A DNA stretch of 64,000 bases from Geobacter sp. (GTDB lineage Bacteria > Desulfobacterota > Desulfuromonadia > Geobacterales > Geobacteraceae): positions 1 through 64,000 of the forward strand of contig DAIEGL010000077.1 in assembly GCA_027356255.1 (NCBI GenBank), given 5' to 3'. Of this stretch, positions 1 through 64,000 are shown piece after piece. Positions within the stretch are counted from its first letter, which is position 1. Every line of letters begins with the position of its first letter. The notes beneath the pieces were generated by a model. That model saw nothing but the letters and a program-made list of their open reading frames with translations, was not told the origin of the DNA and searched no databases. The translations under genes were made by a program, and so were the position numbers.

Positions 1-1213
1 CGAAAACTGCGCCGCCGAAGATGACATAGTGAAAGTGGCCGACCACGAACTGCGTGTCATGGACATGGATGTCGGTGGCGGCCGCCCCGAGGATCAGGCC
101 GGTCAGCCCGCCGATGGAGAAAAGGAGGATGAAGGAGAGGGAGAAGAGCATGGGGGCGTCCAGGGAAATCGACCCCCGGTAGAGGGTGGAGACCCAGTTG
201 AAGACCTTGATGGCCGACGGGATGGCTACCACGAAGGTGAGGAAGGAGAAGACCATGATGGCCTCATCGCTCATGCCGCTGGTGAACATGTGGTGTCCCC
301 AGACCAGGGAGCCGGCGCCGGCTATGGCGAGGCTGGAAAAGGCGATCATCTTGTAGCCGAAGATCGGTTTGCGGGCAAAGACCGGAATGATTTCCGAGAT
401 CACTCCCATGCCGGGCAGGATCATGATGTAGACCGCCGGGTGGGAGTAGATCCAGAAGAGGTGCTGGTACATGAGCGGATCGCCTCCCCGCGCCGGATCG
501 AACAGCCCTGTGCCGAGAAGGCGTTCGGCGATGATCAGCGCCAGGGTGATGCCGAGGATGGGGGTGGCCAGGACCTGCACCCAGGCGGTTGCGTAGATGG
601 ACCAGACGAAGAGCGGCAGCCGGCCCCAGGTCATCCCGGGTGCCCTGAGGCGGTGGATGGTGGTGACGAAGTTGAGCCCGGTAAGGATCGACGAGAAACC
701 GACGATGAAGACGCCGAAGACCGCCAGTGACACGTTGGTGCCGGTCCGCTCGCTGAAGGGGACGTAGAAGGTCCAGCCGGTGTCGGGGGGGCCGCCGCCG
801 GTGAAGAGGGAGGTGATGATGACCCCTGCTCCGAAGATGTAGAGCCACCAGGAAAAGAGGTTCAGCCGGGGAAAGGCCACGTCCCGGGCGCCTATCTGGA
901 GCGGCATGACCAGGTTGCCGAAGGCGCCGGGGAATCCGGGGATGATGAAGAGAAAGATCATCAGCACCCCGTGGACGGTGAAGACGGCGTTGTACGTCTG
1001 GGGCCCCATGATGGTCCGCCCCGGCGCCATCAGCTCGATGCGGAGCAGGACCCCGAGACAGACGGCGATCAGGAAAAAGGTGAATACCGAATAGAAATAG
1101 AGCAAGCCTATCCGCTTGTGATCGGTGGAAAAGATCCAGGACGCGATGCCGGTTTTGCCTGTGTCGTTCCAGAAGCTGCTGGCTGACGGGGGGGAGGTAT
1201 CTGGCTGAGTCAT
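1..1213 (-). CDS. ctaD: Cytochrome c oxidase subunit I, A2-type (C-terminus beyond window)
   Basis: Catalytic subunit of a haem-copper oxygen reductase in the inner membrane: it reduces O2 to water and pumps protons. The 404 codons present include the N-terminal part with [10 protein letters not shown] (haem ligand His), several membrane helices, and [13 protein letters not shown] near the left edge. Helix VI reads [16 protein letters not shown]; the YSHP form, without the Glu of GHPEVY, is the signature of A2-type enzymes. The ATG at 1213-1211 overlaps the stop of the upstream SCO gene by one base (TAATG), so the two are probably translationally coupled. The reading frame is open to position 1, so the C-terminus lies outside the window. 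Family assignment is secure; the electron donor is not visible. Confidence 0.95.
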
Positions 1214-2097
1214 TATTTCCTCTTTGAATGTTCGGGGCGTTTTCTCCCGCTCAGGATCAGCACGACGAGAAAAACGCCCAAGGCAGCGAGAATAACCGTT
1301 GCAGTGACCCGTAACAGGTTGAAGACGTAGGTCTTCCCCTTGGGATCGAAGCTGAAACAGTAGCCGACCACCGTGCGGATGGTGGCTCCCACCGTCCCGT
1401 CCCGCGCTTCCAGAAAGGCCAGGGTCAGGTCTTTGGGGAGGAAGGTCACCCCGTAGAGGTAGCGGATGATCGTCCCGTCACGGGCAACGACGAAGCTTGC
1501 CACCGGGTGGATGAAGTCACGCCCCTTGCGCTGGAATCGGTAGCCGGCCGCATCGGTCAACCGGCGGATGCTCTGCGCGTCGCCGGTAAGAAAGCGCCAG
1601 CCATCCTCCGGGAAGGGGGTGTTCATCGAGGCAAGGTACATCCGCTTGTATCTGGCCGCAAGCGCCGGGGTCTCGGTTTCGTCGAAGCTCACGGATATGA
1701 CCCGGTAATCCTTTCCCGGGGTCTGTTTCACTTCCGGCAGGGCGCTTGCCAGCCCCCCTTGCAGGAAATAGCACTCATTGGTACAGCTGTAGTAGACGGG
1801 AAGGATGATGGTCGGCACGGTTATCAGGTCCTTGAGGCGGACCTCGTGCCCTGTTTCATCGCGAAAGCTGAGGTCGAGGGGGATCTTTCCCCCCAGGTGC
1901 TCGTCCAACCCGACGCTCGCCCCCTCCGGTGCCGGCACTATTTCGTGGTGGTGCCCTGTGGGCGGAACGTTGCCGGCAATAGCCGGGCATGGCGGCAGGA
2001 CCAGCGCCAGCAGGAGCGCGACCACGATCTCCCGTGCATGACGCACCGCTATTCCGGGCAAGGCGGTCAGGATCTTCTTAATCTTTCGTCTTGGCAT
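1213..2097 (-). CDS. SCO1/SenC-family copper chaperone for cytochrome oxidase
   Basis: Thioredoxin-fold protein of the SCO1/SenC/PrrC family, which delivers copper to the CuA site of cytochrome oxidase in the periplasm. From the chosen start it has 294 residues: a hydrophobic signal or anchor (about 23-42), the redox/copper motif CTNEC at C105 and C109, the conserved third ligand in DFIHP (about H197), and a C-terminal membrane helix (about 260-285), which is longer than in most SCO proteins. The start is uncertain between ATG 2097 and ATG 2112, because the purine-rich AAAGGGA lies directly before 2112 and 15 bases before 2097. It precedes ctaD with a one-base overlap, which fits assembly of that oxidase. 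Confidence 0.9.
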
Positions 2098-2273
2098 GCA
2101 ATCTTGGTCCATTCCCTTTATTCCGATTAACGGGCCGCTCCGATCCGGCGAGCAAGCGGATCCAAATCTCTTGATAGCATTAATTGTACATGAACCAACG
2201 CATAAATCCAGAGCGGCAGGGCGTATCTCCGGCCGGACGTAAATCGGATCTACGGTGCTATTTGGCACCGTTC

Positions 2274-3098
2274 TTATTCATCCAGGATTTCCCGCACGAG
2301 ACGGGGCAGTTCCCTGTCCCACCCCGCGGGTCCTATGCCTCTGGCCTGGACGAGGTTGGGGAGCGCGATGCGCGGGTCGTAACTGCCGTCCGGTTTCTGC
2401 ACCAGGACCGGACAATCGACTTTCTCCAGCATCGGGAGGTCGTTGAGGCTGTCGCCGACGGCGATGGTACTGATGTCACCGTACCTTTGCCGGTAAAGAC
2501 CGGCAAGCATCTCCACCGCCCGCCCCTTGTCGCTATCTCCCAGGATATGGAGGAAGCGCCCCTCCGTGGAGTGGAATCCCTTTTTCCGTATCGCTGCCAG
2601 GAGTCCCTCTTTTTCCGCGCCATTGCCGCTGAAGAGGAAGGGTTCGTCGAATTCCCGCTCCCTTGCCAGTTCCGCCTGTTCAGGCCGAAGTGCGGTTGTC
2701 TCGGCCACTTCGGCCACGCTCATGTCGCCAAACCCCCTGACAGCAAAACCCTCTCTCTGCAGCTCCGCAATGGCGCGCCGCAGGTCGCGGTAATCGGCGC
2801 CAAGGCGGATCACCGCATACCCCGGTGCCGCGGTGACGGTCTGCCCCGGCAGCGATGAAAGATCGAGACCATACCCTCGGGGGATGAAGATTCCGCCGCC
2901 GTTCTCCGTGACGAAGGGATGGCGATTGCCGAGCATCACCCGGTGACGCTCGATCTCTTTCCGGGTCTTGCTGGAACAGACGATGAGCGGTATGTCCCTC
3001 TCCTTCAGCAGGGCAAGGGCCGGTACGGCGGCCTCGAAGGAGTAGCCGGCATCCAGGAGGGTGCCGTCCAGGTCGGTGAATACGATCGGTTTTTTCAT
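2274..3098 (-). CDS. HAD-IIB phosphatase, mannosyl-/glucosyl-3-phosphoglycerate phosphatase family
   Basis: Predicted to remove the phosphate from glucosyl- or mannosyl-3-phosphoglycerate, the second step in making the compatible solute glucosyl- or mannosylglycerate. The 274-residue protein has the HAD motifs in order: FTDLDGTLLD (about 7-16, nucleophile DxD), IVCSSKT (about 39-45) and AVGDSLNDLPML near the C-terminus. The VTENGGGIFIPRGY segment is typical of the MPGP branch. It overlaps the upstream glycerate kinase by 4 bases (ATGA), so the pair is an operon. The divergent gene at 4557 encodes the matching synthase, which strongly supports this role over a generic Cof-type phosphatase. Glucosyl versus mannosyl specificity cannot be read from sequence. 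Confidence 0.87.
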   Translation of the reverse strand: MKKPIVFTDLDGTLLDAGYSFEAAVPALALLKERDIPLIVCSSKTRKEIERHRVMLGNRHPFVTENGGGIFIPRGYGLDLSSLPGQTVTAAPGYAVIRLGADYRDLRRAIAELQREGFAVRGFGDMSVAEVAETTALRPEQAELAREREFDEPFLFSGNGAEKEGLLAAIRKKGFHSTEGRFLHILGDSDKGRAVEMLAGLYRQRYGDISTIAVGDSLNDLPMLEKVDCPVLVQKPDGSYDPRIALPNLVQARGIGPAGWDRELPRLVREILDE

Positions 3099-4390
3099 GC
3101 GATCACCACGATCTGGATGTCCATGACATTCGTCCCGGTCGGCCCGGTTATGAGGAGGTTGCCGGTTTCCCGGAAAAAGCCGTACGAGTCGTTGTTGCGC
3201 AGGTACTCTTCCGGAACGAGCCCCTGCATCCGCGCCCTGGCGGCGGTCTTTCCATCGACCACCGCGCCCGCCGCATCGGTCGGGCCGTCGGTGCCGTCGG
3301 TCCCGGCCGAGAGGAGGGTGATGCCGTAAATCCCTTGGATCTCCATGGCGAAGGCGAGTGCCAGTTCCATGTTCCTCCCCCCCTTGCCGGTTCCGGTAAC
3401 GGTGACGGTCGTTTCCCCCCCCGCAATCAGGCAGACCGTTTGTGCTCCCTTTTGCAGCCTGGCGGCCAGGGCTTCGCGGGCAAGCCGTATTCCCGCCTCC
3501 CTCGCTTCGCCGGAGATTTCCTCCGACAGGATTTGCGCCCTGAACCCCAGCGCTTGTGCCGCACTCTGGGCCGCATTCAGGGCCAGGCGGTTGCTGCCGA
3601 TGATCTGGTTCTCCACCTTGCGGAAGACCGGGTTCCCTTCTTTCGGAGTCTCGGGAAGAAGCCCTCTTTTCCCGCGTTCCAAGAGTTGCACGACCGGTTG
3701 CGGGATCTGCCCCTTAAGGCCGTATTTATCCAGTGTGGCGAGCGCATCGCCGTAGGTGGTGGGGTCGGGGGAGGTGGGGCCGGAGGCGATCACGTCGAGC
3801 CGGTCGCCGATCACGTCGGAGAGGATGAGGGAAACGACCGTGGCGGGATGGAGGATCTGGGCGAGCCTTCCCCCCTTCACGTTCGACAGGTGTTTCCTGA
3901 CCCTGTTCAGTTCGTCTATCTCCGCCCCCGCCCTGAGCAGGAGCTCGGTCGTTTCCTGCTTGGCACCGAGCGATATCCCCGCGCAGGGGGAGACGAACAG
4001 GGCGGAGCCCCCTCCCGAGACGAGGACGACGACCAGCGTCCTCTCATCGACGTTTGCGACCAGGTCCAGGATTCCCCCGGTTCCCCGGACGCCGTTGTCG
4101 TCCGGAACCGGGTGCCCCGCCTCGATGACCCTGACCTTCCCGGGATGGCCGGAAGTGTGGCCGTACCTGGTGATGACGATCCCCCCGGTAATAAGGTCGC
4201 CGAGCGGCTCTTCCAGTGCCCTTGCCATGGGGACCGCCGCCTTGCCGAAACCGATGACGAACAGGCGCCCATATCTCTCCTCCTGAAAAAGCGCCCGGAG
4301 CCTCCCGGCATGCTTCCCTGTCGCTTCCGCGGGGTTAGCTGCCCCGAGCGTTGCGGCGAAAATCTCCCTGGCGATGCGTTCCCTTTCCAT
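3095..4390 (-). CDS. Glycerate 2-kinase (GckA/MOFRL family)
   Basis: Type II glycerate kinase, phosphorylating glycerate to 2-phosphoglycerate in the cytoplasm. The 431-residue protein shows the family glycine-rich stretches: VIGFGKAAVPMARALE, VLVSGGGSALFVSP, KHLSNVKGGRLA, and the MOFRL-domain C-terminus CLIAGGETTVTVTGTGKGGRN followed by LLSAGTDGTDGPTDAAG. I chose ATG 4390 (MERERIAREIF); the frame stays open upstream, but a promoter-like sequence lies there. It overlaps the downstream phosphatase by 4 bases. Beside glucosylglycerate synthesis genes it may balance 3-phosphoglycerate supply or recycle glycerate freed from the solute; that link is inference from context. Confidence 0.92.
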   Translation of the reverse strand: MERERIAREIFAATLGAANPAEATGKHAGRLRALFQEERYGRLFVIGFGKAAVPMARALEEPLGDLITGGIVITRYGHTSGHPGKVRVIEAGHPVPDDNGVRGTGGILDLVANVDERTLVVVLVSGGGSALFVSPCAGISLGAKQETTELLLRAGAEIDELNRVRKHLSNVKGGRLAQILHPATVVSLILSDVIGDRLDVIASGPTSPDPTTYGDALATLDKYGLKGQIPQPVVQLLERGKRGLLPETPKEGNPVFRKVENQIIGSNRLALNAAQSAAQALGFRAQILSEEISGEAREAGIRLAREALAARLQKGAQTVCLIAGGETTVTVTGTGKGGRNMELALAFAMEIQGIYGITLLSAGTDGTDGPTDAAGAVVDGKTAARARMQGLVPEEYLRNNDSYGFFRETGNLLITGPTGTNVMDIQIVVIA

Positions 4391-4441
4391 GGAGTGGACT
4401 ATATCACAGCCCATGGGGAGGTCAATTTGGTTGCCACCTGC

Positions 4442-4471
4442 GTTAAATCGGTTATGCTTTGTGAGTGTCAA
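4442..4471 (-). promoter_or_regulatory. Candidate sigma-70 promoter for the glycerate kinase operon
   Basis: On the minus strand a perfect TTGACA (4471-4466) is followed after 18 bases by TTTAAC (4447-4442), a 4/6 match to the -10 consensus. It would give a leader of about 45 bases before ATG 4390. Seen by eye only; no transcription evidence. Confidence 0.4.
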
Positions 4472-4556
4472 TTAATAATAATTGCTCCGCAGGCATGGCC
4501 GACTGCCGTTCCAGGGTTAAGCATTTCACGCTGTCAGCTCCAAAGGAGGTGCCGCA

Positions 4557-5765
4557 ATGTCCGACTTCTATCAGTCCGGTGTGGTCCCGACGTTCCACCG
4601 TCTCGGCAGTCTGAATCTGGATAGAATCGAGGAGGAACTATCATGGTACTCGGCGGAAAGGCCGATAGTGCTCGTTCTTCCTTCCCTCTACAGCGAAATC
4701 GAGGGTGAGGCGCTGAAGGGGATCGTCCGGCATCTGACCGAGGTGAAATACCTCAGGGAAATCGTCGTCACCCTCGGGCCCGCCACGGCAGAGGAGTTCC
4801 GGAAGGCCCGGGAATATTTTTCCGTACTGCCCCAGAAAACCACCATCGTCTGGAACAGCGGGGAGCGCGTCGGGGAGATCTACGAAGCCATAAAAAAGGC
4901 GGGGCTCAGCATCGGCGAGGCGGGAAAAGGTCAGTCGGTCTGGATGTCCTACGGCTATATCCTTTCCCAGCACGAATTTCACACCATCGTCCTCCACGAC
5001 TGCGACATCGTCAGCTACAGCCGGGACCTCCTGGCCCGCCTCTGCTACCCGGTCGCCAATCCGAACCTGGACTACGACTTCTGCAAGGGTTTTTACAGCC
5101 GCGTGACCGACCGGCTTCATGGTCGCGTGACCCGGCTCCTCGTCACTCCGCTGATCCGTTCATTGGTGAAGATCATAGGCTACCATCCGTTGCTGGTTTT
5201 CTTCGACAGCTTCCGTTACCCACTGGCCGGGGAGTTTTCCATGGACGTGGGACTTGCCCGGGTGAACCGGATTCCAGGCGACTGGGGGCTTGAGGTGGGT
5301 GTACTGGCAGATGTTTACCGGAACACGGGGGTGCGGCGGGTCTGCCAGATCGACATAGCCGAGAACTACGAGCACAAGCACCAGGTGCTCTCGGCCGAAG
5401 ATCCTTCCATGGGACTGCACAAGATGTGCGTCGATATCAGCAAGTCCCTCTTCAGGACCCTGGCCTCCCAGGGGATTGTTTTTACAGACGGGTTGTTCAA
5501 GACCCTCGTTGCGACTTACGTGCAGACTGCGCAGGACATGCTCAAGCGTTTCGAGGACGACGCTGCGGTTAACGGTCTCTTCTTCGACAGGCATGAGGAG
5601 AGCCTGGCGATGGAAACCTTCACCAAAGGCATCCGGAGCGCGGCTGAGATGATCATGGAAGACCCTCTCGGCGTACCTCTCATCACCAGCTGGGACAGGG
5701 TGACTTCGGCCATCCCCGACATCCTCAAGAAAATCAAGGATGCGGTCGGAGGCGACAACCAGTGA
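4557..5765 (+). CDS. gpgS: Glucosyl-3-phosphoglycerate synthase (GT81)
   Basis: Predicted to transfer a sugar from an NDP-sugar to 3-phosphoglycerate, the first committed step to glucosylglycerate. The 402-residue cytoplasmic protein begins SDFYQSGVVPTFHRL, has a GT-A core with the metal-binding LHDCDIVSYS (about 145-154), and the acceptor-side block AGEFSMDVGLARVNRIPGDWGLEVGVL (given here only as a landmark, about 225-250), where family members carry G-Y-G-E-IG-L. The ribosome site AAAGGAGGT is well placed before ATG 4557. The gene overlaps the next glycosyltransferase by 4 bases (GTGA). The matching phosphatase is encoded divergently. A mannosyl-3-phosphoglycerate synthase activity is the main alternative. 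Confidence 0.85.
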   Translation: MSDFYQSGVVPTFHRLGSLNLDRIEEELSWYSAERPIVLVLPSLYSEIEGEALKGIVRHLTEVKYLREIVVTLGPATAEEFRKAREYFSVLPQKTTIVWNSGERVGEIYEAIKKAGLSIGEAGKGQSVWMSYGYILSQHEFHTIVLHDCDIVSYSRDLLARLCYPVANPNLDYDFCKGFYSRVTDRLHGRVTRLLVTPLIRSLVKIIGYHPLLVFFDSFRYPLAGEFSMDVGLARVNRIPGDWGLEVGVLADVYRNTGVRRVCQIDIAENYEHKHQVLSAEDPSMGLHKMCVDISKSLFRTLASQGIVFTDGLFKTLVATYVQTAQDMLKRFEDDAAVNGLFFDRHEESLAMETFTKGIRSAAEMIMEDPLGVPLITSWDRVTSAIPDILKKIKDAVGGDNQ

Positions 5766-7057
5766 CCGTGGCCGATCGCCGGCAGGACGATTCCCCCACG
5801 AACGGCGTCAATCTGCGCCAGGAGGTGCGCGACCAGATCGGCGAGATCGGGGAGGCGGAGATTCTTGTCGGGATTCCCAGCTTCAACAACGCCCGCACCA
5901 TCGGCCACGTGGTCAGGGCCGTCCAAATCGGGTTGGCCAAGTATTTTCCCGAACACAAGGCCGTTCTGGTCAACTCTGACGGCGGCTCCAGCGACGGCAC
6001 CATGGAAGCGGTACGGGATGCGGTGATGGAGGACTTCGGTTCGGTCCTCATCCGCCACCGGATCGAACCTTCCTTCAAGCTGGCCCTTCCATATCACGGC
6101 ATTCCCGGCAAGGGGAGCGCCTTCAGGACGATCTTCGAGATCGCCGACGCCCTGGGTGCGAAGGCGTGCGCGGTCGTCGATTCCGACTTGCGGAGCATCA
6201 CCCCGGAATGGATCGAGCTGCTCCTCAAACCGGTTATTTCCGGGGACTTCGATTACGTCTCTCCGCTGTATCTGCGCCACAAGTATGACGGCACCATCAC
6301 CAACAGCATCATCTACCCCCTGTTCTGTTCCTTGTACGGCAAGAAGGTCAGGCAGCCGATCGGCGGCGAATTCGGTTTTTCCGGCGACCTCGCCCGTTTC
6401 TTCCTGACAAAGGATGTCTGGGAAAGCGACGTGGCCCGTTACGGCATCGATATCTGGATGACGACCACGGCCGTTGCCAACGGGTACCGGATATGCCAGG
6501 CTTTTCTGGGTGCCAAGATCCACGATCCCAAGGACCCGGGCGCCGACCTTTCCTCCATGCTCTACCAGGTGGTGGGGGCGGCCTTCGATCTCATGGAGGC
6601 GTACGCCGAGGTGTGGAAGAAAACGGAATGTTCCGAACAGGTGCCGACCTTCGGCTTTCGGTACGCCGTGGGGCTGGAACCGGTCAGGGTCAACGTGGAA
6701 CGGATGCTGGAGATGTTTTCCCTCGGCGTCACAGAGCTCATGGATGTCTGGCGGGCATTCCTCCCCGACGAGGTGAGCGATTTTCTCCTTGTGGCCCGGG
6801 AAATCCCCATGGAAGAGTTTCGTATCCCCGACGGGATCTGGGCCGATATCGTCCTGAGTTTTGCCCTTGCCGCGCACCGCAAGCTCCTGAGCCGGGAGCA
6901 CCTGCTGCGGAGCCTGACGCCGCTCTATATCGGCAGGACCGCTTCGTTCGTTCTTGAAACCGTTGATAGTGAGGCGGAAGAGGTGGAGGAAAAGATCGAG
7001 CGACTCTGTCAAATTTTCGAAGTGAAGATGGGCGGATTGCGCGACCTGTGGGACTGA
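5762..7057 (+). CDS. Family 2-like glycosyltransferase, probably acting after GpgS
   Basis: GT-A fold transferase of 431 residues starting at GTG 5762, which overlaps the gpgS stop. Visible motifs are EILVGIPSFNNARTIGHVV (nucleotide-binding start, about 33-51), VNSDGGSSDGT (about 72-82), AVVDSDLRSITPEW (DxD-type metal site, about 140-153), and QPIGGEFGFSGDLA followed by YGIDIWMTT. No membrane segments are seen, and the C-terminal third is helical. Tight coupling to the glucosyl-3-phosphoglycerate synthase suggests a second sugar transfer, for example to a mannosylglucosylglycerate-type or longer solute. The exact acceptor is unknown, and the MGS/MggS-like role is inference from context. Confidence 0.75.
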   Translation: MTVADRRQDDSPTNGVNLRQEVRDQIGEIGEAEILVGIPSFNNARTIGHVVRAVQIGLAKYFPEHKAVLVNSDGGSSDGTMEAVRDAVMEDFGSVLIRHRIEPSFKLALPYHGIPGKGSAFRTIFEIADALGAKACAVVDSDLRSITPEWIELLLKPVISGDFDYVSPLYLRHKYDGTITNSIIYPLFCSLYGKKVRQPIGGEFGFSGDLARFFLTKDVWESDVARYGIDIWMTTTAVANGYRICQAFLGAKIHDPKDPGADLSSMLYQVVGAAFDLMEAYAEVWKKTECSEQVPTFGFRYAVGLEPVRVNVERMLEMFSLGVTELMDVWRAFLPDEVSDFLLVAREIPMEEFRIPDGIWADIVLSFALAAHRKLLSREHLLRSLTPLYIGRTASFVLETVDSEAEEVEEKIERLCQIFEVKMGGLRDLWD

Positions 7058-7081
7058 CCGCCATGGTCAAGGGAGGCAGGC

Positions 7082-7789
7082 ATGGAAGGAGTGTTTGAAC
7101 GGCTGTTGCTCGCACCGATGAACGTTTTTTTCGAGAAAGTCATGCAGTTTCTCCCCAACCTCTTCTCGGCCCTGTTCATCTTCGTGTGCGGCCTGCTGGT
7201 CGGGTGGCTGGCAAAGACGGTGTTGCGTTGGCTGTTCGCAGTTCTCAAGCTGGACGGCTTTGCCGACCGGCTGGGGGTCACAAGGGGCCTTGCGAAGGGG
7301 GGACTCCACGACAGCTTCTCATCCGTTCTGGCCCGTTTCATCGGCGGTTTCGTCGTCTTCGTCTTCTTTCTCGTATCGCTGAACAACCTGAACGTCGATC
7401 TGATCCAGACGATGATCGAGAAGTTCCTCAACTATCTCCCCAACGTATTCGTCGCAATAGTCATCCTCTCCCTGGGCTACATGCTCGGTACCTTTCTCGG
7501 CCGCACGGTGCTCATCGCGTCGGTCAATGCCGGAATGAGGATATCCGGCCTCGTCGGCAGGTTCGTGAAATACCTGGTCTTTCTCCTGGCCGTTGCCATA
7601 GCGGTGGACCAGCTGGGTATCGGCGCGGAAGCCGTGCTTGTCACCTACACCATCGTCTTCAGCGGGGTCGTCCTCGCCCTTGCCATTGCCTTCGGCCTCG
7701 GGGGGAAGGACACGGCCAGGAAATACCTGGAAGGGAAGCTCAAGGAAAAGAAAGGCGGGGAAGGCGAGGACGTGATGCGACACCTGTAG
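7082..7789 (+). CDS. Small mechanosensitive channel-like membrane protein (CmpX/TM_helix type)
   Basis: Inner-membrane protein of 235 residues with four to five helices arranged as repeated conserved-TM-helix units (about 20-45, 85-105, 118-140, 160-180, 190-215). It ends LALAIAFGLGGKDTARKYLEG, the glycine-rich motif typical of CmpX/MscS-related proteins, but it lacks the large cytoplasmic cage domain of MscS. The site GGGAGG precedes ATG 7082. It sits 24 bases after the glycosyltransferase in the compatible-solute operon, so a role in releasing or sensing osmolytes on hypo-osmotic shock is a reasonable inference. Confidence 0.8.
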   Translation: MEGVFERLLLAPMNVFFEKVMQFLPNLFSALFIFVCGLLVGWLAKTVLRWLFAVLKLDGFADRLGVTRGLAKGGLHDSFSSVLARFIGGFVVFVFFLVSLNNLNVDLIQTMIEKFLNYLPNVFVAIVILSLGYMLGTFLGRTVLIASVNAGMRISGLVGRFVKYLVFLLAVAIAVDQLGIGAEAVLVTYTIVFSGVVLALAIAFGLGGKDTARKYLEGKLKEKKGGEGEDVMRHL

Positions 7790-7885
7790 CGGCGCGTATG
7801 CCGGCCATCTCTCCGGTCTTGCTCTCCATTATCTGAGATATATTTTGTGCTGTTAATTTGCCATTTCAGCTGCTATGTATAGGTC

Positions 7886-8284
7886 ATGACCTCTACCGCG
7901 CATTTCCACGTCACATGCGCCATCATCGAGCGGGACGGCCTCGTCCTTGCCGCCCGGCGGAGCGCTGCCATGAGCATGCCGCTCAAGTGGGAGTTTCCCG
8001 GCGGCAAGATCGACCCGGGAGAGTCGCCCGAGGCATGCCTGCGCCGCGAGCTGGTCGAGGAGATGGGCATCCGCGTGCGCATCGGGAAAAGCCTGCCGAC
8101 AAGCACCCACCACTATCCGACGATCACGGTCACGCTCTATCCGTTCATCTGCACAATCGACTCCGGTGAGATCGTTCTGCACGAACATGACGCCATCGCC
8201 TGGCTGCCGGCCGACGAGCTCCACGCCCTCGACTGGGCAGAGGCGGATTTGCCTGTGCTGCGTGGGTATCTTGGCAAGGGATGA
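7886..8284 (+). CDS. Nudix hydrolase, MutT/NudG-like (deoxy)nucleoside triphosphate pyrophosphohydrolase
   Basis: Cytoplasmic 132-residue protein with a complete Nudix box, GGKIDPGESPEACLRRELVEEMGI (about 39-62), matching GX5EX7REUXEEXGU. The N-terminus HVTCAIIERDGLVLAARRS and the C-terminus WLPADELHALDWAEADLPVL are typical of MutT-type enzymes that clear oxidised or non-canonical (d)NTPs. It is a single gene with no close partner and is the last high-GC gene before the cassette-like block. Confidence 0.88.
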   Translation: MTSTAHFHVTCAIIERDGLVLAARRSAAMSMPLKWEFPGGKIDPGESPEACLRRELVEEMGIRVRIGKSLPTSTHHYPTITVTLYPFICTIDSGEIVLHEHDAIAWLPADELHALDWAEADLPVLRGYLGKG

Positions 8285-8353
8285 ATGCCCGAGCTGGGTT
8301 TGCAAGTGTTGCCATGTTCCCACGGATAAATGTTCCGTTTGGGTAGATCACCG

Positions 8354-8397
8354 GTTCACGCGCGTGCGCGCGTGAACTGCTCAATAACGAGTTATGC
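8354..8397 (+). repeat. Hairpin and core site at the left edge of a gene-cassette block
   Basis: A perfect 11-base inverted repeat with a 2-base centre (GTTCACGCGCG / CGCGCGTGAAC, 8354-8377) is followed 13 bases later by GTTATGC (8391-8397). GTTATGC resembles a GTTRRRY integron core and is the exact complement of GCATAAC at 8754-8760, the left end of the next attC-like site. No matching inverse core was found left of the hairpin, so this is at best the right half of an attC or attI. Confidence 0.45.
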
Positions 8398-8407
8398 GAG
8401 AAAGTCG

Positions 8408-8746
8408 ATGAATCAACAATCACCAAAGAAAATATTAATCGGTCAATACATCAGGCGCGCAAAATGGTGGGCTTTCGGAATCTTTCTAGTAGCGCTAATT
8501 CCTGCATACGGTATGGATTTGCCACATGAAACAAGAGTTGTTTGGGCAAAATTGGGATTTTTGAATATCAGTTGCCATTTTTTGTTGGAATCTGTTGCTG
8601 CGATAATAACTGGGCGTATAGATTTGAAAGAAAACTATCACAAAAAATATCAACCTATACCTTATTGGATATTTACCATAATGATTACGGCTCTCGGACT
8701 TTTACTGTTATGGGGCACATTCTTCTCGAAATTTTCTAAACTGTGA
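8408..8746 (+). CDS. Small membrane protein, cassette gene 1 (function unknown)
   Basis: Encodes a 112-residue protein starting MNQQSPKKILIGQYIRR, with hydrophobic segments at about 20-38, 50-66 and 82-102, hence probably three membrane helices. I do not recognise the family. Base composition is much more AT-rich than the flanking genes. It starts 11 bases after a core-like GTTATGC and ends 7 bases before an attC-like site, which is the compact one-gene architecture of integron cassettes. The frame is open upstream to 8330, but ATG 8408 fits the cassette boundary. Confidence 0.6.
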   Translation: MNQQSPKKILIGQYIRRAKWWAFGIFLVALIPAYGMDLPHETRVVWAKLGFLNISCHFLLESVAAIITGRIDLKENYHKKYQPIPYWIFTIMITALGLLLLWGTFFSKFSKL

Positions 8747-8753
8747 ATAGCAC

Positions 8754-8806
8754 GCATAACAAGGCACTGGTGCGGTTGAAACCGCACAGTGCCGAAGCCG
8801 TTATAT
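8754..8806 (+). repeat. attC-like site 1
   Basis: Inverse core GCATAAC (8754-8760) and core GTTATAT (8800-8806) enclose an imperfect hairpin. The left arm GGCACTG-G-TGCGGTT (8763-8777) and the right arm AACCGCA-CAGTGCC (8780-8793) pair completely except for one extra G at 8770, the kind of extrahelical base that marks attC sites. Total length is 53 bases. It separates two short, AT-rich, single-gene units. Confidence 0.72.
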
Positions 8807-8824
8807 CCTAAAAGGAGAAAAAAT

Positions 8825-9115
8825 ATGTTTATTGTATCATTAACCTATAAACGTCCCCTTGAAGAAGTTGATAGTCGTCTTGATGCCCATGTTGCCTATT
8901 TGAAGCAAGAGTATGCCAATGGTAATTTTATTGCATCAGGAAGAAAAGTCCCTAGAACAGGCGGTGTTATTTTGTGCAATGTAAAAGCAAGAGATAAGAT
9001 GGAAGCTATTTTAGCAAAAGACCCTTTTCATATAGCCGGTATTGCGGACTACGATATATTGGAGTTTATTCCAAGTATGGTTGCAGATGGCTTTGAAAAA
9101 CTTAAAGAACAGTAG
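8825..9115 (+). CDS. YciI-like protein (YCII domain), cassette gene 2
   Basis: Small cytoplasmic 96-residue protein with the ferredoxin-like YCII fold: MFIVSLTYKRPLEEVDSRLDAHVAYL contains the conserved His, and DPFHIAGIADYDILEF carries the DPF motif of the family. Biochemical roles for stand-alone YciI proteins are mostly unknown. An excellent ribosome site (AAAAGGAG) precedes ATG 8825. The gene lies entirely between two attC-like sites and is AT-rich compared with neighbours, so it looks like a captured cassette. YCII proteins being cassette cargo is inference from this layout. Confidence 0.85.
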   Translation: MFIVSLTYKRPLEEVDSRLDAHVAYLKQEYANGNFIASGRKVPRTGGVILCNVKARDKMEAILAKDPFHIAGIADYDILEFIPSMVADGFEKLKEQ

Positions 9116-9116
9116 G

Positions 9117-9170
9117 ACATAACCAGGCGGGTGCACGTGAGAAGCCACGTGACCCGCCTACCCGTTGGCA
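9117..9170 (+). repeat. attC-like site 2
   Basis: Inverse core ACATAAC (9117-9123) and core GTTGGCA (9164-9170) bracket a hairpin. The left arm AGGCGGGT-G-CACGTG (9125-9139) and the right arm CACGTG-ACCCGCCT (9146-9159) pair perfectly apart from one extra G at 9133, the same topology as attC-like site 1. ACATAAC is nearly complementary to GTTATAT, the start of the same cassette, as expected for a cassette that once circularised. Confidence 0.72.
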
Positions 9171-9174
9171 AATT

Positions 9175-9711
9175 ATGGATAAAATGACCTCACGGAAGCC
9201 CCATATAAAGAAGATACGCGTATGCGTCAATGACTCGATGCAAACGAATTACGTCTACTTCCTGACGGAACCGATGGGGGAAAACTTCCATCCAGAGTTC
9301 AGGCCCGAATTGACCCCAAAGGAGATGCTTGAACTTGGTGTTTTCGGTGGGAAATATATGACTGACTGCACAAGCGAGTTCCCGCAAGATTGGTTTATCA
9401 ATGCGAGACTCTGTCATGAACGTCATGTCCCCGAACTGAATTTCTTCGGCGTCAATGCCTCGAAACCTTTGTCCTACTGGCGGGAAAAGGGGTGGATTCA
9501 TACCGATGACCCGCGAGGGTGGTTTCAATGGTACTGCCGGTACTATATGGGTAGAAGGTGCACCGATGATAATCGACAGATAAAAAGATGGAAGGCAATG
9601 ACCCGGCATATAGCCCAGTTAAGGAAGAACTGCCCGGAGGGGTACATGTTATGTCGAAGAAAGCAGCGCCAAGCACTTTTACACTGGGCCTACGACAGTA
9701 GAAAAATCTGA
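9175..9711 (+). CDS. Conserved hypothetical protein, cassette gene 3
   Basis: Encodes 178 residues, rich in aromatic and charged residues, with no signal peptide or membrane helix. Landmarks are VCVNDSMQTNYVYFLTEPMG, LGVFGGKYMTDC, NFFGVNASKPLSYWREKGW, DDPRGWFQWYCRYYMGRR and a C-terminal RQRQALLHWAYDSRKI. This reads like a conserved family of unknown function seen across bacteria; I cannot name an activity. It begins 5 bases after the core of attC-like site 2. TGCCAAC at 9714-9720, just after its stop, is the exact complement of that core (GTTGGCA), consistent with a third cassette whose own attC is degraded. The start could also be ATG 9184. Confidence 0.75.
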   Translation: MDKMTSRKPHIKKIRVCVNDSMQTNYVYFLTEPMGENFHPEFRPELTPKEMLELGVFGGKYMTDCTSEFPQDWFINARLCHERHVPELNFFGVNASKPLSYWREKGWIHTDDPRGWFQWYCRYYMGRRCTDDNRQIKRWKAMTRHIAQLRKNCPEGYMLCRRKQRQALLHWAYDSRKI

Positions 9712-9775
9712 ATTGCCAACTATCGGCGGCAGCAGACAAGTCGCTGCGTCTCAATATCATTGAAGAAAAAAGCAG

Positions 9776-9820
9776 AGGGGTCTCCAAAATTCAAATTTGA
9801 GATTTGGAGACTTGACCCCT
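9776..9820 (+). repeat. REP-like inverted repeat (AGGGGTC...GACCCCT)
   Basis: A 45-base element whose ends read AGGGGTCTCCAAA and TTTGGAGACTTGACCCCT, with AATTCAAATTTGAGA in the middle. The arms pair as a hairpin with a 2-base bulge. Similar GGGGTCAAGTCTCCAAA strings often accompany IS200-like REP-associated transposases in related bacteria (recalled, not searched). No transposase is present here. Confidence 0.5.
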
Positions 9821-9859
9821 GTTGGTGCGTGACCCGCGCCCAGATATTACTTCGGCAAA

Positions 9860-9949
9860 ATGGTGATCGGCGAAGGGCCTCAACTTTCCGCCGAAGAATG
9901 GCGGGCGATCCAGGGCCGGTTGTCGCCGCCTGAGCCGGAAAAATCTTAA
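9860..9949 (+). pseudogene. C-terminal scrap of an unidentified gene
   Basis: Twenty-nine codons (MVIGEGPQLSAEEWRAIQGR and onward, ending EPEKS) with protein-like composition and GC-rich codon use like the chromosome rather than the cassettes. The same frame upstream reads RYYFGK before reaching a stop at about 9829. It may be the tail of a gene cut when the cassettes or the repeat arrived. The parent family was not recognised; it could also be a chance reading frame. Confidence 0.3.
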
Positions 9950-10036
9950 GAACTGGTCAAAAACTCACTATGAAAAAAGGGGCAGCGGTTATTTGGTTTT
10001 TCAACTCCCGCTGCCCGTCACGTCCGGAGGTATCCA

Positions 10037-10477
10037 ATGCAAATTTCGACGATTCTCTACCGCCTGAGCATCGCTCTCTGGTTCGGCGGCGCCTCGCTCT
10101 TTACCTTTGTTCTGACGCCAGCCATCTTCAGATCGTACAACCGGGACGTTGCCGGAGGGATCGTGGGCGTTCTGTTTCCCGGCTATTTCAGGTGGGGACT
10201 TGCATGCGGCGTTGTCGCGCTTGTTTCGCTGTTTATCGCCAGGGGACGGCATCTGCCGGCATCGGCCACCATCATCGCCCTGATGCTGGCCATCACCGCT
10301 GTCCAGGCGTTCGTCATCGAACCCAAGGCGGCTGAGCTGAAGAGGGAGATTCCATCCTTCGAGACGACCCCTCCCGACCATCCCCTCCGCGCCCAGTTCC
10401 GGAAGCTGCATGGCATTTCGGCCGTCGGCAATCTCGGCGTCATCGGCGGTGGCTTGGTTTTGGTTGTTTTGTTCTGA
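10037..10477 (+). CDS. DUF4149 (TMEM205-like) integral membrane protein
   Basis: Inner-membrane protein of 146 residues with four predicted helices (about 7-27, 50-68, 76-94, 124-146). The conserved family start LYRLSIALWFGGASLFTFVLTPAIF and the KLHGISAVGNLG segment before the last helix support DUF4149. No biochemical function is established for the bacterial members. The site CCGGAGG precedes ATG 10037. It is 21 bases upstream of the nitroreductase and probably cotranscribed. Confidence 0.85.
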   Translation: MQISTILYRLSIALWFGGASLFTFVLTPAIFRSYNRDVAGGIVGVLFPGYFRWGLACGVVALVSLFIARGRHLPASATIIALMLAITAVQAFVIEPKAAELKREIPSFETTPPDHPLRAQFRKLHGISAVGNLGVIGGGLVLVVLF

Positions 10478-10498
10478 AATGAAGAAAGGAAGTATGTC

Positions 10499-11056
10499 AT
10501 GTCCAATGTGAACGACTTTATCGAACTGCTGCGGAGGCGCCGCAGCATCCGCAAATTTGCCCCGGAAAGGGTCGGGGAGGAAACCGTCGGGCTCCTGGTG
10601 GAGGCGTTGCTCCGCGCGCCCTCTTCCCGGGGGATCAACCCGTGGGAATTCGTCGTGGTCGATGATACGGAGCTCCTTTCAAGCCTCTCCCGGTCGAAGC
10701 GGCACGGCTCCGAATTCCTGAAAGGCGCCCCCCTCGCCATCGTCGTCTGTGCCGACAGCACCAAGTCGGACGTATGGATCGAGGACTGCTCCATAGCCTC
10801 GATCATCGTGCAGATGGCGGCTCTTTCCCTGGGGCTGGGGAGCTGCTGGGTGCAGATTCGGAACCGCCCCCACGACGGCAACAAATCCGCGGAGGATTAC
10901 GTCCGGGAACTCCTCGGCATGCCGGAAGATGTCGTGGTGGAATCGATCGTCGGCATCGGCCGACCCGGAGAGAGAAAGAGGGCGATACCGGCCGGGGACC
11001 TGCAATACGAGAAGGTGAAGCGCAATCGCTATGACCACGGGTTTCGGGAGGATTGA
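10499..11056 (+). CDS. Nitroreductase-family FMN oxidoreductase
   Basis: Soluble flavoprotein of 185 residues. Family hallmarks are LLRRRRSIRKFAPERV (about 9-24, FMN phosphate binding), the APSSRGINPWEFVVVDD block (about 40-56), and IVGIGRPGERKRAIPAG near the C-terminus. Members reduce nitroaromatics, quinones or enones using NAD(P)H; the actual substrate is not predictable. The site AAAGGAAGT precedes ATG 10499. It is followed after 3 bases by the remnant of yjbQ. Confidence 0.93.
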   Translation: MSNVNDFIELLRRRRSIRKFAPERVGEETVGLLVEALLRAPSSRGINPWEFVVVDDTELLSSLSRSKRHGSEFLKGAPLAIVVCADSTKSDVWIEDCSIASIIVQMAALSLGLGSCWVQIRNRPHDGNKSAEDYVRELLGMPEDVVVESIVGIGRPGERKRAIPAGDLQYEKVKRNRYDHGFRED

Positions 11057-11059
11057 CCC

Positions 11060-11140
11060 ATGAAGACATACCGGAATGAACTTTGGTTCGAGACAAGGAA
11101 GCGTTGAAAGAGGGTACTGGTCAAGATCATCGGCGACTAG
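11060..11140 (+). pseudogene. Deletion scar of a YjbQ/UPF0047-family gene
   Basis: An 81-base stretch reads in one frame MKTYRNELWFETRKR-stop-KRVLVKIIGD-stop. The first part matches the usual N-terminus of UPF0047/YjbQ proteins (MKTYRKELWF) and the second matches their usual C-terminus (KRVLVKIIG). About 110 internal residues are missing, so this is an internal deletion leaving both ends. The original stop runs directly into the terminator hairpin. The match is from memory of the family and was not searched. Confidence 0.7.
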
Positions 11141-11173
11141 GAGCAACAGGCTCCCAGTCGCCCCTTTTCTTTA
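11132..11173 (+). terminator. Rho-independent terminator after the nitroreductase operon
   Basis: GGCGACTAGGAGC (11132-11144), loop AACAG, then GCTCCCAGTCGCC (11150-11162), forms a 13-pair stem with one G-T pair, followed by CCTTTTCTTT. The T-rich tail is on the plus strand only. Confidence 0.85.
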
Positions 11174-11740
11174 ACCCACGAGCGACCTGGCAGCCTCCTC
11201 AGCCTGTTGCAGGACCTCTTCCGGCACGGCATCGACGCTCGACGGTCCTATGCCGCAGACGCGGATCAGGCTGGTGTCGGTGAACCCCATCCACTTCATG
11301 AAACCTTCATAGCGGGGGAAGATGTCGGCGAAGAGCGTTTCGTCCGGGTTCCCCTGGGTGAGCACGAAGACGAGTTTCTTGTTTCCCAGCCTGCTCGGCT
11401 CCGGGTTGGAGAGGTAGTCGGGCTTGAGGTAAGAGTAACCCCGGTCGATAAAGCCCTTGAGCTGGGCGGTGACATCGCCGTAATAGACCGGCGAAGCGTA
11501 GAGTACCACGTCCGCCTCCTGAACGGCGGCAAGCACCTCGGTCAGGTCGTCCTTCACAGCGCAGCGGTCAAGGCTATTCTTGCAGGCGTAGCACCCCTGG
11601 CAGCCGCGATAGGTGAGCCGGTTGAGCTCGAAGACGCGGGTTTCTGCGCCGAGTTTCTTCGCGGTTTCGGTGAAACGGTTGGCAATGGTAGCACTGTTCC
11701 CCTTTGAACGGGGGCTTCCCAATAGACTTACTATCTTCAT
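11171..11740 (-). CDS. Flavodoxin-fold NAD(P)H-dependent FMN reductase / iron-sulfur flavoprotein-like
   Basis: Soluble 189-residue protein of the NADPH-dependent FMN reductase superfamily. The N-terminus KIVSLLGSPRSKGNS binds FMN phosphate; RGCQGCYACKNSLDRCAVKDD carries the cysteine cluster (CxxCxxC...C) seen in iron-sulfur flavoproteins of anaerobes; YASPVYYGDVTAQLKGFIDR is the conserved dimer and flavin loop. It may bind FMN with or without a 4Fe-4S cluster and shuttle electrons from ferredoxin or NAD(P)H. It is convergent with the nitroreductase operon, with the terminator between them. Confidence 0.88.
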   Translation of the reverse strand: MKIVSLLGSPRSKGNSATIANRFTETAKKLGAETRVFELNRLTYRGCQGCYACKNSLDRCAVKDDLTEVLAAVQEADVVLYASPVYYGDVTAQLKGFIDRGYSYLKPDYLSNPEPSRLGNKKLVFVLTQGNPDETLFADIFPRYEGFMKWMGFTDTSLIRVCGIGPSSVDAVPEEVLQQAEEAARSLVG

Positions 11741-11935
11741 GACGTCCTCCTCCGATTGATTCTGACATTACCCACGCAGATTTACCACGATCGTACCGCA
11801 CATGTCCACCCCGGAAATTCTGACCGTTCCGGCACTCCTCACCCATTTTGACAGCAGATGAATAATTGTTAATATATTCAGAGCGGAACGTGCTTCATCC
11901 TGATAGACAACCACCGGCCGTTCCAGGTGAACAGC

Positions 11936-12337
11936 ATGAAAACATCATGGCTAATCGCCGGGCTGATCGTATTAGCGGGCGCCGTTTTTGTCCTCCTGGC
12001 GTTTCTCTATATCCTCCCTCTGGACCTTCGCGACCATTCGCCGGTCCAGCCGATCGCCTTCAGCCACAAGGTGCATGCCGGCGACAACGGCATCCCCTGC
12101 CTCTTCTGCCACCGCTTGGCTCCCGATTCGCCGGTTGCCGGCATCCCGGCAGTGGCGGACTGTCGGGCCTGCCATCTGTTCATCTCCTCCGACGCCCCGG
12201 AAATAGTGAAGCTGACGGCATACTGCCGGCGCCTGCCGCTTCTGCCCCGCATCCTGGCCCGGGTGTCCGAGGGGAGGGCGAAGAAGGTCGAGGGGGTATC
12301 GCCTGGTACCCGCAGGGGAGCTACTGGAGCGAGTTGA
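11936..12337 (+). pseudogene. Remnant of actA fused to a scrap of actB (alternative complex III)
   Basis: The frame starts MKTSWLIAGLIVLAGAVF (membrane anchor) and runs through PIAFSHKVHAGDNGIPCLFCH and DCRACH, which is the N-terminus of the multihaem cytochrome ActA of alternative complex III. After EIVKLTAYC the similarity is lost and the frame continues RILARVSEGRAKKVEGV, resembling the start of a molybdopterin-oxidoreductase-like ActB domain, then ends at 12337. The intact ActA has five or so haems; only two haem motifs remain. I read this as a deletion that joined actA to actB and destroyed both. The ActA part is clear; the ActB scrap is inference. Confidence 0.7.
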
Positions 12338-12397
12338 TCGAGATTTAACCTGAAAAAAGCAGTCTGACGAAAAAAAACCAGCCCAAAGGAGATCTCC

Positions 12398-15100
12398 ATG
12401 GCCACACCTGACCACGATCAGGAAAAGGCACGCCATGAGCGGGAACTGAGAATCCAGCGGCAAATCGCCTTCGCTTCCGGACTTTTCCAGGGGGAAGTCA
12501 CGGTCCGCACCCTTCTGGAGTCGCTCGCCGAAGGGATCGTCATTATCGACGGCTCCGGGACCATCCTGCTCGTCAATACCACTGCAGAGCGTATGTTCGG
12601 CTATGCAAGGGAGGAGCTCATCGGCAAGCCCCATGTCGTTCTCATTCCCGAACGCCTGCGCAAGGTCCACGAAGCGCATCAGGGCCGTTACTTCGAGGAG
12701 CCGACGATCAGGCCTATGGGCAAACTCCTCGATCTTGCCGGACTCCGCCGGGACGGAAGCGAGTTTCCCACGGAGATCAGCCTGAGCTTTATCGAAACCA
12801 TAAACGGCGTTCTCGTCATGGCCTTCGTCAGCGACATCACCCTCCGTAAACAGTACGAGTCGCGGCTTCGGGAGAACGAGGAGCTGTTTCACACCCAGGT
12901 GGAGTGCGTGAATGACTATGCGATCTTCATGCTTGATGCGGATGGCTGCGTCCTGAACTGGAATGCGGGGGCCGAGCGCTTGGAGGGGTATCGGGAGGAG
13001 GAGATAATAGGCCAACGTTTCTCCTGTTTTTATCCCGAAGAGGAGCGCAGCTCGGGCAGACCCGAAGAACAACTGGAACGAGCGCAGCGGGAGGGGCGCG
13101 TTGTCGCCGATGGGTGGCGGCTCCGCAAGGATGGGAGCCGGTTCTGGGCCGATAGCGTCATCACGGCGCTCCGCTTTGAGGACGGGAGCCTGCGCGGGTT
13201 CTCGACGGTGATGCACGACGTCACCGAGCGCAAGCGGGCGGAGGATGCGCTCCGCTTCAGCGAGTCGCGCTTTCGCGCCCTGTATCGCGACAACCCGACC
13301 ATGATCGCCACCATAGATGCCGGGTTTACGATGCTCTCGGTCAATCCGTCTTGCGCCGACCAGCTGGGGTACACGATAGATGAGCTGGAAGGTCAGTCGG
13401 TGCTTAAGCTGTTCCATGAGGACGACCGCTCTGCCTTGACCGAGCAGTTGCGGCTGTGTCTGCAGAACCCCGAACAGGTGTACCGTTGGCAGTTCCGCAA
13501 GGTCCGCAAAGACGGCGGGATGCTCTGGGTGGAGGAAATTGCGCAGGGGGTGTATGACCTGAACGGGACGCTCAACGTCTTGGTCGTCTGCCAGGACATC
13601 ACGGACCGCAAATGTACGGAAGACGCCCTGCTGGAGAGCGAGGAACGCTTCCGTGCCACTTTCAACCAGGCCGCGGTCGGCATGGGCCTCATGACCCCGG
13701 ATGGCCGCTGGATGCAGATCAACCAGAGGTACTGCGATATCCTCGGCTATACGGAAGAAGAGCTGCAAGCCCTGACCATCCGGGACATCACCCATCCCGA
13801 TGACCGGGAGGAAAGCCTGAAACAGTTCCAGCTCCTCATGGAGGGGCGGATCAGGAATTATTCCCTGGAGAAACGTTATGTCCGCAAGGACGGCGCCATT
13901 GTCTGGGTGAACATCACCGCTTCGATGGTGGCCAACGGCGAGCCGCGCTTTGCCGTGGGTGTCGTTGAGGATATCACCTCGCGCAAGGAGGCGGAGGAAG
14001 CCCTGGTCCGGGCGAAGAAGGAATGGGAACTGACCTTCGACAGCGTTCAGGACCTCATTGCCATCATGGACGACCAGTACCGCATCACGCGCCTGAACCT
14101 GGCGATGGCGAAACGGGTCGGACGGAAGCCCGAGGAGTGCATAGGGCTTGTCTGCTACAATGTCATCCACGGGACCGAGAGCCCGCCGGAATACTGTCCG
14201 CACACCAAAACGCTTGATGACGCCCGGGTACACGAGGCGGAAGTACACGTAGGTCATCTGGCGGGCGATTTTCTCGTAAGCACCACACCGCTCCTGGACC
14301 CGGATGGGAAGATGATCGGCGTAGTGCATATGGCCCGAGACATAACGGAGCGCAAGCGGGCGGAGGAGGAGATCGAGAGACTGAACTCCGACCTGGCTGC
14401 GCGGGCCGACGAGCTGGAGGCAGCGAACCGGGAGCTGGAGGCGTTCAACTACACGGTCGCCCACGATCTGCGCAAGCCGCTGACCGTCATCAACGGATAC
14501 TGCCAGGCGATCCGGGAGCTGTGCGGCGAGAAACTGGACGAGCAGTGCAGCGGCTATCTCCAGGAGGCCTACGACGGCACCCTGCGTATGAACGGGCTCA
14601 TCGACGCCCTGCTCAGGTTCTCCCGCCTGGGCCACACAGAGCTGCGCCGGGAAACGGTCGATCTCTCCGCCATGGCGCAGACGGCGGCAGAGGAGCTTAG
14701 ACAGACCGAGCCCGCGCGTCGGGTCACGTTCCGGCTCGCCGGCGGGGTACGAGCCGATGGCGACGCGAACCTGCTCCGGGTGGTCCTGAACAACCTCCTC
14801 GGCAATGCCTGGAAGTACACCGGCAGACAGGCAGAAGGGATCATCGAGTTCGGAACGATGGAGATCGACGGCAAGCCGGCCTTCTTCGTCCGGGACAACG
14901 GCGCCGGCTTCGACATGGCGGGTGCGGGCACGCTCTTTGCCCCTTTCCAGCGCCTCCCCGGAGCCGAAGAATGCGGAGGCTTCGGCATCGGCCTGGCCAC
15001 GGTGGAGCGGATCATCCGGCGCCACGGCGGGAGGGTGTGGGCCGAAGGGGAACTGGGGAAGGGGGCGACCTTCTGGTTCACCCTGCCGACCCCGGCCTGA
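12398..15100 (+). CDS. Hybrid-free sensor histidine kinase with five PAS domains
   Basis: A 900-residue soluble kinase; no membrane helices are seen. Five PAS domains start near residues 38, 163, 290, 417 and 543, each ending in DITxRK- or DVTERK-type linkers. The last PAS carries three Cys and a His (CYNVIHG, YCPHTK), possibly for metal or redox sensing. A coiled coil (about 655-680) leads to HisKA with the phospho-acceptor H689 in YTVAHDLRKPLTVI, then HATPase_c with NLLGNAWKYTG (N box), RDNGAGFD (G1) and GFGIGLATVERI (G2). The site AAAGGAG is well placed before ATG 12398. It lies 18 bases before a receiver-kinase gene whose kinase half is its close paralogue. Both sit inside a broken alternative complex III operon. 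Confidence 0.93.
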   Translation: MATPDHDQEKARHERELRIQRQIAFASGLFQGEVTVRTLLESLAEGIVIIDGSGTILLVNTTAERMFGYAREELIGKPHVVLIPERLRKVHEAHQGRYFEEPTIRPMGKLLDLAGLRRDGSEFPTEISLSFIETINGVLVMAFVSDITLRKQYESRLRENEELFHTQVECVNDYAIFMLDADGCVLNWNAGAERLEGYREEEIIGQRFSCFYPEEERSSGRPEEQLERAQREGRVVADGWRLRKDGSRFWADSVITALRFEDGSLRGFSTVMHDVTERKRAEDALRFSESRFRALYRDNPTMIATIDAGFTMLSVNPSCADQLGYTIDELEGQSVLKLFHEDDRSALTEQLRLCLQNPEQVYRWQFRKVRKDGGMLWVEEIAQGVYDLNGTLNVLVVCQDITDRKCTEDALLESEERFRATFNQAAVGMGLMTPDGRWMQINQRYCDILGYTEEELQALTIRDITHPDDREESLKQFQLLMEGRIRNYSLEKRYVRKDGAIVWVNITASMVANGEPRFAVGVVEDITSRKEAEEALVRAKKEWELTFDSVQDLIAIMDDQYRITRLNLAMAKRVGRKPEECIGLVCYNVIHGTESPPEYCPHTKTLDDARVHEAEVHVGHLAGDFLVSTTPLLDPDGKMIGVVHMARDITERKRAEEEIERLNSDLAARADELEAANRELEAFNYTVAHDLRKPLTVINGYCQAIRELCGEKLDEQCSGYLQEAYDGTLRMNGLIDALLRFSRLGHTELRRETVDLSAMAQTAAEELRQTEPARRVTFRLAGGVRADGDANLLRVVLNNLLGNAWKYTGRQAEGIIEFGTMEIDGKPAFFVRDNGAGFDMAGAGTLFAPFQRLPGAEECGGFGIGLATVERIIRRHGGRVWAEGELGKGATFWFTLPTPA

Positions 15101-15118
15101 ACAATCGGAGGAATAACC

Positions 15119-16216
15119 ATGAAGATATTGATAGCTGAAGACGAACCTGCATTTCGCCATCTCCTGGAAGAGATCCTGGTCAAGTGGGGATACGAGGTGG
15201 TCGCCGCCCAGGACGGGAACGAAGCCTGGCAGGCCCTGCAATCGGAAGGCTCCCCGCGGCTCGCCATCCTTGACTGGATGATGCCGGGGATGGCCGGAGT
15301 GGAAATATGCCGTAAAGTCAGGCAGGAGCTCCACAAACCCTATACCTACCTCATGCTGCTGACCTCGCAGCAGCGGGACGAAGACCTCGTCACCGGCATG
15401 GAGGCGGGGGCCGACGACTACCTTACCAAGCCGCTCAAGACCAACGAGCTGCGGGTCCGCCTCAATGCCGGGAGGCGTGTCATAGATCTGCAGAATGAAC
15501 TGCTGGCGGCCCGCGACACCATTGCCGCCCACGCTTCCGACCTGGAGGCTGCCAACAGGGACCTGGAGGCGTTCAGCTACACCGTCTCCAACGACATTCT
15601 CGGTTCCCTGCTGGTGATCGGCAGCCATGCCCAGGCGATCCAGGAGGTGTCCTGCTGCAGGCAGGACGAACAGTGCAGGTCCTATACGCGCCGGATATAC
15701 GACAAAACCAGGCACCTGGGAGAGATGATCGGCATCATGCATGATTTCTTCAGGCCGACGAGAAGCGAACTCCAGCGGGAAACTGTGGACCTGAGCGCGA
15801 TAGCCGGCGAAATTGCAGCGAAACTCCGCCATGCGCAACCGGAGCGCCGGGTCACTTTCCGCATCACCGACGGGGTCACGGCCAATGGAGACAGAAAATT
15901 CCTGCGGATTGTGATGGAAAATCTCTTTGACAATGCCTGGAAACATACCGTCAAAGGGGGGGATGCGGTCATAGAATTCGGCGTGACCGAATCCGAAGGG
16001 AGTCCGGCATTTTTCGTGCGCGATAACGGGACAGGCTTTGATATGGCGCATACGGACAAACTCTTCAAGCCGTTTCAACGCCTGCCCGGCACGGAGGAAT
16101 ATGCCGGGTACGGGATCGGACTGGCAACGGTGGAAAGGATCGTCAGGCGTCACGGCGGCAGGGTCTGGGCCGAAGGGGGCACGGATAAGGGAGCGACCTT
16201 TTATTTCACCCTGTGA
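15119..16216 (+). CDS. Response-regulator receiver fused to a histidine kinase lacking its phospho-acceptor His
   Basis: The protein has 365 residues. The receiver domain (1-120) is complete: acidic EDE at 7-9, phospho-acceptor D52 in AILDWMMPG, LLTS at about 80-83 and K105 in LTKPL. A short coiled coil leads to a dimerisation domain where the kinase H box reads YTVSNDILGSL; the His that aligns with H689 of the upstream kinase is Asn158. The ATP-binding part keeps NLFDNAWKHT, RDNGTGFD and GYGIGLATVERI. It is probably a pseudokinase or a dimerisation partner of the upstream kinase, to which its C-terminal half is clearly paralogous. Output may be by competition or ATP-dependent conformational change; that is inference. 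Confidence 0.9.
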   Translation: MKILIAEDEPAFRHLLEEILVKWGYEVVAAQDGNEAWQALQSEGSPRLAILDWMMPGMAGVEICRKVRQELHKPYTYLMLLTSQQRDEDLVTGMEAGADDYLTKPLKTNELRVRLNAGRRVIDLQNELLAARDTIAAHASDLEAANRDLEAFSYTVSNDILGSLLVIGSHAQAIQEVSCCRQDEQCRSYTRRIYDKTRHLGEMIGIMHDFFRPTRSELQRETVDLSAIAGEIAAKLRHAQPERRVTFRITDGVTANGDRKFLRIVMENLFDNAWKHTVKGGDAVIEFGVTESEGSPAFFVRDNGTGFDMAHTDKLFKPFQRLPGTEEYAGYGIGLATVERIVRRHGGRVWAEGGTDKGATFYFTL

Positions 16217-16270
16217 GCGAGTGTCCGTGCGCTCCATTGTCTTTGATTGCTGGTCCGGCATGGGGCAATT

Positions 16271-16405
16271 ATGGAAAAGATGACGAGTCCGTACAAATGG
16301 GGAATGGTGGTGGACCTGGACCGCTGCACCGGTTGCGGTGCCTGCGTGGTGGCCTGCCAGGCGGAGAACAACGTCGCCATCTGCGGAAAGCGGGAGATGT
16401 CCTAG
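16271..16405 (+). pseudogene. Remnant of actB (iron-sulfur part)
   Basis: Forty-four codons beginning [20 protein letters not shown], with the 4Fe-4S motif [16 protein letters not shown] and then AICGKREMS before a TAG. In intact ActB-type iron-sulfur subunits this block is followed by about 200 further residues with three more cluster motifs, all missing here. The motif order and the following actD and actE sequences support the identification. It might still be translated as a small one-cluster ferredoxin-like peptide, but a single CxxCxxCxxxC with no partner motif makes this unlikely. Confidence 0.75.
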
Positions 16406-16424
16406 CGGCGCAACATGCACTGCC

Positions 16425-16742
16425 TTTTATCCGACCGGCGTCGTTACCTACGAGCTCACCATGCTCTTTTTCATGGTCGGCACCATCTTGGGGATGTTCC
16501 TGGAGATGGGGCTCCCCTCCTTCGGAAAGCGGCTCTACGGCCCGGAGATCAGTGAGGGGGGCATCGGCATCTGCGTTGCCATCCACCCGGGCGGAGAGGC
16601 CGTGGCCTGCGGAAGAGGCACGGAGCCGGAAGAGTGTATCGGCGGGATCGCCTCCCTTTCCCCACATGAGCAGAAGTTTCGGGCGGAGGAGATCATGCGT
16701 GAGGCCGGGGCGTTGCGGATCGTTGCGGAGGGGGAGTCATGA
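16425..16742 (+). pseudogene. C-terminal remnant of actD (DUF3341)
   Basis: Reading from FYPTGVVTYELTMLFFMVG, this is the second membrane helix and soluble tail of ActD, a DUF3341 membrane subunit of alternative complex III, ending REAGALRIVAEGES. The N-terminal half and all of actC (NrfD-like) are missing, and the fragment follows the truncated actB directly in another frame. Its stop overlaps the actE start (ATGA), preserving the ancestral operon junction. An expressed partial protein cannot be excluded, since upstream in-frame starts exist. Confidence 0.65.
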
Positions 16743-17194
16743 AACGCTTTGCGATAGTGACCCTTTTCGCCGTCGCACCCCTCCTGACGGGAGCCTTGTG
16801 GATGGACAGCCAACCATCCTACAAGCCGTACCAGGCGCCGATTCTGATGCCGCCTCCAGACAGCGTGCCGGTTTCCGGCAAGGAGATCGTCTCCGAAGAG
16901 GCTGAACTGCGAAATCCGGTCACTCCAACGCAGGGTTCCCTGGAAAAAGGGAAAGCCCTCTTCGGCATCAATTGCGCCATGTGCCACGGTCAGACCTCGG
17001 TTAAACGAGGCCCGGTCGGAATGAAGCTGAAGCCTCCCCCCCCCGGTCTCGACCACGACATGCTGCAAGGGTTGAGCGACGCCGACATCTTCAAGGCCGT
17101 CACCTTCGGCTTCGGGCGCATGCCCCACTTCCAGGACAAGCTCACCCCCCGGGAGAGGTGGAATCTGGTCAATTTCCTCCGGACCCGCAGATAG
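16739..17194 (+). CDS. actE: Monohaem cytochrome c, ActE subunit of alternative complex III
   Basis: Encodes 151 residues: an N-terminal signal or anchor (about 3-20), a proline-rich linker (YKPYQAPILMPPPDSVP), one CAMCH haem site at about residues 80-84, and a distal Met candidate in FGRMPHFQDKL. The final LTPRERWNLVNFLRTRR helix is typical of class I cytochromes. It matches ActE, the mobile cytochrome subunit handing electrons from the complex to an oxidase. It is the only intact gene left of the act operon, so it may now serve another donor, such as the oxidase at the left end of the window, or be a relic. Confidence 0.8.
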   Translation: MKRFAIVTLFAVAPLLTGALWMDSQPSYKPYQAPILMPPPDSVPVSGKEIVSEEAELRNPVTPTQGSLEKGKALFGINCAMCHGQTSVKRGPVGMKLKPPPPGLDHDMLQGLSDADIFKAVTFGFGRMPHFQDKLTPRERWNLVNFLRTRR

Positions 17195-17219
17195 GGTGGC
17201 GGCGTTTTGATTGAAGGGA

Positions 17220-17681
17220 TTACCAGTTCACCGGCTGCGGTTCCTTCTTCACCAGGAGGACCGAGCAGGGCATTTTGCGGACCAGCTCCTCGTTGCTCCG
17301 GCCGAACAGGAAATGCTCGATGCGCCACTCCTCATGGGACAGCATGATCAGGAGATCGATCTTCTCTTCCTTGACGGTCTTCAGTATCTCCTCGGTCGGT
17401 TCCCCCTCCCGGATCAGCTCCTTGATCGGCAGCCCCTTTCCCTTCTCCAGCCTGATGATCTTCTCCAGATCCGCCTTGGCTTCCTTGATGATGTTCTGGT
17501 ATTCCCTATCCAGCGCCACCGTCGGCAGATTCCACCCCTCCAGGCCGAAGGGGTTGTGGACGACGTGGATGATGAAGAGTTCCGCGTCGAATTTCCTGGC
17601 CAGGGAAACGCCATAATGGACGGCCTCCTGGCAGTACTTGGTATCCCTGCTGACGACGAGAATCCGGTTGATGTCTTCCAT
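17220..17681 (-). CDS. Universal stress protein (UspA family)
   Basis: Cytoplasmic 153-residue protein with the USP fold: NRILVVSRDTKYCQEAVHYGVSLARKFDAELFIIHVV at the N-terminus, the DLLIMLSHEEW strand, and FGRSNEELVRKMPCSVLLVKK at the end, which is the usual GSxxxxllrxxpcPVLvV block with FGRSNEE in place of the G-2x-G-9x-G ATP loop. It is therefore uncertain whether it binds ATP. ATG 17681 has a perfect AGGAGG 6 bases upstream; the frame is open further upstream but without a better start. Single gene. Confidence 0.9.
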   Translation of the reverse strand: MEDINRILVVSRDTKYCQEAVHYGVSLARKFDAELFIIHVVHNPFGLEGWNLPTVALDREYQNIIKEAKADLEKIIRLEKGKGLPIKELIREGEPTEEILKTVKEEKIDLLIMLSHEEWRIEHFLFGRSNEELVRKMPCSVLLVKKEPQPVNW

Positions 17682-18057
17682 GGCCTGCCTCCTGGTTCGT
17701 AATTCGGGGTGCCGCCATCCTTCACGATGGGCGATGTCGCACGTCCCGTTAAAAGTATACCCCACCGATACGTTCCTGCACGGGTATCGAAAATACCCGC
17801 TCCATGCGCCGTTCTTACCCGACCGGTCAGGCACCTCCCGTTGCATGGGATGGAAACCGGCGCAGTGACGGCGGTGGACCGCTGGTCGGCCTGGGGATTT
17901 CCGGGCGCCGGGCCGTGGGCAAAATCTTTTGCCTTTGCCATTAAGATAAGTTATAGTGGCAAAAGTTCGGCAACCACCGCTGTTTGCCATTCTGAGGACC
18001 TTTTGTTCATTTATAGCACTCTTGTTTGTACCGAGTTTCGGGACACCCCTCACAGAT
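17682..18057. other. Divergent intergenic region
   Basis: This stretch separates the minus-strand universal stress gene from the plus-strand beta-helix gene. An in-frame GTG at 17956 could extend the latter by 34 codons, but a signal peptide begins at 18058, so the stretch is more likely a leader with promoters for both directions. AT-rich patches occur at 17924-17956. No convincing operator or terminator was seen. Confidence 0.5.
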
Positions 18058-20544
18058 ATGACCATCAAATTCATTAATCAGAAAATCGCCCCGCTCATCA
18101 TTGCCCTTTTCCTGTTGTTTCCCACCTTTGCCGCTGCCGGGGTGATTACCAAGGACACGGTCTGGCAAGGCGAGGTTGCTCTTCAGGACGATGTCCTGGT
18201 GCCGGCCGGCGTTACCCTGACCATCAGGCCCGGGACGGTCGTCCGCGTGGCTGCGGCTGAAAGCACCAAGACAGATCCGGAGTACATGTCTCCGCTCACG
18301 GAGATTACGGTGCGGGGGACCCTGAAGGTCGAGGGGACCGCAAAGTCGCCGGTCTTGTTCGGCTCGGCCGGAGAGGGCAAGGCAGGGAACTGGGCCGGCA
18401 TCATCGTGGACCGTGGTGCAGCCGATCTCCGGTCGTGCCGGATCATGGACGCCGAGTCTGCCGTTTATCTGGTTGACGGTACGGTCCGTCTGGCTGATGC
18501 TGATCTCAGGGGGAACCGTTACGGGATTACCGCACTGGGGGCAAAGAGCACTCTGACGGCCGTCTCCAGTTCGGTCACGGACAACGACTATGGGCTATTT
18601 CTCTTCAATGGGGCGCGGATCGACAGTCGCGACTGCACGGTCAAGGCCAACCGGAAAAAGGACTTTTATACGGGGAACTGCCGGGAATACCCGGATCGGC
18701 TTTCCTATACCGGCGGTACGGAGTCTCCAGTCGGCCGGATTTATGGGAATGAGGTGCTCCTAGGCGATACCGTCTGGCAGGGGCGGATAGAGGTGAACGG
18801 AATCATCCGCGTGCCGGACGGAAGCAGGCTCGTGATAATGCCGGGAACGGTCATCGAGTTCAGGAAGAGGGATACAAACGGTGACGGCATCGGCGAAAAC
18901 GGTCTGTTGATCCAGGGGCTCCTCATTGCCAAGGGGAATGCCAAAGCGCCGATCGTTTTTCGCTCCGCCGAGAAAGTCAAGGGACCGGGGGACTGGGACG
19001 CCATCAATATCATGAACAGCGACGGGGCCCAGAACCTGCTTGAGTATTGCCAGATCGAGGACGCCTATCGCGGGCTGCATTTTCATTTTTCCAACGTGGC
19101 GGTCGCTAATTCGGTACTGAAGAACAACTACCGGGCGGTCCAGTTCCAGGAGTCGACGGTGACAATGCGCGGCAACTGGCTGTACGGCAATAAAAGCGGC
19201 ATCCAGGGGAGGGATTCCGAGGTGGATTTCTCCGGCAACGTCGTCAGCAACAACTACCTGGGGGGTAACTTTTTCCGTAACAATATTCAGGTCCGGGACA
19301 ACAGGTTCATCGGCAATCTGAAGGAAGGCCTGCGGCTGCGGGAAGGGGCGTCGGTCGTGGAAGGGAACCTGTTCGACGGCAACCGGTTCGGGTTGCTGGT
19401 GGCTGACGCCTACTACGGTACTTTCGGACGTAACGTCATCACGAATAATGCAGAAATCGGTTTTTCCCTCAAAAACACGGACAACATCGAGATCGCGGAG
19501 AACTTCGTCGGCAACAACGGCATTAACGGGATGAGCGTTCAGGACGTGAGGGCCGGCATCAGGGGGAACCAGATTTCCGGCAACGGTGAACGGGGTATCG
19601 GCATAATATCTTTTTCCGGGATGATAAGCGGCAACAACTTCGTCCGCAACGGCCTGTATGCCATTGATCTGGAAGGGAAAAACGACGTGGCCGCGCCTGG
19701 GAACTGGTGGGGCGGTGCGGATGCGGAACAGGTTATTCTGGACCGCTCGGATGACCCGAAACGGGGAAAAGTCAGCCATGACGGAGCAATGCTGAGGCCG
19801 CTCCCCTATGCCTGGCCGCTGCGGGATGTGACCGCTTCCACCTCCTGGGAAGGTGAGATCGTTGTGACCGGCAAGCCTGAGGTTGCTAAAGACGCAACGC
19901 TGTCGGTCCTGCCGGGAACAATGGTGGCATTTGCAGAAGGTGCAGGTCTGACAGTCAGCGGTAAGCTCCTCGCAAAGGGTGAAAAGGGGAGGGAGATCAC
20001 GTTCACCTCGCAGCAGAAAAAGGAGCCCGGTGCCTGGGACGAGGTGTTGCTGGAGCATGCAAATAACAGCGTCATTACCCACGCGGTCGTTGAGTACGCG
20101 ACCTGGGGGGTCCACAGCCACTTCACGAACCTTTCCATGTCGGACAGCCGCTTCCATGACAACTATGGCGGGATGCGCTTCCGCAGCGGTCCGGTGACTG
20201 TCACCCGTTGCCTCTTCACGGACAACACCATAGGCATCCGCTCTTATATGGGGAACGGACTCTTCACTGAAAATGTCATCACCAGGAATGAAACCGGAGT
20301 GTTCGTCAGGGAAAAAGGGGGAGGGCTGACCATCAACAAGAACGACCTCTTTGCCAACAGCGGCTACAACATCAGGATCGGTGATTTCAATAATGAGGAC
20401 GTGAATGCCAGGGAGAACTGGTGGGGTGGGGGCGATCCGGCCGAAACCCTGTTCGACGGGCGCAGAGAGCCGGGCATCGGTATCATCCGGTATGAACCTT
20501 TCCTTAAAAAGCCGGTATCTTCAGGTCAGGCGGTGGGACAATGA
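18058..20544 (+). CDS. Secreted right-handed parallel beta-helix protein (NosD-like)
   Basis: Encodes 828 residues: signal peptide (MTIKFINQKIAPLIIALFLL..AAAG, cleavage about 27), then three modules, each opened by a similar block (DTVWQGEV...VPAGVTLTIRPGTVV near 32; DTVWQGRI...LVIMPGTVIEF near 238; STSWEGEI...LSVLPGTMVAF near 597). Each module is followed by rungs of the N-x-x-x-G-I / GN type (GNRYGI, NNYLGGNFF, NNAEIGFSLKN) typical of PbH1/NosD repeats. The function is unknown; such proteins bind or cleave polysaccharides or act as periplasmic or surface scaffolds. It overlaps the next gene by 4 bases (ATGA) and heads a four-gene run to 24290. ATG 18058 was chosen because it starts the signal peptide. 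Confidence 0.85.
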   Translation: MTIKFINQKIAPLIIALFLLFPTFAAAGVITKDTVWQGEVALQDDVLVPAGVTLTIRPGTVVRVAAAESTKTDPEYMSPLTEITVRGTLKVEGTAKSPVLFGSAGEGKAGNWAGIIVDRGAADLRSCRIMDAESAVYLVDGTVRLADADLRGNRYGITALGAKSTLTAVSSSVTDNDYGLFLFNGARIDSRDCTVKANRKKDFYTGNCREYPDRLSYTGGTESPVGRIYGNEVLLGDTVWQGRIEVNGIIRVPDGSRLVIMPGTVIEFRKRDTNGDGIGENGLLIQGLLIAKGNAKAPIVFRSAEKVKGPGDWDAINIMNSDGAQNLLEYCQIEDAYRGLHFHFSNVAVANSVLKNNYRAVQFQESTVTMRGNWLYGNKSGIQGRDSEVDFSGNVVSNNYLGGNFFRNNIQVRDNRFIGNLKEGLRLREGASVVEGNLFDGNRFGLLVADAYYGTFGRNVITNNAEIGFSLKNTDNIEIAENFVGNNGINGMSVQDVRAGIRGNQISGNGERGIGIISFSGMISGNNFVRNGLYAIDLEGKNDVAAPGNWWGGADAEQVILDRSDDPKRGKVSHDGAMLRPLPYAWPLRDVTASTSWEGEIVVTGKPEVAKDATLSVLPGTMVAFAEGAGLTVSGKLLAKGEKGREITFTSQQKKEPGAWDEVLLEHANNSVITHAVVEYATWGVHSHFTNLSMSDSRFHDNYGGMRFRSGPVTVTRCLFTDNTIGIRSYMGNGLFTENVITRNETGVFVREKGGGLTINKNDLFANSGYNIRIGDFNNEDVNARENWWGGGDPAETLFDGRREPGIGIIRYEPFLKKPVSSGQAVGQ

Positions 20545-21248
20545 GACGGCAATGGTTGGCGGTTATACTGCTTCTGTTTGTGGCAACAGTCGCCGTTTTC
20601 GGGCAATCCGATGCCTTGGCCGGTGAGACTTTCGTCCTGCGCGGCAAGGTGCTGGACCTGGCAGGCCGGGGGGTTGAGGGGGCGGAAGTATTCCTTTACG
20701 ACAGTGCAAATACCAGGCGCCCCGCCGAATTCATAACTCCCAAGACGGACCGGGACGGGCAATACAGCATAGAACTGCCGGTAGGGAAATACTGGGCTGT
20801 GGCACGTGTCAGGCAGGGAGAGAAGTTCGGTCCGCTTTTGCTGGGGACCAGGCATTCCGGCGAACCGGCGGTGATCGACCTTCCGGCTGAACGTGTCACG
20901 GAGCAGGATTTCACGGTTGCCGATATCCGGGAAGTGGCCAGAAACAAGCATCGGACCAGGGATGACTATGTGAAGGTAAGCGGCCGTGTGGTGGACGGCA
21001 GCGGCGCGCCGGTGGCAAAAGCCTACGTGCTGGCCCACCGAGGGAAAAAGCTTGAGCGATTGCCGGATTATGTCTCGGGCTGGACCGATGAAACGGGGCG
21101 TTATGTCCTGTATCTCCGCCCCGGAGATTATTTCATCGGCGCAGCAACAGTATTTCCTCCTGGGCGGAATGTTACGCTGGAAAAGCCACTGGCCATTGTT
21201 CCCGGCAAAATAGATATTGCAATTGACGTTGAAATAACATTAGAATAA
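20541..21248 (+). CDS. Secreted carboxypeptidase-regulatory-like (CarDP) protein, two repeats
   Basis: Encodes 235 residues with a signal peptide (about 1-28, ...AVFGQSDALA). Two transthyretin-like domains follow: VLRGKVLDLAGRGVEGAEVFLYD...TDRDGQYSIELPVGKYWAVA (about 31-90) and VKVSGRVVDGSGAPVAKAYVLAH...TDETGRYVLYLRPGDYF (about 143-205). These prealbumin-like folds act as carbohydrate-binding or structural modules on periplasmic and surface proteins. Translational coupling to the beta-helix protein suggests that they work together in the envelope. Similar in build to the protein at 52417. Confidence 0.85.
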   Translation: MRRQWLAVILLLFVATVAVFGQSDALAGETFVLRGKVLDLAGRGVEGAEVFLYDSANTRRPAEFITPKTDRDGQYSIELPVGKYWAVARVRQGEKFGPLLLGTRHSGEPAVIDLPAERVTEQDFTVADIREVARNKHRTRDDYVKVSGRVVDGSGAPVAKAYVLAHRGKKLERLPDYVSGWTDETGRYVLYLRPGDYFIGAATVFPPGRNVTLEKPLAIVPGKIDIAIDVEITLE

Positions 21249-21420
21249 TCACTATTCTTTTTCATCACAAGCCGATAGCAGTGGCGAGACGCCGGCAGGC
21301 GGAGCGGTACCTGCGTCGGCCATCTCGGCCGACGTATTGGCCCATCCACCCGCCCTGCCCACAAGCCGGTCAATGAGCTTACCGGTATGAAAGGTTTTGT
21401 CGCGTTTGTCTCCCAAGCAG

Positions 21421-22323
21421 ATGTATACAACCGTAGCAAAGTATCTGGCTTCCACTGAACTGGCAATCGCACTGTTTATAGTGATATGTCTGGCCGCGAT
21501 CCCAGGCACCCTCACCGAATCGAGGGCCATCTATTCGAGTCCACTGTTTGTGGGTCTGATCGGGTTGATGGCCCTGAACCTCCTCTGTTGCACCTTAAAG
21601 CGGTGGAAGTACCTGGCGAAATCCACCATGATTCTGCATCTGGGGGTGTTGCTGACCCTCGCCGGCTGCATTGTCACTTCGTTCGGCTATGTGGCGACGG
21701 TCAATATTTATGAAGGATCTTCGGTTGACCAGGTTTACCGCTGGGATACGGGGCAGGATGTCCCGCTCGGCATGGAGCTCGCCGTCAAGCGGATAAATCG
21801 GGAATTTTACCCGGTGCCTGTCCGGGTAGGGGTGTTGCACGGCAAAGAAAAATTCGGTCTTTTTACCCTTCGGACCGGCGAGAGTTTCAACCTGGACGAC
21901 TACCGGGTTGCCGCCGATACCTTCGAGCCGACTGGCTGCAACCTAAAGCTCACCGTGTATAAGCAGGGGCGGGTAATCGGCACTGCCGATACCTCGGGCA
22001 TGAACAACCTTCCTGCGGATTTCCCCTACGCCTTTAAACTGGTGTCGTACAAGGACCCTTTCCTTAAAAGGATTTGGGTGGATCTGCTGCTTTCGGACAG
22101 GGACAAGACCCTGGCGACGGGTACTGCGGAGGTAAACGGGCCCTTCAAGTGGCAGGGGCTCTATTTCTACAACACCCTGACAGGCAAGGACGAGGACGGA
22201 AGGCCTTATGCCGGGATACAGATTGTCAGGGACCCGGGCCGCCCTTTTGTATTCTTCGGATTCGCCGTGATGGGGCTCGGCGCGATTTTTGCTTTTTTCA
22301 GAAGATTTTATGGATGTAAGTAG
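21421..22323 (+). CDS. ResB-like (CcsB/Ccs1) membrane protein
   Basis: Encodes 300 residues: two membrane helices near the start (about 15-33, 42-58), a third at about 70-90 (TMILHLGVLLTLAGCIVTSFG), a periplasmic domain of about 180 residues (EGSSVDQVYRW...FKWQGLYFYNTLTGKDEDGRPYAGIQIVRDPG), and a last helix (VFFGFAVMGLGAIFAFF). This is the ResB layout of system II cytochrome c maturation, but shorter than typical ResB, as in many multihaem-rich Desulfuromonadota. It would help export or ligate haem. No ResC/CcsA partner is adjacent. ATG 21421 was chosen; an upstream TTG in frame lacks a ribosome site. Confidence 0.8.
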   Translation: MYTTVAKYLASTELAIALFIVICLAAIPGTLTESRAIYSSPLFVGLIGLMALNLLCCTLKRWKYLAKSTMILHLGVLLTLAGCIVTSFGYVATVNIYEGSSVDQVYRWDTGQDVPLGMELAVKRINREFYPVPVRVGVLHGKEKFGLFTLRTGESFNLDDYRVAADTFEPTGCNLKLTVYKQGRVIGTADTSGMNNLPADFPYAFKLVSYKDPFLKRIWVDLLLSDRDKTLATGTAEVNGPFKWQGLYFYNTLTGKDEDGRPYAGIQIVRDPGRPFVFFGFAVMGLGAIFAFFRRFYGCK

Positions 22324-22373
22324 TACTGCCGGAACCGGGCCATCGCAGAAATGCGATATGTGGAGAAGATAAC

Positions 22374-24290
22374 GTGTCAACAGAAACATTAGAGATAAAG
22401 CAAGCCGAAGAGTGTCATGTGCACGGAAAACCTGCAAGGACAGCGAACAGGGCACTCCTTTGTCTGATACTGGCTTCTCTTGCGCTTATCTGCTGGCATG
22501 TGTGGCGTTTTGGCCCGAGCAGCCATCTGGCAAAATACGAAACGGTGCAGAAACCGTTCCTGTTCCTTTTGGGCGAGGAACTGTGGGACCTGCTCTTTAA
22601 TATGCATGGCGTCCTTGGCGAGCTCTGGGAGGTGTTCCCCTATTATATTGTCGGGGTGCTCCTGGCCGGTTATCTCCGCACTTACAAGATAGCCACAAAA
22701 CTGCAAGCGTCTTTGAGGCGCTATGGGGTCTTAAGTGTCGTAGTGGCTTCGTTTGTGGGCATTATCACTCCCCTGTGCGCTTGCGGGACCATTACCACGG
22801 CAGTGAGCCTTCTGTTTGCCGGCATGCCCCTTGCTCCGGTTATGGCTCTCATGGTGACTTCCCCGTTGATGAGCCCTTCGACGTATCTCCTGACCCTTAA
22901 TGACCTTGGTCCGGAATGGACGGTCATCAGAACCATATCGGCCCTTTCCATGGGTATCTTTGCGGGATTAATCACACATTTTCTCAGAAATAAGGGGTTC
23001 CGGACAGGTGAAATCTTCGTTGAAGGCGGTATCGTCAGGGGGGATTTCCACGACGAGGACTACCCGGATGAGCGTCTGAGGTGTAACTGCAGGCAGAATT
23101 TCGGCAATCGAGTAGCCGTAAGAACGAGCAACAAGTTTATTATCTTCTTGGCCAAATCATCGGAAATGCTTTGGCTGGTGGGGAAATACGTCATTGTCGG
23201 GGTTGTGACGGGGATCATCATCGAGAGGTACATGCCGTACGAGTGGATTTACCGGTTCTTCGGACAGGGAGATCCCCTGAACATCGTATGGGTGACCCTT
23301 GGGTCGGTTCCCATGTTTCTCCATCAAATCAGCGGATCGAGCGTACTCTCTCACATAAAGAGCTCGTTGCACGGTACGATTGACGCTGGAGCCGGACTGG
23401 CATTCATGATAGGCGGTCCGGTGACGGCGGTACCTACCATGGTAATGTTCTGGTCGATTTTCAAGAAGAGGGTATTTTTTCTGTACATGTTTGTTTGTAT
23501 TGCTGGAACCATTTTGATCGCCTATGCCTTCCAATTTTTCGTGTTTATCCCCGGTGTGGATACGGGAAATTATCTGTTACGGGGGGTACGCTCCCTGTCG
23601 GGAGGGAGATCGGCTGTAATTCAGAAACAAGATCAAAATGTACAGATCGTAATGGATCCGGCCGGCCAAGGTATAATCGCGACGTATTCCAATGCCTTGG
23701 AAAGGCAGGGGGGAATCGTGTTTGATTCCGGGTGCGAGCGGTTTCTGAGCAGTTCGGCAGATATGTATGACAATCGTAAATATATTGGCAACATCGCCAA
23801 GTGGCTGGAGGATAACAACTCTTCTTCGGCAAATAGTAATATTCTCGTCTACAATCTTGCCGGCGGGGACGGAAGTGAGCCAATTTTCCTGAACAGGAAT
23901 GTCCGGGCCGATCTGGAGAAGAAGGGGTTTAACGTCAAGGTAACCGACAGGCGAGAAATCCCGGAAATTACCGCTCGGCTACTAAATGACTACAGCCAGA
24001 TCTGGCTGTTTTTCGGAGAGTCCGGTACAAAGCAATCGTTGACCACCGCAGAATTAAATACAATTTTGAAATCCACTGGCGATGGAAAGAGCATGCTGAT
24101 CGTGGCAGGAAAAGATCAAGCCAAACTGGCTGACAACACGGCGGTAAATGCACTATCTTCACGGTATGGCGTGCATTTTTCAGGATTTGTGGAAAACAGG
24201 AAGGAGCTCCCTGTGGAGGTTGCTTCTAATCTGTTAAACAGAACGTCGAAGATTTTAGGGAAGATATTGAAGATTGTGCATAAGGCTTGA
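22374..24290 (+). CDS. YraQ/ArsP-like permease fused to a GATase/ThuA-like domain
   Basis: A 638-residue protein starting at GTG 22374. Residues about 25-420 form a multi-pass permease of the PF03773 type, with helix pairs containing the conserved CACGTITTAVSLLFAGMPLAPVMALM and MIGGPVTAVPTMVMFWSIFKKR. The CACGT cysteines resemble those of ArsP/YraQ transporters. Residues about 430-638 are soluble: IIATYSNALERQGGIVFDSG, NSNILVYNLAGGDG, YSQIWLFFGESGTKQSL and SMLIVAGKD alternate strands and loops as in DUF4350/ThuA-type class I amidotransferase-like folds. This fusion is unusual. The substrate is unknown; the gene follows the ResB-like gene and precedes a cupin. Confidence 0.72.
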   Translation: MSTETLEIKQAEECHVHGKPARTANRALLCLILASLALICWHVWRFGPSSHLAKYETVQKPFLFLLGEELWDLLFNMHGVLGELWEVFPYYIVGVLLAGYLRTYKIATKLQASLRRYGVLSVVVASFVGIITPLCACGTITTAVSLLFAGMPLAPVMALMVTSPLMSPSTYLLTLNDLGPEWTVIRTISALSMGIFAGLITHFLRNKGFRTGEIFVEGGIVRGDFHDEDYPDERLRCNCRQNFGNRVAVRTSNKFIIFLAKSSEMLWLVGKYVIVGVVTGIIIERYMPYEWIYRFFGQGDPLNIVWVTLGSVPMFLHQISGSSVLSHIKSSLHGTIDAGAGLAFMIGGPVTAVPTMVMFWSIFKKRVFFLYMFVCIAGTILIAYAFQFFVFIPGVDTGNYLLRGVRSLSGGRSAVIQKQDQNVQIVMDPAGQGIIATYSNALERQGGIVFDSGCERFLSSSADMYDNRKYIGNIAKWLEDNNSSSANSNILVYNLAGGDGSEPIFLNRNVRADLEKKGFNVKVTDRREIPEITARLLNDYSQIWLFFGESGTKQSLTTAELNTILKSTGDGKSMLIVAGKDQAKLADNTAVNALSSRYGVHFSGFVENRKELPVEVASNLLNRTSKILGKILKIVHKA

Positions 24291-24367
24291 CATGCCTAAA
24301 CAAGGTAGCTGCTTTTACATGAATCGCTGCAATTGTGCAGAACATCACAGGTAATCAGGGGGAGCGT

Positions 24368-24688
24368 ATGAAAACAGAGATACTCGATGTACAGAAGCTG
24401 AAGAAATTCAGCGATGATAAGCGGCACCAGGAAACGATATGGTCGGATGACCATTCCAGGATCAGCTTGATCTGCATGAAACCTGGCCAAGAGATCATAA
24501 CCCATACCCATCATGGAAACCATACCTGGATGGTCATGGAAGGCAAGGGGGAATTACTCACCGGCGGCAAGGCCCAGACCATAACGGTCGGTCAGATTGT
24601 CATCGTACCCGCCCTTGAAGATCATGGAATACGAAATTCATCGCAAGAAAACCTCGTGATTGCGTCTATAACGGCACAGGGCGATTAA
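24368..24688 (+). CDS. Small cupin-domain protein
   Basis: A 106-residue single-domain cupin. Motif 1 reads GQEIITHTHHGNHTWMVMEGKG (His-rich metal ligands, about 44-65) and motif 2 reads ALEDHGIRNSSQENLVIASI (about 84-103). Such proteins bind a metal and may be enzymes, sensors or sugar-binding accessory proteins. ATG 24368 follows GGGGAG; it is the last gene of the run that begins at 18058 and ends at the perfect inverted repeat. Confidence 0.88.
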   Translation: MKTEILDVQKLKKFSDDKRHQETIWSDDHSRISLICMKPGQEIITHTHHGNHTWMVMEGKGELLTGGKAQTITVGQIVIVPALEDHGIRNSSQENLVIASITAQGD

Positions 24689-24699
24689 TTGCAACTTCC

Positions 24700-24749
24700 A
24701 TGCACCACTGTCGAATGCCACGACATCGTGGCATTCGACAGTGGTGCAT
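24700..24749. repeat. Perfect 24-base inverted repeat between convergent genes
   Basis: Two 24-base arms (24700-24723 and 24726-24749; outer end ATGCACCACTGTCG) are exact complements around a CA centre. There is no T-run on either side, so if it terminates transcription it does so from the hairpin alone. It lies between the cupin and the convergent YedE gene. Confidence 0.8.
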
Positions 24750-24806
24750 AATGAAGTAAGAGGGTGGGGGGCAGCGAAGACCATGCGTCCTGCGCTTGCA
24801 GCCTTG

Positions 24807-25871
24807 TTACGCCGGCCGTTCGCGACAGAGAAGTGAGGTTGCCAGGATGAAAGTGAAGCCGGCGAGGACCGCCACTTTGCCGTAAAATGGTACTCCCGCT
24901 GCCGTGGCGGCTATGCCCCAGGACTGCACCAATGCTCCGCCGATGAACATCCCCAGTACCACCAGCCCCGCATCGGCATCTCCCTCGCCCGCCTTGATCA
25001 GCTGCCGAAACGGGCACCCGCCGATTATCACCGACACCCACCCGACCAGCCCCATGCCGAGAAAGCTCCAGATATGGTCCAGATGCGAGCCCGGCTGTCC
25101 GAACATGCCGAGGTGAAAACGGCCGGATATGATGTTGGTCGTAACCGCCGCTCCGCAGAAAGCCAGGAATCCCCAAGGCATATAAGATCTGACTCCCATG
25201 AGCATGGCGTCGCGTACGCTGCCGGTGATGCAGAAGCGGCTGCGCTGAGCCAATACGCCGAGCAGCAAGCCGACACCCAGAGCGATTGTCCATGGAGCGT
25301 ATTGGGCGGCGCTCCCCTTGTCGGATGACAGCACGAAGGCGGGGCGCAAGATGAGGAATATCAGCAGCAGCGCAAAAAATGCAGGAACCAACAAGCCGCT
25401 TCCCGCCTGTTCCCGCCTGTGACTCCCCAGTTCAACGCCGTTGGCCAGCCCGCGGAGGCCAGCCCAAACGCCTGCCAACAGGCCGATTACCCCGGCCACC
25501 GCAGTAAGGTCCCCGGCTGTCAGTCTAAGAAAGAGTTTGATCGGACAGCCGATAAATACTGCACAGCCCACCATCAGAAAGATTCCCGAGACGAGTCGCG
25601 GCATCGGCGCGCTTCCGCCCCGCGAGCGGAATTCGCGGCCGACGACGGCGCTGATGATCGCACCGAGCACAAAACCGATCAGCTCCGGGCGCAGGTACTG
25701 CATTCGCGGATTATCGTGAAAACCGAGCGCGCCTGCGCTGTTTTCGATGAAGCAGGAGACGCAGATGCCGGAATTCTCCGGGTTTCCCCAGACGGCCAAC
25801 AACACGCCGAGCGTTCCAAGAAGAGTGCCAGTGGCTAAAATTGTCCAAAAATGGCGATCACGCAGATTCAT
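24807..25871 (-). CDS. YedE-family membrane transporter (putative selenium transporter)
   Basis: A 354-residue protein with about nine to ten membrane helices and the two YeeE/YedE sulfur-transport repeats: the first with CVSCFIENSAGALGFHDNPRMQYLRPE, then GCAVFIGCPIKLFLRL, and the second with RSRFCITGSVRDAML and GGCPFRQLIKAGEGDADAG. The paired Gly-Cys-Pro motifs are typical. The form with PENSGICVSCFIEN matches the subfamily annotated as YedE, linked in other genomes to selenium use. No selD, selA or selenoprotein was identified in this window, so sulfur-compound transport is an alternative. It is the last gene of a three-gene minus-strand operon. Confidence 0.87.
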   Translation of the reverse strand: MNLRDRHFWTILATGTLLGTLGVLLAVWGNPENSGICVSCFIENSAGALGFHDNPRMQYLRPELIGFVLGAIISAVVGREFRSRGGSAPMPRLVSGIFLMVGCAVFIGCPIKLFLRLTAGDLTAVAGVIGLLAGVWAGLRGLANGVELGSHRREQAGSGLLVPAFFALLLIFLILRPAFVLSSDKGSAAQYAPWTIALGVGLLLGVLAQRSRFCITGSVRDAMLMGVRSYMPWGFLAFCGAAVTTNIISGRFHLGMFGQPGSHLDHIWSFLGMGLVGWVSVIIGGCPFRQLIKAGEGDADAGLVVLGMFIGGALVQSWGIAATAAGVPFYGKVAVLAGFTFILATSLLCRERPA

Positions 25872-25873
25872 GT

Positions 25874-26419
25874 TTACTCACAACCGCCGGCCAGGCGACT
25901 TTGCAGGTAGTTAACGTTCCTCATTGCGGCGGCGAGTGATGCGTTGTCCGGATTTGCCTTGGCGCGGCTGCCAATCTCTTTCAATCCTTCATCGACCAGT
26001 CGGCTTATTTCGTCACGCCTGGAAAGTGGACTTTTTTTGTCGATGTAATCGCCGCTGAGCTTGATTCCCTGCACGTAGCTGGCGATGGCTTCTTCCCGGG
26101 CTCCCATCTGCTGGAGGATCTCTCCCTTCAGGATGTGGCTGTGGGCCTCGCCTGGATAAGTTCGGGCCAATTCGTCCAACTTGAACAGCGCCCCTTGGAG
26201 GTCGCCGGCTTTACGAAGGCTCTCGACTGGCGCATAGAGCTTTTGCAGCAGAGTCACCCGTGCCTGGTCAGCCATTTCCCGTTCCAGGGCCTTGTTCAGG
26301 CTGGCCGAAGAACGGCCGTTGTCAGTGCCCGGGGAGTGTGTCCCCAGCAGTGCGACAATGGCGGTAATTGCCATGGCCAGAAACAGCCAGTGCAGCTTAT
26401 CGAACCTGTCCTTGAACAT
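25874..26419 (-). CDS. Membrane-anchored TPR-like protein
   Basis: A 181-residue protein with one N-terminal membrane helix (about 10-27, WLFLAMAITAIVALLG), then helical repeats including LDELARTYPGEAHSHILKGEILQQMGAREEAIASYVQGIKL, a TPR pair at about 80-125. The remainder is helical to a Cys-containing end (LAGGCE). It lies 2 bases before yedE and 6 bases after the PhnD-like lipoprotein, so it is probably a scaffold linking the binding protein and the transporter at the membrane. Function is inferred from position only. Confidence 0.7.
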   Translation of the reverse strand: MFKDRFDKLHWLFLAMAITAIVALLGTHSPGTDNGRSSASLNKALEREMADQARVTLLQKLYAPVESLRKAGDLQGALFKLDELARTYPGEAHSHILKGEILQQMGAREEAIASYVQGIKLSGDYIDKKSPLSRRDEISRLVDEGLKEIGSRAKANPDNASLAAAMRNVNYLQSRLAGGCE

Positions 26420-26425
26420 GTTGCC

Positions 26426-27358
26426 TCAATACTTCTGGTAGGGGGGCATGTTGACCCGCCGCGCCATGTCGCGAATCGGGTTGTAGTCGCTGTCCAACAG
26501 CTCTTCATAGCCGTCGGCCCAGGCCGCCTTGAGTACCTTGACCCGTTCCCCGTCGATCTCCACGGTATCCGATGGTTTCAGGTCCAGTAAGGCTTGGCGG
26601 AATTTTGCGACCAGCTTCGGGTCGGTCGTTGCGGCTGCGCCAAAGGTGCAGTATGGAATGATAGGGGTTTGCGCCAGGATGACAAAGTCGTCGGGGGAAA
26701 TTTTGCCTTCCCGTGTCATGACTTCGAGATCGAGAAGGGGGGCTGCGGCAACGTCATACTGGCCGAACAGGACGCCGTAGACTAGTTTTTCATGTTTGTA
26801 GGAGCCGGAAGGGATGGCGTAATAGGCCAAATCTTTCTCAGGGTCGATGCCGGACCGCAGCATCAGGTCGTATTCGGCAAGATAACCGGTTGGGGCCATC
26901 ATCGGCCCGAAGACCATTCGTTTTCCCTTTATATCGGACAGTTTGGTAATGCCGCTGCCTTTGCGGGCAATGATGGCGCCGCCGGTGCGGGCGCCGAAGT
27001 TGCCGCGCTTGTCTGATGCAATCAACTGAAGTTTGTAGTTTTCCCGGAGAATGATGTAGAGGAGCGAATTGGTGTGGGTGAAAGCAAATTCACCGTTGCG
27101 GAATCGCTTCTCGAAGTCGTGGGTATCCACCGGCACGGCAACAAAATCCACACCGACCTTTTCCGACAGATAGCGGGTCAGGGGAAGAAAACGCTGCATC
27201 GTTTCCTGTTCGTTGTTGCAGTTCATGAAACCGATACGTATGACCGGTCTTTTTTTCGTGTCTTTGCAGCCAGAAAAGAGCAGGGCCAAAAGAGCAACGG
27301 ATGTCAGCGAGATGTATATGCTGGCGCGGCAAATGGAAAGCAATCCGGGTAACTTCAA
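26426..27358 (-). CDS. PhnD-like periplasmic substrate-binding lipoprotein
   Basis: A 310-residue protein with a lipoprotein signal (SVALLALLFSGC, Cys about 30) and the phosphate/phosphite/phosphonate-binding fold: VIRIGFMNCNNEQETMQRFLPLTRYLSEKVG, FAFTHTNSLLYII, GGAIIARKGSGITKLSDIKGKRMVFG and SGSYKHEKLVYGVLFGQYDVAAAP. No ATPase or permease gene is nearby, so it is unlikely to be a standard ABC importer component. Co-location with YedE suggests that it feeds an oxyanion (for example a selenium or sulfur oxyanion) to that transporter; this is inference. First gene of the operon. Confidence 0.87.
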   Translation of the reverse strand: MKLPGLLSICRASIYISLTSVALLALLFSGCKDTKKRPVIRIGFMNCNNEQETMQRFLPLTRYLSEKVGVDFVAVPVDTHDFEKRFRNGEFAFTHTNSLLYIILRENYKLQLIASDKRGNFGARTGGAIIARKGSGITKLSDIKGKRMVFGPMMAPTGYLAEYDLMLRSGIDPEKDLAYYAIPSGSYKHEKLVYGVLFGQYDVAAAPLLDLEVMTREGKISPDDFVILAQTPIIPYCTFGAAATTDPKLVAKFRQALLDLKPSDTVEIDGERVKVLKAAWADGYEELLDSDYNPIRDMARRVNMPPYQKY

Positions 27359-28499
27359 GTCCTATTCTCCAATCATGTTTGGTGTCGAGCGAACTTAAAC
27401 AGCCGTATTCTAGCAGAGAGAAATATATATTAAAAGAAATAACTTTGTATAGTACCGCTCGGGAGAAGGTCGGAGCCGACGCTCTGTGACGAAACGGCGA
27501 CACATATCTGCAGCTATGCAATTATTTGCTGGGCGGTTGACATTTGTTTTCATTAGTAGTAGTGTGCGGTTCCTAATTGATTTATTTTATGAAATCTGAG
27601 AAGTAAATGCGTTATGCATACCGTAAACTACTGATAGCGGCTGCTTGGGAGTAAAAAAGCCTCCCGTCTGATGTGCGGATCTGGGCGAATTGGTCATCTG
27701 GTGAAATCACAGGGGTGATATCGTTTGAAGACGGATTATTCATGTCCACAACGGGAGTTTTGACAATGAATAACAGGTTTGCATGTTTGATGTCCGATAT
27801 TAGTTATAAATAATCACAGCCGTACCAGGGTAAATAATTCATCAATATTTAATGTGTTTTGACATGGGTACGGCGCAGCACGATTGTATTTATAGAGCCG
27901 CCCGTCTCAAGTTGGGGGCGGCTAGGTATATTTATTGCACTATATTAAGCCGATCACAGCCCTGGGGTGATCGCCGGATTGTTACTCGTAACCGATTTTA
28001 AGTAATCGCTGAAATCTGCCGATGAGACTGTCAGGGCAAGGTGGATTCCCCTTAACGGGGTGAGGTTTTTGTGAAAACTGCGAAAAATCATATTCAGTAT
28101 ATATATTCAATGCCGATGAATATCGACATCAGCAAGGCGTCAAAAATTGAAGCAACATGTCACTATTCCACTCTTTCAATGCTTGTCCCATCGATCAAAT
28201 GCTCCCCACAGCGGGGTGTCCCAAGCAATCGGTTCGCCAGTGATGGTGGCCCGGTTCTCCTTAATGAGAATTGTTCCTGAGTAAATTTATAATTTGAGGT
28301 GAGGTCACCATGGGAAAGATAAAAAAGAGAAAATTATGGGTGTGAATCTGCAGGCTGAGTTTGTGCTGACGGTGTCGTCTATCATTGCGTTTAATCTATG
28401 ATTGCGGATTGATGATAGATTGACGAGAATTCAACGAATTCGACTGTCTACCAGTTTTGATTTTATGAATTGAGAACATTTCACAAAGGGGTAAAAACT
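27359..28499. other. AT-rich 1.1-kb intergenic region with several hairpins
   Basis: Long region between the divergent PhnD-like gene and the giant cytochrome. It holds stem-loops at 27896-27923 (AGCCGCCC / GGGCGGCT) and 27951-27973 (CGATCAC / GTGATCG), and a CCCC-TTAA-GGGG hairpin followed by TTTTT near 28035-28071. I looked for the GEMM (cyclic dinucleotide) riboswitch core that often precedes Geobacter cytochromes and did not find a convincing match. A 69-codon frame at 28071-28280 shows no protein-like features and I do not call it. Confidence 0.5.
28310..28345 (+). other. Eleven-codon minigene upstream of the giant cytochrome
   Basis: TTTGAGGTGAGG followed by ATG 28310 encodes MGKIKKRKLWV and a stop. 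Its first ten bases (ATGGGAAAGA) equal the start of the cytochrome gene at 28500. It may be a leader peptide or the scar of a duplicated cytochrome start; it may also be chance. Confidence 0.3.
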
Positions 28500-31400
28500 A
28501 TGGGAAAGAAGATGTCGGAAAAAATTCGAGGCACAAATCTGTGGACAAGGTTTAGTCTACTGCTGACTTATGCATTGTTCCTTAGCTTGTGGTTTTGCCA
28601 AGCTTTGTTCCTTCCTGTAGAATCAAACGCTGCAGTTGCTGATCTCATGCACAACAGTGCCAATCCTAAAATAGGAACTACAAAATATGGTACATGGGGA
28701 ACGACCTGGAACTGTGCCACCTGTCATAACGACACAACCACCAATATCAAGATGGTCGTTCCTTCGATTGTTCCACCATGGACCACAACGACGCGCCAGG
28801 TTGTCTTTAACAAGATCACCAGCACGACCGTTACCTATCTGGGGGTGATGGGCAATGACGAGAGGTCGGTTCTGAGCAGGTCGACCAACATCTGCGAAGT
28901 TTGTCACACAAAGACGAAATTTCATCAATACAGCTCAAACTCTGTCACGACGCCGGTGGCCAATGCAACCCATAAGAACCGTGCTGACTGTACCCAAACC
29001 TGTCATCCGCACAGTGCCGGATTTGCCATATCCGTCACGGGCTGTACCGCCTGTCACGGTAATCCGCCGTCCACCACCGCGGAACTTACTACCAACGCCT
29101 TTACCTATGCCGGGGTTCCCGGAGCCCACGTCAAACATAGTTCTTATGCTCCTGCTATAGCTTGTATTACCTGCCATCAGGGGACAAACATTACCATGAC
29201 CAGTGGCGACAACAAAGTGAACCTTGGTTTCCAGATCAACAAAGCCAACTGGCCGCAGTACTCTCCGCCGGCCAACAGCACAGCTGCCAGTGCCGTTGTC
29301 GTGAACAGCAACTACGCCAACTGGCAGGTGGCTGCTCCGACGACTTCAACTACCGCCGCCAACACCATGACCTGTTCCGTATACTGTCATGCCGGCTGGA
29401 CCGGCGCAGGCGGGACTCAAAACCCGGTCAGCTGGGCTACAACCGGTCCGTTGGCCTGTAATTCCTGCCACTACTCGACGCAGACCGAAGTCAATACCGC
29501 CGGTGCCAGTGCTCCGGGAAGCCACTATAAACATGCGGCCTCTACCCAGCAGAATTATGCCTGTACCGCATGCCATGGGGCAACACTGCCGACCACCACG
29601 TCCCACGTCAATGGCGACTCCAAGGTAACCTTCACCGCCGGCGGCAAGTACAAGGGTTTTCCAAACTTTACTTCTGCTAGTGCCAAGTCATCAGGCGCTG
29701 CCTATGGCACCTGTACCGCTACAGCCTGCCACGGTCAGAACAGTCCGGCAGCGTGGGGCACAGCAGTTAATCCTACGTCAGGCAACGTGTGCCAGAAGTG
29801 CCACGGTTCGCTCACCGCTGCATTCAACAACTTCTCGTCGCCGACGATCGCCCCTGGTTATGGCACCGACGGTAGAGATACCGGCGGCAATACCGCTGCT
29901 ACTTCTGCCCGGGTTGGCGCTCACCAGGGCCATTTGCAAGCTCAGAGTGGCATCTCAGACCCCATTCATTGTGGCGAATGCCATACCACACACACAACGG
30001 TTCAGGACAGCACCCATCTGAATTACTCCACCGCCACCATCGCTTTCGGACCACTGTCAAAGGCACAGTCTCACCCATCGCCTTCTGTGACCCGAGTATC
30101 AGGGGCCTTAAACTGCAACGCCGTATACTGCCATTCCGGCAAATACAATACAGGGACTGTGCCGGCCTGGAATAATACGAGTCTCCTCAATGGGACTTTC
30201 CCCAGCGATTGCGGCAAGTGCCATGGTTTGCCACCAGCCACTTCAGACCATACAGGCATCGCTACATTGACGGCACTGCCTATTACTACCTGCGGCTGTC
30301 ATAATAACATTAATTCATCAGCTACCACATATGCCGGAATCTTTTACAACAAGTCATTGCATATCAACGGTATTATTGAAGGTGGAGACTGTCTGTCCTG
30401 TCACAATAAGATTCAAGGGACTGCGCCGAATCAGAGGGCGGCAGTTGTTGGTCAGTTCGCAGCCCAATCCCACCATGTGCAGAAAGCCGGCGGGATTACC
30501 AAGACCGATTGCTACCAGTGTCACATGGAGGCAAACGCCGACGGGTCACCCAACCCTACTTATCACCTGAAGACGAGCAAGGCGTCTGTTGATCTGGCTA
30601 TCTGGAGCGGCGGGGTCCGCAGTACCACCTATATCAGCTATACGGCCAACAGCGCCAACAGGAAACAGGCAGTTAAACTGAACCTGCATTGCCTGGGCTG
30701 CCACAGGGCAACTGGGCCAATCAACCCATTCGGCGATTCATACACACCGTCGAAGTATGCATGGGATGCAAAGAGCATTCAAGAGCGTTACTCGACGCCG
30801 GTTACTACTCCTTGGGGTAAATATAACATTGCTCAGACTAACAAAAAGGCAACGGTTACCAAGGCGCTATCCGCACATGGCAACGCTGTGGCAAACAAGA
30901 GCATGAACTGGGATACCACCAACGGCATAGACGGTGCAACAGCACTGATCGTCGGCGCCACTTCCAACGTAGTTTGTTACGACTGTCATAACTCTCACGG
31001 CTCGACAGTTGCCGGCATCACCAGCCAGTACTCCAGTGCCACAGGCAGAAACAAAGGCGGGATACTCAAGGACATCGTAGCAGGAACCGGCGGATATACA
31101 GCCGATTACAAGCCCGCCGCCCATACAGCGACAGGCCCGGAACATAATACCTTCAACCCGGGCGCGACCTTGTGTTTCGATTGCCATAACACGAAGAGTG
31201 CCGGCGTGCTGATGGCAGGATACACGTCATCTCATAGGGCACCTTGGGGTTATAACAGCACCTTTGGCGTCACCAAGTCCATAGGCGGCTACTCGGATAC
31301 TCCGTATTTCGGCAACTACACGGTGAACTCCGCGAAGCGGTATGTATACAAACAAGGAACCGCCGGGGCCAAAGCGAAGCCGATGGGCGGCCACTACGGC

Positions 31401-32393
31401 ACCAGTATAGCACCGCAGGTTAGCGCAATAACGAAACAGACAGTGGCACCCGGCGTCGCAGTACAACCCGGTATAAACGGCCTCTGTACCCCATGCCACG
31501 ATCCGCACGGCGTATCTCCCAACACCGCCTATATCGCCAATCAGACCTATGCAGTACCGCTTCTGAAGGGTAGCTGGGTCACCTCGCCGTACAAGGAAGA
31601 CGTGGCTGCAGTAAACATCAACAGAGGCGGCGGCAGCACGAACGGGCCGACTAAGGTCGCCAACAACGGCTCGATCCCGGGCTACTATATAGACCAGAAT
31701 ACGTTCGTGGCCGACCTGACAACAAGGAGCACAACCGGCGTACGATTCGCCTCTGTCGCTACCAATGCCAAAACCGGTACCGGCATGCCGAACATACCAG
31801 ATACAACAGGCAACGGCGGGGTATTTGGCGGTCTGTGTGTCCAGTGCCATACAAAGGCAAACCTTACTGATACAGTAGCCGCATCAAGCACAACCTGGAA
31901 GACCAAGAACCGTATCCATCAATCGGTTTCCGGCTGGGCATCCACCGCCGGCGGCAATGCCAGCAACAAAATGCACGCATACACCTGCTCCAAGTGCCAT
32001 GCGCCGCATACTTCCAAACTGCCGCGACTCCTGGTGACCAACTGTCTGAACGTCAACCACAGAAACAAAGTGATAACGGGAGGTTCAGTCCTTGTCGGCA
32101 CACCAACAAACGTAAGAACAACCGCATTGAACGGCCCGGGCAACAGCGGCTACACCACTTCCTCCTCCGGTTCCGGTGCTGGCCGCTTCCCAGCCGGCGG
32201 AGGCCGTTACAGCACCACTACCGCCAGGGCCACAACACCAGGTCCTTGGGGCTTTGGGGTTACCGGAACAGCCGCACCGGCATATCCGGCGCCAGCTGCT
32301 GCATACGGTTCAAACTGTCACCAGTCGTCTACAGCCGGCGGGACAGCGTACAGCCCGACAACCCAGCAATGGAACACTAAGTCACCGTGGTAA
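28500..32393 (+). CDS. Giant secreted multihaem cytochrome c (GSu CxxxxCH...CxxCH type)
   Basis: A 1,297-residue protein with an N-terminal signal (TRFSLLLTYALFLSLWFCQALFLP..SNA, cleavage about 46). I count 17 CxxCH sites (for example CATCH, CEVCH, CITCH, CGECH, CYQCH, CSKCH), two CxxxCH (CTQTCH, CSVYCH), two CxxxxCH (CTATACH, CNAVYCH) and one CGCH, so about 21 or more haems. The mixed CxxxxCH/CxxCH layout is the domain first described in Geobacter sulfurreducens. The chain is strikingly rich in Ser, Thr, Asn and Gly, including a haem-free C-terminal Ser/Gly/Pro region (about 1200-1297) ending NCHQSS...TKSPW. It probably acts in extracellular electron transfer. ATG 28500 follows AAAGGGG. The next genes encode membrane glycosyltransferases, so it may be O-glycosylated (inference). 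Confidence 0.9.
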   Translation: MGKKMSEKIRGTNLWTRFSLLLTYALFLSLWFCQALFLPVESNAAVADLMHNSANPKIGTTKYGTWGTTWNCATCHNDTTTNIKMVVPSIVPPWTTTTRQVVFNKITSTTVTYLGVMGNDERSVLSRSTNICEVCHTKTKFHQYSSNSVTTPVANATHKNRADCTQTCHPHSAGFAISVTGCTACHGNPPSTTAELTTNAFTYAGVPGAHVKHSSYAPAIACITCHQGTNITMTSGDNKVNLGFQINKANWPQYSPPANSTAASAVVVNSNYANWQVAAPTTSTTAANTMTCSVYCHAGWTGAGGTQNPVSWATTGPLACNSCHYSTQTEVNTAGASAPGSHYKHAASTQQNYACTACHGATLPTTTSHVNGDSKVTFTAGGKYKGFPNFTSASAKSSGAAYGTCTATACHGQNSPAAWGTAVNPTSGNVCQKCHGSLTAAFNNFSSPTIAPGYGTDGRDTGGNTAATSARVGAHQGHLQAQSGISDPIHCGECHTTHTTVQDSTHLNYSTATIAFGPLSKAQSHPSPSVTRVSGALNCNAVYCHSGKYNTGTVPAWNNTSLLNGTFPSDCGKCHGLPPATSDHTGIATLTALPITTCGCHNNINSSATTYAGIFYNKSLHINGIIEGGDCLSCHNKIQGTAPNQRAAVVGQFAAQSHHVQKAGGITKTDCYQCHMEANADGSPNPTYHLKTSKASVDLAIWSGGVRSTTYISYTANSANRKQAVKLNLHCLGCHRATGPINPFGDSYTPSKYAWDAKSIQERYSTPVTTPWGKYNIAQTNKKATVTKALSAHGNAVANKSMNWDTTNGIDGATALIVGATSNVVCYDCHNSHGSTVAGITSQYSSATGRNKGGILKDIVAGTGGYTADYKPAAHTATGPEHNTFNPGATLCFDCHNTKSAGVLMAGYTSSHRAPWGYNSTFGVTKSIGGYSDTPYFGNYTVNSAKRYVYKQGTAGAKAKPMGGHYGTSIAPQVSAITKQTVAPGVAVQPGINGLCTPCHDPHGVSPNTAYIANQTYAVPLLKGSWVTSPYKEDVAAVNINRGGGSTNGPTKVANNGSIPGYYIDQNTFVADLTTRSTTGVRFASVATNAKTGTGMPNIPDTTGNGGVFGGLCVQCHTKANLTDTVAASSTTWKTKNRIHQSVSGWASTAGGNASNKMHAYTCSKCHAPHTSKLPRLLVTNCLNVNHRNKVITGGSVLVGTPTNVRTTALNGPGNSGYTTSSSGSGAGRFPAGGGRYSTTTARATTPGPWGFGVTGTAAPAYPAPAAAYGSNCHQSSTAGGTAYSPTTQQWNTKSPW

Positions 32394-32486
32394 GGCATAA
32401 TGGGGCGTCCTGCAAGGGGCGCTCCAATCACCGTAAAATGAGGGGAAACACGAAATAGCAACAACATTATGAAAGGGGGTGCACCT

Positions 32487-32546
32487 ATGAAAAAAAGCTA
32501 CGTAACTCCGAAAATAGTTGGCAGTGCAGTTGTTCATCCCTGCTAA
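32487..32546 (+). CDS. Nineteen-residue peptide MKKSYVTPKIVGSAVVHPC
   Basis: A short gene with a strong ribosome site (AAAGGGGGTG, 7 bases before ATG 32487), stop TAA at 32544-32546 and its own strong terminator 21 bases further on. The peptide has a basic start, a YxxP element (YVTP) like that used for leader recognition in several ribosomally made modified peptides, and a C-terminal HPC. No maturase is seen next to it. It lies 93 bases after the giant cytochrome, probably on the same transcript. The family is unknown to me; it could be a modified-peptide precursor, a small regulator, or a haem/metal-binding peptide. Confidence 0.55.
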   Translation: MKKSYVTPKIVGSAVVHPC

Positions 32547-32567
32547 GCAGTAAAGCTAAAGTTGTAT

Positions 32568-32606
32568 AAAAAAAGGTGAAGCTGAGTTAACAGCTTCACC
32601 TTTTTT
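32568..32606 (+). terminator. Strong rho-independent terminator
   Basis: AAAAAAAGGTGAAGCTG (32568-32584), loop AGTTAA, then CAGCTTCACCTTTTTT (32591-32606). The ten-pair GC-containing stem extends through the A/T flanks, so it can work in both directions. It ends the cytochrome-peptide transcript and separates it from the glycosyltransferase genes. Confidence 0.92.
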
Positions 32607-32656
32607 GATGAGTTATAACAAGAACAATATTGCAATAGCGAGGAAACGTTGAATAA

Positions 32657-34249
32657 ATGAATAATTCAGTTAGGGGGGTGTTTGTTGCTTTATTTTTACT
32701 GATATTCTTTACCTTGTCCTCGATTAGTCTGACCTCTCAATCAGCGACATTTGACGAAGTCCAATATTTCGGCATCGGGAAATATATCTTAAAAAATCAA
32801 AAATGGGATGTGATGGGAGCAATACTGCATCCCCCCTTGTCATATTACATCAATAGTATTCCGCTTCTGTTTGTGAACGAGAATAAACGTTTATGGGAAT
32901 ATGAGGAAACCGACAGAAATCTTGATTTCCTTGGAGCAGTTGATGTCTATCGTGGGCAGGAGCTTCTCTCATCTGTAGATAACCGAAATGATAGGCTTCT
33001 CATCTCATCACGCCTTTTGTTCGTCGCATTGGGACTGTTGCTGGGATATTACATATATCGATTCAGTAGCGCCCTCTATGGCAAGCAAGGCGGCCTCCTC
33101 TCCCTTTTTTTCTTTGTTTTTTGTCCTAACATGCTTGCGTATTCAGGGTTGATCGTACCTGACATGCCGCTGACTGCCTTTTCCTTTATCTCAGTATATT
33201 ACCTGTGGGTGTGCCTGAAAAATGACAATGTAAGGAACCGGCTGTTAGCCGGTTTTTCCCTCGGTCTTGCCCTGCTTTCCAAGTTTACGGCGTTGCTGCT
33301 GCTTCCTTGCGTGCCGGTTCTCAGCGCGGCATTCATGATACGCGAAAGAAAAAATTACCTTGTTCGAGCAGCATTCATTATTGCTGTAGCAGTATTAGTT
33401 CTTTTTCTTGGATATGGATTTGATATTTTGCCGTATTTCCAGGGGATCAAATATCAGTTGACTCATGCCAACGACGGGCACTCGTCTTTCCTCATGGGTA
33501 AGTATTCCATTCATGGCTGGTGGTATTACTATGTCGTGGTTTTCTTATTGAAGACGCCGATTCCGGTATTATTGCTCTTTATTATGGCGCTGGTTATTTA
33601 TTTTATCAAACCGCGAACAAACCGGATCGACAGTCTGTTTCTTCTGTTGCCGATTATGGTCATATTTGTATTTTTCAGCATAGAACATCAATCCATCGGA
33701 ATTCGCTATATTTTGCCGATATATCCGTTCATATTTGCTTTCATTGGCAGCCTCCGGATAACCGGAAAACGATACAGGTATTGTTTGTGCGTCCTGGCTG
33801 CATGGTATGTCGGAACATCGTTATATATAGCGCCGCACTATCTTGCTTACTTTAATGAATTTATTGGCGGTCCAGAAAATGGCTATAAGTATCTGGTGGA
33901 CAGCAACCTGGACTGGGGGCAGGATCTGAAGGGACTGAAAAAGTTCATGGACAGGCATGGTGTCAGACGGATCAGCCTCAGCTATTTCGGCGCTGATTCG
34001 CCGCAACGATACGGCATCAAATACGACTGGCTTCCCAGTCATCACCTGTATAATCCTGCGCCTGGAAAAAAGGTAAGCATACCTCCCGGCCAGTTGATTG
34101 CCGTAAGTGCCACGAATCTTCAGGGAGTGTATCTTGAAAACAATGATCTATTCAAGTGGCTATTACAATATCAGCCTGTTGCAAAGATCGGCTACAGCAT
34201 GTTCATTTATGACATTAAAAAGCCCCCTATTGAGTCTGTCTTCAAATAA
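32657..34249 (+). CDS. GT39-like (PMT/ArnT-type) membrane glycosyltransferase 1
   Basis: A 530-residue integral membrane protein with about eleven to twelve helices. The first periplasmic loop has SATFDEVQYFGIGKY, the acidic D-E motif of the GT39/ArnT catalytic site, followed by HPPLSYYINSIPLLF. Later come LSKFTALLLLP and the C-terminal block NGYKYLVDSNLDWGQDLKGLKKFM, shared with the paralogue at 46214. Such enzymes use polyprenyl-phosphate sugars to glycosylate proteins or lipids on the periplasmic face. It is placed directly after the giant cytochrome, separated by a terminator. Acceptor unknown. Confidence 0.82.
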   Translation: MNNSVRGVFVALFLLIFFTLSSISLTSQSATFDEVQYFGIGKYILKNQKWDVMGAILHPPLSYYINSIPLLFVNENKRLWEYEETDRNLDFLGAVDVYRGQELLSSVDNRNDRLLISSRLLFVALGLLLGYYIYRFSSALYGKQGGLLSLFFFVFCPNMLAYSGLIVPDMPLTAFSFISVYYLWVCLKNDNVRNRLLAGFSLGLALLSKFTALLLLPCVPVLSAAFMIRERKNYLVRAAFIIAVAVLVLFLGYGFDILPYFQGIKYQLTHANDGHSSFLMGKYSIHGWWYYYVVVFLLKTPIPVLLLFIMALVIYFIKPRTNRIDSLFLLLPIMVIFVFFSIEHQSIGIRYILPIYPFIFAFIGSLRITGKRYRYCLCVLAAWYVGTSLYIAPHYLAYFNEFIGGPENGYKYLVDSNLDWGQDLKGLKKFMDRHGVRRISLSYFGADSPQRYGIKYDWLPSHHLYNPAPGKKVSIPPGQLIAVSATNLQGVYLENNDLFKWLLQYQPVAKIGYSMFIYDIKKPPIESVFK

Positions 34250-34341
34250 TCATTCCGAAGCAGTATCCGCCAAGCGGTAGTGATGACAATTGGGCTGTTA
34301 CTGGATGATTACGTTGTACTTCGCTCCGCATATTCTGTAAA

Positions 34342-35820
34342 ATGACGACAATGAGCCAATTATCTCGCAGGAAATTTCTTGTGCTGTCGCTTTATCTGCT
34401 CGCTTATGCCAGTTTCGGCGGATGCCGCAGTAATCGAAAGGTGCTTGGTAAAAACAGCATTTCCGCTCCTTTGGTGGTTGAAGATCACAGCGAACTTCTT
34501 GCGCTTTGGGCTGAGAAGGGGATTAAAAATGCCGTATTGATGAACATCGACACCCATGACGACATCCGTTGGATTCCTGGTCACAAAATTACTGCGTTGC
34601 AAGCGATTTACCAGGCAAAGGACTGGCGCCGTTTTCGCGAAGCCAACAGTAATGGCGATGCGGGCCTGTATAATATCGGAAACTGGATATACGCCGGCGC
34701 ACGGCTCGGTATTTTCAAGGAAGCCTACTGGGTTGTTCCCTTCCCTCTCTTGGAACAGGATAATTGGGTCGATATCCTCCGTCAGTACCTGAAAACTATT
34801 GGTTTCAGCGACGATGATATGCGAACGTTTAACGTCGAAGGGAGCCTGTTTCGCGGCAGTTTTCATGGAATTCCACTTACGATCTGTTGCATAAGGAGTC
34901 TCCCGGCTATCTCGGAACCGTTACTGCTCAGTGTGGATATAGATTTCTTTCCCCGCTACGTTGCAGATCACAACTCCCATATGCTGGCTGCACTGCGAGA
35001 AACATTCGATGCGCTGTACCATCAGAACTACCAGGTGAGGGATTCGGCCATCTGCTATTCTGTCAATGCGGGATACCTGGAAGTAAGGCATCGCTGGGTA
35101 GGCGATGCGGTGATAAATATTGTGCATGATCCCGGCATTATTTATAAAACACCCCATGAACTGCTTGCTCTGCTTCAGAAACTCGATGTGGCCTTCATGA
35201 ATGAAGAGTCTATCAGGATGCTTGAACTGATAGACTCGTATCATCATACTGCTCACAGGGAATCCGCGTTGCAACTTTATAAAGCCTTCGCCCATGTCAT
35301 GCTGGGGCAGACCGAACTGGCTTATTCAACGGCAATAGATTTATGCAAGGCTGATCGGCTTTACTGTCCGGTTTTTCCGCGCATTGCCAATTATTATGTC
35401 AGTATTGCCAGTAACAGGGAAGCAGAACGGTTTTTCAGTACCGGTTTTTCGCTCAACCCCGCAATGGATCTCGGCCTGGTGGATTTTGCCCTCTGCCTGC
35501 GGGATAGCGGCAAATTTGCCGAAGCCATAAAATATATGGAGCAGGAAGTGCAAATCCGAGGGTCCTTCCCGGTAGAATTCATGATAACCAATACCTGCAT
35601 CATGATGGGAGACAGTGCCCTGGCAATGTACCATCTGCAAAAAGCCGTCTCCTCCCTGGGGAATTCCCCATATGCAGTCGTAGCTGACAAATGTACGTTT
35701 GATGACATAACCAATGTAATAAGATATTGCCAGCGCAATGGCTTGTTGAAAAAGACCGCACTGATAGTCGGCAGCCCTGAAATAAAGCGCATGTTTCAAA
35801 AATTTTCTGTCAAAAAGTGA
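34342..35820 (+). CDS. Tat-exported UPF0489 (arginase-fold) lipoprotein with TPR-like tail
   Basis: A 492-residue protein. The N-terminus SQLSRRKFLVLSLYLLAYASFGGC combines a twin-arginine motif (SRRKFL) with a lipobox (FGGC, Cys about 28), so it is exported folded and lipidated. Residues about 40-300 match UPF0489, an arginase-like fold: MNIDTHDDI and LLSVDIDFFPRY supply the paired Asp/His metal ligands. Residues about 310-470 are helical repeats (ALQLYKAFAHVMLGQTELAYSTA, DFALCLRDSGKFAEAIKYMEQE), TPR-like. No reaction is established for UPF0489; an amidohydrolase-type metal enzyme is plausible. Its position inside the glycosyltransferase island suggests a role at the envelope. Confidence 0.75.
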   Translation: MTTMSQLSRRKFLVLSLYLLAYASFGGCRSNRKVLGKNSISAPLVVEDHSELLALWAEKGIKNAVLMNIDTHDDIRWIPGHKITALQAIYQAKDWRRFREANSNGDAGLYNIGNWIYAGARLGIFKEAYWVVPFPLLEQDNWVDILRQYLKTIGFSDDDMRTFNVEGSLFRGSFHGIPLTICCIRSLPAISEPLLLSVDIDFFPRYVADHNSHMLAALRETFDALYHQNYQVRDSAICYSVNAGYLEVRHRWVGDAVINIVHDPGIIYKTPHELLALLQKLDVAFMNEESIRMLELIDSYHHTAHRESALQLYKAFAHVMLGQTELAYSTAIDLCKADRLYCPVFPRIANYYVSIASNREAERFFSTGFSLNPAMDLGLVDFALCLRDSGKFAEAIKYMEQEVQIRGSFPVEFMITNTCIMMGDSALAMYHLQKAVSSLGNSPYAVVADKCTFDDITNVIRYCQRNGLLKKTALIVGSPEIKRMFQKFSVKK

Positions 35821-35863
35821 CCGGTAATAAACAAATCGCTACAGTATTTTATCTGGAGTATTT

Positions 35864-36886
35864 ATGAAGAAGTTTCTTCTTGTTTTACTTATGGTCCTGG
35901 CTGCATTCAGCAGTCGGGCTATGGCATCGAACCCTGCAGACAAGATTCAGCAGATGCAGGAAGATCTTGGCGCAACAGCAGAACTGCAGATGGAAAATAA
36001 CGGCAAAGTCCTAGCATGCAAGGATGGAGGGACAAAAACGGTCACAGTTTCCATCAATGCAGATCAAATAGAGTACTTGGGCAATTATAACAGTTGCAGA
36101 GAAGGCACTTCCGAGCGTGACGGCATCTATAAAATCACAGTTCGAGGTAACGAAGTCTTGACGGACACGGAAAGCCGTTCCATAAACGGCGAACTGTTTG
36201 ATGCCGCAACATCAGGAGACCTGGTTAAGGCAAAAAATCTGATTCTCAGAAAAGCCGATCTCAATTTTACAGCACGCAAGTTATCGGATGATGGCAGCTA
36301 TATTGATGGATGGACAACGCTTATGTCGGCCGTGGTAAATGGTCACGTCGAAATGGTGCAACTGCTGGTTGCTTCCGGAGCTGACGTGAATATGAAGGAC
36401 AGCAACGGAGCGACTGGATTGTGGTTGGCCGCGAATTCCGGCAATCTGCCCATTGTGAGGATTCTAGTGACAAAGGGCGCCGCTCTAAACGATCAAAATG
36501 CGGGCGGCCTGACATCGCTTATGATAGCCACAGTGGGGGGGCATTACGACGTAGTGAAATACTTGCTCGCGTCCAAGGCCGACGTAAATCTGAAGCATAA
36601 GGAAGGCGATACCGCATTGATGTTTGCATTGGCATCAGGGCGCAACGAAATCGCCAGTCTCATTATCGATGCGGGGGCGGACCTGAATATCCAGAACAAA
36701 TACGGTGTTACCGCTCTGATAATTGCGGCAAACGAAAACAATGTGGAAATGGCAGGCAAACTGCTGGACAAAAAGGCGGATCCGAACCGGAAAATAGAGG
36801 GGGGTAAAACTGCCCTGGATATTGCATCCTTTCGTGGGAATACGCTGATAACAGAGATGCTCAAAAAAGCTTCCCCTGCATTGTAG
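35864..36886 (+). CDS. Secreted ankyrin-repeat protein
   Basis: A 340-residue protein with a signal peptide (MKKFLLVLLMVLAAFSSRAMA). An N-terminal domain (about 22-105) without known motif contains two Cys (ACKDGG, NSCREG). Six or so ankyrin repeats fill about 110-335, for example GWTTLMSAVVNGHVEMVQLLVASGADVNMKDSNG and GDTALMFALASGRNEIASLIIDAGADLNIQ. It is a periplasmic protein-binding scaffold. The start has GGAG (CTGGAGTATTT) upstream. It stands 15 bases before the first TMTC-like gene, so it is probably cotranscribed with it. Confidence 0.88.
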   Translation: MKKFLLVLLMVLAAFSSRAMASNPADKIQQMQEDLGATAELQMENNGKVLACKDGGTKTVTVSINADQIEYLGNYNSCREGTSERDGIYKITVRGNEVLTDTESRSINGELFDAATSGDLVKAKNLILRKADLNFTARKLSDDGSYIDGWTTLMSAVVNGHVEMVQLLVASGADVNMKDSNGATGLWLAANSGNLPIVRILVTKGAALNDQNAGGLTSLMIATVGGHYDVVKYLLASKADVNLKHKEGDTALMFALASGRNEIASLIIDAGADLNIQNKYGVTALIIAANENNVEMAGKLLDKKADPNRKIEGGKTALDIASFRGNTLITEMLKKASPAL

Positions 36887-36901
36887 CTCAAGGATTTGAG
36901 T

Positions 36902-38581
36902 ATGTTTTCCGGTTTTGGAGCCAAGGTGAGTTTTGTGAAAAATGGCGCGATGGCAGCCGCATTGTTGGCTGCTATCATCTGTCTGCTGGCGTATCTGCCG
37001 ACCCTTACCTGTGGCTTCATCAACTATGATGACCCCGATTACGTCCTGAACAACCTTGTCATCAGGCACCTGGACTGGAACCTGTTCACCTCGGCATTTA
37101 CCATGCCGCATGCCGGCTATTGGATGCCCCTTACCTGGATTTCCTTTGCCATAGACTACCATTTCTGGAGGTTGAATCCGCTCGGATACCACCTGACCAA
37201 CATCGTACTCCACACTGTAAACAGCGGCTTGGTGGTCCTCATCGCCGACAGGCTTTTCCGGCAGAACTCCTTGTATGGTAGTACGGCTTCAATCAATAAA
37301 CTCCTCTACCCGGGAATGCTGCTCCTTGCAGGACTCCTCTTCGGCCTCCATCCCCTAAGGGTGGAGTCGGTGGCATGGGTAACGGAGCGCAAGGATGTCC
37401 TGAACGGGCTATTCTCCTTCGGGTCAATTCTCTTTTACCTTCGCTATTGTCAGAAGAAAGCGGTTGCCGGAGCTGCTGCCAGCGAATACATCCTTTCCCT
37501 TGCTTTTTTTGTCCTGTCGCTGACGGCGAAGTCGGTGAGCGTTGTCATTCCAGCCATGCTGCTTGTTGCGGACTGGTATCCGATGGGACGACTGAAGAAG
37601 GGAAATGTCGGGGCCGTATTGGTGGAGAAGATTCCATTCCTCTGCCTGTCGGCCCTGATGACTCTCCTGACCTTTTATTATACGGCCCAGAGCGGTTTCT
37701 TGATCACCTACGAGGTATTTCCTTTTTGGCAGAGGTTTGTTGTATCCGGTAATGCGGTTTTTGAATACTGCCGATTGTTGCTTTACCCAATAGGAATCCT
37801 CCCGTTTCATATGATTCCAGATCCAATCCCCCTGTCCTTTGCCGTAAAAACAGCAGTAGTCGTCATCCTTAGCTGCTGTTGCATCTTTGCCGGCAGAAAG
37901 CGCCCCTGGATCTGCGCAACATGGCTGGTTTTCATTTTTCCGTTATTGCCGGTACTGGCATTTTTCCAGAACGGGGACCAGGCATTCGCGGCCAGGTTTA
38001 CTTATCTGCCTTCTGTGGGGCCGAGCATTGCTGCCGGAGCAATTATCGCAGTTGCCTGCAGAAAGGGTACAGGAACAGCTCGTCACTTTTGTTTCGCTGT
38101 TTCCTCGATATTCGTCATCATTATCTTTTTGTATGTCGGCATAACGGCGCGACTCATCAATGTATGGAAAACGCCTGAGGCCTTCTGGTCACGGGTAATC
38201 GATCTAGACCCCGAAGTCATCGCCTTCAAGGAGCGGGGAAAAATCCATTATCAGAACGGCGAATACAACGCAGCGATTGAGGATTATTCGGCAGCCATGA
38301 AGATTGCAGCAGGGATATTCCGTACTACTGTTTTTAACCTTTACGCTTACCGGGGAGACGCCTTCCTTGCCGCGGGGCGCTACTGTGAGGCTGTGCAGGA
38401 CTTCACCACGGCGATTTCCATGCTGCCTCACAAAGCTTACTACTATCGCCGCGGACTTGCCTTGAGCGCCCTTGGGAAGCCGCAGGCGGCAGCGGCGGAT
38501 TTTGAGCGCTCAGGTCCTGATCCCGGACCGATGGGCTGGTTTGACAAAGATGAAGATTCTGGAGGAGCGACCGGCCGTTAG
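36902..38581 (+). CDS. TMTC-like membrane glycosyltransferase with C-terminal TPR (copy A)
   Basis: A 559-residue protein with nine to eleven membrane helices and a TPR tail. Landmarks are GFINYDDPDYVLNN after helix 1 (Asp-Asp catalytic motif of GT-C enzymes), YWMPLTWISFAIDYHFW, LGYHLTNIVLHTVNSGL, FGLHPLRVESVAWVTERKDVLNGLF, LTAKSVSVVIPAMLLVADW and FAARFTYLPSVGPS. These correspond to blocks in the eukaryotic TMTC O-mannosyltransferases. TPR repeats lie at about 455-550 (GEYNAAIEDYSAAMKI, GRYCEAVQDFTTAI). It is closest to the minus-strand copy at 47811. ATG 36902 has AAGGA upstream. Activity is inferred. Confidence 0.8.
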   Translation: MFSGFGAKVSFVKNGAMAAALLAAIICLLAYLPTLTCGFINYDDPDYVLNNLVIRHLDWNLFTSAFTMPHAGYWMPLTWISFAIDYHFWRLNPLGYHLTNIVLHTVNSGLVVLIADRLFRQNSLYGSTASINKLLYPGMLLLAGLLFGLHPLRVESVAWVTERKDVLNGLFSFGSILFYLRYCQKKAVAGAAASEYILSLAFFVLSLTAKSVSVVIPAMLLVADWYPMGRLKKGNVGAVLVEKIPFLCLSALMTLLTFYYTAQSGFLITYEVFPFWQRFVVSGNAVFEYCRLLLYPIGILPFHMIPDPIPLSFAVKTAVVVILSCCCIFAGRKRPWICATWLVFIFPLLPVLAFFQNGDQAFAARFTYLPSVGPSIAAGAIIAVACRKGTGTARHFCFAVSSIFVIIIFLYVGITARLINVWKTPEAFWSRVIDLDPEVIAFKERGKIHYQNGEYNAAIEDYSAAMKIAAGIFRTTVFNLYAYRGDAFLAAGRYCEAVQDFTTAISMLPHKAYYYRRGLALSALGKPQAAAADFERSGPDPGPMGWFDKDEDSGGATGR

Positions 38582-38631
38582 ACGGGTAGTCGTTTGTGCA
38601 TTCAAAGCAAAAAAAGATGGGATCACAAGTA

Positions 38632-40572
38632 ATGTCAGAGTTGAAGACTAACAAATGGCTGGAACCGATGATAAAGTTTGACAGTTCTTTTTGGATCAGG
38701 GCCGCCTTTATCGCACTCCTCACGCTTCTGGCCTATGCAACGGTCTATCATGCCGGCTTTATCTGGGACGATGACGATTATGTGACAGGGAACCCCTACC
38801 TGCGTTCTTTCGAAGGGTTGACAAGCATCTGGCTCGAACCTGGCGCAACTCCGCAGTACTATCCGATGGTTTTCACCATTTTTTGGCTACAGTATCATCT
38901 TTGGGGTCTCGATCCGATCGGGTTCCATCTGGTCAACATCTTTTTACATATCGGTAACGCGTTGTTGCTATGGATCTGCGCGCGCAGGCTGAGAATTCCT
39001 GGAGCTTTCTGGGCGGCAGCTATCTTTGCCGTGCATCCGGTTCAAGTGGAATCCGTAGCCTGGATCACGGAACTGAAAAATGTGCTTTCTACCACTTTTT
39101 ATTTTCTGGCATTTATTTCGTATTGCCGCTTCTCCGAGTTGTCAATTGAGGAGCCCGGAGCAGGGCGAAGGGTTTGGTCGTCTTATGGGTTGGCCCTGTT
39201 TTTTTTCCTGTTCGCCCTTTTCAGCAAGACAGTGGCCGGTTCTTTGCCGGCAGCGATCTTACTGGTCTTCTGGTGGAGGCAAGACGCATTCCCCTGGAAA
39301 GACACGGTACGATTGTTGCCGTTCTTCATTTTGGCCGCTGTTTTAGGCAAGCATACCGCACATCTGGAGATACATCGCGTTCTCGCCATTGGCCCTGAGT
39401 GGGACTTGTCGTTTATGGAGCGGCTGCTCATCGCGGGACGGGCCGTTTGGTTCTACCTGGCGAAACTTTTTTGGCCATGTCCGCTGATCTTTAGTTATCC
39501 CCGTTGGCATATCGATAGCGGGCAATGGTGGCAATATCTATTTCCCGCAGGCATCGGTTTGCTCCTGCCGGCACTCTGGTTCAGCCGGAAAAAGATCGGA
39601 AAGGGGCCGTTGGTCGCGGCCCTCTTTTTCGTCGGAACATTGTTCCCGGCTCTCGGCTTCTTCAATGTTTACCCGATGCGTTTCTCCTTCGTGGCTGACC
39701 ATTTCCAATATTTAGCCTGCGTGGGAATCATCGTCTTTTTTTGCGCGGTTCTTGATCATTTGTTCCGGAAGAAATCGTTGCAGAGATACAATGCAGAAGT
39801 TATTTTTTACGCTGCTATCTTACTGACCTTTTCATTTCTCGTATGGCAGCAGGGGAAAATATATAAAGGCAGCCTTGAATTGTTTGGTGATGTCATAGCA
39901 AAGAATCCTTCCAGCTGGATGGGCTATAACAATCGTGGAAGCGAATATTTCCTGCAAGGAAAATTCAATTTGGCTATGGCTGATTTTCAAAAATCGTTGG
40001 CATTGAATCCGAATAACGTTGATGCACTGAATAACCGAGCTCTCATCTATCTGAGGAATAGAGACTACGACAAGGCGCTGTCTGACTTGAACAAATCCAT
40101 ATCTGTCAGGCCCTGGCGTTTTGATTTCTACGGGAACCGAAGCAAGATTTTCTGGGAAACAGGTCGCTATGACCTCGCACTGGCGGATTGTACCAAAGCC
40201 TTGCAACTGAACGCGAATTACCCGGAGGGTTATCTCCGGCGAGGGTTGATATACGGCATGAGAGAGGATTATGTGCATGCCGTTGAGGATTTCAGCCAGG
40301 CTTTGCGGATAGATCCGGCCGATGCGGACGGTTATGCCAACCGCGGGCTGGTTTATTATCGCCAGGGCCTGATGCGTCAGGCTATCAATGATTTCGACAG
40401 GGCTTTGTCGATAAAGCCTGATTCTGCACCTACGTATTATAACCGGGGGTTGGCCTATGGAGCGGCGGGGTGGGTTGATTTGGCCACGGCCGACTTTGAG
40501 CGGGCACGCAAACTCGGCTATGCTCTGCCCGTGGAAGAGATGCAAAAGGTATTCGCACGGAGGACGAAGTAA
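38632..40572 (+). CDS. TMTC-like membrane glycosyltransferase with TPR array (copy B)
   Basis: A 646-residue protein. The GT-C region has AGFIWDDDDYVTGNPYLR (Asp motif), TPQYYPMVFTIFWLQYHLW, IGFHLVNIFLHIGNALLLW, FAVHPVQVESVAWITELKNVLSTTF and FSKTVAGSLPAAILLVFWW, then MRFSFVADHFQYLACVG. The soluble tail (about 425-640) has six TPR units such as NNRGSEYFLQGKFNLAMADFQKSLALNPNN, more than in copy A. The start is uncertain: ATG 38632 (MSELKTNKW) was chosen, but GTG 38596 and ATG 38617 are in frame and none has a strong ribosome site. Confidence 0.8.
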   Translation: MSELKTNKWLEPMIKFDSSFWIRAAFIALLTLLAYATVYHAGFIWDDDDYVTGNPYLRSFEGLTSIWLEPGATPQYYPMVFTIFWLQYHLWGLDPIGFHLVNIFLHIGNALLLWICARRLRIPGAFWAAAIFAVHPVQVESVAWITELKNVLSTTFYFLAFISYCRFSELSIEEPGAGRRVWSSYGLALFFFLFALFSKTVAGSLPAAILLVFWWRQDAFPWKDTVRLLPFFILAAVLGKHTAHLEIHRVLAIGPEWDLSFMERLLIAGRAVWFYLAKLFWPCPLIFSYPRWHIDSGQWWQYLFPAGIGLLLPALWFSRKKIGKGPLVAALFFVGTLFPALGFFNVYPMRFSFVADHFQYLACVGIIVFFCAVLDHLFRKKSLQRYNAEVIFYAAILLTFSFLVWQQGKIYKGSLELFGDVIAKNPSSWMGYNNRGSEYFLQGKFNLAMADFQKSLALNPNNVDALNNRALIYLRNRDYDKALSDLNKSISVRPWRFDFYGNRSKIFWETGRYDLALADCTKALQLNANYPEGYLRRGLIYGMREDYVHAVEDFSQALRIDPADADGYANRGLVYYRQGLMRQAINDFDRALSIKPDSAPTYYNRGLAYGAAGWVDLATADFERARKLGYALPVEEMQKVFARRTK

Positions 40573-40674
40573 CCTCCCGAGGCTGAATACAACTTTTGCA
40601 GCTCTTTTCTTGAAAGTTCCGGCCAATTATTTTCATAGCGAAATCTTTAATCGTTTTCTGCAGGCGGAGGAGTG

Positions 40675-42312
40675 ATGCAGCAAAAATGGAAGCATTGGCG
40701 GCTTTTTTCGGGAAGCGTTTTTGCTGCGCTGGGAACGTTCCTCATCTTTCTTCCCGCAATGAACAATAAGTTTGTCGAGCTCGATGATTTTGGCTACATC
40801 GTTGATAATCGCCACATTGACACCCTCGATTGGCAGACCGTTGTATGGGCATTCACACAGTTTCATGAAGCAAACTGGCATCCGCTCACCATGCTCTCGC
40901 TGGCGCTTGACCGCCGTATCTGGGGGCTCACGCCATCCGGCTTTCATCTGACAAACGTCATCATCCACAGTTGTACGGTCTTCTGTGTCTGTTTTCTGTT
41001 TGCTTCCTTGCTCAAGGTGGCATCGCTGAATGGACCCTCAACTGAAACATGGAATCCATGTAACCTTCCGGTTACTGTCGGCAGTATTGCCGGAGCGCTC
41101 TTATTCGGCCTGCATCCATTGCGGGTGGAATCGGTCGTATGGGCAAGTGAGCGGAAGGATGTACTTTGCCTCTTTTTTACCGTGGCTGCGCTCTGGTGTT
41201 ATCTCAGGTATGCTGAACAGCGTTCTGTCAGGCCGTTAGAGCATTTTGCGAGTTTCGGCACATACTGGTCGGTGCTCTTTATGGCATGTCTTGCATTGTT
41301 GAGCAAACCGACGGCAGTGAGTCTTCCCCTGGTGCTCCTGATTGTCGACTGGTACCCCCTTGCGAGAATAACGGACCGCCACAGTTTCTTGGGTGCTGTG
41401 AAAGAAAAAGTGCCACTGTTTCTGATGACGTGTGGAGCCGGCATCCTTACAGTGGTCGCCCAGAACTATGCCATCATACAGGCACCCGTTGTGGGTGCTT
41501 CTTCCAGGCTGCTTGTCGCCTGCAAGGCTTTAATATTTTACCTCTGGAAGATACTCTGGCCGGCTGGACTTTCCCCGATCTACCCGCATCCGGGAAACGT
41601 TATCGAGAGCGCACCTCTGGAGTACCTGCTCTATGCCTCGGTGTTGGCGACCATTTGCATTACGGCGACGCTATTGGGGAGGCGGCTGCGGATCTGGCCG
41701 GCGCTCTGGCTCTATTACCTCGTCACCCTGGCGCCGATGCTGGGCATCATTCAGGTCGGCGGTCAATGGATTGCCGACAGGTATACCTATCTTCCCGCGC
41801 TCGGCATCTCTCTGCTCTGGGGGGGAGGCGGTGCGTGGCTTGTAGGCAGGTTGCGGCAGAAAGGACATGCCGGCCTGGCTATGTTCCTTATCGGAGTCGC
41901 GGTCTGCCAACTCGTGTCCTATGCAGGTCTGACACTCCGCACCATCCCGTATTGGCGCAACACGGAAACAATCGCGACGAGGGTGATTGATATCATGCCC
42001 CGTCAGGTTGGTGCGGCGTACTACGCCCGGGCGAAATACCGCAATGAGAAAGGCGAGTACGGTCGTGCTCTGGAGGATGTAGACGCAGCCATGTCGATAG
42101 CTCTGCGGAGAGCCAGCAAGTCGAGATACGCCGAGCTTTCCATGACGCAGTCAAAAATTCTCAGAAATCTTGGCAGGCTTCCAGAGGCGCTTGCCGCTGC
42201 GGATTGGGCCATCCAGACGAGTGTAGTCGAACCACCGGTTGAGTACATCGAGTTCAGAAACGAGCTGGCGCAGAACCTTGCCGACAACCCTTCTCTCCCA
42301 CAATTACAATAA
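40675..42312 (+). CDS. TMTC-like membrane glycosyltransferase (copy C)
   Basis: A 545-residue protein. GT-C landmarks are VELDDFGYIVDNRHIDTLDW (here the motif reads ELDDF), NWHPLTMLSLALDRRIWG, SGFHLTNVIIHSCTVFCV, FGLHPLRVESVVWASERKDVLCLFF, LSKPTAVSLPLVLLIVDWYPL and IADRYTYLPALGISLLWG. The tail (about 430-540) carries one or two TPR-like units (GEYGRALEDVDAAMSI, LGRLPEALAAADWAIQT). GGCGGAGG lies 4 bases before ATG 40675. It resembles copy A more than copies D and E. Confidence 0.8.
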   Translation: MQQKWKHWRLFSGSVFAALGTFLIFLPAMNNKFVELDDFGYIVDNRHIDTLDWQTVVWAFTQFHEANWHPLTMLSLALDRRIWGLTPSGFHLTNVIIHSCTVFCVCFLFASLLKVASLNGPSTETWNPCNLPVTVGSIAGALLFGLHPLRVESVVWASERKDVLCLFFTVAALWCYLRYAEQRSVRPLEHFASFGTYWSVLFMACLALLSKPTAVSLPLVLLIVDWYPLARITDRHSFLGAVKEKVPLFLMTCGAGILTVVAQNYAIIQAPVVGASSRLLVACKALIFYLWKILWPAGLSPIYPHPGNVIESAPLEYLLYASVLATICITATLLGRRLRIWPALWLYYLVTLAPMLGIIQVGGQWIADRYTYLPALGISLLWGGGGAWLVGRLRQKGHAGLAMFLIGVAVCQLVSYAGLTLRTIPYWRNTETIATRVIDIMPRQVGAAYYARAKYRNEKGEYGRALEDVDAAMSIALRRASKSRYAELSMTQSKILRNLGRLPEALAAADWAIQTSVVEPPVEYIEFRNELAQNLADNPSLPQLQ

Positions 42313-42331
42313 ACAACATGATGAAGATACT

Positions 42332-44185
42332 ATGAACAATTCCCGGATTGATAGATTACGACCCCACCTGCCGTTGCTGCTCCTGTTGATTGCGACCATC
42401 GCTACCTTTGGCCGGATCACCGGGCACGACTTTATTTTCAACTGGGATGACAACCGGTATGTGGTAGAGAATACCGCTATTCAGGGGTTTTCCTTTCAGC
42501 ACCTGCGCGAGGTTTTCACCTCGTACTATGTCGGGAATTATGCGCCGGTGCAGATGCTTTCCTACATGCTGGACTATGGGCTCTGGGGGCTCAGGGCCGG
42601 TGGCTTCCTATTCACCAATATCATTATCCATGCGGCGAGCGGGCTCCTGTTTTACCAACTCCTTATGCGGTGGCATGGTGACCGTCTGCTCGCATTGGTT
42701 GCGGCTGCACTTTTCCTGATCCATCCGGTACAGGTGGAGTCGGTTGCCTGGGTTTCCCAGCGGAAGAATCTGCTCGCCATGTTTTTCTTTCTCCTTGCCT
42801 GGCATGGGTACTGTCGTTATCGCGATGCGGAAGTCGGGGCGGGGAGGCTTGCCTATCTTGTTTCTGTGGTTGCTTTTGTGGCGGCGCTACTGGCAAAGTC
42901 GGTAGCGGTGATCTTTCCGGTGGTTCTGGTTCTGCATGACTTCTGCTTTATGGATGAAGGCCGCCGTCTGCGGCTGAAAGACAAGGTTCCGTTTCTCCTT
43001 GCCGCAGCCGTTGTTGCCGAGGTTGCCTTGTACAGCCAACAGGCCGAATTAGGTGGCGGCAGGGCCGATTTTTATGGAGGAAGCCCTCTGGCGACCTTCT
43101 ATACAATGCTGCCGGTCTTCTGCCGCTACCTCGGCATGCTGATCTGGCCATTCGGTTTGAGTGCCGTCTACGCCCCATCGATTCATCAAACAATTGATCC
43201 CACGGTAGCCGGTGCTGCGTTACTGCTTGCCGGTATGGCCTTTGGAGGATGGCATTTATTCAAACGCGACCGGAGACTCGGCTTCTGGTGGGTCTTTTTC
43301 TTTATCGGACTCCTGCCCGTCTCCCAGATTGTGCCGTTGGTCACCCTGATGAATGACCGCTATCTCTATTTTCCCATGCTCGGGGTGGCTGCTCTTGCCG
43401 GAGCCGGTGCGGTATTCCTGCGGAACCGGTTCCGGACCCGGCCGGCACTTCCTTCCGCGATGCTCGTCTTTTTACTTTTTTTGCTGTCGATTATCACCTT
43501 TCTGCGGGCTGGGGTCTGGCACGACTCACTCGCACTCTGGAACGACGCTGTCATAAAAAGCCCGACGGCGTCGTATGCCTGGTCAAGCCTCGCCGAAGTC
43601 TATTTCCGGGACTTGAGGGTGGACGAATCTATCCATGCCTATGAGCACAGTCTTGAACTGGACCCGAAGAACAAAATGGCCATAGCCGCTCTTGGACCTA
43701 TGTACACTGAACTTGGCGAGCTTGACAAAGGATATGCCATGCTGACGAAGTTTCTGAAACTGCAGCCCCGGGATGTAAAGGGATGGGCCTACCTGGGTAT
43801 TAATTATATGCAGCGGGGGGAATACGTTGAGGCGGAAAAGATGTACAAGAAGGCGCTTGCCATTAAACCTGATTCAAAGAAGGTGCTGATCCTGCTGGGG
43901 GGGCTTGCACTCCAGCGCAGACTCTTTGGTCAGGCGCGTTCTTACTTCAGCCAGGCTGAACGTATAGGGGCAAATGATCCGGAAACGGCCTTTCGGCTTG
44001 CTTGCGTGGCTTCCCTTTCAGGCCGGTCAGAGGAGGCGTTGGGGTGGCTTGAGAAGGCGCTGGAACGAGGCTACCGTGATTTCGGTAATCTTTACGATAA
44101 TAAGGAACTGTCTGCGCTCTGGAATGAACCTCGCTACACTATGCTGATGCAGCGATATTTTCCGGAGATGTATCAGGGTCGTTAA
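42332..44185 (+). CDS. TMTC-like membrane glycosyltransferase with TPR array (copy D)
   Basis: A 617-residue protein. GT-C landmarks are GHDFIFNWDDNRYVVENTAIQG, NYAPVQMLSYMLDYGLWG, GGFLFTNIIIHAASGLLFY, FLIHPVQVESVAWVSQRKNLLAMFF, LLAKSVAVIFPVVLVLHDF and LVTLMNDRYLYFPMLGVAAL. TPR repeats at about 410-600 include AYEHSLELDPKNKMAIAALGPMYTELGELDKGYAML. It is a close paralogue of copy E (same start pattern NSRIDRLRPH / NSWIERFRPH), pointing to a tandem duplication. The frame is open upstream, overlapping copy C, but ATG 42332 begins the conserved N-terminus. Confidence 0.82.
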   Translation: MNNSRIDRLRPHLPLLLLLIATIATFGRITGHDFIFNWDDNRYVVENTAIQGFSFQHLREVFTSYYVGNYAPVQMLSYMLDYGLWGLRAGGFLFTNIIIHAASGLLFYQLLMRWHGDRLLALVAAALFLIHPVQVESVAWVSQRKNLLAMFFFLLAWHGYCRYRDAEVGAGRLAYLVSVVAFVAALLAKSVAVIFPVVLVLHDFCFMDEGRRLRLKDKVPFLLAAAVVAEVALYSQQAELGGGRADFYGGSPLATFYTMLPVFCRYLGMLIWPFGLSAVYAPSIHQTIDPTVAGAALLLAGMAFGGWHLFKRDRRLGFWWVFFFIGLLPVSQIVPLVTLMNDRYLYFPMLGVAALAGAGAVFLRNRFRTRPALPSAMLVFLLFLLSIITFLRAGVWHDSLALWNDAVIKSPTASYAWSSLAEVYFRDLRVDESIHAYEHSLELDPKNKMAIAALGPMYTELGELDKGYAMLTKFLKLQPRDVKGWAYLGINYMQRGEYVEAEKMYKKALAIKPDSKKVLILLGGLALQRRLFGQARSYFSQAERIGANDPETAFRLACVASLSGRSEEALGWLEKALERGYRDFGNLYDNKELSALWNEPRYTMLMQRYFPEMYQGR

Positions 44186-44256
44186 TTATTTAGTAAGTTA
44201 GAATTGATTGTATGCGCTGTTTGGGCAGAAAACAGCTTCGTTAACGTAGGGGTATT

Positions 44257-46122
44257 ATGATCAATTCCTGGATTGAAAGATTCCGGCCTCACAGGGGGCC
44301 GGTACTGCTTCTCATTATAGCTGTGTTCGTTGTTTATGGCCGTATCCTCGGCCATGACTTCATACCCAACTGGGACGACAAGCTTTATGTTACTGATAAT
44401 GCAGACCTGCTGAGTTTTTCCTGGGAAAATATCCGGACGGTATTCAGTAGTTATTATGTCGGCAATTATGCTCCGTTGCAGATGCTCTCTTATATGCTGG
44501 ATTATACGCTTTGGGGGCTTTGGCCCGGCGGCTTCCTGTTCACGAACATTGTCATTCATGTCATGAACGGACTTTTGCTCTACTGGCTCTTTCTGAAATG
44601 GTACGATAATCGGCTGCTGGCGATGATTGGTGCGGCATTCTTTCTGCTCCATCCGGTTCAAGTGGAGTCGGTTGCATGGGTCTCGCAACGCAAAAACCTG
44701 CTTGCCATGTTCTTTTTCCTACTTGCCTGGGAGGAGTACTGCCGTTATCGCGAGGCTGAGGTTGGCAAGGGGAAATTTGCCTATGCCGCATCTGTTGTTG
44801 TCTACGTGCTGTCAGTGCTGGCCAAATCGGCCTCAGTGATCTTTCCTGTGGTTGTCGTTCTTTTTGATCTCTGTTACCCGTCAAAAGACCGCCGTGTTCG
44901 GCTGCTGGACAAGCTCCCGTATATCCTTGCGGCCGGGGTTATTGCTGCCGTTGCCATGCAAAGCCAGATGCCGGATCTGGGCGTATGGGGGCAGGGCGGA
45001 GGTCGGGCGACCGAATATTACGGAGGAAACGCTCTGGCGACCTTTTTTACCATGTTGCCCGTTTTTTGCCGCTACCTTGGCATGCTTGTCTGGCCAACGG
45101 GCCTGAGCGCCGAATATAACCCTCCCATCCATGATTCCCTTGACGCAACCGTTGTTATGGCGGGCTTTCTGCTTGCAGTCATAGCCCTGTTGTCTTTCCG
45201 CCTTTTCAGAGCTGATAGGCGGAAAGGATTTTGGCCATGTTTTTTTCTTATCGCATTTTTGCCTGTATCCCAGATCGTTCCGTTGGTCACCCTGATGAAC
45301 GACCGCTATCTTTATTTTCCGATGATAGCCATTGCCGGGCTCACAGGCGCCGGCGCGGTATTTCTGCACGAGCGTATCGGAATGCATCGGATACGGTTCT
45401 CTCTCCTTCTTGCCTTGCCGCTTATACTGTTGGCGGGTGTTTCCTTTCAACGTGCCTCGGTGTGGCAGAACGAAATAACTCTCTGGCGTGACGCGGTTAG
45501 GAAAAGTCCAAACAAATCAATTACATGGGAAAGGCTTGGCGAAGCAGCCCATCGCTTTCTGCCGGCAACAACGAATGAGGCTCTGTACGCGTACAAGCGA
45601 GCATTGGAGCTAGATCCATCTAGCGATCTGACAAGGTATAACCTTGGCATTTTGTATACCGATATAGGTGAAATTGACAAGGGGTTTGAGACGTTTACCG
45701 CTCTGTTGCAGCATAATCCCAACAATGTTATGGGTTTGGCCGCGCTGGGCGAGATTTTCCAGTACCGGGGGGATTACGACAAAGCTGAAAAGGCTTTCAA
45801 ACGGGCACATGCGGTTCAACCTGAGTCGGTTCAGGTGCTTACCTTGCTCGGCAATCTAGCCCTCATACAGGGGCGCCTGGATCAGGCCCGCGACTACTAC
45901 AGCCAAATCGAAAAACAGAGGAGTAATGATCCGCAAGTAGCATTTCAATTAGCCTGTATAGAGTCTATGGCGGGGCAGGCTGGGGCATCGGTTTTGTGGC
46001 TGGAGCGCTCTTTGCAATGCGGATACCATGATTACAACGCCCTGATGGCGAGTGAGGAGCTGGCACCGATCCGTGCCGATCTTCGCTTTACCGAATTGAT
46101 GCAGCGGTACTTCCCGAAATGA
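44257..46122 (+). CDS. TMTC-like membrane glycosyltransferase with TPR array (copy E)
   Basis: A 621-residue protein and near twin of copy D. Landmarks are GHDFIPNWDDKLYVTDNADLL, NYAPLQMLSYMLDYTLWGLW, GGFLFTNIVIHVMNGLLLYW, FLLHPVQVESVAWVSQRKNLLAMFF, LAKSASVIFPVVVVLFDL and LVTLMNDRYLYFPMIAIAGL. The TPR tail has AYKRALELDPSSDLTRYNLGILYTDIGEIDKGFETF and GDYDKAEKAFKRAHAVQPESVQ. Both D and E carry a GGG(R)ATEYYGG- or GGGRADFYGG-type loop before a conserved LATFxTMLPVFCRYLGMLxWP segment absent from A and C. Confidence 0.82.
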   Translation: MINSWIERFRPHRGPVLLLIIAVFVVYGRILGHDFIPNWDDKLYVTDNADLLSFSWENIRTVFSSYYVGNYAPLQMLSYMLDYTLWGLWPGGFLFTNIVIHVMNGLLLYWLFLKWYDNRLLAMIGAAFFLLHPVQVESVAWVSQRKNLLAMFFFLLAWEEYCRYREAEVGKGKFAYAASVVVYVLSVLAKSASVIFPVVVVLFDLCYPSKDRRVRLLDKLPYILAAGVIAAVAMQSQMPDLGVWGQGGGRATEYYGGNALATFFTMLPVFCRYLGMLVWPTGLSAEYNPPIHDSLDATVVMAGFLLAVIALLSFRLFRADRRKGFWPCFFLIAFLPVSQIVPLVTLMNDRYLYFPMIAIAGLTGAGAVFLHERIGMHRIRFSLLLALPLILLAGVSFQRASVWQNEITLWRDAVRKSPNKSITWERLGEAAHRFLPATTNEALYAYKRALELDPSSDLTRYNLGILYTDIGEIDKGFETFTALLQHNPNNVMGLAALGEIFQYRGDYDKAEKAFKRAHAVQPESVQVLTLLGNLALIQGRLDQARDYYSQIEKQRSNDPQVAFQLACIESMAGQAGASVLWLERSLQCGYHDYNALMASEELAPIRADLRFTELMQRYFPK

Positions 46123-46213
46123 AAGTCGCCCCAGTGTTAGGGGGCATTTCCTGGAAAGACGTTTCTGATTTGTCCCATTTGCTTGCAGGCAAAATGAGTT
46201 ACACAACCTTTTT

Positions 46214-47791
46214 ATGAAAAAAATCAATTCAATTTCGCCAACATATATTGCGCTTTGTTTCGCGTTTCTTTTTTTTATCCAGTCCTTTACTGCCAGTCTC
46301 AATCACTCACTGACGTGGGACGAACCAACCTTTATTTCGGCAGGATACGCCTTCTTGAAAGGTGGCGAGTTCCGCTTCAATCCAGGACACCCCCCCTTGA
46401 TACAGTTTTTGGAAGCAATTCCTCTGTTGACGATGGATTTGCGTTCACCGTCACTGTCGTATGAATATTGGGCGAAATGGGACAATCCGGTCGTGGCATT
46501 GGGAAAGACGTTAATCTTTGAAAGCGGTAACGATCCGGTTCAGATTGCATTTTGGTCGAGATTGCCCATTCTCGTATTGGGGACACTGCTGGTATTTTTC
46601 GTTTTTCTCTGGGGGCGGAATCTGTATGGCGCCTGGTCCGCGCTCGTCGGTACCGCACTCTGTGCGCTATGCCCCAATCTACTTGCACATGCGGGTCTTG
46701 CGACAGCAGACATGGGATGCACCGTATTTTTCTTTGCTTCGTGCTGGTCATTCTGGTTCGCATACAAGAAAAACAAGATATGGGGCTGGATTTTGTGCGG
46801 AACAGTGGCCGGTCTGGCGTTTATCTCAAAATACACTGCACTGGTACTTGTTCCAACTTTCATAGTTGTTGCTGCTGTTGATAGCATTACACACCGCAGC
46901 AGGCCAGTCGTGAAATCGTGGCTGCAAGCATTTCTCATTGTCAGCGTGACTGCCTTTATCGTCGTGGGGCTTTCGTATGGTCCTCGGCCGGGATGGGGTA
47001 TCTATCTCCATAGTCTGCGGGAGATTAACTTGGATAATATACCGGGTTATAAATGGTATCTGCTCGGCAACTTCTCGGCAACCCCCTGGAAGTACTATGC
47101 TCTGGCCGCTTTTGCTTTGAAGACCTCTTTCGGGAGCTTGCTGCTGTTGGTTATAGCTTTAATGACGACACTGAAGAGAGGGGACAATCGTGAAGATCTC
47201 CTTTTTGTGATCTTTCCGGCCTTGATGCTTATAATCGCATCATTTTTCGACCAGACAAATATCGGATTACGTCGCATACTGCCGGCATTGCCTTTATTGT
47301 ACCTTTTTACCAGCCGGATAATGAGCCGCATTCCCATGCGGCTACCTTACACTGCCCTGGTTACCGTTCTTATTTTATGGACAGGTGTCGAAACGATACG
47401 GATTTACCCACACCATCTTTCCTATTTCAGCGCGATGTTTGGCGGTCCACTCAACGGTCCCCAGCTACTTGACGACAGTAACATCGATTGGGGCCAGGAT
47501 CTCCCTTATCTCGCACGCTGGCAACGGCAACATCCGGAGGCCGGAAAAGTGCGCCTTGCATACTTTGGCACAGCCGATCCGCGGGCATACGGTGTTGATG
47601 CCGAGCCGTTCATGATGTCGGAGGGCGAAATGCTCGCCCCACTTCCGGGTACGTACGCCATAAGCTCTCATTTGCTCGTGGGATGCAAGTTATTGGTCCC
47701 AAAGTACGGACCGAGGGTAGATTGGCTGGCTACCTACAAAGTCAGGGATCGGGCCGGATATTCCATATACATCTATCGGTTTCCGCAATAG
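46214..47791 (+). CDS. GT39-like membrane glycosyltransferase 2
   Basis: A 525-residue integral membrane protein, paralogue of the protein at 32657. SLTWDEPTFISAGYAFLKGG gives the acidic D-E motif, GHPPLIQFLEAIPLL matches HPPLSYYINSIPLLF, LAHAGLATADMG matches LAYSGLIVPDMP, FISKYTALVLVP matches LSKFTALLLLP, and NGPQLLDDSNIDWGQDLPYLARW matches the C-terminal block. About eleven helices. It is the last plus-strand gene of the island and is convergent with copy F, with only 19 bases between the stop codons. Predicted polyprenyl-sugar-dependent transferase; acceptor unknown. Confidence 0.82.
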   Translation: MKKINSISPTYIALCFAFLFFIQSFTASLNHSLTWDEPTFISAGYAFLKGGEFRFNPGHPPLIQFLEAIPLLTMDLRSPSLSYEYWAKWDNPVVALGKTLIFESGNDPVQIAFWSRLPILVLGTLLVFFVFLWGRNLYGAWSALVGTALCALCPNLLAHAGLATADMGCTVFFFASCWSFWFAYKKNKIWGWILCGTVAGLAFISKYTALVLVPTFIVVAAVDSITHRSRPVVKSWLQAFLIVSVTAFIVVGLSYGPRPGWGIYLHSLREINLDNIPGYKWYLLGNFSATPWKYYALAAFALKTSFGSLLLLVIALMTTLKRGDNREDLLFVIFPALMLIIASFFDQTNIGLRRILPALPLLYLFTSRIMSRIPMRLPYTALVTVLILWTGVETIRIYPHHLSYFSAMFGGPLNGPQLLDDSNIDWGQDLPYLARWQRQHPEAGKVRLAYFGTADPRAYGVDAEPFMMSEGEMLAPLPGTYAISSHLLVGCKLLVPKYGPRVDWLATYKVRDRAGYSIYIYRFPQ

Positions 47792-47810
47792 TCTTGCCGA
47801 ACTTTACATA

Positions 47811-49427
47811 TCACCAGTCAATCGCCCCCCTCTCGTTTCCTGCGCGCTCGAAGTCGTTGTTTGCTTCTTTCAGTCTCCCCCATGCCTTTAACGCAAGCCC
47901 GCGATGATAAAAATAGACCGGGCGGGGGGACATGGCGATGGCGACATTAAAATCGTTTACCGCTTCTTCATAGCGCCCTGCATGCGATAAAGCGTCCCCC
48001 CGCAAGGCATAAACGTTGTAGATGTCGAGCAGCCCCGCATTTGTGGCAATGTCGATTGCGGTTGTCAAATCATAAATCGCCGCAGGGTAGTTCCCGGTCG
48101 TCAGGTAATACGCCCCACGGTCCTTATACGCTCTTCCTATGGGCTGACCATCTATTACGCGCGACCAGAGGGTTCCCGTATTCTTCCATACATTTATGAG
48201 TCGCAAGGTCGTTCCTGCATAAAACAGGAGCAAGAACGCCAGTGGGACAACGACTAGGTATGGGACGTAACGGTTGGTCGTTCTTCTCGCTTTAGTAAAC
48301 GCCATGGTTATCGCGGCTGCTGCAACGATGCTCGGGAACACTGCGGGAAGATAGGTGAACCGGGCCGCAAAGGCTTGTTCTCCGTTTTGCGTGAAGCCCA
48401 ACACCGGCAATAATGGGAGAACGAAGGCCAGCCAAGTCGCGAGGACCCAATGTCGCTTTCTCCCGAGATAAATACAATAGCAGGAGAAGACGGCAGCAGC
48501 GGCGGTTTTTACAGCAAAGACATAAGGTATCGTCTTTGGAAGCACATAAAAAGGGAGAATTCCCACCGGCCACAATAATAATCTGCCATATTCGAACAGA
48601 CCGTTGCCGGCAATGATGCCCCTTAAGCCATAGGAAAGCTCGCTGCCCGGAACCATTATATCGTCGGCCATGATGATGGTGACGAAGGTCATTGCTGCCG
48701 CGATGATCAGATACGGCACTTTTTCTGCCATGATCCGAAGGAGTTTTCCCTTCCGCATCCTTCCCAAAGGATACCAGTCTGCTACGAGCAGCATTGCCGG
48801 GAGGACGACGCTTACCGACTTTGCCATTAACGACAGGATGAAAAGTACCAGGGAAAAAAGGTACGCACGGGTTGCGTTTCCTTTCTCAACTCCCTCTTTT
48901 ACCTGGGCGTAACGGAGATAGCACAGTATGGCGCCCAATGAGAAAAGCCCGTTCAGGACATCCTTGCGTTCTGTCACCCAGGCAACCGACTCCACCCGCA
49001 GGGGATGGATGCCGAACAGGAGCCCTGCCAGGAGCAGCATTCCCGGGCGGAGGTGTTGGTGCTCCGATGGTGCATACTCTTCCAATCTTTTCCAGAAGAG
49101 CCTATCTGCGATGAGGACAACAAGGAAGGAGTTTATGGCATGAAGCAGGATGTTCGTAAGGTGGTACCCTATCGGTTCCAGCCCCCAGAAACGGTAATCA
49201 ATCGCAAAGGAAATGCTGGTGAGCGGCATCCAGAAGCTGACCGTCGGTTTGGTGAATGCGGCAACGAGAAGATTCCAGTCCAAGTGTCTGATGGCGGTGT
49301 TATAGAGGATGTAGTCAGGATCGTCCCAAAGGACGAAACCGCAGGTGAGTGCCTGCAGATACACTATCAATGTGATCAGAGCCACTGCCAGCGCGATTTT
49401 AAGCGTTCCATTGCTGATAGATTTCAT
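47811..49427 (-). CDS. TMTC-like membrane glycosyltransferase with TPR (copy F)
   Basis: A 538-residue protein, closest to copy A: CGFVLWDDPDYILYNTAIRHLDWN, FWMPLTSISFAIDYRFWG, IGYHLTNILLHAINSFLVVLIADRLF, FGIHPLRVESVAWVTERKDVLNGLF, LMAKSVSVVLPAMLLVADWYPLGR and FAARFTYLPAVFPS. TPR-like tail at about 440-530 (GNYPAAIYDLTTAIDI, GRYEEAVNDFNVAIAM). It lies on the opposite strand from the other copies, so either one copy was inverted or it arose by a separate duplication of copy A. ATG 49427 directly follows an in-frame TTG and lacks a strong ribosome site. Confidence 0.8.
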   Translation of the reverse strand: MKSISNGTLKIALAVALITLIVYLQALTCGFVLWDDPDYILYNTAIRHLDWNLLVAAFTKPTVSFWMPLTSISFAIDYRFWGLEPIGYHLTNILLHAINSFLVVLIADRLFWKRLEEYAPSEHQHLRPGMLLLAGLLFGIHPLRVESVAWVTERKDVLNGLFSLGAILCYLRYAQVKEGVEKGNATRAYLFSLVLFILSLMAKSVSVVLPAMLLVADWYPLGRMRKGKLLRIMAEKVPYLIIAAAMTFVTIIMADDIMVPGSELSYGLRGIIAGNGLFEYGRLLLWPVGILPFYVLPKTIPYVFAVKTAAAAVFSCYCIYLGRKRHWVLATWLAFVLPLLPVLGFTQNGEQAFAARFTYLPAVFPSIVAAAAITMAFTKARRTTNRYVPYLVVVPLAFLLLFYAGTTLRLINVWKNTGTLWSRVIDGQPIGRAYKDRGAYYLTTGNYPAAIYDLTTAIDIATNAGLLDIYNVYALRGDALSHAGRYEEAVNDFNVAIAMSPRPVYFYHRGLALKAWGRLKEANNDFERAGNERGAIDW

Positions 49428-49606
49428 CAAATTTCCCGACTCAGCTCCACAGATGAAGATGTGACATGATTAAACATACCTGATCTGCCAATATATTTCG
49501 ACAGTTTTTCCATGGTGATCAATGGCTGCTCTCCTTTCCGTACATCTTCCTTTTTTATATTCATGTCAGAACGCAGCACGAACTGATAGATGGCCGAAAA
49601 AATGTA

Positions 49607-49633
49607 TTGACATACGCTGCCAACTCTTATAAC
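49607..49633 (+). promoter_or_regulatory. Candidate promoter of the nickel transport operon
   Basis: TTGACA (49607-49612) and TATAAC (49628-49633), 15 bases apart, which is short for sigma-70. It lies 8 bases upstream of the NikR-like operator, so the operator would cover the transcription start. Confidence 0.45.
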
Positions 49634-49640
49634 TATTTCT

Positions 49641-49667
49641 GTGTTACTAAATCAAAAAATGTGACAC
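49641..49667 (+). promoter_or_regulatory. NikR-like operator
   Basis: GTGTTAC (49641-49647), 13 bases, GTGACAC (49661-49667). This matches the deltaproteobacterial NikR consensus GTGTTAC-N13/14-GTAACAC at 13 of 14 half-site positions. It sits 37 bases upstream of the CbiM/NikM start. Consistent with nickel-dependent repression; no nikR gene is in the window. Confidence 0.7.
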
Positions 49668-49703
49668 CACCCCCTTGTAACGATCAATGCGGAGGCTGTA
49701 ACC

Positions 49704-50750
49704 ATGCATATGGCGGACGCGCTTCTTTCCCCGGCAGTTGGCGGGACCATGTGGGCGGCTTCGGCCGGCACCATTGCCTATTGTTCCGCAAAGGTCCGTT
49801 CGGAGCTGGATGACCGCAAGGTACCGCTCATGGGGGTGCTCGGCGCATTCCTCTTTGCCGCTCAGATGATCAACTTCACGATTCCGGCAACCGGCTCCAG
49901 CGGCCATTTGGGTGGCGGTCTCCTGCTGGCGATCCTGCTCGGTCCCCATGCGGCGTTCCTCACCATCGCGTCAGTCCTTGTTGTCCAGGCGCTTTTCTTT
50001 GCCGATGGCGGTCTTCTGGCCCTCGGCTGCAATATATTCAACATGGGTTTTTTCCCCGCTTTCGTCGCTTATCCGTTCGTCTACAAGAAATTACTGGGCA
50101 ATAACCCGAGCCGAATGCGTCTGACGACAGCGACCCTCATTGCCGCCGTTGTCGGGTTGCAATTGGGGCCTTTCGGCGTCGTTCTGGAGACTTTTTTCTC
50201 CGGCATTTCCGCACTGCCGTTCGCCACCTTTGCAATTCTCATGCAGCCGATCCATCTGGCGATCGGGATTGTGGAGGGGGTTGTGACCGTTGCGGTGGTT
50301 TCTTTCGTCTACAAGGCCCGCCCCGAGATCCTGCAGGGCGCTCTTGCCGCGCGTCCCATCGACAACCATCCGCTGCGCAACGTGCTGCTTGCCTTCCTGG
50401 CCGTAGCCATCCTCACCGGCGGAGGCATTTCCCTCTTTGCCTCGAAAAACCCGGACGGTCTTGAATGGGCCATTGCCAAGGTCACGGGGAATGAGGAGCT
50501 GGCAGGACCACGGCAGGGTGTTCACGGCGCATTGGCGGCCATACAGGAAAAATCCGCCTTCCTCCCCGATTATTCGTTTAAAAAGCCCGCTGAGCCGAAG
50601 GATAGGGTGGGGGACCCTGCCCCGGAGAAGAAAAATGAAGCGGAGGACGACCTCGGCACCAGTATGGCCGGTATCGTAGGAACGCTGCTGACCCTGGCGC
50701 TCGCCTTCATCAGCGGCTTTATCCTGAAAAAGCGGAACAAGGCGGTCTGA
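49704..50750 (+). CDS. ECF-type nickel/cobalt transporter substrate-binding subunit, M-N fusion (NikMN/CbiMN)
   Basis: A 348-residue membrane protein. The extreme N-terminus MHMADALLSPAVGG contains the His residues and N-terminal amine that chelate Ni or Co in the M subunit; HLGGGLLLAILLGPHAAFL and ALGCNIFNMGFFPAFV are conserved M-subunit helices. Residues about 225-345 form a PDGLE domain (FASKNPDGLEWAIAKV), the N-component fused in cis, with a final membrane helix and a charged linker. The operator upstream argues for nickel rather than cobalt. The start is fixed by the functional need for MHMADA. Followed by the Q, O and accessory genes. Confidence 0.9.
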   Translation: MHMADALLSPAVGGTMWAASAGTIAYCSAKVRSELDDRKVPLMGVLGAFLFAAQMINFTIPATGSSGHLGGGLLLAILLGPHAAFLTIASVLVVQALFFADGGLLALGCNIFNMGFFPAFVAYPFVYKKLLGNNPSRMRLTTATLIAAVVGLQLGPFGVVLETFFSGISALPFATFAILMQPIHLAIGIVEGVVTVAVVSFVYKARPEILQGALAARPIDNHPLRNVLLAFLAVAILTGGGISLFASKNPDGLEWAIAKVTGNEELAGPRQGVHGALAAIQEKSAFLPDYSFKKPAEPKDRVGDPAPEKKNEAEDDLGTSMAGIVGTLLTLALAFISGFILKKRNKAV

Positions 50751-50791
50751 TGGGCCGGATGCCGGATCTGTCGCCGAATTACCAGAAACAA

Positions 50792-50821
50792 GGGGGAGGG
50801 TCGTTGACTCTCCCCCGTTTT
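50792..50821 (+). terminator. Terminator-like hairpin between the M-N and Q genes
   Basis: GGGGGAGGGTC (50792-50802), loop GTT, GACTCTCCCCC (50806-50816), then GTTTT. The stem has eleven pairs including one G-T. Within an otherwise continuous operon it may lower downstream expression or act as an RNA processing barrier. Confidence 0.7.
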
Positions 50822-50831
50822 GCGAGAGTTT

Positions 50832-51644
50832 ATGCTATCCATTGATGGGGTACTGCTGGATTTCAAACGCTTGGACAGCCTGGCAACGGGCGATTCGGCG
50901 ATCCATCGCCTCGACCCGCGGGCAAAGGTTCTGGTGACCCTCGTCTTCATCGTGACCGTGGTTTCCTTCGGAAGATACGAGCTGACCGCCATGGTTCCCT
51001 TTTTCATCTTTCCGGCGGTAATCATCGGGCTCGGCAATCTGCCGGCCGGCTACATCGCCAGGAAAGTCGCGCTTCTCTGCCCCTTTGCCCTGATAGTCGC
51101 CATATTCAACCCGGTTTTCGACCGGGAGGTGCTTGTGCAACTAGGTCCACTGGCCGTAACCGGCGGCTGGATATCCTGCGCTTCGATCGTGGTCCGGGCC
51201 GCCCTCACCGTCGGGGCCGCCATCATTCTTTTGGCCGTAACCGGCTTTCCCGCCATCTGCCGGGCATTGGAACGGCTGGGGATGCCGCAGGCGTTTGCCG
51301 TGCAGCTCCTTTTCCTTTACCGCTACATCTTCGTCTTGACCGAGGAGGGGGGGCGGGTGTCGAGGGCGCGGGCCCTCCGCTCGTACGGCAACAGGGGTCT
51401 GGGGATGAAAGCCTACGGCTCCCTCCTCGGGAATCTCCTGCTCAGAACCTGGCTGCGGGCAGAGCGCATTCATATGGCCATGCTGGCGCGAGGGTTCACC
51501 GGCGAGTTCCACACACGCCGGGAATTCCGCTTCGGCGGGAGGGAACTCGTCTATTTCCTCGGCTGGTCAGCACTTTTCATCACCTTGCGGCTCCAGAACG
51601 CTCCCCGGCTTCTGGGCGCGCTTGTCACAGGAATATCCCGATGA
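50832..51644 (+). CDS. ECF transporter transmembrane subunit CbiQ/NikQ
   Basis: A 270-residue T component with five to six helices. The conserved HRLDPRAKVLVTLVFIVTVV (about 24-43) and the coupling-helix motifs ERLGMPQAFAVQLLFLYRYIFVL, SRARALRSYG and AERIHMAMLARGFTGEF (the usual Ala-Arg-Gly boxes) are all visible. It transmits ATPase movement from the O subunit to the M subunit. ATG 50832 was chosen over an in-frame TTG at 50820, which lies in the terminator tail. It overlaps the ATPase gene by 4 bases (ATGA). Confidence 0.93.
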   Translation: MLSIDGVLLDFKRLDSLATGDSAIHRLDPRAKVLVTLVFIVTVVSFGRYELTAMVPFFIFPAVIIGLGNLPAGYIARKVALLCPFALIVAIFNPVFDREVLVQLGPLAVTGGWISCASIVVRAALTVGAAIILLAVTGFPAICRALERLGMPQAFAVQLLFLYRYIFVLTEEGGRVSRARALRSYGNRGLGMKAYGSLLGNLLLRTWLRAERIHMAMLARGFTGEFHTRREFRFGGRELVYFLGWSALFITLRLQNAPRLLGALVTGISR

Positions 51645-52390
51645 GCCACCATATTGTTGAGGTAAAGAATCTTCGCCACGTCTACCCCGACGGCACGCCC
51701 GCCCTGCGGGACATATCCTTCAGGATCACCCATGGCGAATCCGTGGCAATCATCGGCGCCAACGGCGCGGGAAAATCGACCCTCCTGCTCCATTTGAACG
51801 GCTATCTGGCCCCGACCTCCGGTGAGATCCGCATCGGCGATTTCCCCATGAGCAAGGCGACCCTGCCGGACATCCGGCGCACCGTGGGGATGGTCTTCCA
51901 GGACCCGGACGATCAGCTCTTCATGCCGACGGTCTATGACGATGTCGCTTTCGGTCCCATGAATCTGGGGATGCCCGGCCCGGATGTGGAGGCGCGGGTA
52001 AGGGACGCGCTCCAGCGAGTGGGGGCGGGGCATCTGCAGGAAAAGGCTCCGTATCACCTTTCCGGGGGCGAGAAGAAACGGGTGGCCATTGCCACGGTTC
52101 TTTCCATGTCCCCGGACATCCTCGTCATGGATGAGCCGACCAACGGGCTCGACCCGTTCGCACGCCGGCAGCTGATGGGACTGCTCAAGGACTTCCACCA
52201 CACCAAGATATTCACCAGCCACGACCTGGACATGGTGCTCGAACTGTGCGAGAGGACGATCATCCTCAACGAGGGGGCGGTCAAGGCCGATGGCCCCACC
52301 CGGGAGATATTCAGGGACGAGGCCCTGCTTGCCGGATGCAGGCTGGAGAAGCCGCTATCCATGCAGGGGTGCCCTGTGTGCGGGAAGTGA
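51641..52390 (+). CDS. ECF transporter ATPase CbiO/NikO
   Basis: A 249-residue ABC ATPase. Walker A GANGAGKST (about 43-51), Q loop VFQDPDDQLFMPTVYDDV (DDQLF is typical of ECF ATPases), signature LSGGEKKRVAIA, Walker B ILVMDEPTNGLDP and the switch His in FTSHDLD are all present. It powers Ni or Co uptake with the Q and M-N subunits. The C-terminus MQGCPVCGK carries a CxxC of unknown meaning. Confidence 0.95.
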   Translation: MSHHIVEVKNLRHVYPDGTPALRDISFRITHGESVAIIGANGAGKSTLLLHLNGYLAPTSGEIRIGDFPMSKATLPDIRRTVGMVFQDPDDQLFMPTVYDDVAFGPMNLGMPGPDVEARVRDALQRVGAGHLQEKAPYHLSGGEKKRVAIATVLSMSPDILVMDEPTNGLDPFARRQLMGLLKDFHHTKIFTSHDLDMVLELCERTIILNEGAVKADGPTREIFRDEALLAGCRLEKPLSMQGCPVCGK

Positions 52391-52416
52391 CCGGTTGACG
52401 AGGGGAGATGAATGAA

Positions 52417-53211
52417 ATGAAAAGGACCGTTTATTTAATCATATCGTTGTCAGTGCTGCTTTTGGCCGTTATCGCCCGGGCAGAGGAGGGGACAACGACC
52501 GGGCAGATAACCGGAAGTTGGATAACCCCGAAGAACGGTGCGATGGCCGGTGGGCTGGTTCTCCTGTTTAACGAGGCGTCAGGCCCTCCCCCCGCCCACG
52601 AAAGATACTGGCGGGTCTCCGACATAAAAGCCGACATAGATAAGGAGGGAGGATTTTCTGCCGAAGTCGAGGCGGGCAATTACTATCTGGCGGCGATAAA
52701 ACGAACCAAGGAGAACGAACCCGGGCCGCCGCTGGATGGAGACTTCTACTATTTAAGCCGCGATGCGAATGGGGCGCCGAGACTCTATACCGTAAAGAAT
52801 GGGGAGAAGACGGACGTTGGAACCATAACCGAGGCATCTCCTTTCAAAAGGGCGTCACTGAAAACAGCGGACGGCATCACGGCCCTGGAAGGGACGATAA
52901 CTGATCCCGAGGGTAAACCTGTTGCGGGTGCACTGGTATTGGCCTATCTGTCGCCGGAGATGGAAGGGCGGCCGCTGTTCATCTCCGACAAAACCGGGGC
53001 TGACGGAAAATACCTCCTGCGCGTCAGCGAAGGTGGCGACTATTATCTGAAGATACGGAATGTCTATGGCGGCGGAACGCCGGAAACCGGCGCCATCATG
53101 GGGCATTACGGCACTGGAGCGCCTGCAGCCGCCAGTGTGACGACCGGGGCTATCAGGAAAGGGATGGACATCAAAGGCACGAGGTTTGCCGGACAGGGAG
53201 TCAGGCAGTAA
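52417..53211 (+). CDS. Periplasmic carboxypeptidase-regulatory-like accessory protein of the nickel transporter
   Basis: A 264-residue protein with a signal peptide (MKRTVYLIISLSVLLLAVIARA). Two transthyretin-like beta-sandwich units are visible: GQITGSWITPKNGAMAGGLVLLF...GGFSAEVEAGNYYLAAIK and LEGTITDPEGKPVAGALVLAYL...GADGKYLLRVSEGGDYYLKI. AGGGGAG is well placed for ATG 52417 and too close for ATG 52408. It lies 26 bases after the ATPase and is probably in the same operon. In related bacteria, nickel ECF systems carry extra extracytoplasmic proteins; a metal-capture role is inferred from this position only. Confidence 0.72.
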   Translation: MKRTVYLIISLSVLLLAVIARAEEGTTTGQITGSWITPKNGAMAGGLVLLFNEASGPPPAHERYWRVSDIKADIDKEGGFSAEVEAGNYYLAAIKRTKENEPGPPLDGDFYYLSRDANGAPRLYTVKNGEKTDVGTITEASPFKRASLKTADGITALEGTITDPEGKPVAGALVLAYLSPEMEGRPLFISDKTGADGKYLLRVSEGGDYYLKIRNVYGGGTPETGAIMGHYGTGAPAAASVTTGAIRKGMDIKGTRFAGQGVRQ

Positions 53212-53780
53212 ACCCGGCATCGCCGGTTGACGGTGTCCTGCGCCACTTCATTTCTCTGCTTACAGCTCGGCCTCTTGGCCGACGGGTTCCTTTCAGCTTA
53301 ACATGACGCCACGCCGCCAGTTAAGCACCCCCTATCGCTCACCCCATCCCCACCTACCTCACTACGATCTCATCACACGGAGAGGAGCCGCCGGTTGCTC
53401 TCCCTTTTTTCTTCAAACCTCTCCCTTGTTTCGCTGTAGTTATTAAAGTGTAATAACCGAATTTAGCCAAATGACTGCTTTTCCGCTTTCCCGGCTGAAA
53501 CGGCCGTTTCGAGTCGGAAACCGATCTTATGTCGGGTACTTGGCGATGCAGTACATGCTGTATTCCTCCTGTTTCTGCTGAAATCGATACAAAAACGGTG
53601 GGACGCCAAGTAGGTTCATCTTCCCGTGTTTTCATCGCGCAATTCCAATGATTAAGGCCGCTTATCCCGGTCAGAGGTTTGATGCAGGATATCCTGCCTG
53701 TCTTGGTATTTATCTTGCTTTGATTAAATTAACATAATTAACGATAACTAAGTGAAAACGCGCAAGGCAAGGAAAATGAA
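53212..53780. other. Intergenic region with hairpins and a minus-strand minigene
   Basis: No plus-strand gene is visible. GGAGAG (53379-53384) pairs with CTCTCC (53398-53403) and is followed by CTTTTTT, a probable weak terminator for the nickel operon. A 9-base inverted repeat, TACTTGGCG / CGCCAAGTA (53537-53545, 53604-53612), encloses, on the minus strand, a perfect AGGAGG (53570-53565) and ATG 53556 encoding MYCIAKYPT then stop. The last 70 bases are AT-rich and probably hold the promoter of the cytochrome operon. Confidence 0.5.
53379..53410 (+). terminator. Probable terminator after the nickel transport operon
   Basis: GGAGAG (53379-53384), loop, CTCTCC (53398-53403), then a run of six T (53405-53410). 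Short stem and long loop (13 bases), so it is weaker than the other terminators in the window. Confidence 0.5.
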
Positions 53781-55130
53781 ATGAGACGCGATTCTTTCAG
53801 AATGTTAATTTCTTTGTATATTGTGCTTGCCGTTGCATCACCCGCCGTCGCAGGCTCATGCTTTACCGCCGCCTGTCACAAAGCGATAGCCGACCTTAAA
53901 AACCTCCATCAGCCGGTAAAAGATGAAGAATGTCTCTCCTGCCACGTGCGGCGTGCATCTACGCACCCTATTTTCGGAGGGGGAAAGAGCTTCGAGCTGA
54001 CCGCAGCCGGAGCAAAGCTCTGCGAACAGTGTCATCCGGCAATGGGGCAGAAGAAGGTCGTCCATGGCCCGGTAAAGGATGGAAACTGCCTCTCCTGCCA
54101 CAAGCCGCATGGCGCCACGGGGCCTTTTCTCCTGGATGTGGATGAGGACCAGTCAGCGCTTTGTCTGGGGTGCCATGACAGCGCCCCGTTCAAGGCAAAC
54201 TTCATGCACGGTCCAGTTGCCGCCGGGTCATGCACCAAGTGCCACAACCCCCATGAATCCTCGGAAAAATCGCTCCTGGTGGGGAATGTTCGGGATATGT
54301 GCCTGAAATGCCACGAAGACTTTGCCAAGGCAATGGCAGCAGCACCGATAGTCCATCCACCGGTAAAGGATGACCCCTGCACATCCTGTCACACGCCCCA
54401 CGGCTCAACCGTCCCCCATCTGCTCGCAAAGAAGATGCCCGACCTGTGCATTGAATGCCACGATGCGGTGGGGAAGAAGCTGAAGGATGTAAAAAACCGG
54501 CACAAGCCGCTCCAGGAGGAGAGAAGTTGCGGAAATTGCCATTCCCCGCACTTCTCGAAGGTCAAAGGATTGTTGCCGACCGACGAACAGGGAGTCTGTC
54601 TCGGTTGTCACGGGAGCGACAATTTCGGCAAGCCCCCGCTGAGCAACATCAAAAAAGAGCTGGAGGGAAAGAAGGAACTGCACGAGCCGATCATAAAAGG
54701 GGAATGCGGGAAATGCCATGACCCCCATGGGTCCGAATTCGCAAACATTCTGAAGGGACCTTATCCGGCTGACTTTTATGCGCCTTTCCGGGAGGGGGCG
54801 TATGACTTCTGCCTCTCCTGCCACGACAAAAACCTGCTCCGTTTCCAGGAAACGACCATGTATACCCGTTTCCGCAACGGCAAAGAAAATCTCCACTACG
54901 TCCATGTGGTCAACAAGCGCAAGGGGCGTACCTGCCGTGCCTGCCATGAGCCGCATGCCGCTGACGGCCGGAAACTGGTCGGCAAGGAAGGTCCGCCATT
55001 CGGCGACTGGAAGATCCCCAGCCGTTTTGAAATCACTTCCGGAGGCGGAAGCTGCGCACCGGGCTGCCACCGCAAATTCAGTTACGACCGGGAAAACCCG
55101 GTCGATTACACCCTGGATGACAAGAAATAA
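53781..55130 (+). CDS. Periplasmic multihaem cytochrome c, about 15 haems
   Basis: A 449-residue protein with a signal peptide (about 1-24, ...AVASPAVAG). It has 13 CxxCH motifs (CLSCH, CEQCH, CLGCH, CTKCH, CLKCH, CTSCH, CIECH, CGNCH and others), one CxxxxCH at the start (CFTAACH) and one CxxxCH at the end (CAPGCH). Many occur as doubled CxxCH units spaced by HGPVKDGNC-type blocks (HxPVKDxxCxxCHxPHG), as in NrfA/doubled-CxxCH cytochromes. It heads the porin-cytochrome locus and could be its periplasmic electron-input partner. The site AAGGAAA precedes ATG 53781. Confidence 0.93.
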   Translation: MRRDSFRMLISLYIVLAVASPAVAGSCFTAACHKAIADLKNLHQPVKDEECLSCHVRRASTHPIFGGGKSFELTAAGAKLCEQCHPAMGQKKVVHGPVKDGNCLSCHKPHGATGPFLLDVDEDQSALCLGCHDSAPFKANFMHGPVAAGSCTKCHNPHESSEKSLLVGNVRDMCLKCHEDFAKAMAAAPIVHPPVKDDPCTSCHTPHGSTVPHLLAKKMPDLCIECHDAVGKKLKDVKNRHKPLQEERSCGNCHSPHFSKVKGLLPTDEQGVCLGCHGSDNFGKPPLSNIKKELEGKKELHEPIIKGECGKCHDPHGSEFANILKGPYPADFYAPFREGAYDFCLSCHDKNLLRFQETTMYTRFRNGKENLHYVHVVNKRKGRTCRACHEPHAADGRKLVGKEGPPFGDWKIPSRFEITSGGGSCAPGCHRKFSYDRENPVDYTLDDKK

Positions 55131-55150
55131 GGTCAGTCCGGGGGAAGGCC

Positions 55151-55314
55151 GTCTGCCGTGGCTTCGTTCGGTCGCCGCAGCTGCGGACCTTGCAGCGTTT
55201 CTTAGTGTAATCACCCGAAATATTAGTTTACTGACGAAGGTGCTTCCTTCGATCTCGGGCGGGTGTCCGCTCGCCGCTCCGGCTCTGTCACTCACTCCCG
55301 AAGCCACGGCAGAC
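55151..55314. repeat. Sixteen-base inverted repeats bounding a 164-base element
   Basis: GTCTGCCGTGGCTTCG (55151-55166) and its exact complement CGAAGCCACGGCAGAC (55299-55314) bound a noncoding stretch between two genes of the cytochrome locus. The terminal repeats and small size resemble a miniature mobile element; a large RNA hairpin is the alternative. No target duplication was confirmed. Confidence 0.55.
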
Positions 55315-55388
55315 TCCCCGGAAATGACGAAAAAACCAGAATAAGCCCTTACGGCATACCTTTATCGGCAACTTTTCTTGGAGGACAC

Positions 55389-56579
55389 ATGTTGACAGTC
55401 GTTTCCAGCACTTCGCCCTTCAGGGGGAAACTCCGGTTCCTCCTCGTCTTTCCATTGCTCGCTTCCCTCCTCTCCGGCTGTGCCGGCTCCAACGGCCCGA
55501 CGGGTCCGGTCTTCTTCCCCCCCGCGCCGAACCCTCCCCGTGTGCAATATCTCATGAAAATTTCCGACTCCCAGGATATCGAAGGGAAAAAGAGCAGCTT
55601 TTCCCTTTTTGTCCTGAATGACAAGGACGATGATGCGGTCAAGCCCATAAAGAAACCGTACGGTGTTACAACCCGCAACGGCAAGATCTACATCTGCGAT
55701 GTGGGGGGCGCTACGGTTTCAATAATTGATCCTTCCCGGAAAACCTTCGAATACCTGAAGGGGAATTTCAGCGTCGGCAAGCTGAGGAAGCCGATAAACA
55801 TAGCGGTCGATGGCGATGGGACCATGTACATTGCAGACATCGAGCGGAAAGAGATCCTGGTATACGACGCAGCCGGGAATTTTAAAAACGCATTCGGCAA
55901 GGACCTGGACATGAAACCGACCGACGTGGCGGTGGACGGCAAGTATCTGTATGTGGTCGATATCGCCCATTCCGAGGTCAAGGTGCTCGACGGCAAAACC
56001 GGAAAGCTCCTTGAGCAGATCGGCAAGGGAAGCGAGAAGTCAGAAGGTCTGGCGTTGCCGACGAATTTTGCCGTGGACGGCAAGGGATTCATCTATGTGA
56101 CCAATACCATGACCGGCAAGGTGATGAAATTCGACCGGGACGGGCATCTTCTCCTGTCGTTCGGCAAGCTGGGCGACGGCTTCGGACAGTTCGGCAGGCC
56201 CAAGGGGATTGCGGTTGACGATTCCGGCCGCATATATGTGGCCGATTCCGCGCACCAGAATGTACAGATCTTCAACGAAAAGGGGCGCCTTTTGATGTTT
56301 TTCGGCGATCCCGGATCAGCACCGGATGGGACCATGAATCTGCCGTCCGGCGTGGCCGTCAGTAAAGACAACCTCGATTATTTCCAGAAACTCGCCGACC
56401 CATCCTTTCAACTGGAAAGCGTGATCTTCGTAATCAATCAGTACGGACCCAACAAGGTGGCCGTTTACGGCCTCGGGCAGCAGCGGGGCACCCAGGATGG
56501 GGCGAACGGTGTGCAGGATGGAGATGAGCGGACAAAGGAGCGGCAAAACGAGTCTGTAGCCGGACAAGAGAAGAAATGA
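55389..56579 (+). CDS. NHL-repeat lipoprotein 1
   Basis: A 396-residue protein with a lipoprotein signal (FLLVFPLLASLLSGC, Cys about 29). Six or so NHL beta-propeller blades follow, each with a V-D-G-x-G-x-[IM]-Y-[IV]-[AT]-D type core: VDGDGTMYIADIER, VDGKYLYVVDIAHS, VDGKGFIYVTNTMT and VDDSGRIYVADSAHQNVQIF. The C-terminal 40 residues are Gln/Glu-rich and disordered. The propeller probably binds protein or carbohydrate at the envelope and may hold cytochromes together. ATG 55389 has GGAGG 5 bases upstream. It is paired with the second NHL lipoprotein at 59270. Confidence 0.9.
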   Translation: MLTVVSSTSPFRGKLRFLLVFPLLASLLSGCAGSNGPTGPVFFPPAPNPPRVQYLMKISDSQDIEGKKSSFSLFVLNDKDDDAVKPIKKPYGVTTRNGKIYICDVGGATVSIIDPSRKTFEYLKGNFSVGKLRKPINIAVDGDGTMYIADIERKEILVYDAAGNFKNAFGKDLDMKPTDVAVDGKYLYVVDIAHSEVKVLDGKTGKLLEQIGKGSEKSEGLALPTNFAVDGKGFIYVTNTMTGKVMKFDRDGHLLLSFGKLGDGFGQFGRPKGIAVDDSGRIYVADSAHQNVQIFNEKGRLLMFFGDPGSAPDGTMNLPSGVAVSKDNLDYFQKLADPSFQLESVIFVINQYGPNKVAVYGLGQQRGTQDGANGVQDGDERTKERQNESVAGQEKK

Positions 56580-56595
56580 GCACAAGGAGCAGAAA

Positions 56596-57204
56596 GTGAG
56601 AAACGGCAAGCACCCGGCAGATCGAGGGAGATGCGCGGCAGGTTTGATGGCCTGTCTGCTGGTATGTCTCGTCGTAACAGGGGGGTGCAGCGCCGTCAGC
56701 AGGCACGAGATATTGTCGACCATTTTCGATGGCGTTCCGAGCTACCAACCGCCTGAAGAATTTTGCCGGGATTATCATGAAAATAGCAAGGCGTCGGGGG
56801 GAAAAGACTTGCCTGCCAAGGACCAGGCGGGGGAAAGCGGTGGCAGTCAATCATCGAGGCACCAGCCTTACGAGGAGAAGAGGTGTGACGATTGCCACGA
56901 CAAGACCAAGGAGGGGGGGCTTGTTACTGCCAAGATCGAACTCTGCTTCCAGTGCCACAAGGAGTTCATCAAGGGCTCTTATGTGCACGGCCCTGTCGCG
57001 GTGGGGGAGTGCCTGGCTTGTCACGAACCCCATACCTCCAGGTACGCTTCATTGCTCAAGGCCGACAAAAACCAGATCTGTTCGGTTTGCCACCGTGAAA
57101 AAAGGCTGTCGATCGCATTGCACGACAAGGTGTCGGAACGGCAGATAAGTTGTTCCGACTGTCACGACCCGCACTACGGGAGCGCATCGTATTTCATGAA
57201 ATGA
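56596..57204 (+). CDS. Lipoprotein cytochrome c, five haems
   Basis: A 202-residue protein starting at GTG 56596 (ribosome site AAGGAG). Lipoprotein signal LMACLLVCLVVTGGC (Cys about 31), a charged linker, then five CxxCH sites (CDDCH, CFQCH, CLACH, CSVCH, CSDCH) in about 100-195, the later ones in the HGPVAVGECLACHEPHTS pattern of doubled-CxxCH cytochromes. It lies 12 bases before the barrel gene, which fits a small cytochrome that plugs or docks on an outer-membrane porin. Confidence 0.92.
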   Translation: MRNGKHPADRGRCAAGLMACLLVCLVVTGGCSAVSRHEILSTIFDGVPSYQPPEEFCRDYHENSKASGGKDLPAKDQAGESGGSQSSRHQPYEEKRCDDCHDKTKEGGLVTAKIELCFQCHKEFIKGSYVHGPVAVGECLACHEPHTSRYASLLKADKNQICSVCHREKRLSIALHDKVSERQISCSDCHDPHYGSASYFMK

Positions 57205-57216
57205 CGGGATGGTCGG

Positions 57217-59202
57217 ATGCGGCTGAAAAAAATCTTACTGCATACCGGCATCATGCTCATTCTGACAATGCCGAACGAAGCAATGTCTCAACAAAGGGGG
57301 CTTATCCTGCTTGGTGAACTGCAACAATCTGTGGGGCTCATTTATGACTACAACGGAAAACGCGCCTCCTATACCAATGGCCGGGATTTTTCCCTGACCG
57401 AGCATCGTTTTGAAGAGAAGTACCACTTCGATATTCCCTATGGCATATATTCCCATCGTTTACTCAAGGGGCATTTGAGCACCGACTTCAGTCTCAACCA
57501 GGAGATGTTCTCCGCCAGCGGGACATCGCCCGGAACCGGTTCCGGTTTTAATTTCCAGTACAGCATCGACGGCATTCTGCTGGACCGCAAGCCTTATCCG
57601 GTCAGCTTTTTCTCGAATTCGTCACGAAACCACGTCCAGCGGGAATTTTCCGGGGGGTATGATCTTATTACCGACAGCAACGGGGTGGGCATCTTCCTGA
57701 AGAACAGGTATCTCCCCGTGAAAGCCAACTATTCGGTCATAAACAGTAAAACCAGCGGTCAGTACCAGGACAGAACCCAGGACACCGAGAACATCTCGTT
57801 GGGCATGTCGAACAGGATCATGGACCTGAGCCAGACCGATGCCTCCATCTTTCACAGCGAGAACAGGAGCGCCCTGATAGGGGGCGCTGATTCGTCACGT
57901 TCCACGGGGAGTGAATACTCGATCCGCAACCGCCTGTATTGGGACGGCCGAAACAAGGAGCTCAACTCTTCCTACAAGCTGCATGAGTCTACGGGGGTGA
58001 TCGACAACAGGTATTCGGTCGTGGTGGAAAACTTCAACGTGGCACTGGGCAGGTCTCTGGACGCGGGGCTTGAGTATGAGAATACCCATAACCGGAGCAT
58101 GGACCAGCGGGAGGTTTCCAATGCCGGCGGCGCATGGCTGCAGCACAGGCTGTTTCAAAGCCTGACAACCCGCCTGACTTTCCAGATAAGGGATAACGAG
58201 ATAAACGACGGCAGTGAGAGCGATATCGGCGGTTCGTTAGTCATCGGCTACAAGAAGAGATTGCCGAACAGAAGCAACCTTGCACTGAATTTTTCGCAGC
58301 GGGTGGATGTCATAGACAGCAAAAGGGACAGCGACACGGCACTGGTTGTGGATGAGCCGCTCACCGCCAGGTATTTTGAGCAGAATGTCCTGATCAACCG
58401 GAACGTGGTGACGGACAGCATCGTTGTCCGCAGCGCGGATCCTTCCAAAAGCTCGATCCGCTATACGCTGGGTATCGATTATTGGGTGGAACTGGTCGGC
58501 ACGCAAACGAGGCTCATATTCCTCGGCAGCCCCACGATAAACGATGGAGACAACCTGTTGGTCACCTACAGGTACCTGGTGAATCCGTCGATCAAGTATG
58601 CGACGTATTCCCGCAGCATCGGCGGTTATGTCTCTTTCCTCGACGGGCGCTACAGGGTGTTCGGGGGCATCGACAACACGACCCAGGATCTCATCTCCGG
58701 CAGTGACGATGTCCTGCGTCTCGGTTCGCAGCACTCTTACCGTCTGGGTTTCGATGCGAAGCTGGAGAATGTTTCATTTGGCGTCCAGTACCTGGATTAC
58801 GTTTCGAGGGATGACAAGCACCAGACCGTGGAAGGGTTTGCCAGTCATGACCGGGAATTTGCCCGCGGCCTCCTCTCCCTTTACATGAAAGACACCTATA
58901 CCATGTACGAGGAAAATCCTACTGCCGGAGCGGCTTCCTCAGCCTATTCGGAAAACCTGGTGAAACTCGGCATGCTTTACCGCAAGGTCCTGTTCGGTCT
59001 GGCGGATATGAAACTGAAGACCGACTATGCCGGCTCGCGGGGCGGGCCTCTCAAAAGGGATCTCGTTACCGTCGGTCTCAATGTGCAGGTGGTCTTCAGG
59101 AATGCGATCATCACGTTTCTGTCGCAGATGAACTGGCAGGACCAGGGGGGCAATTCGACCCGCGACGAGCAGGTGCGGCTGGAATTGACCAGGTTTTTTT
59201 GA
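57217..59202 (+). CDS. Outer-membrane beta-barrel (porin-like) of the cytochrome locus
   Basis: A 661-residue protein with a signal peptide (about 1-24, ...LTMPNEAMS). The body has alternating amphipathic strands (for example YSIDGILLDRKPYPVSFFS, LYWDGRNKELNSSYKLHES, SYRLGFDAKLENVSFGVQYLDYV), no Cys-x-x-Cys-His, and it ends in QVRLELTRFF, the C-terminal Phe signature recognised by the BAM complex. Size and context match the porin of porin-cytochrome conduits, although no family name can be given. Lying between a lipoprotein cytochrome and an NHL lipoprotein, it would let electrons cross the outer membrane. Confidence 0.82.
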   Translation: MRLKKILLHTGIMLILTMPNEAMSQQRGLILLGELQQSVGLIYDYNGKRASYTNGRDFSLTEHRFEEKYHFDIPYGIYSHRLLKGHLSTDFSLNQEMFSASGTSPGTGSGFNFQYSIDGILLDRKPYPVSFFSNSSRNHVQREFSGGYDLITDSNGVGIFLKNRYLPVKANYSVINSKTSGQYQDRTQDTENISLGMSNRIMDLSQTDASIFHSENRSALIGGADSSRSTGSEYSIRNRLYWDGRNKELNSSYKLHESTGVIDNRYSVVVENFNVALGRSLDAGLEYENTHNRSMDQREVSNAGGAWLQHRLFQSLTTRLTFQIRDNEINDGSESDIGGSLVIGYKKRLPNRSNLALNFSQRVDVIDSKRDSDTALVVDEPLTARYFEQNVLINRNVVTDSIVVRSADPSKSSIRYTLGIDYWVELVGTQTRLIFLGSPTINDGDNLLVTYRYLVNPSIKYATYSRSIGGYVSFLDGRYRVFGGIDNTTQDLISGSDDVLRLGSQHSYRLGFDAKLENVSFGVQYLDYVSRDDKHQTVEGFASHDREFARGLLSLYMKDTYTMYEENPTAGAASSAYSENLVKLGMLYRKVLFGLADMKLKTDYAGSRGGPLKRDLVTVGLNVQVVFRNAIITFLSQMNWQDQGGNSTRDEQVRLELTRFF

Positions 59203-59269
59203 TCTTGCAAAGCGTCTTTTCAGATCAAAAAGGAGGCTGCAACTGGGAACATCCGACCTCGCAAAGAGC

Positions 59270-60310
59270 ATGAAGCTCATCTCCCTTCTTCTGGCATGCC
59301 TGCTGGCAGCGTCCTGTGCGTCCCCATCCGCCGGGCGGAGGACTGCGGTGCATGAACCGCAATGGCCGCCTCTCCCCATGGAGCCGAGGATACAGTGGGT
59401 GAAGGAGATCAGCGATTATCGGGACGTTGGGATCACCAAAGGGTTCTGGCAACGGGTCGTGGAACTCGTCTTCGGAGAGGACAAGACCCGCATAGTCAAG
59501 CCGTACGGTGTTTTCTGCGACGGGAAAGAGCGGCTCTTCGTCGTTGACGTGGGGGCTTCGGTCGTCCACGTCATGGACATGAAAAACGGGTCATATTCCC
59601 TCATCGGGAAAGAGGACAAGGCCGTTTTCCAAACCCCGATCGCCATTACGGAGGATGAAGGGGAGAATGTCTACATAACCGATTCTTCGGCGGGCATCAT
59701 TTACCGTTACAGCCTCGTCCGGAAGGAGCTCTCCACCTTCGTGCCGTTCAAGCTGGGGCGGCCGACGGGAATAGCCTACAACCGGCGCAACAGGCTGATC
59801 TATGTGGCCGATACGGCGGCGCACCAGGTTGTCGTCTTCAGTCTCGACGGAATGGAGCGGATGCGGATAGGTGCGAGAGGCGATGCGCCCGGTCAGTTCA
59901 ATTATCCGACCGACCTGTTCGTGGATGCCCGGGGGAATCTCCTGGTGACGGATGCGTTGAATTTCAGAATCCAGAGGTTTTCTCCGGACGGGCAGCTCTT
60001 GGATATGTTCGGCCGGGCCGGCGATTCCTCCGGGAGCTTTGCCAAGCCAAAGGGGGTTGCCGTTGACAGCGAAGGGCACGTCTATGTCTGCGACGCCCTT
60101 TTCGATGCGGTGCAGATTTTCGACGGAACAGGGCGGGTTCTCCTGGATTTCGGAAGCAATGGCGGGGAAGAGGGGCAATTCTGGATGCCCTCGGGGATTT
60201 ACATAGACGGGAAGGACTACATCTATGTTGCGGACACCTATAACCAGCGGGTCCAGGTGTTCAGATATCTGAAGGTGGATGATGTTGTGGCGGGAGGGGG
60301 CGGGAAATGA
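59270..60310 (+). CDS. NHL-repeat lipoprotein 2
   Basis: A 346-residue protein. Lipoprotein signal MKLISLLLACLLAASC (Cys 16). NHL blades run across about 85-335: CDGKERLFVVDVGASVVHVM, TEDEGENVYITDSSAGIIYRY, NRLIYVADTAAHQVVVF, VDARGNLLVTDALNFRIQRF, VDSEGHVYVCDALFDAVQIF and IDGKDYIYVADTYNQRVQVF. It shares the layout of the lipoprotein at 55389 and the lead-in RIxKPYGV / KPIKKPYGV, so the two are duplicates. Its stop overlaps the next cytochrome start (ATGA). Envelope scaffold by inference. Confidence 0.9.
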   Translation: MKLISLLLACLLAASCASPSAGRRTAVHEPQWPPLPMEPRIQWVKEISDYRDVGITKGFWQRVVELVFGEDKTRIVKPYGVFCDGKERLFVVDVGASVVHVMDMKNGSYSLIGKEDKAVFQTPIAITEDEGENVYITDSSAGIIYRYSLVRKELSTFVPFKLGRPTGIAYNRRNRLIYVADTAAHQVVVFSLDGMERMRIGARGDAPGQFNYPTDLFVDARGNLLVTDALNFRIQRFSPDGQLLDMFGRAGDSSGSFAKPKGVAVDSEGHVYVCDALFDAVQIFDGTGRVLLDFGSNGGEEGQFWMPSGIYIDGKDYIYVADTYNQRVQVFRYLKVDDVVAGGGGK

Positions 60311-62061
60311 ACAGGCAGGCAAATACGCTCTTTGCACTTCTGCTCTTGTCCATCTCCGCCTTGCCGGCCGTGGGGCCTGCCCACGCATCGAACCGGGGCG
60401 CCAACGTTGCCGATACGCCGCACAATCTCTCCGCCGGCGGGAAAGGGGCGCCGGACAAGGGGCACACACCCATGTACCAATCGACAAAGGAGGAAAGGAT
60501 CTGCATCTTCTGCCATGCGCCCCATCATGCCAACGCGGAGGGCCCGTTGTGGAGCCGCCAGCTCTCGACCATAACCGCCTACATCCCGTACGGATCGACA
60601 ACCCTCAAGGCAAAGCCCGGCCAACCGAAGGGGGCGTCGCGGCTATGCCTGAGCTGTCATGACGGGACCGTGGCCCTTGGCGCCCTGACCGGCACCTACA
60701 ATCTGGATGGCGGCATGCCGAAGATGGTGACAGATACCGCCGATACCGATCCCGCCAAAAAGACCAACCTGGGGTGGGACCTGTCTGACGACCATCCCAT
60801 CTCCTTCCCCTATGCCTATGAGCCGGGCGCCGAGCTGGAAAATCCGCAGCTGTTGGCGGCAAAGGGGATCCGGCTTTCGGATGGGCTCTACCTCGAATGC
60901 ACCTCCTGCCATGATCCGCACAACAACGTGAACGACAATTTCACCGTCATAAACAACATCCCCCGGGAAAATTCCGGCACGCCGCTCTGCATCGCCTGCC
61001 ACAGGAAGGCGGGATGGGACCTCCCCGACAGCACCCACCAGACGGGGGGGACGAGGGATGCCGTCAACGGCGCCAACGTCTCGAAATCGGGGTGCATCAA
61101 CTGCCATTTCCCGCACAGCGCCCCGGGGGCGGTACACCTGCTGAAGAGCGCCGTCCCGAGCGAGAACTGCTTTCACCGCGATGGCAGCGGCACCTGCCAT
61201 AACGGCTCAAACTCCGACGGCGACATCCTGTCGCTGTTCAAAAAGCCTTATACCCACAGCGTGCCGGTGGCAGTGGGGGGCGGGCACGTGGAGAACGAGC
61301 CTCTGCCGGCCAAGGTCAAGCATGTGGAATGCGTGGACTGTCATAACCCCCACCAGGCCGGCTACCAGGGCGTCCCGCTCGGATCACCCAATCCGGCGCT
61401 TTTGCCCGCTGCGACCCCGCCGGAAATAAACGGCGCCCTGAGGGGGGTGAGGGGCGTTGACGAATCCGGCAAAACCGAAGTGACCCCGGCCACAGCAGAG
61501 TACCAGGTCTGTTTCAAGTGCCACGCGTATACGAACGCCATCTTCAAGAAATTCATCGACCGTCCTGTGCGGCAGACCGATGAGCTGGACGAAAGCCTCC
61601 GCTTTGCCGCGGGCAACATGTCCTATCATCCGGTAATCGGGAGCCGCCAGGGGGCCGGAAGAAGCCTCCTGCTGCAATACCGGACAACCATGACCAGGAT
61701 CTACTGCTGCAATTGTCACAGCCCCATGGGGGCGGACGAGCCCCACATGCTGACGGGAAAAAACAGCGAGACATATCCTTCGTCCGACAAAACCTATCCC
61801 CTCTGTTTCAGCTGCCACGACCAGGACTACCTGCTGAACCCCATGAGACCGCCAAATGCTCCATCCGTTGCACTGCACAAGGCACATGTGCTTGACCATC
61901 CGGGGAAGGAAGCGCCTTGCTCCGCCTGCCACGACCCCCACGGCGTTGCGACGAACCCCCACCTGATCAACTTTGATACGCGCTATGCGGGGGCTGCCGC
62001 TGTCTACAGCGCGGGAAGCTGCTCCGTCAGTTGCCATGCCACGAATCCGAGGAGTTATTAG
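60307..62061 (+). CDS. Multihaem cytochrome c, about 11 haems
   Basis: A 584-residue protein with a signal peptide (about 1-27, ...PAVGPAHA). It has ten CxxCH sites (CIFCH, CLSCH, CTSCH, CIACH, CINCH, CVDCH, CFKCH, CCNCH, CFSCH, CSACH), one CxxxCH at the end (CSVSCH), and an odd long-spaced CFHRDGSGTCH (Cx8CH) in the middle. Long haem-poor loops (about 95-150 and 330-400) suggest a surface protein. It could be the outer cytochrome of the conduit. Translation is coupled to the NHL lipoprotein 2 gene. Confidence 0.92.
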   Translation: MNRQANTLFALLLLSISALPAVGPAHASNRGANVADTPHNLSAGGKGAPDKGHTPMYQSTKEERICIFCHAPHHANAEGPLWSRQLSTITAYIPYGSTTLKAKPGQPKGASRLCLSCHDGTVALGALTGTYNLDGGMPKMVTDTADTDPAKKTNLGWDLSDDHPISFPYAYEPGAELENPQLLAAKGIRLSDGLYLECTSCHDPHNNVNDNFTVINNIPRENSGTPLCIACHRKAGWDLPDSTHQTGGTRDAVNGANVSKSGCINCHFPHSAPGAVHLLKSAVPSENCFHRDGSGTCHNGSNSDGDILSLFKKPYTHSVPVAVGGGHVENEPLPAKVKHVECVDCHNPHQAGYQGVPLGSPNPALLPAATPPEINGALRGVRGVDESGKTEVTPATAEYQVCFKCHAYTNAIFKKFIDRPVRQTDELDESLRFAAGNMSYHPVIGSRQGAGRSLLLQYRTTMTRIYCCNCHSPMGADEPHMLTGKNSETYPSSDKTYPLCFSCHDQDYLLNPMRPPNAPSVALHKAHVLDHPGKEAPCSACHDPHGVATNPHLINFDTRYAGAAAVYSAGSCSVSCHATNPRSY

Positions 62062-62091
62062 CGTGGGACAACGTCACAAGGGAGTTTTGAG

Positions 62092-62970
62092 ATGAAAAGG
62101 ACGCTGTCGTTCTTACTGATAGTTCTTATGCTCCTCGTTGCGCCGCCCAATGCGGCACGCTCCGGGACAACGGAGAAACCGGTGGTCCGTTTCGGCGTCA
62201 ATCTCCGCTACAATCCCATCAGCATGTACAAACGTTACCAGCCGCTCATGGACTACCTGACGCAACACACCCCGTATCGTTTTGAACTGAAGATCGGCCG
62301 CGACTACCTGGAAGCCCTGCGATATCTCAAATACGGCTCGACCCAGATCGGTCTCCTCGGCGACATCGCCTTTGTGGAGGCGCGGCTGCGCTTCGGCGCA
62401 GTCCCCATTCTCATGCCGCTGAGGGAGGACGGTCGTCCTTCCTACCGGAGCGCGATCGTCGTTCCGCGCAATTCCCCGCTCAGTTCCTTGCAGGACCTTA
62501 AAGGCAAGAGCCTGGCGCTGGGCAACATCCATTCCACCTCCGGGAACTTTTTCCCGCGCTATCTGCTGTTGAGCAAGAGGATATACCTGCGGGAACTGGG
62601 GTCGGTTGCCAATCTCAGGAATCATGATGCGGTGGCCAGGGCTGTTTTGAGGGGAGAGTACGACGCCGGCGCGGTCAACGACCTGACGGCGGAAAAGTAC
62701 CGAAAAGAGGGTCTGCGCGTGTTGGCGTATTCCGATCCCATACCGACGGCCCCCATCGTGGTGAGGAAAGACGCGCCGAGGCAGCTCGTCAAGGCCGTTT
62801 CAGACGCCCTTCTCGCGCTGGACAGGACCAATCCCGCCCATAAGAAAATCATGCGCAACTGGGACGACACGCTCAGATACGGCTTCACCACGGCCAACGT
62901 ATCGGACTACCGGCAGGTGGCGCGGATGTTCAAGACCATTCCCTCCAGTTGCGGCAAAGGCTGTCATTGA
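62092..62970 (+). CDS. PhnD-like periplasmic binding protein ending in a CxxxCH haem motif
   Basis: A 292-residue protein with a signal peptide (about 1-24). PhnD-type binding fold: VRFGVNLRYNPISMYKRYQPLMDYLTQ, GLLGDIAFVEARLRFGAVPILMP, SLQDLKGKSLALGNIHSTSGNFFPRYLLL and LRGEYDAGAVNDLTAEKY. The final residues are SSCGKGCH followed directly by the stop; CGKGCH is a CxxxCH haem-attachment variant. It shares its stop with the histidine kinase start (TGATG, one-base overlap). It is more likely a signal-input protein for the kinase than part of an importer, since no transporter genes are near. Confidence 0.85.
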   Translation: MKRTLSFLLIVLMLLVAPPNAARSGTTEKPVVRFGVNLRYNPISMYKRYQPLMDYLTQHTPYRFELKIGRDYLEALRYLKYGSTQIGLLGDIAFVEARLRFGAVPILMPLREDGRPSYRSAIVVPRNSPLSSLQDLKGKSLALGNIHSTSGNFFPRYLLLSKRIYLRELGSVANLRNHDAVARAVLRGEYDAGAVNDLTAEKYRKEGLRVLAYSDPIPTAPIVVRKDAPRQLVKAVSDALLALDRTNPAHKKIMRNWDDTLRYGFTTANVSDYRQVARMFKTIPSSCGKGCH

Positions 62971-64000
62971 TGAAAACAAGACTCGTTTTCAGCCTGAAGA
63001 CAAAATTCGTAGTGGCTGCTGCGGTTATCGTGGCGATCTCGTCTTTTACGGGGGGGCGATGGTTCCTGCATGTGGAAGAGCGAAATCTGACCGGTAAGCT
63101 CGAAAGTGAAGGCAGGTTGCTGCTGACATCCATAAAGGTTCCCATAATCAACGCCATCATCAATGAAGAACTGGGAGCGAACGAAGCGCGCGATTTTCTC
63201 TACAACCTTCTCGAAGAAATCGTAGAGAACCGGGAATACAGGACGGTTTATGCCTTTATAACCGACCAGCGCGGAAAGGTCATTGTCCACAACAGTCCGT
63301 TGGAGTCCGGCAAGGTGTACAATGACCCATTCACCCTGGCGGCGCTTGCAGGAAATAAGTATCTGAGCACGAAGGTTTACGGCGCGGCGGGGGAAGATGC
63401 CGTTCTCCACATGGCTATGCCGCTCAATATCTACGGGAAAAGCTGGGGGACGATCCGTGTCGGATTTTCCCTCGCGCCGCTGCAATCAAGGCTCGACTCG
63501 ATGAAGCGGACGATTTTGGGCTTTTCCTCTCTCATCTTTCTGGGCGGTACGACTATCTTCTACATCATCGGCGTGACGATGACGCGCCCACTGGCGCAAC
63601 TTTCCCGGGTCATGTCCGACGTTACGCACGAAACGCTGGAGGCCTCGCTTCCGGGACAAAGACGCGATGAAATCGGCCTTTTGCAAAGGAGTTTCAGCGC
63701 CATGATCGATCGATTGAAGCAGAGCGAGACCGAGCGTCGGCGCGCCGTCCTTTCGATGGTGCAGAACGAAAAGCTCGCATTGACCGGCAAACTCGTCGCC
63801 GGGGTTGCCCATGAAGTGAACAACCCGCTGGCCGCTATTTCGAGCTGCCTTTACAACCTTGAGCAGATCGCCACGGAAAAGACGGAGGCCGACATCGACA
63901 CGCTGAAAGAGGGGTTTTTCAGGATACAGAACATCGTCAAACAGCTGTCGGACTTCAGCCATGCCGGGAATCTCTCTTTGCAGCCGGTGCGGAGCGACCA
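62970..64000 (+). CDS. Membrane sensor histidine kinase (C-terminus beyond window)
   Basis: 343 codons are present and the frame is open at the right edge. A first membrane helix (about 10-28), an extracytoplasmic sensor region of about 150 residues (VYAFITDQRGKVIVHNSP, TKVYGAAGEDAVLHMAMPLNIYGKSWGTIRVGFSL, a Cache-like pattern), a second helix (about 180-205), a HAMP domain (TRPLAQLSRVMSDV...DEIGLLQRSFSAMIDRL), then HisKA with the phospho-acceptor in KLVAGVAHEVNNPLAAIS. The ATP-binding domain lies outside the window. Coupled to the PhnD-like haem-motif protein, it may sense a ligand or redox state and control the cytochrome locus; the target is inference. Confidence 0.92.
   Translation, partial: MKTRLVFSLKTKFVVAAAVIVAISSFTGGRWFLHVEERNLTGKLESEGRLLLTSIKVPIINAIINEELGANEARDFLYNLLEEIVENREYRTVYAFITDQRGKVIVHNSPLESGKVYNDPFTLAALAGNKYLSTKVYGAAGEDAVLHMAMPLNIYGKSWGTIRVGFSLAPLQSRLDSMKRTILGFSSLIFLGGTTIFYIIGVTMTRPLAQLSRVMSDVTHETLEASLPGQRRDEIGLLQRSFSAMIDRLKQSETERRRAVLSMVQNEKLALTGKLVAGVAHEVNNPLAAISSCLYNLEQIATEKTEADIDTLKEGFFRIQNIVKQLSDFSHAGNLSLQPVRSD

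Follow-up and report, generated by a model that had tools for sequence, protein, structure and literature searches.

A putative periplasmic protein O-glycosylation module beside a giant multihaem cytochrome in Geobacter sp.

Glycosylated cytochromes and the enzymes closest to the island

The nanowire cytochromes OmcS and OmcE of Geobacter have been reported to be glycosylated, and their surface glycans were proposed to insulate the wire (PMC9473688). The 16-haem cytochrome of Desulfovibrio gigas is a glycosylated multihaem cytochrome as well, according to the title of a 2007 structure paper cited in PMC11936953. Our literature search found no paper naming an enzyme that glycosylates OmcS or OmcE. 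The closest described enzymes are the animal TMTC1-4 proteins, in which a GT-C part is followed by TPR, the first loop carries an acidic DD motif, and several paralogues serve repetitive extracellular protein clients (PMC7801869). The PMT/GT39 family (Pmt1, Pmt4 and the PMT of M. tuberculosis) comes next, together with bacterial GT-C lipid glycosyltransferases such as ArnT, whose substrate is lipid A and which lacks a TPR tail. In addition, one protein described below resembles the peptide arginase OspR (UPF0489), whose substrates are RiPP precursors.

Here we describe an island in a 64,000-nucleotide stretch of a Geobacter sp. genome (contig DAIEGL010000077.1; this whole stretch is referred to as the window) which, on balance, is probably a periplasmic module devoted to O-glycosylating an extracellular multihaem cytochrome; that the enzymes are catalytically active, which donor and acceptor they use and what the modification does physiologically are inferred in this reading. 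A sequence-only reading had assumed that nothing of this kind was described, which does not agree with the reports on OmcS and OmcE; it is the candidate machinery that appears to be new, since cytochrome glycosylation itself was already known.

The island and its predicted proteins

Re-examination of the window returned the coordinates and gene content given before. The cytochrome, GT39a, Tat lipoprotein, ankyrin, five TMTC-like and GT39b genes follow each other closely spaced, and the sixth TMTC-like gene is convergent to them:

28500-32393, plus strand: giant Ser/Thr-rich CxxxxCH/CxxCH multihaem cytochrome, 1,297 residues, the proposed client
32657-34249, plus strand: GT39a, PMT_2-type GT-C (PMT_2 51.3 bits, cut-off 26.1)
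34342-35820, plus strand: Tat-type lipoprotein, predicted arginase-like (OspR-like) N-terminal domain and TPR C-terminal domain (model mb7f3321ebaf5)
35864-36886, plus strand: exported ankyrin-repeat protein, module partner (Ank_2 274.5 bits)
36896-38581, plus strand: TMTC-like GT-C with TPR, no. 1 (Pfam TPR, invariant residues)
38632-40572 (longest ORF from 38596), plus strand: TMTC-like GT-C with TPR, no. 2 (Pfam TPR, invariant residues)
40672-42312, plus strand: TMTC-like GT-C, no. 3, without a Pfam TPR match (invariant residues)
42332-44185 (alternative start 42239), plus strand: TMTC-like GT-C with TPR, no. 4
44257-46122, plus strand: TMTC-like GT-C with TPR, no. 5, modelled
46214-47791, plus strand: GT39b, PMT_2-type GT-C (PMT_2 62.2 bits, cut-off 26.1)
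47811-49430, minus strand: TMTC-like GT-C with TPR, no. 6 (invariant residues, TPR-family matches)

The description of the first gene as a Ser/Thr-rich multihaem cytochrome was borne out by matches to the TIGR01904 CxxxxCH/CxxCH domain (45.7 bits, cut-off 27) and to Pfam Cytochrome_C7 (61.7 bits, cut-off 24.8), and by 17 CxxCH, 2 CxxxxCH and 2 CxxxCH haem motifs. Ser and Thr make up 22.9% of the mature protein, compared with 10.9 +/- 2.9% in related loci (1,827 non-cytochrome genes). The range for giant cytochromes in general is 15-25%, which makes this richness typical of the class. The protein is not an OmcE, being much larger and of the CxxxxCH type. Both GT39 genes likewise proved to be what they had been called, and their PMT_2 domain is the one found in PMT/GT39 enzymes, although they differ from these in having no MIR-domain match and in being clustered with one cytochrome. 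In GT39a, residues D33-E34 are invariant.

For TMTC-like no. 5, a structure model (pLDDT 94.1, pTM 0.90) predicts that a GT-C fold is combined with a TPR superhelix. In VIA-align, residues 1-430 gave Z = 21.7 with STT3, 20.8 with AglB, 19.1 with ArnT, 18.6 with Pmt4 and 18.0 with Pmt1, and residues 455-607 form the superhelix (Z = 18.9 with the TPR of O-GlcNAc transferase). The GT-C assignment rests on the model and on VIA-align, because Foldseek ranked by E-value placed only TPR proteins, and no GT-C, at the top; the sequence profile A2 searched against the PDB gave no GT-C match, and profile A4 gave only TPR matches, and no GT-C, among its best 60.

Residues D40-D41 are kept in 39/39 diverse TMTC-like sequences and in 131 and 132, respectively, of the 133 Geobacterales sequences, and they sit in the first extracytoplasmic loop, as the TMTC family requires; in TMTC, ArnT and Pmt1 the acidic motif is equated with the active site (PMC7801869). 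K190 is also invariant (39/39), and when it is compared with the KE(T/Q)xxT motif in EL3 of the TMTC family, the residue that follows is mostly S or T, not E. The six island genes have the invariant residues in common. Of the TPR tails ascribed to all six, five were found (Pfam matches in 4 of the 5 genes scanned, TPR-family matches in the sixth gene), 40672-42312 having no Pfam TPR match. The Pfam TMTC model (DUF1736/PF08409) had no match at E 0.01 in the five genes scanned, so strict membership of the TMTC family is not supported and TMTC-like is the right term; in a search of the host genome, PF08409 matched neither there nor in the controls, which makes that search uninformative. O-mannose as the modification is unsupported as stated, and a mannose-specific reading of the enzymes was not adopted. 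Unlike animal TMTC1-4, which work in the ER, the island proteins would work in the bacterial periplasm, on a multihaem cytochrome as client. In the tree, nos. 4 and 5 group in the clade of OmcE-locus TMTCs; the leaf 47811 also carried an OmcE label, which was disregarded, as other cytochromes in the window probably gave rise to it by matching weakly.

The Tat lipoprotein had been described simply as such, and this is corrected in that a predicted arginase-like N-terminal domain is fused to a TPR C-terminus. Its model (pLDDT 76, from 3 sequences) superposes on OspR (8brp_C) with Z = 14.0 over 188 residues, and H49, D70-x-H72-x-D74 and D199-x-D201 correspond to the six Mn ligands of OspR. These motifs (DTHDD and DTD) are retained in the homologue L135 and degenerate in L132. 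Pfam UPF0489 did not match the Tat lipoprotein (the L135 homologue reached 16.0 bits, cut-off 27), and a Pfam search of the protein gave weak TPR matches only. The Tat/lipobox-type N-terminus and the TPR fusion set it apart from OspR. In genome G025 a homologue adjoins a giant cytochrome. As the modelled protein resembles a peptide arginase, a second post-translational modification is possible.

Recurrence of the module and of TMTC genes near cytochromes

Orthologues of the exported ankyrin protein were collected at 16 loci, independently of cytochromes and TMTC genes. A giant-cytochrome homologue lay within 5 kb at 11/16 of them (P from about 1e-7 down to 3e-12, according to the density assumed), and a TMTC gene within 3 kb at 13/16. 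Genome G013, where the cytochrome is ~13 kb from the ankyrin gene, is not counted in the 11. Homologues of the window cytochrome adjoin TMTC/ankyrin genes in relatives, and five genera, which belong to two families, have the module of giant cytochrome, TMTC and ankyrin genes, in differing surroundings. TMTC clusters were within 10 kb of giant cytochromes in 10/78 cases (2.4 expected, p 1e-4), and the association was weaker at 20 kb (p 0.009). In two genomes a GT39a orthologue (at least 580 bits) directly follows a giant cytochrome; in G122 the orthologue shares its locus with TMTC, ankyrin and giant-cytochrome genes, and in G037 it is on a TMTC contig.

The link also extends to other cytochromes. 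TMTC genes were found within 20 kb of an OmcE gene at 20/42 loci from 13 genera (3.75 expected, p 7.5e-12), in G123 directly downstream of it, and an OmcE homologue matched 7tfs_A with E 1.2e-53. The control families PMT_2 and Wzy_C did not cluster at OmcE, by which the idea that any glycosyltransferase does so was rejected. Of 46 TMTC clusters, 16 had resB, a haem-ligation gene, no more than 15 kb away (1.19 expected), and none of 20 arbitrary control stretches had TMTC, ResB or a giant cytochrome. Cytochromes are recurrent in three distinct layouts, namely the giant-cytochrome island, the OmcE locus and an arrangement of cytochrome, lipoprotein, TMTC, resB and ccsA. The association of the TMTC/GT39 cluster with cytochromes, on which the sequence-only reading had staked its own refutation, is favoured by this census of relatives (ankyrin, OmcE and resB loci), and its specificity is shown relative to two control families. 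The P-values assume independent placements and ignore phylogeny, many assemblies are drafts, and no genome of G. sulfurreducens, the species in which glycosylation was seen, turned up in the genome sets of the census. The host and G003 of the same genus have an OmcE locus without TMTC. No cytochrome lay within 12 kb of the large TMTC arrays (one genome has as many as 46 matches), nor of the TMTC loci outside Geobacterales; hence, cytochromes are not the sole client of the family, and there are other clients or glycans.

Interpretation of the island

To hypothesize, the giant cytochrome would be exported and its haems attached, after which the GT-Cs (six TMTC-like, two PMT-like) would move sugars in the periplasm from polyprenyl-phosphate donors to its Ser/Thr residues. 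The TPR superhelices, expected on the active-site face, could clasp the acceptor, which is long and repetitive, several paralogues might share out sites or sugars, as is thought for animal TMTC1-4, and the exported ankyrin protein would be a conserved module partner, perhaps a scaffold. As to its role, the glycan would probably serve to insulate or protect the cytochrome and to control its packing. No polyprenyl-phosphate sugar synthase gene is present within the window's island; sister islands carry DPM-like GT2 and epimerase genes. The earlier interpretation is supported in part, namely in the recurrent cytochrome link. A wider version, which we put forward tentatively and with clear reservation, makes the island an extracytoplasmic maturation line for one giant cytochrome, in which, besides haem attachment, TMTC/PMT-type O-glycosylation would be joined by a second modification, the Tat-exported lipoprotein acting as a peptide arginase that turns arginine into ornithine, and the TMTC proteins would be the missing nanowire glycosyltransferases.

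The main rival is the assembly of a lipid- or polysaccharide-bound glycan, which we regard as rather unlikely. Like ArnT and Gtr-type GT-Cs, the enzymes would then build or decorate LPS core, O-antigen or exopolysaccharide, and cytochromes would be close by through joint membership of surface and metal-respiration islands. ArnT, with its shared GT-C fold and expected polyprenyl-phosphate donor, is indeed among the structural matches, the radical SAM/B12, GT2 and epimerase genes of the cytochrome-free TMTC arrays are of a kind usual in the assembly of complex glycans, and OmcE loci run on into sugar-metabolism genes. However, Wzy_C (O-antigen polymerase/ligase) and ordinary PMT_2 enzymes lack the OmcE linkage, one TMTC gene lies between purH and purD in a resB-ccsA-cytochrome locus, apart from sugar genes, and both the TPR tail and the recurrent module point to a protein acceptor.

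It seems improbable that the glycosylated protein is some other one at the surface (a pilin, an adhesin, a beta-helix or an NHL protein), with the cytochrome a mere neighbour: beta-helix, NHL and ankyrin proteins are recurrent at these loci too and other TMTC arrays have no cytochromes, but cytochromes are the gene that recurs across the three layouts, and OmcE is a reported glycoprotein. Hitchhiking of functionally unconnected genes on an AT-richer, horizontally acquired island is very unlikely, since the module persists across genera and families in different surroundings, even though island GC is 51.1% (flanks 57.2-57.7%) with lower GC3, and the four further genomes examined from the host genus yielded no ankyrin or GT39a orthologues.

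Returning to O-glycosylation of the cytochrome, the TMTC/GT39 enzymes are the first concrete candidates for adding sugars to OmcE, and because TMTC genes are linked to OmcE in named isolates (Geobacter sp. AOG1, Geomobilimonas luticola and Geotalea sp. SG265), the enzyme question is open to a simple deletion experiment. If our reading is true, bacterial TMTC-type enzymes would act on cytochromes much like animal TMTCs act on cadherins, a parallel that would equally follow from the two-modification version, and the way in which extracellular electron-transfer proteins are dressed with glycans would become adjustable by genetic means.

Layout and origin of the island

The window lies within a 78,021-base contig of its host, a 3.4-Mb draft genome, and eleven genes occupy the island between 28500 and 49430. 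Ten of them share one strand, with intergenic gaps of 9 to 263 bases.

Features of the window
17956-27358: beta-helix, carboxypeptidase-regulatory-like, ResB-like, TPR, YeeE-like and phosphonate-binding-type genes, upstream of the cytochrome
28500-32393 (+): giant cytochrome, 1,297 residues
28500-49430, co-directional, in order: giant cytochrome, GT39a, Tat lipoprotein (34342-35820), exported ankyrin protein, TMTC-like 1 to 5, GT39b
28500-49430, convergent to these ten: TMTC-like 6
53781-62061: second cytochrome cluster (13-haem-motif protein, NHL proteins, 5-haem protein, 661-residue protein, 10-haem protein)

The GC content of the island is 51.1%, against 57.2-57.7% in the flanks, and its third-position GC is also lower, which suggests, from composition, that the island was gained horizontally. 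The four other genomes examined from the genus yielded no orthologue of either the ankyrin protein or GT39a. The sister islands of three relatives (G013, G018, G022) are flanked in part by the gene types of 17956-27358. The second cluster looks like a porin-cytochrome conduit, in which the 661-residue protein, with no Pfam match, is possibly the porin.

The giant cytochrome contains 17 CxxCH, two CxxxxCH and two CxxxCH haem motifs. In its mature form it is 22.9% Ser plus Thr, which exceeds the background (10.9 ± 2.9%) by four standard deviations, although this is still inside the 15-25% range of relatives' giant cytochromes. It belongs to a large group of paralogues, with roughly 11 matching stretches in the host and others in many relatives. 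An N-terminal export region, MGKxxxxKIRGxNLWxK, is common to giant cytochromes (window 28500-28620; L060, L061, L063, L082), and its conservation is above expectation for a signal peptide.

Glycosyltransferases and their cytochrome neighbours

Two island genes encode PMT_2 (GT39-like) domains and six are TMTC-like. The model of the 621-residue TMTC-like protein at 44257 (pLDDT 94.1, pTM 0.90) matches, over residues 1-430, the oligosaccharyltransferase STT3 (Z 21.7 over 331 residues), AglB (Z 20.8), ArnT (Z 19.1 over 335), Pmt4 (18.6) and Pmt1 (18.0), while residues 455-607 resemble the TPR superhelix found in O-GlcNAc transferase (Z 18.9). The first-loop DD pair, which matches a motif described as catalytic in TMTCs, ArnT and Pmt1 (PMC7801869), is invariant across 39 diverse sequences. 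The GT-C fold and TPR tail of the sequence-only reading are borne out in this one model, but Pfam DUF1736, usual in animal TMTCs, has no match in the five TMTC-like window proteins scanned, and therefore we write "TMTC-like" and do not assign them to the TMTC family. A tree built from 133 TMTC domains places the proteins at 42332 and 44257 in a clade holding many TMTCs of OmcE loci. In Geobacter sp. AOG1, one TMTC-like gene (L122, 10001-11803) is broken by an in-frame stop.

The sequence-only reading had called for a census of such clusters near cytochromes; among forty regions surrounding relatives' TMTC genes, each no longer than 20 kb, cytochrome-linked layouts do recur, in three types.

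Recurring layouts around TMTC genes in relatives
Type 1 (G013, G022; G018 in part): window-like island with giant cytochrome, GT39 directly downstream, TMTCs and exported ankyrin; also DPM-like GT2, epimerase and PIG-L genes in sister islands
Type 2: purH-TMTC-purD-purE-resB-ccsA-two cytochromes-NHL lipoprotein-OmcE-large outer-membrane-like protein, often followed by a second TMTC and DPM-like GT2
Type 3 (G004, G023, G030): giant cytochrome-lipoprotein-TMTC-resB-ccsA

The tetrahaem protein of type 2 matches PDB 7tfs_A (E 1.2e-53), which we take to be the G. sulfurreducens OmcE filament. The OmcE locus of the host and of G003 (L207, L209, L210) is without TMTC and retains the DPM-like GT2 downstream of OmcE.

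The strongest linkage test was anchored on the exported ankyrin protein, which is neither TMTC nor cytochrome. Of 141 genomes, 15 have orthologues of it, at 16 loci in all; a giant-cytochrome homologue lies within 5 kb of 11 of these loci and a TMTC within 3 kb of 13, across five genera and two families, and most exceptions are on short contigs or close to contig ends. Of the 42 OmcE loci in the order, 20, in 13 genera, lie no more than 20 kb from a TMTC gene (expected 3.75). A resB gene lies within 15 kb of 16 of 46 TMTC clusters (expected 1.19). A giant-cytochrome homologue is present within 10 kb of TMTC clusters in 10/78 cases (expected 2.4, p 1e-4), an association that fades at wider distances. 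The probabilities for all these linkages take placements to be independent, with no correction for common descent.

As controls, neither PMT_2 genes other than TMTC nor Wzy_C genes cluster at OmcE, judged from listed coordinates. Twenty arbitrary stretches gave no match to TMTC, ResB or the giant cytochrome, and two contained a multihaem cytochrome. No cytochromes neighbour the TMTC loci seen beyond Geobacterales (Bacteroidota, Planctomycetota, Nitrospina and others), and therefore the association appears particular to Geobacterales.

Predicted modifications of the cytochromes

The Tat-type lipoprotein (34342-35820), with no Pfam family, was modelled from three sequences at moderate confidence (pLDDT 76.2) as an OspR-like fold fused to a TPR domain. 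In this model it is the N-terminal domain that resembles the peptide arginase OspR (Z 14.0, rmsd 3.1, 188 residues), and the remaining listed matches concern mainly the TPR half. Predicted counterparts of all six manganese ligands of OspR (PMC10028609) are H49, D70-x-H72-x-D74 and D199-x-D201; DxHxD and DxD are retained in the G025 homologue adjoining a giant cytochrome and gone from a more distant one. Fold, ligands and retained motifs together raise, and do not establish, the possibility that this arginase-like protein may convert Arg to Orn on the cytochrome.

For the TMTC-like enzymes, the main rival is that they assemble a lipid- or polysaccharide-bound glycan, and in its favour are large TMTC arrays that contain radical SAM/B12, GT2 and epimerase genes but have no cytochrome nearby. 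Very large examples (L200-L205, L074-L076; G093, G104, G115, G039), with as many as 46 matches in a single genome, also carry DPM-like GT2 and carbamoyltransferase-like genes and have no cytochrome within 12 kb. On the other side, OmcS and OmcE are reported to be glycosylated and OmcZ not to be, with insulation of the wires as a proposed role of the glycans (PMC9473688), and we found no paper naming the responsible enzyme in the open literature searched. Because of the modelled fold and this described glycosylation with no named enzyme, protein O-glycosylation of extracellular cytochromes is the best-supported predicted function of the TMTC-like genes.
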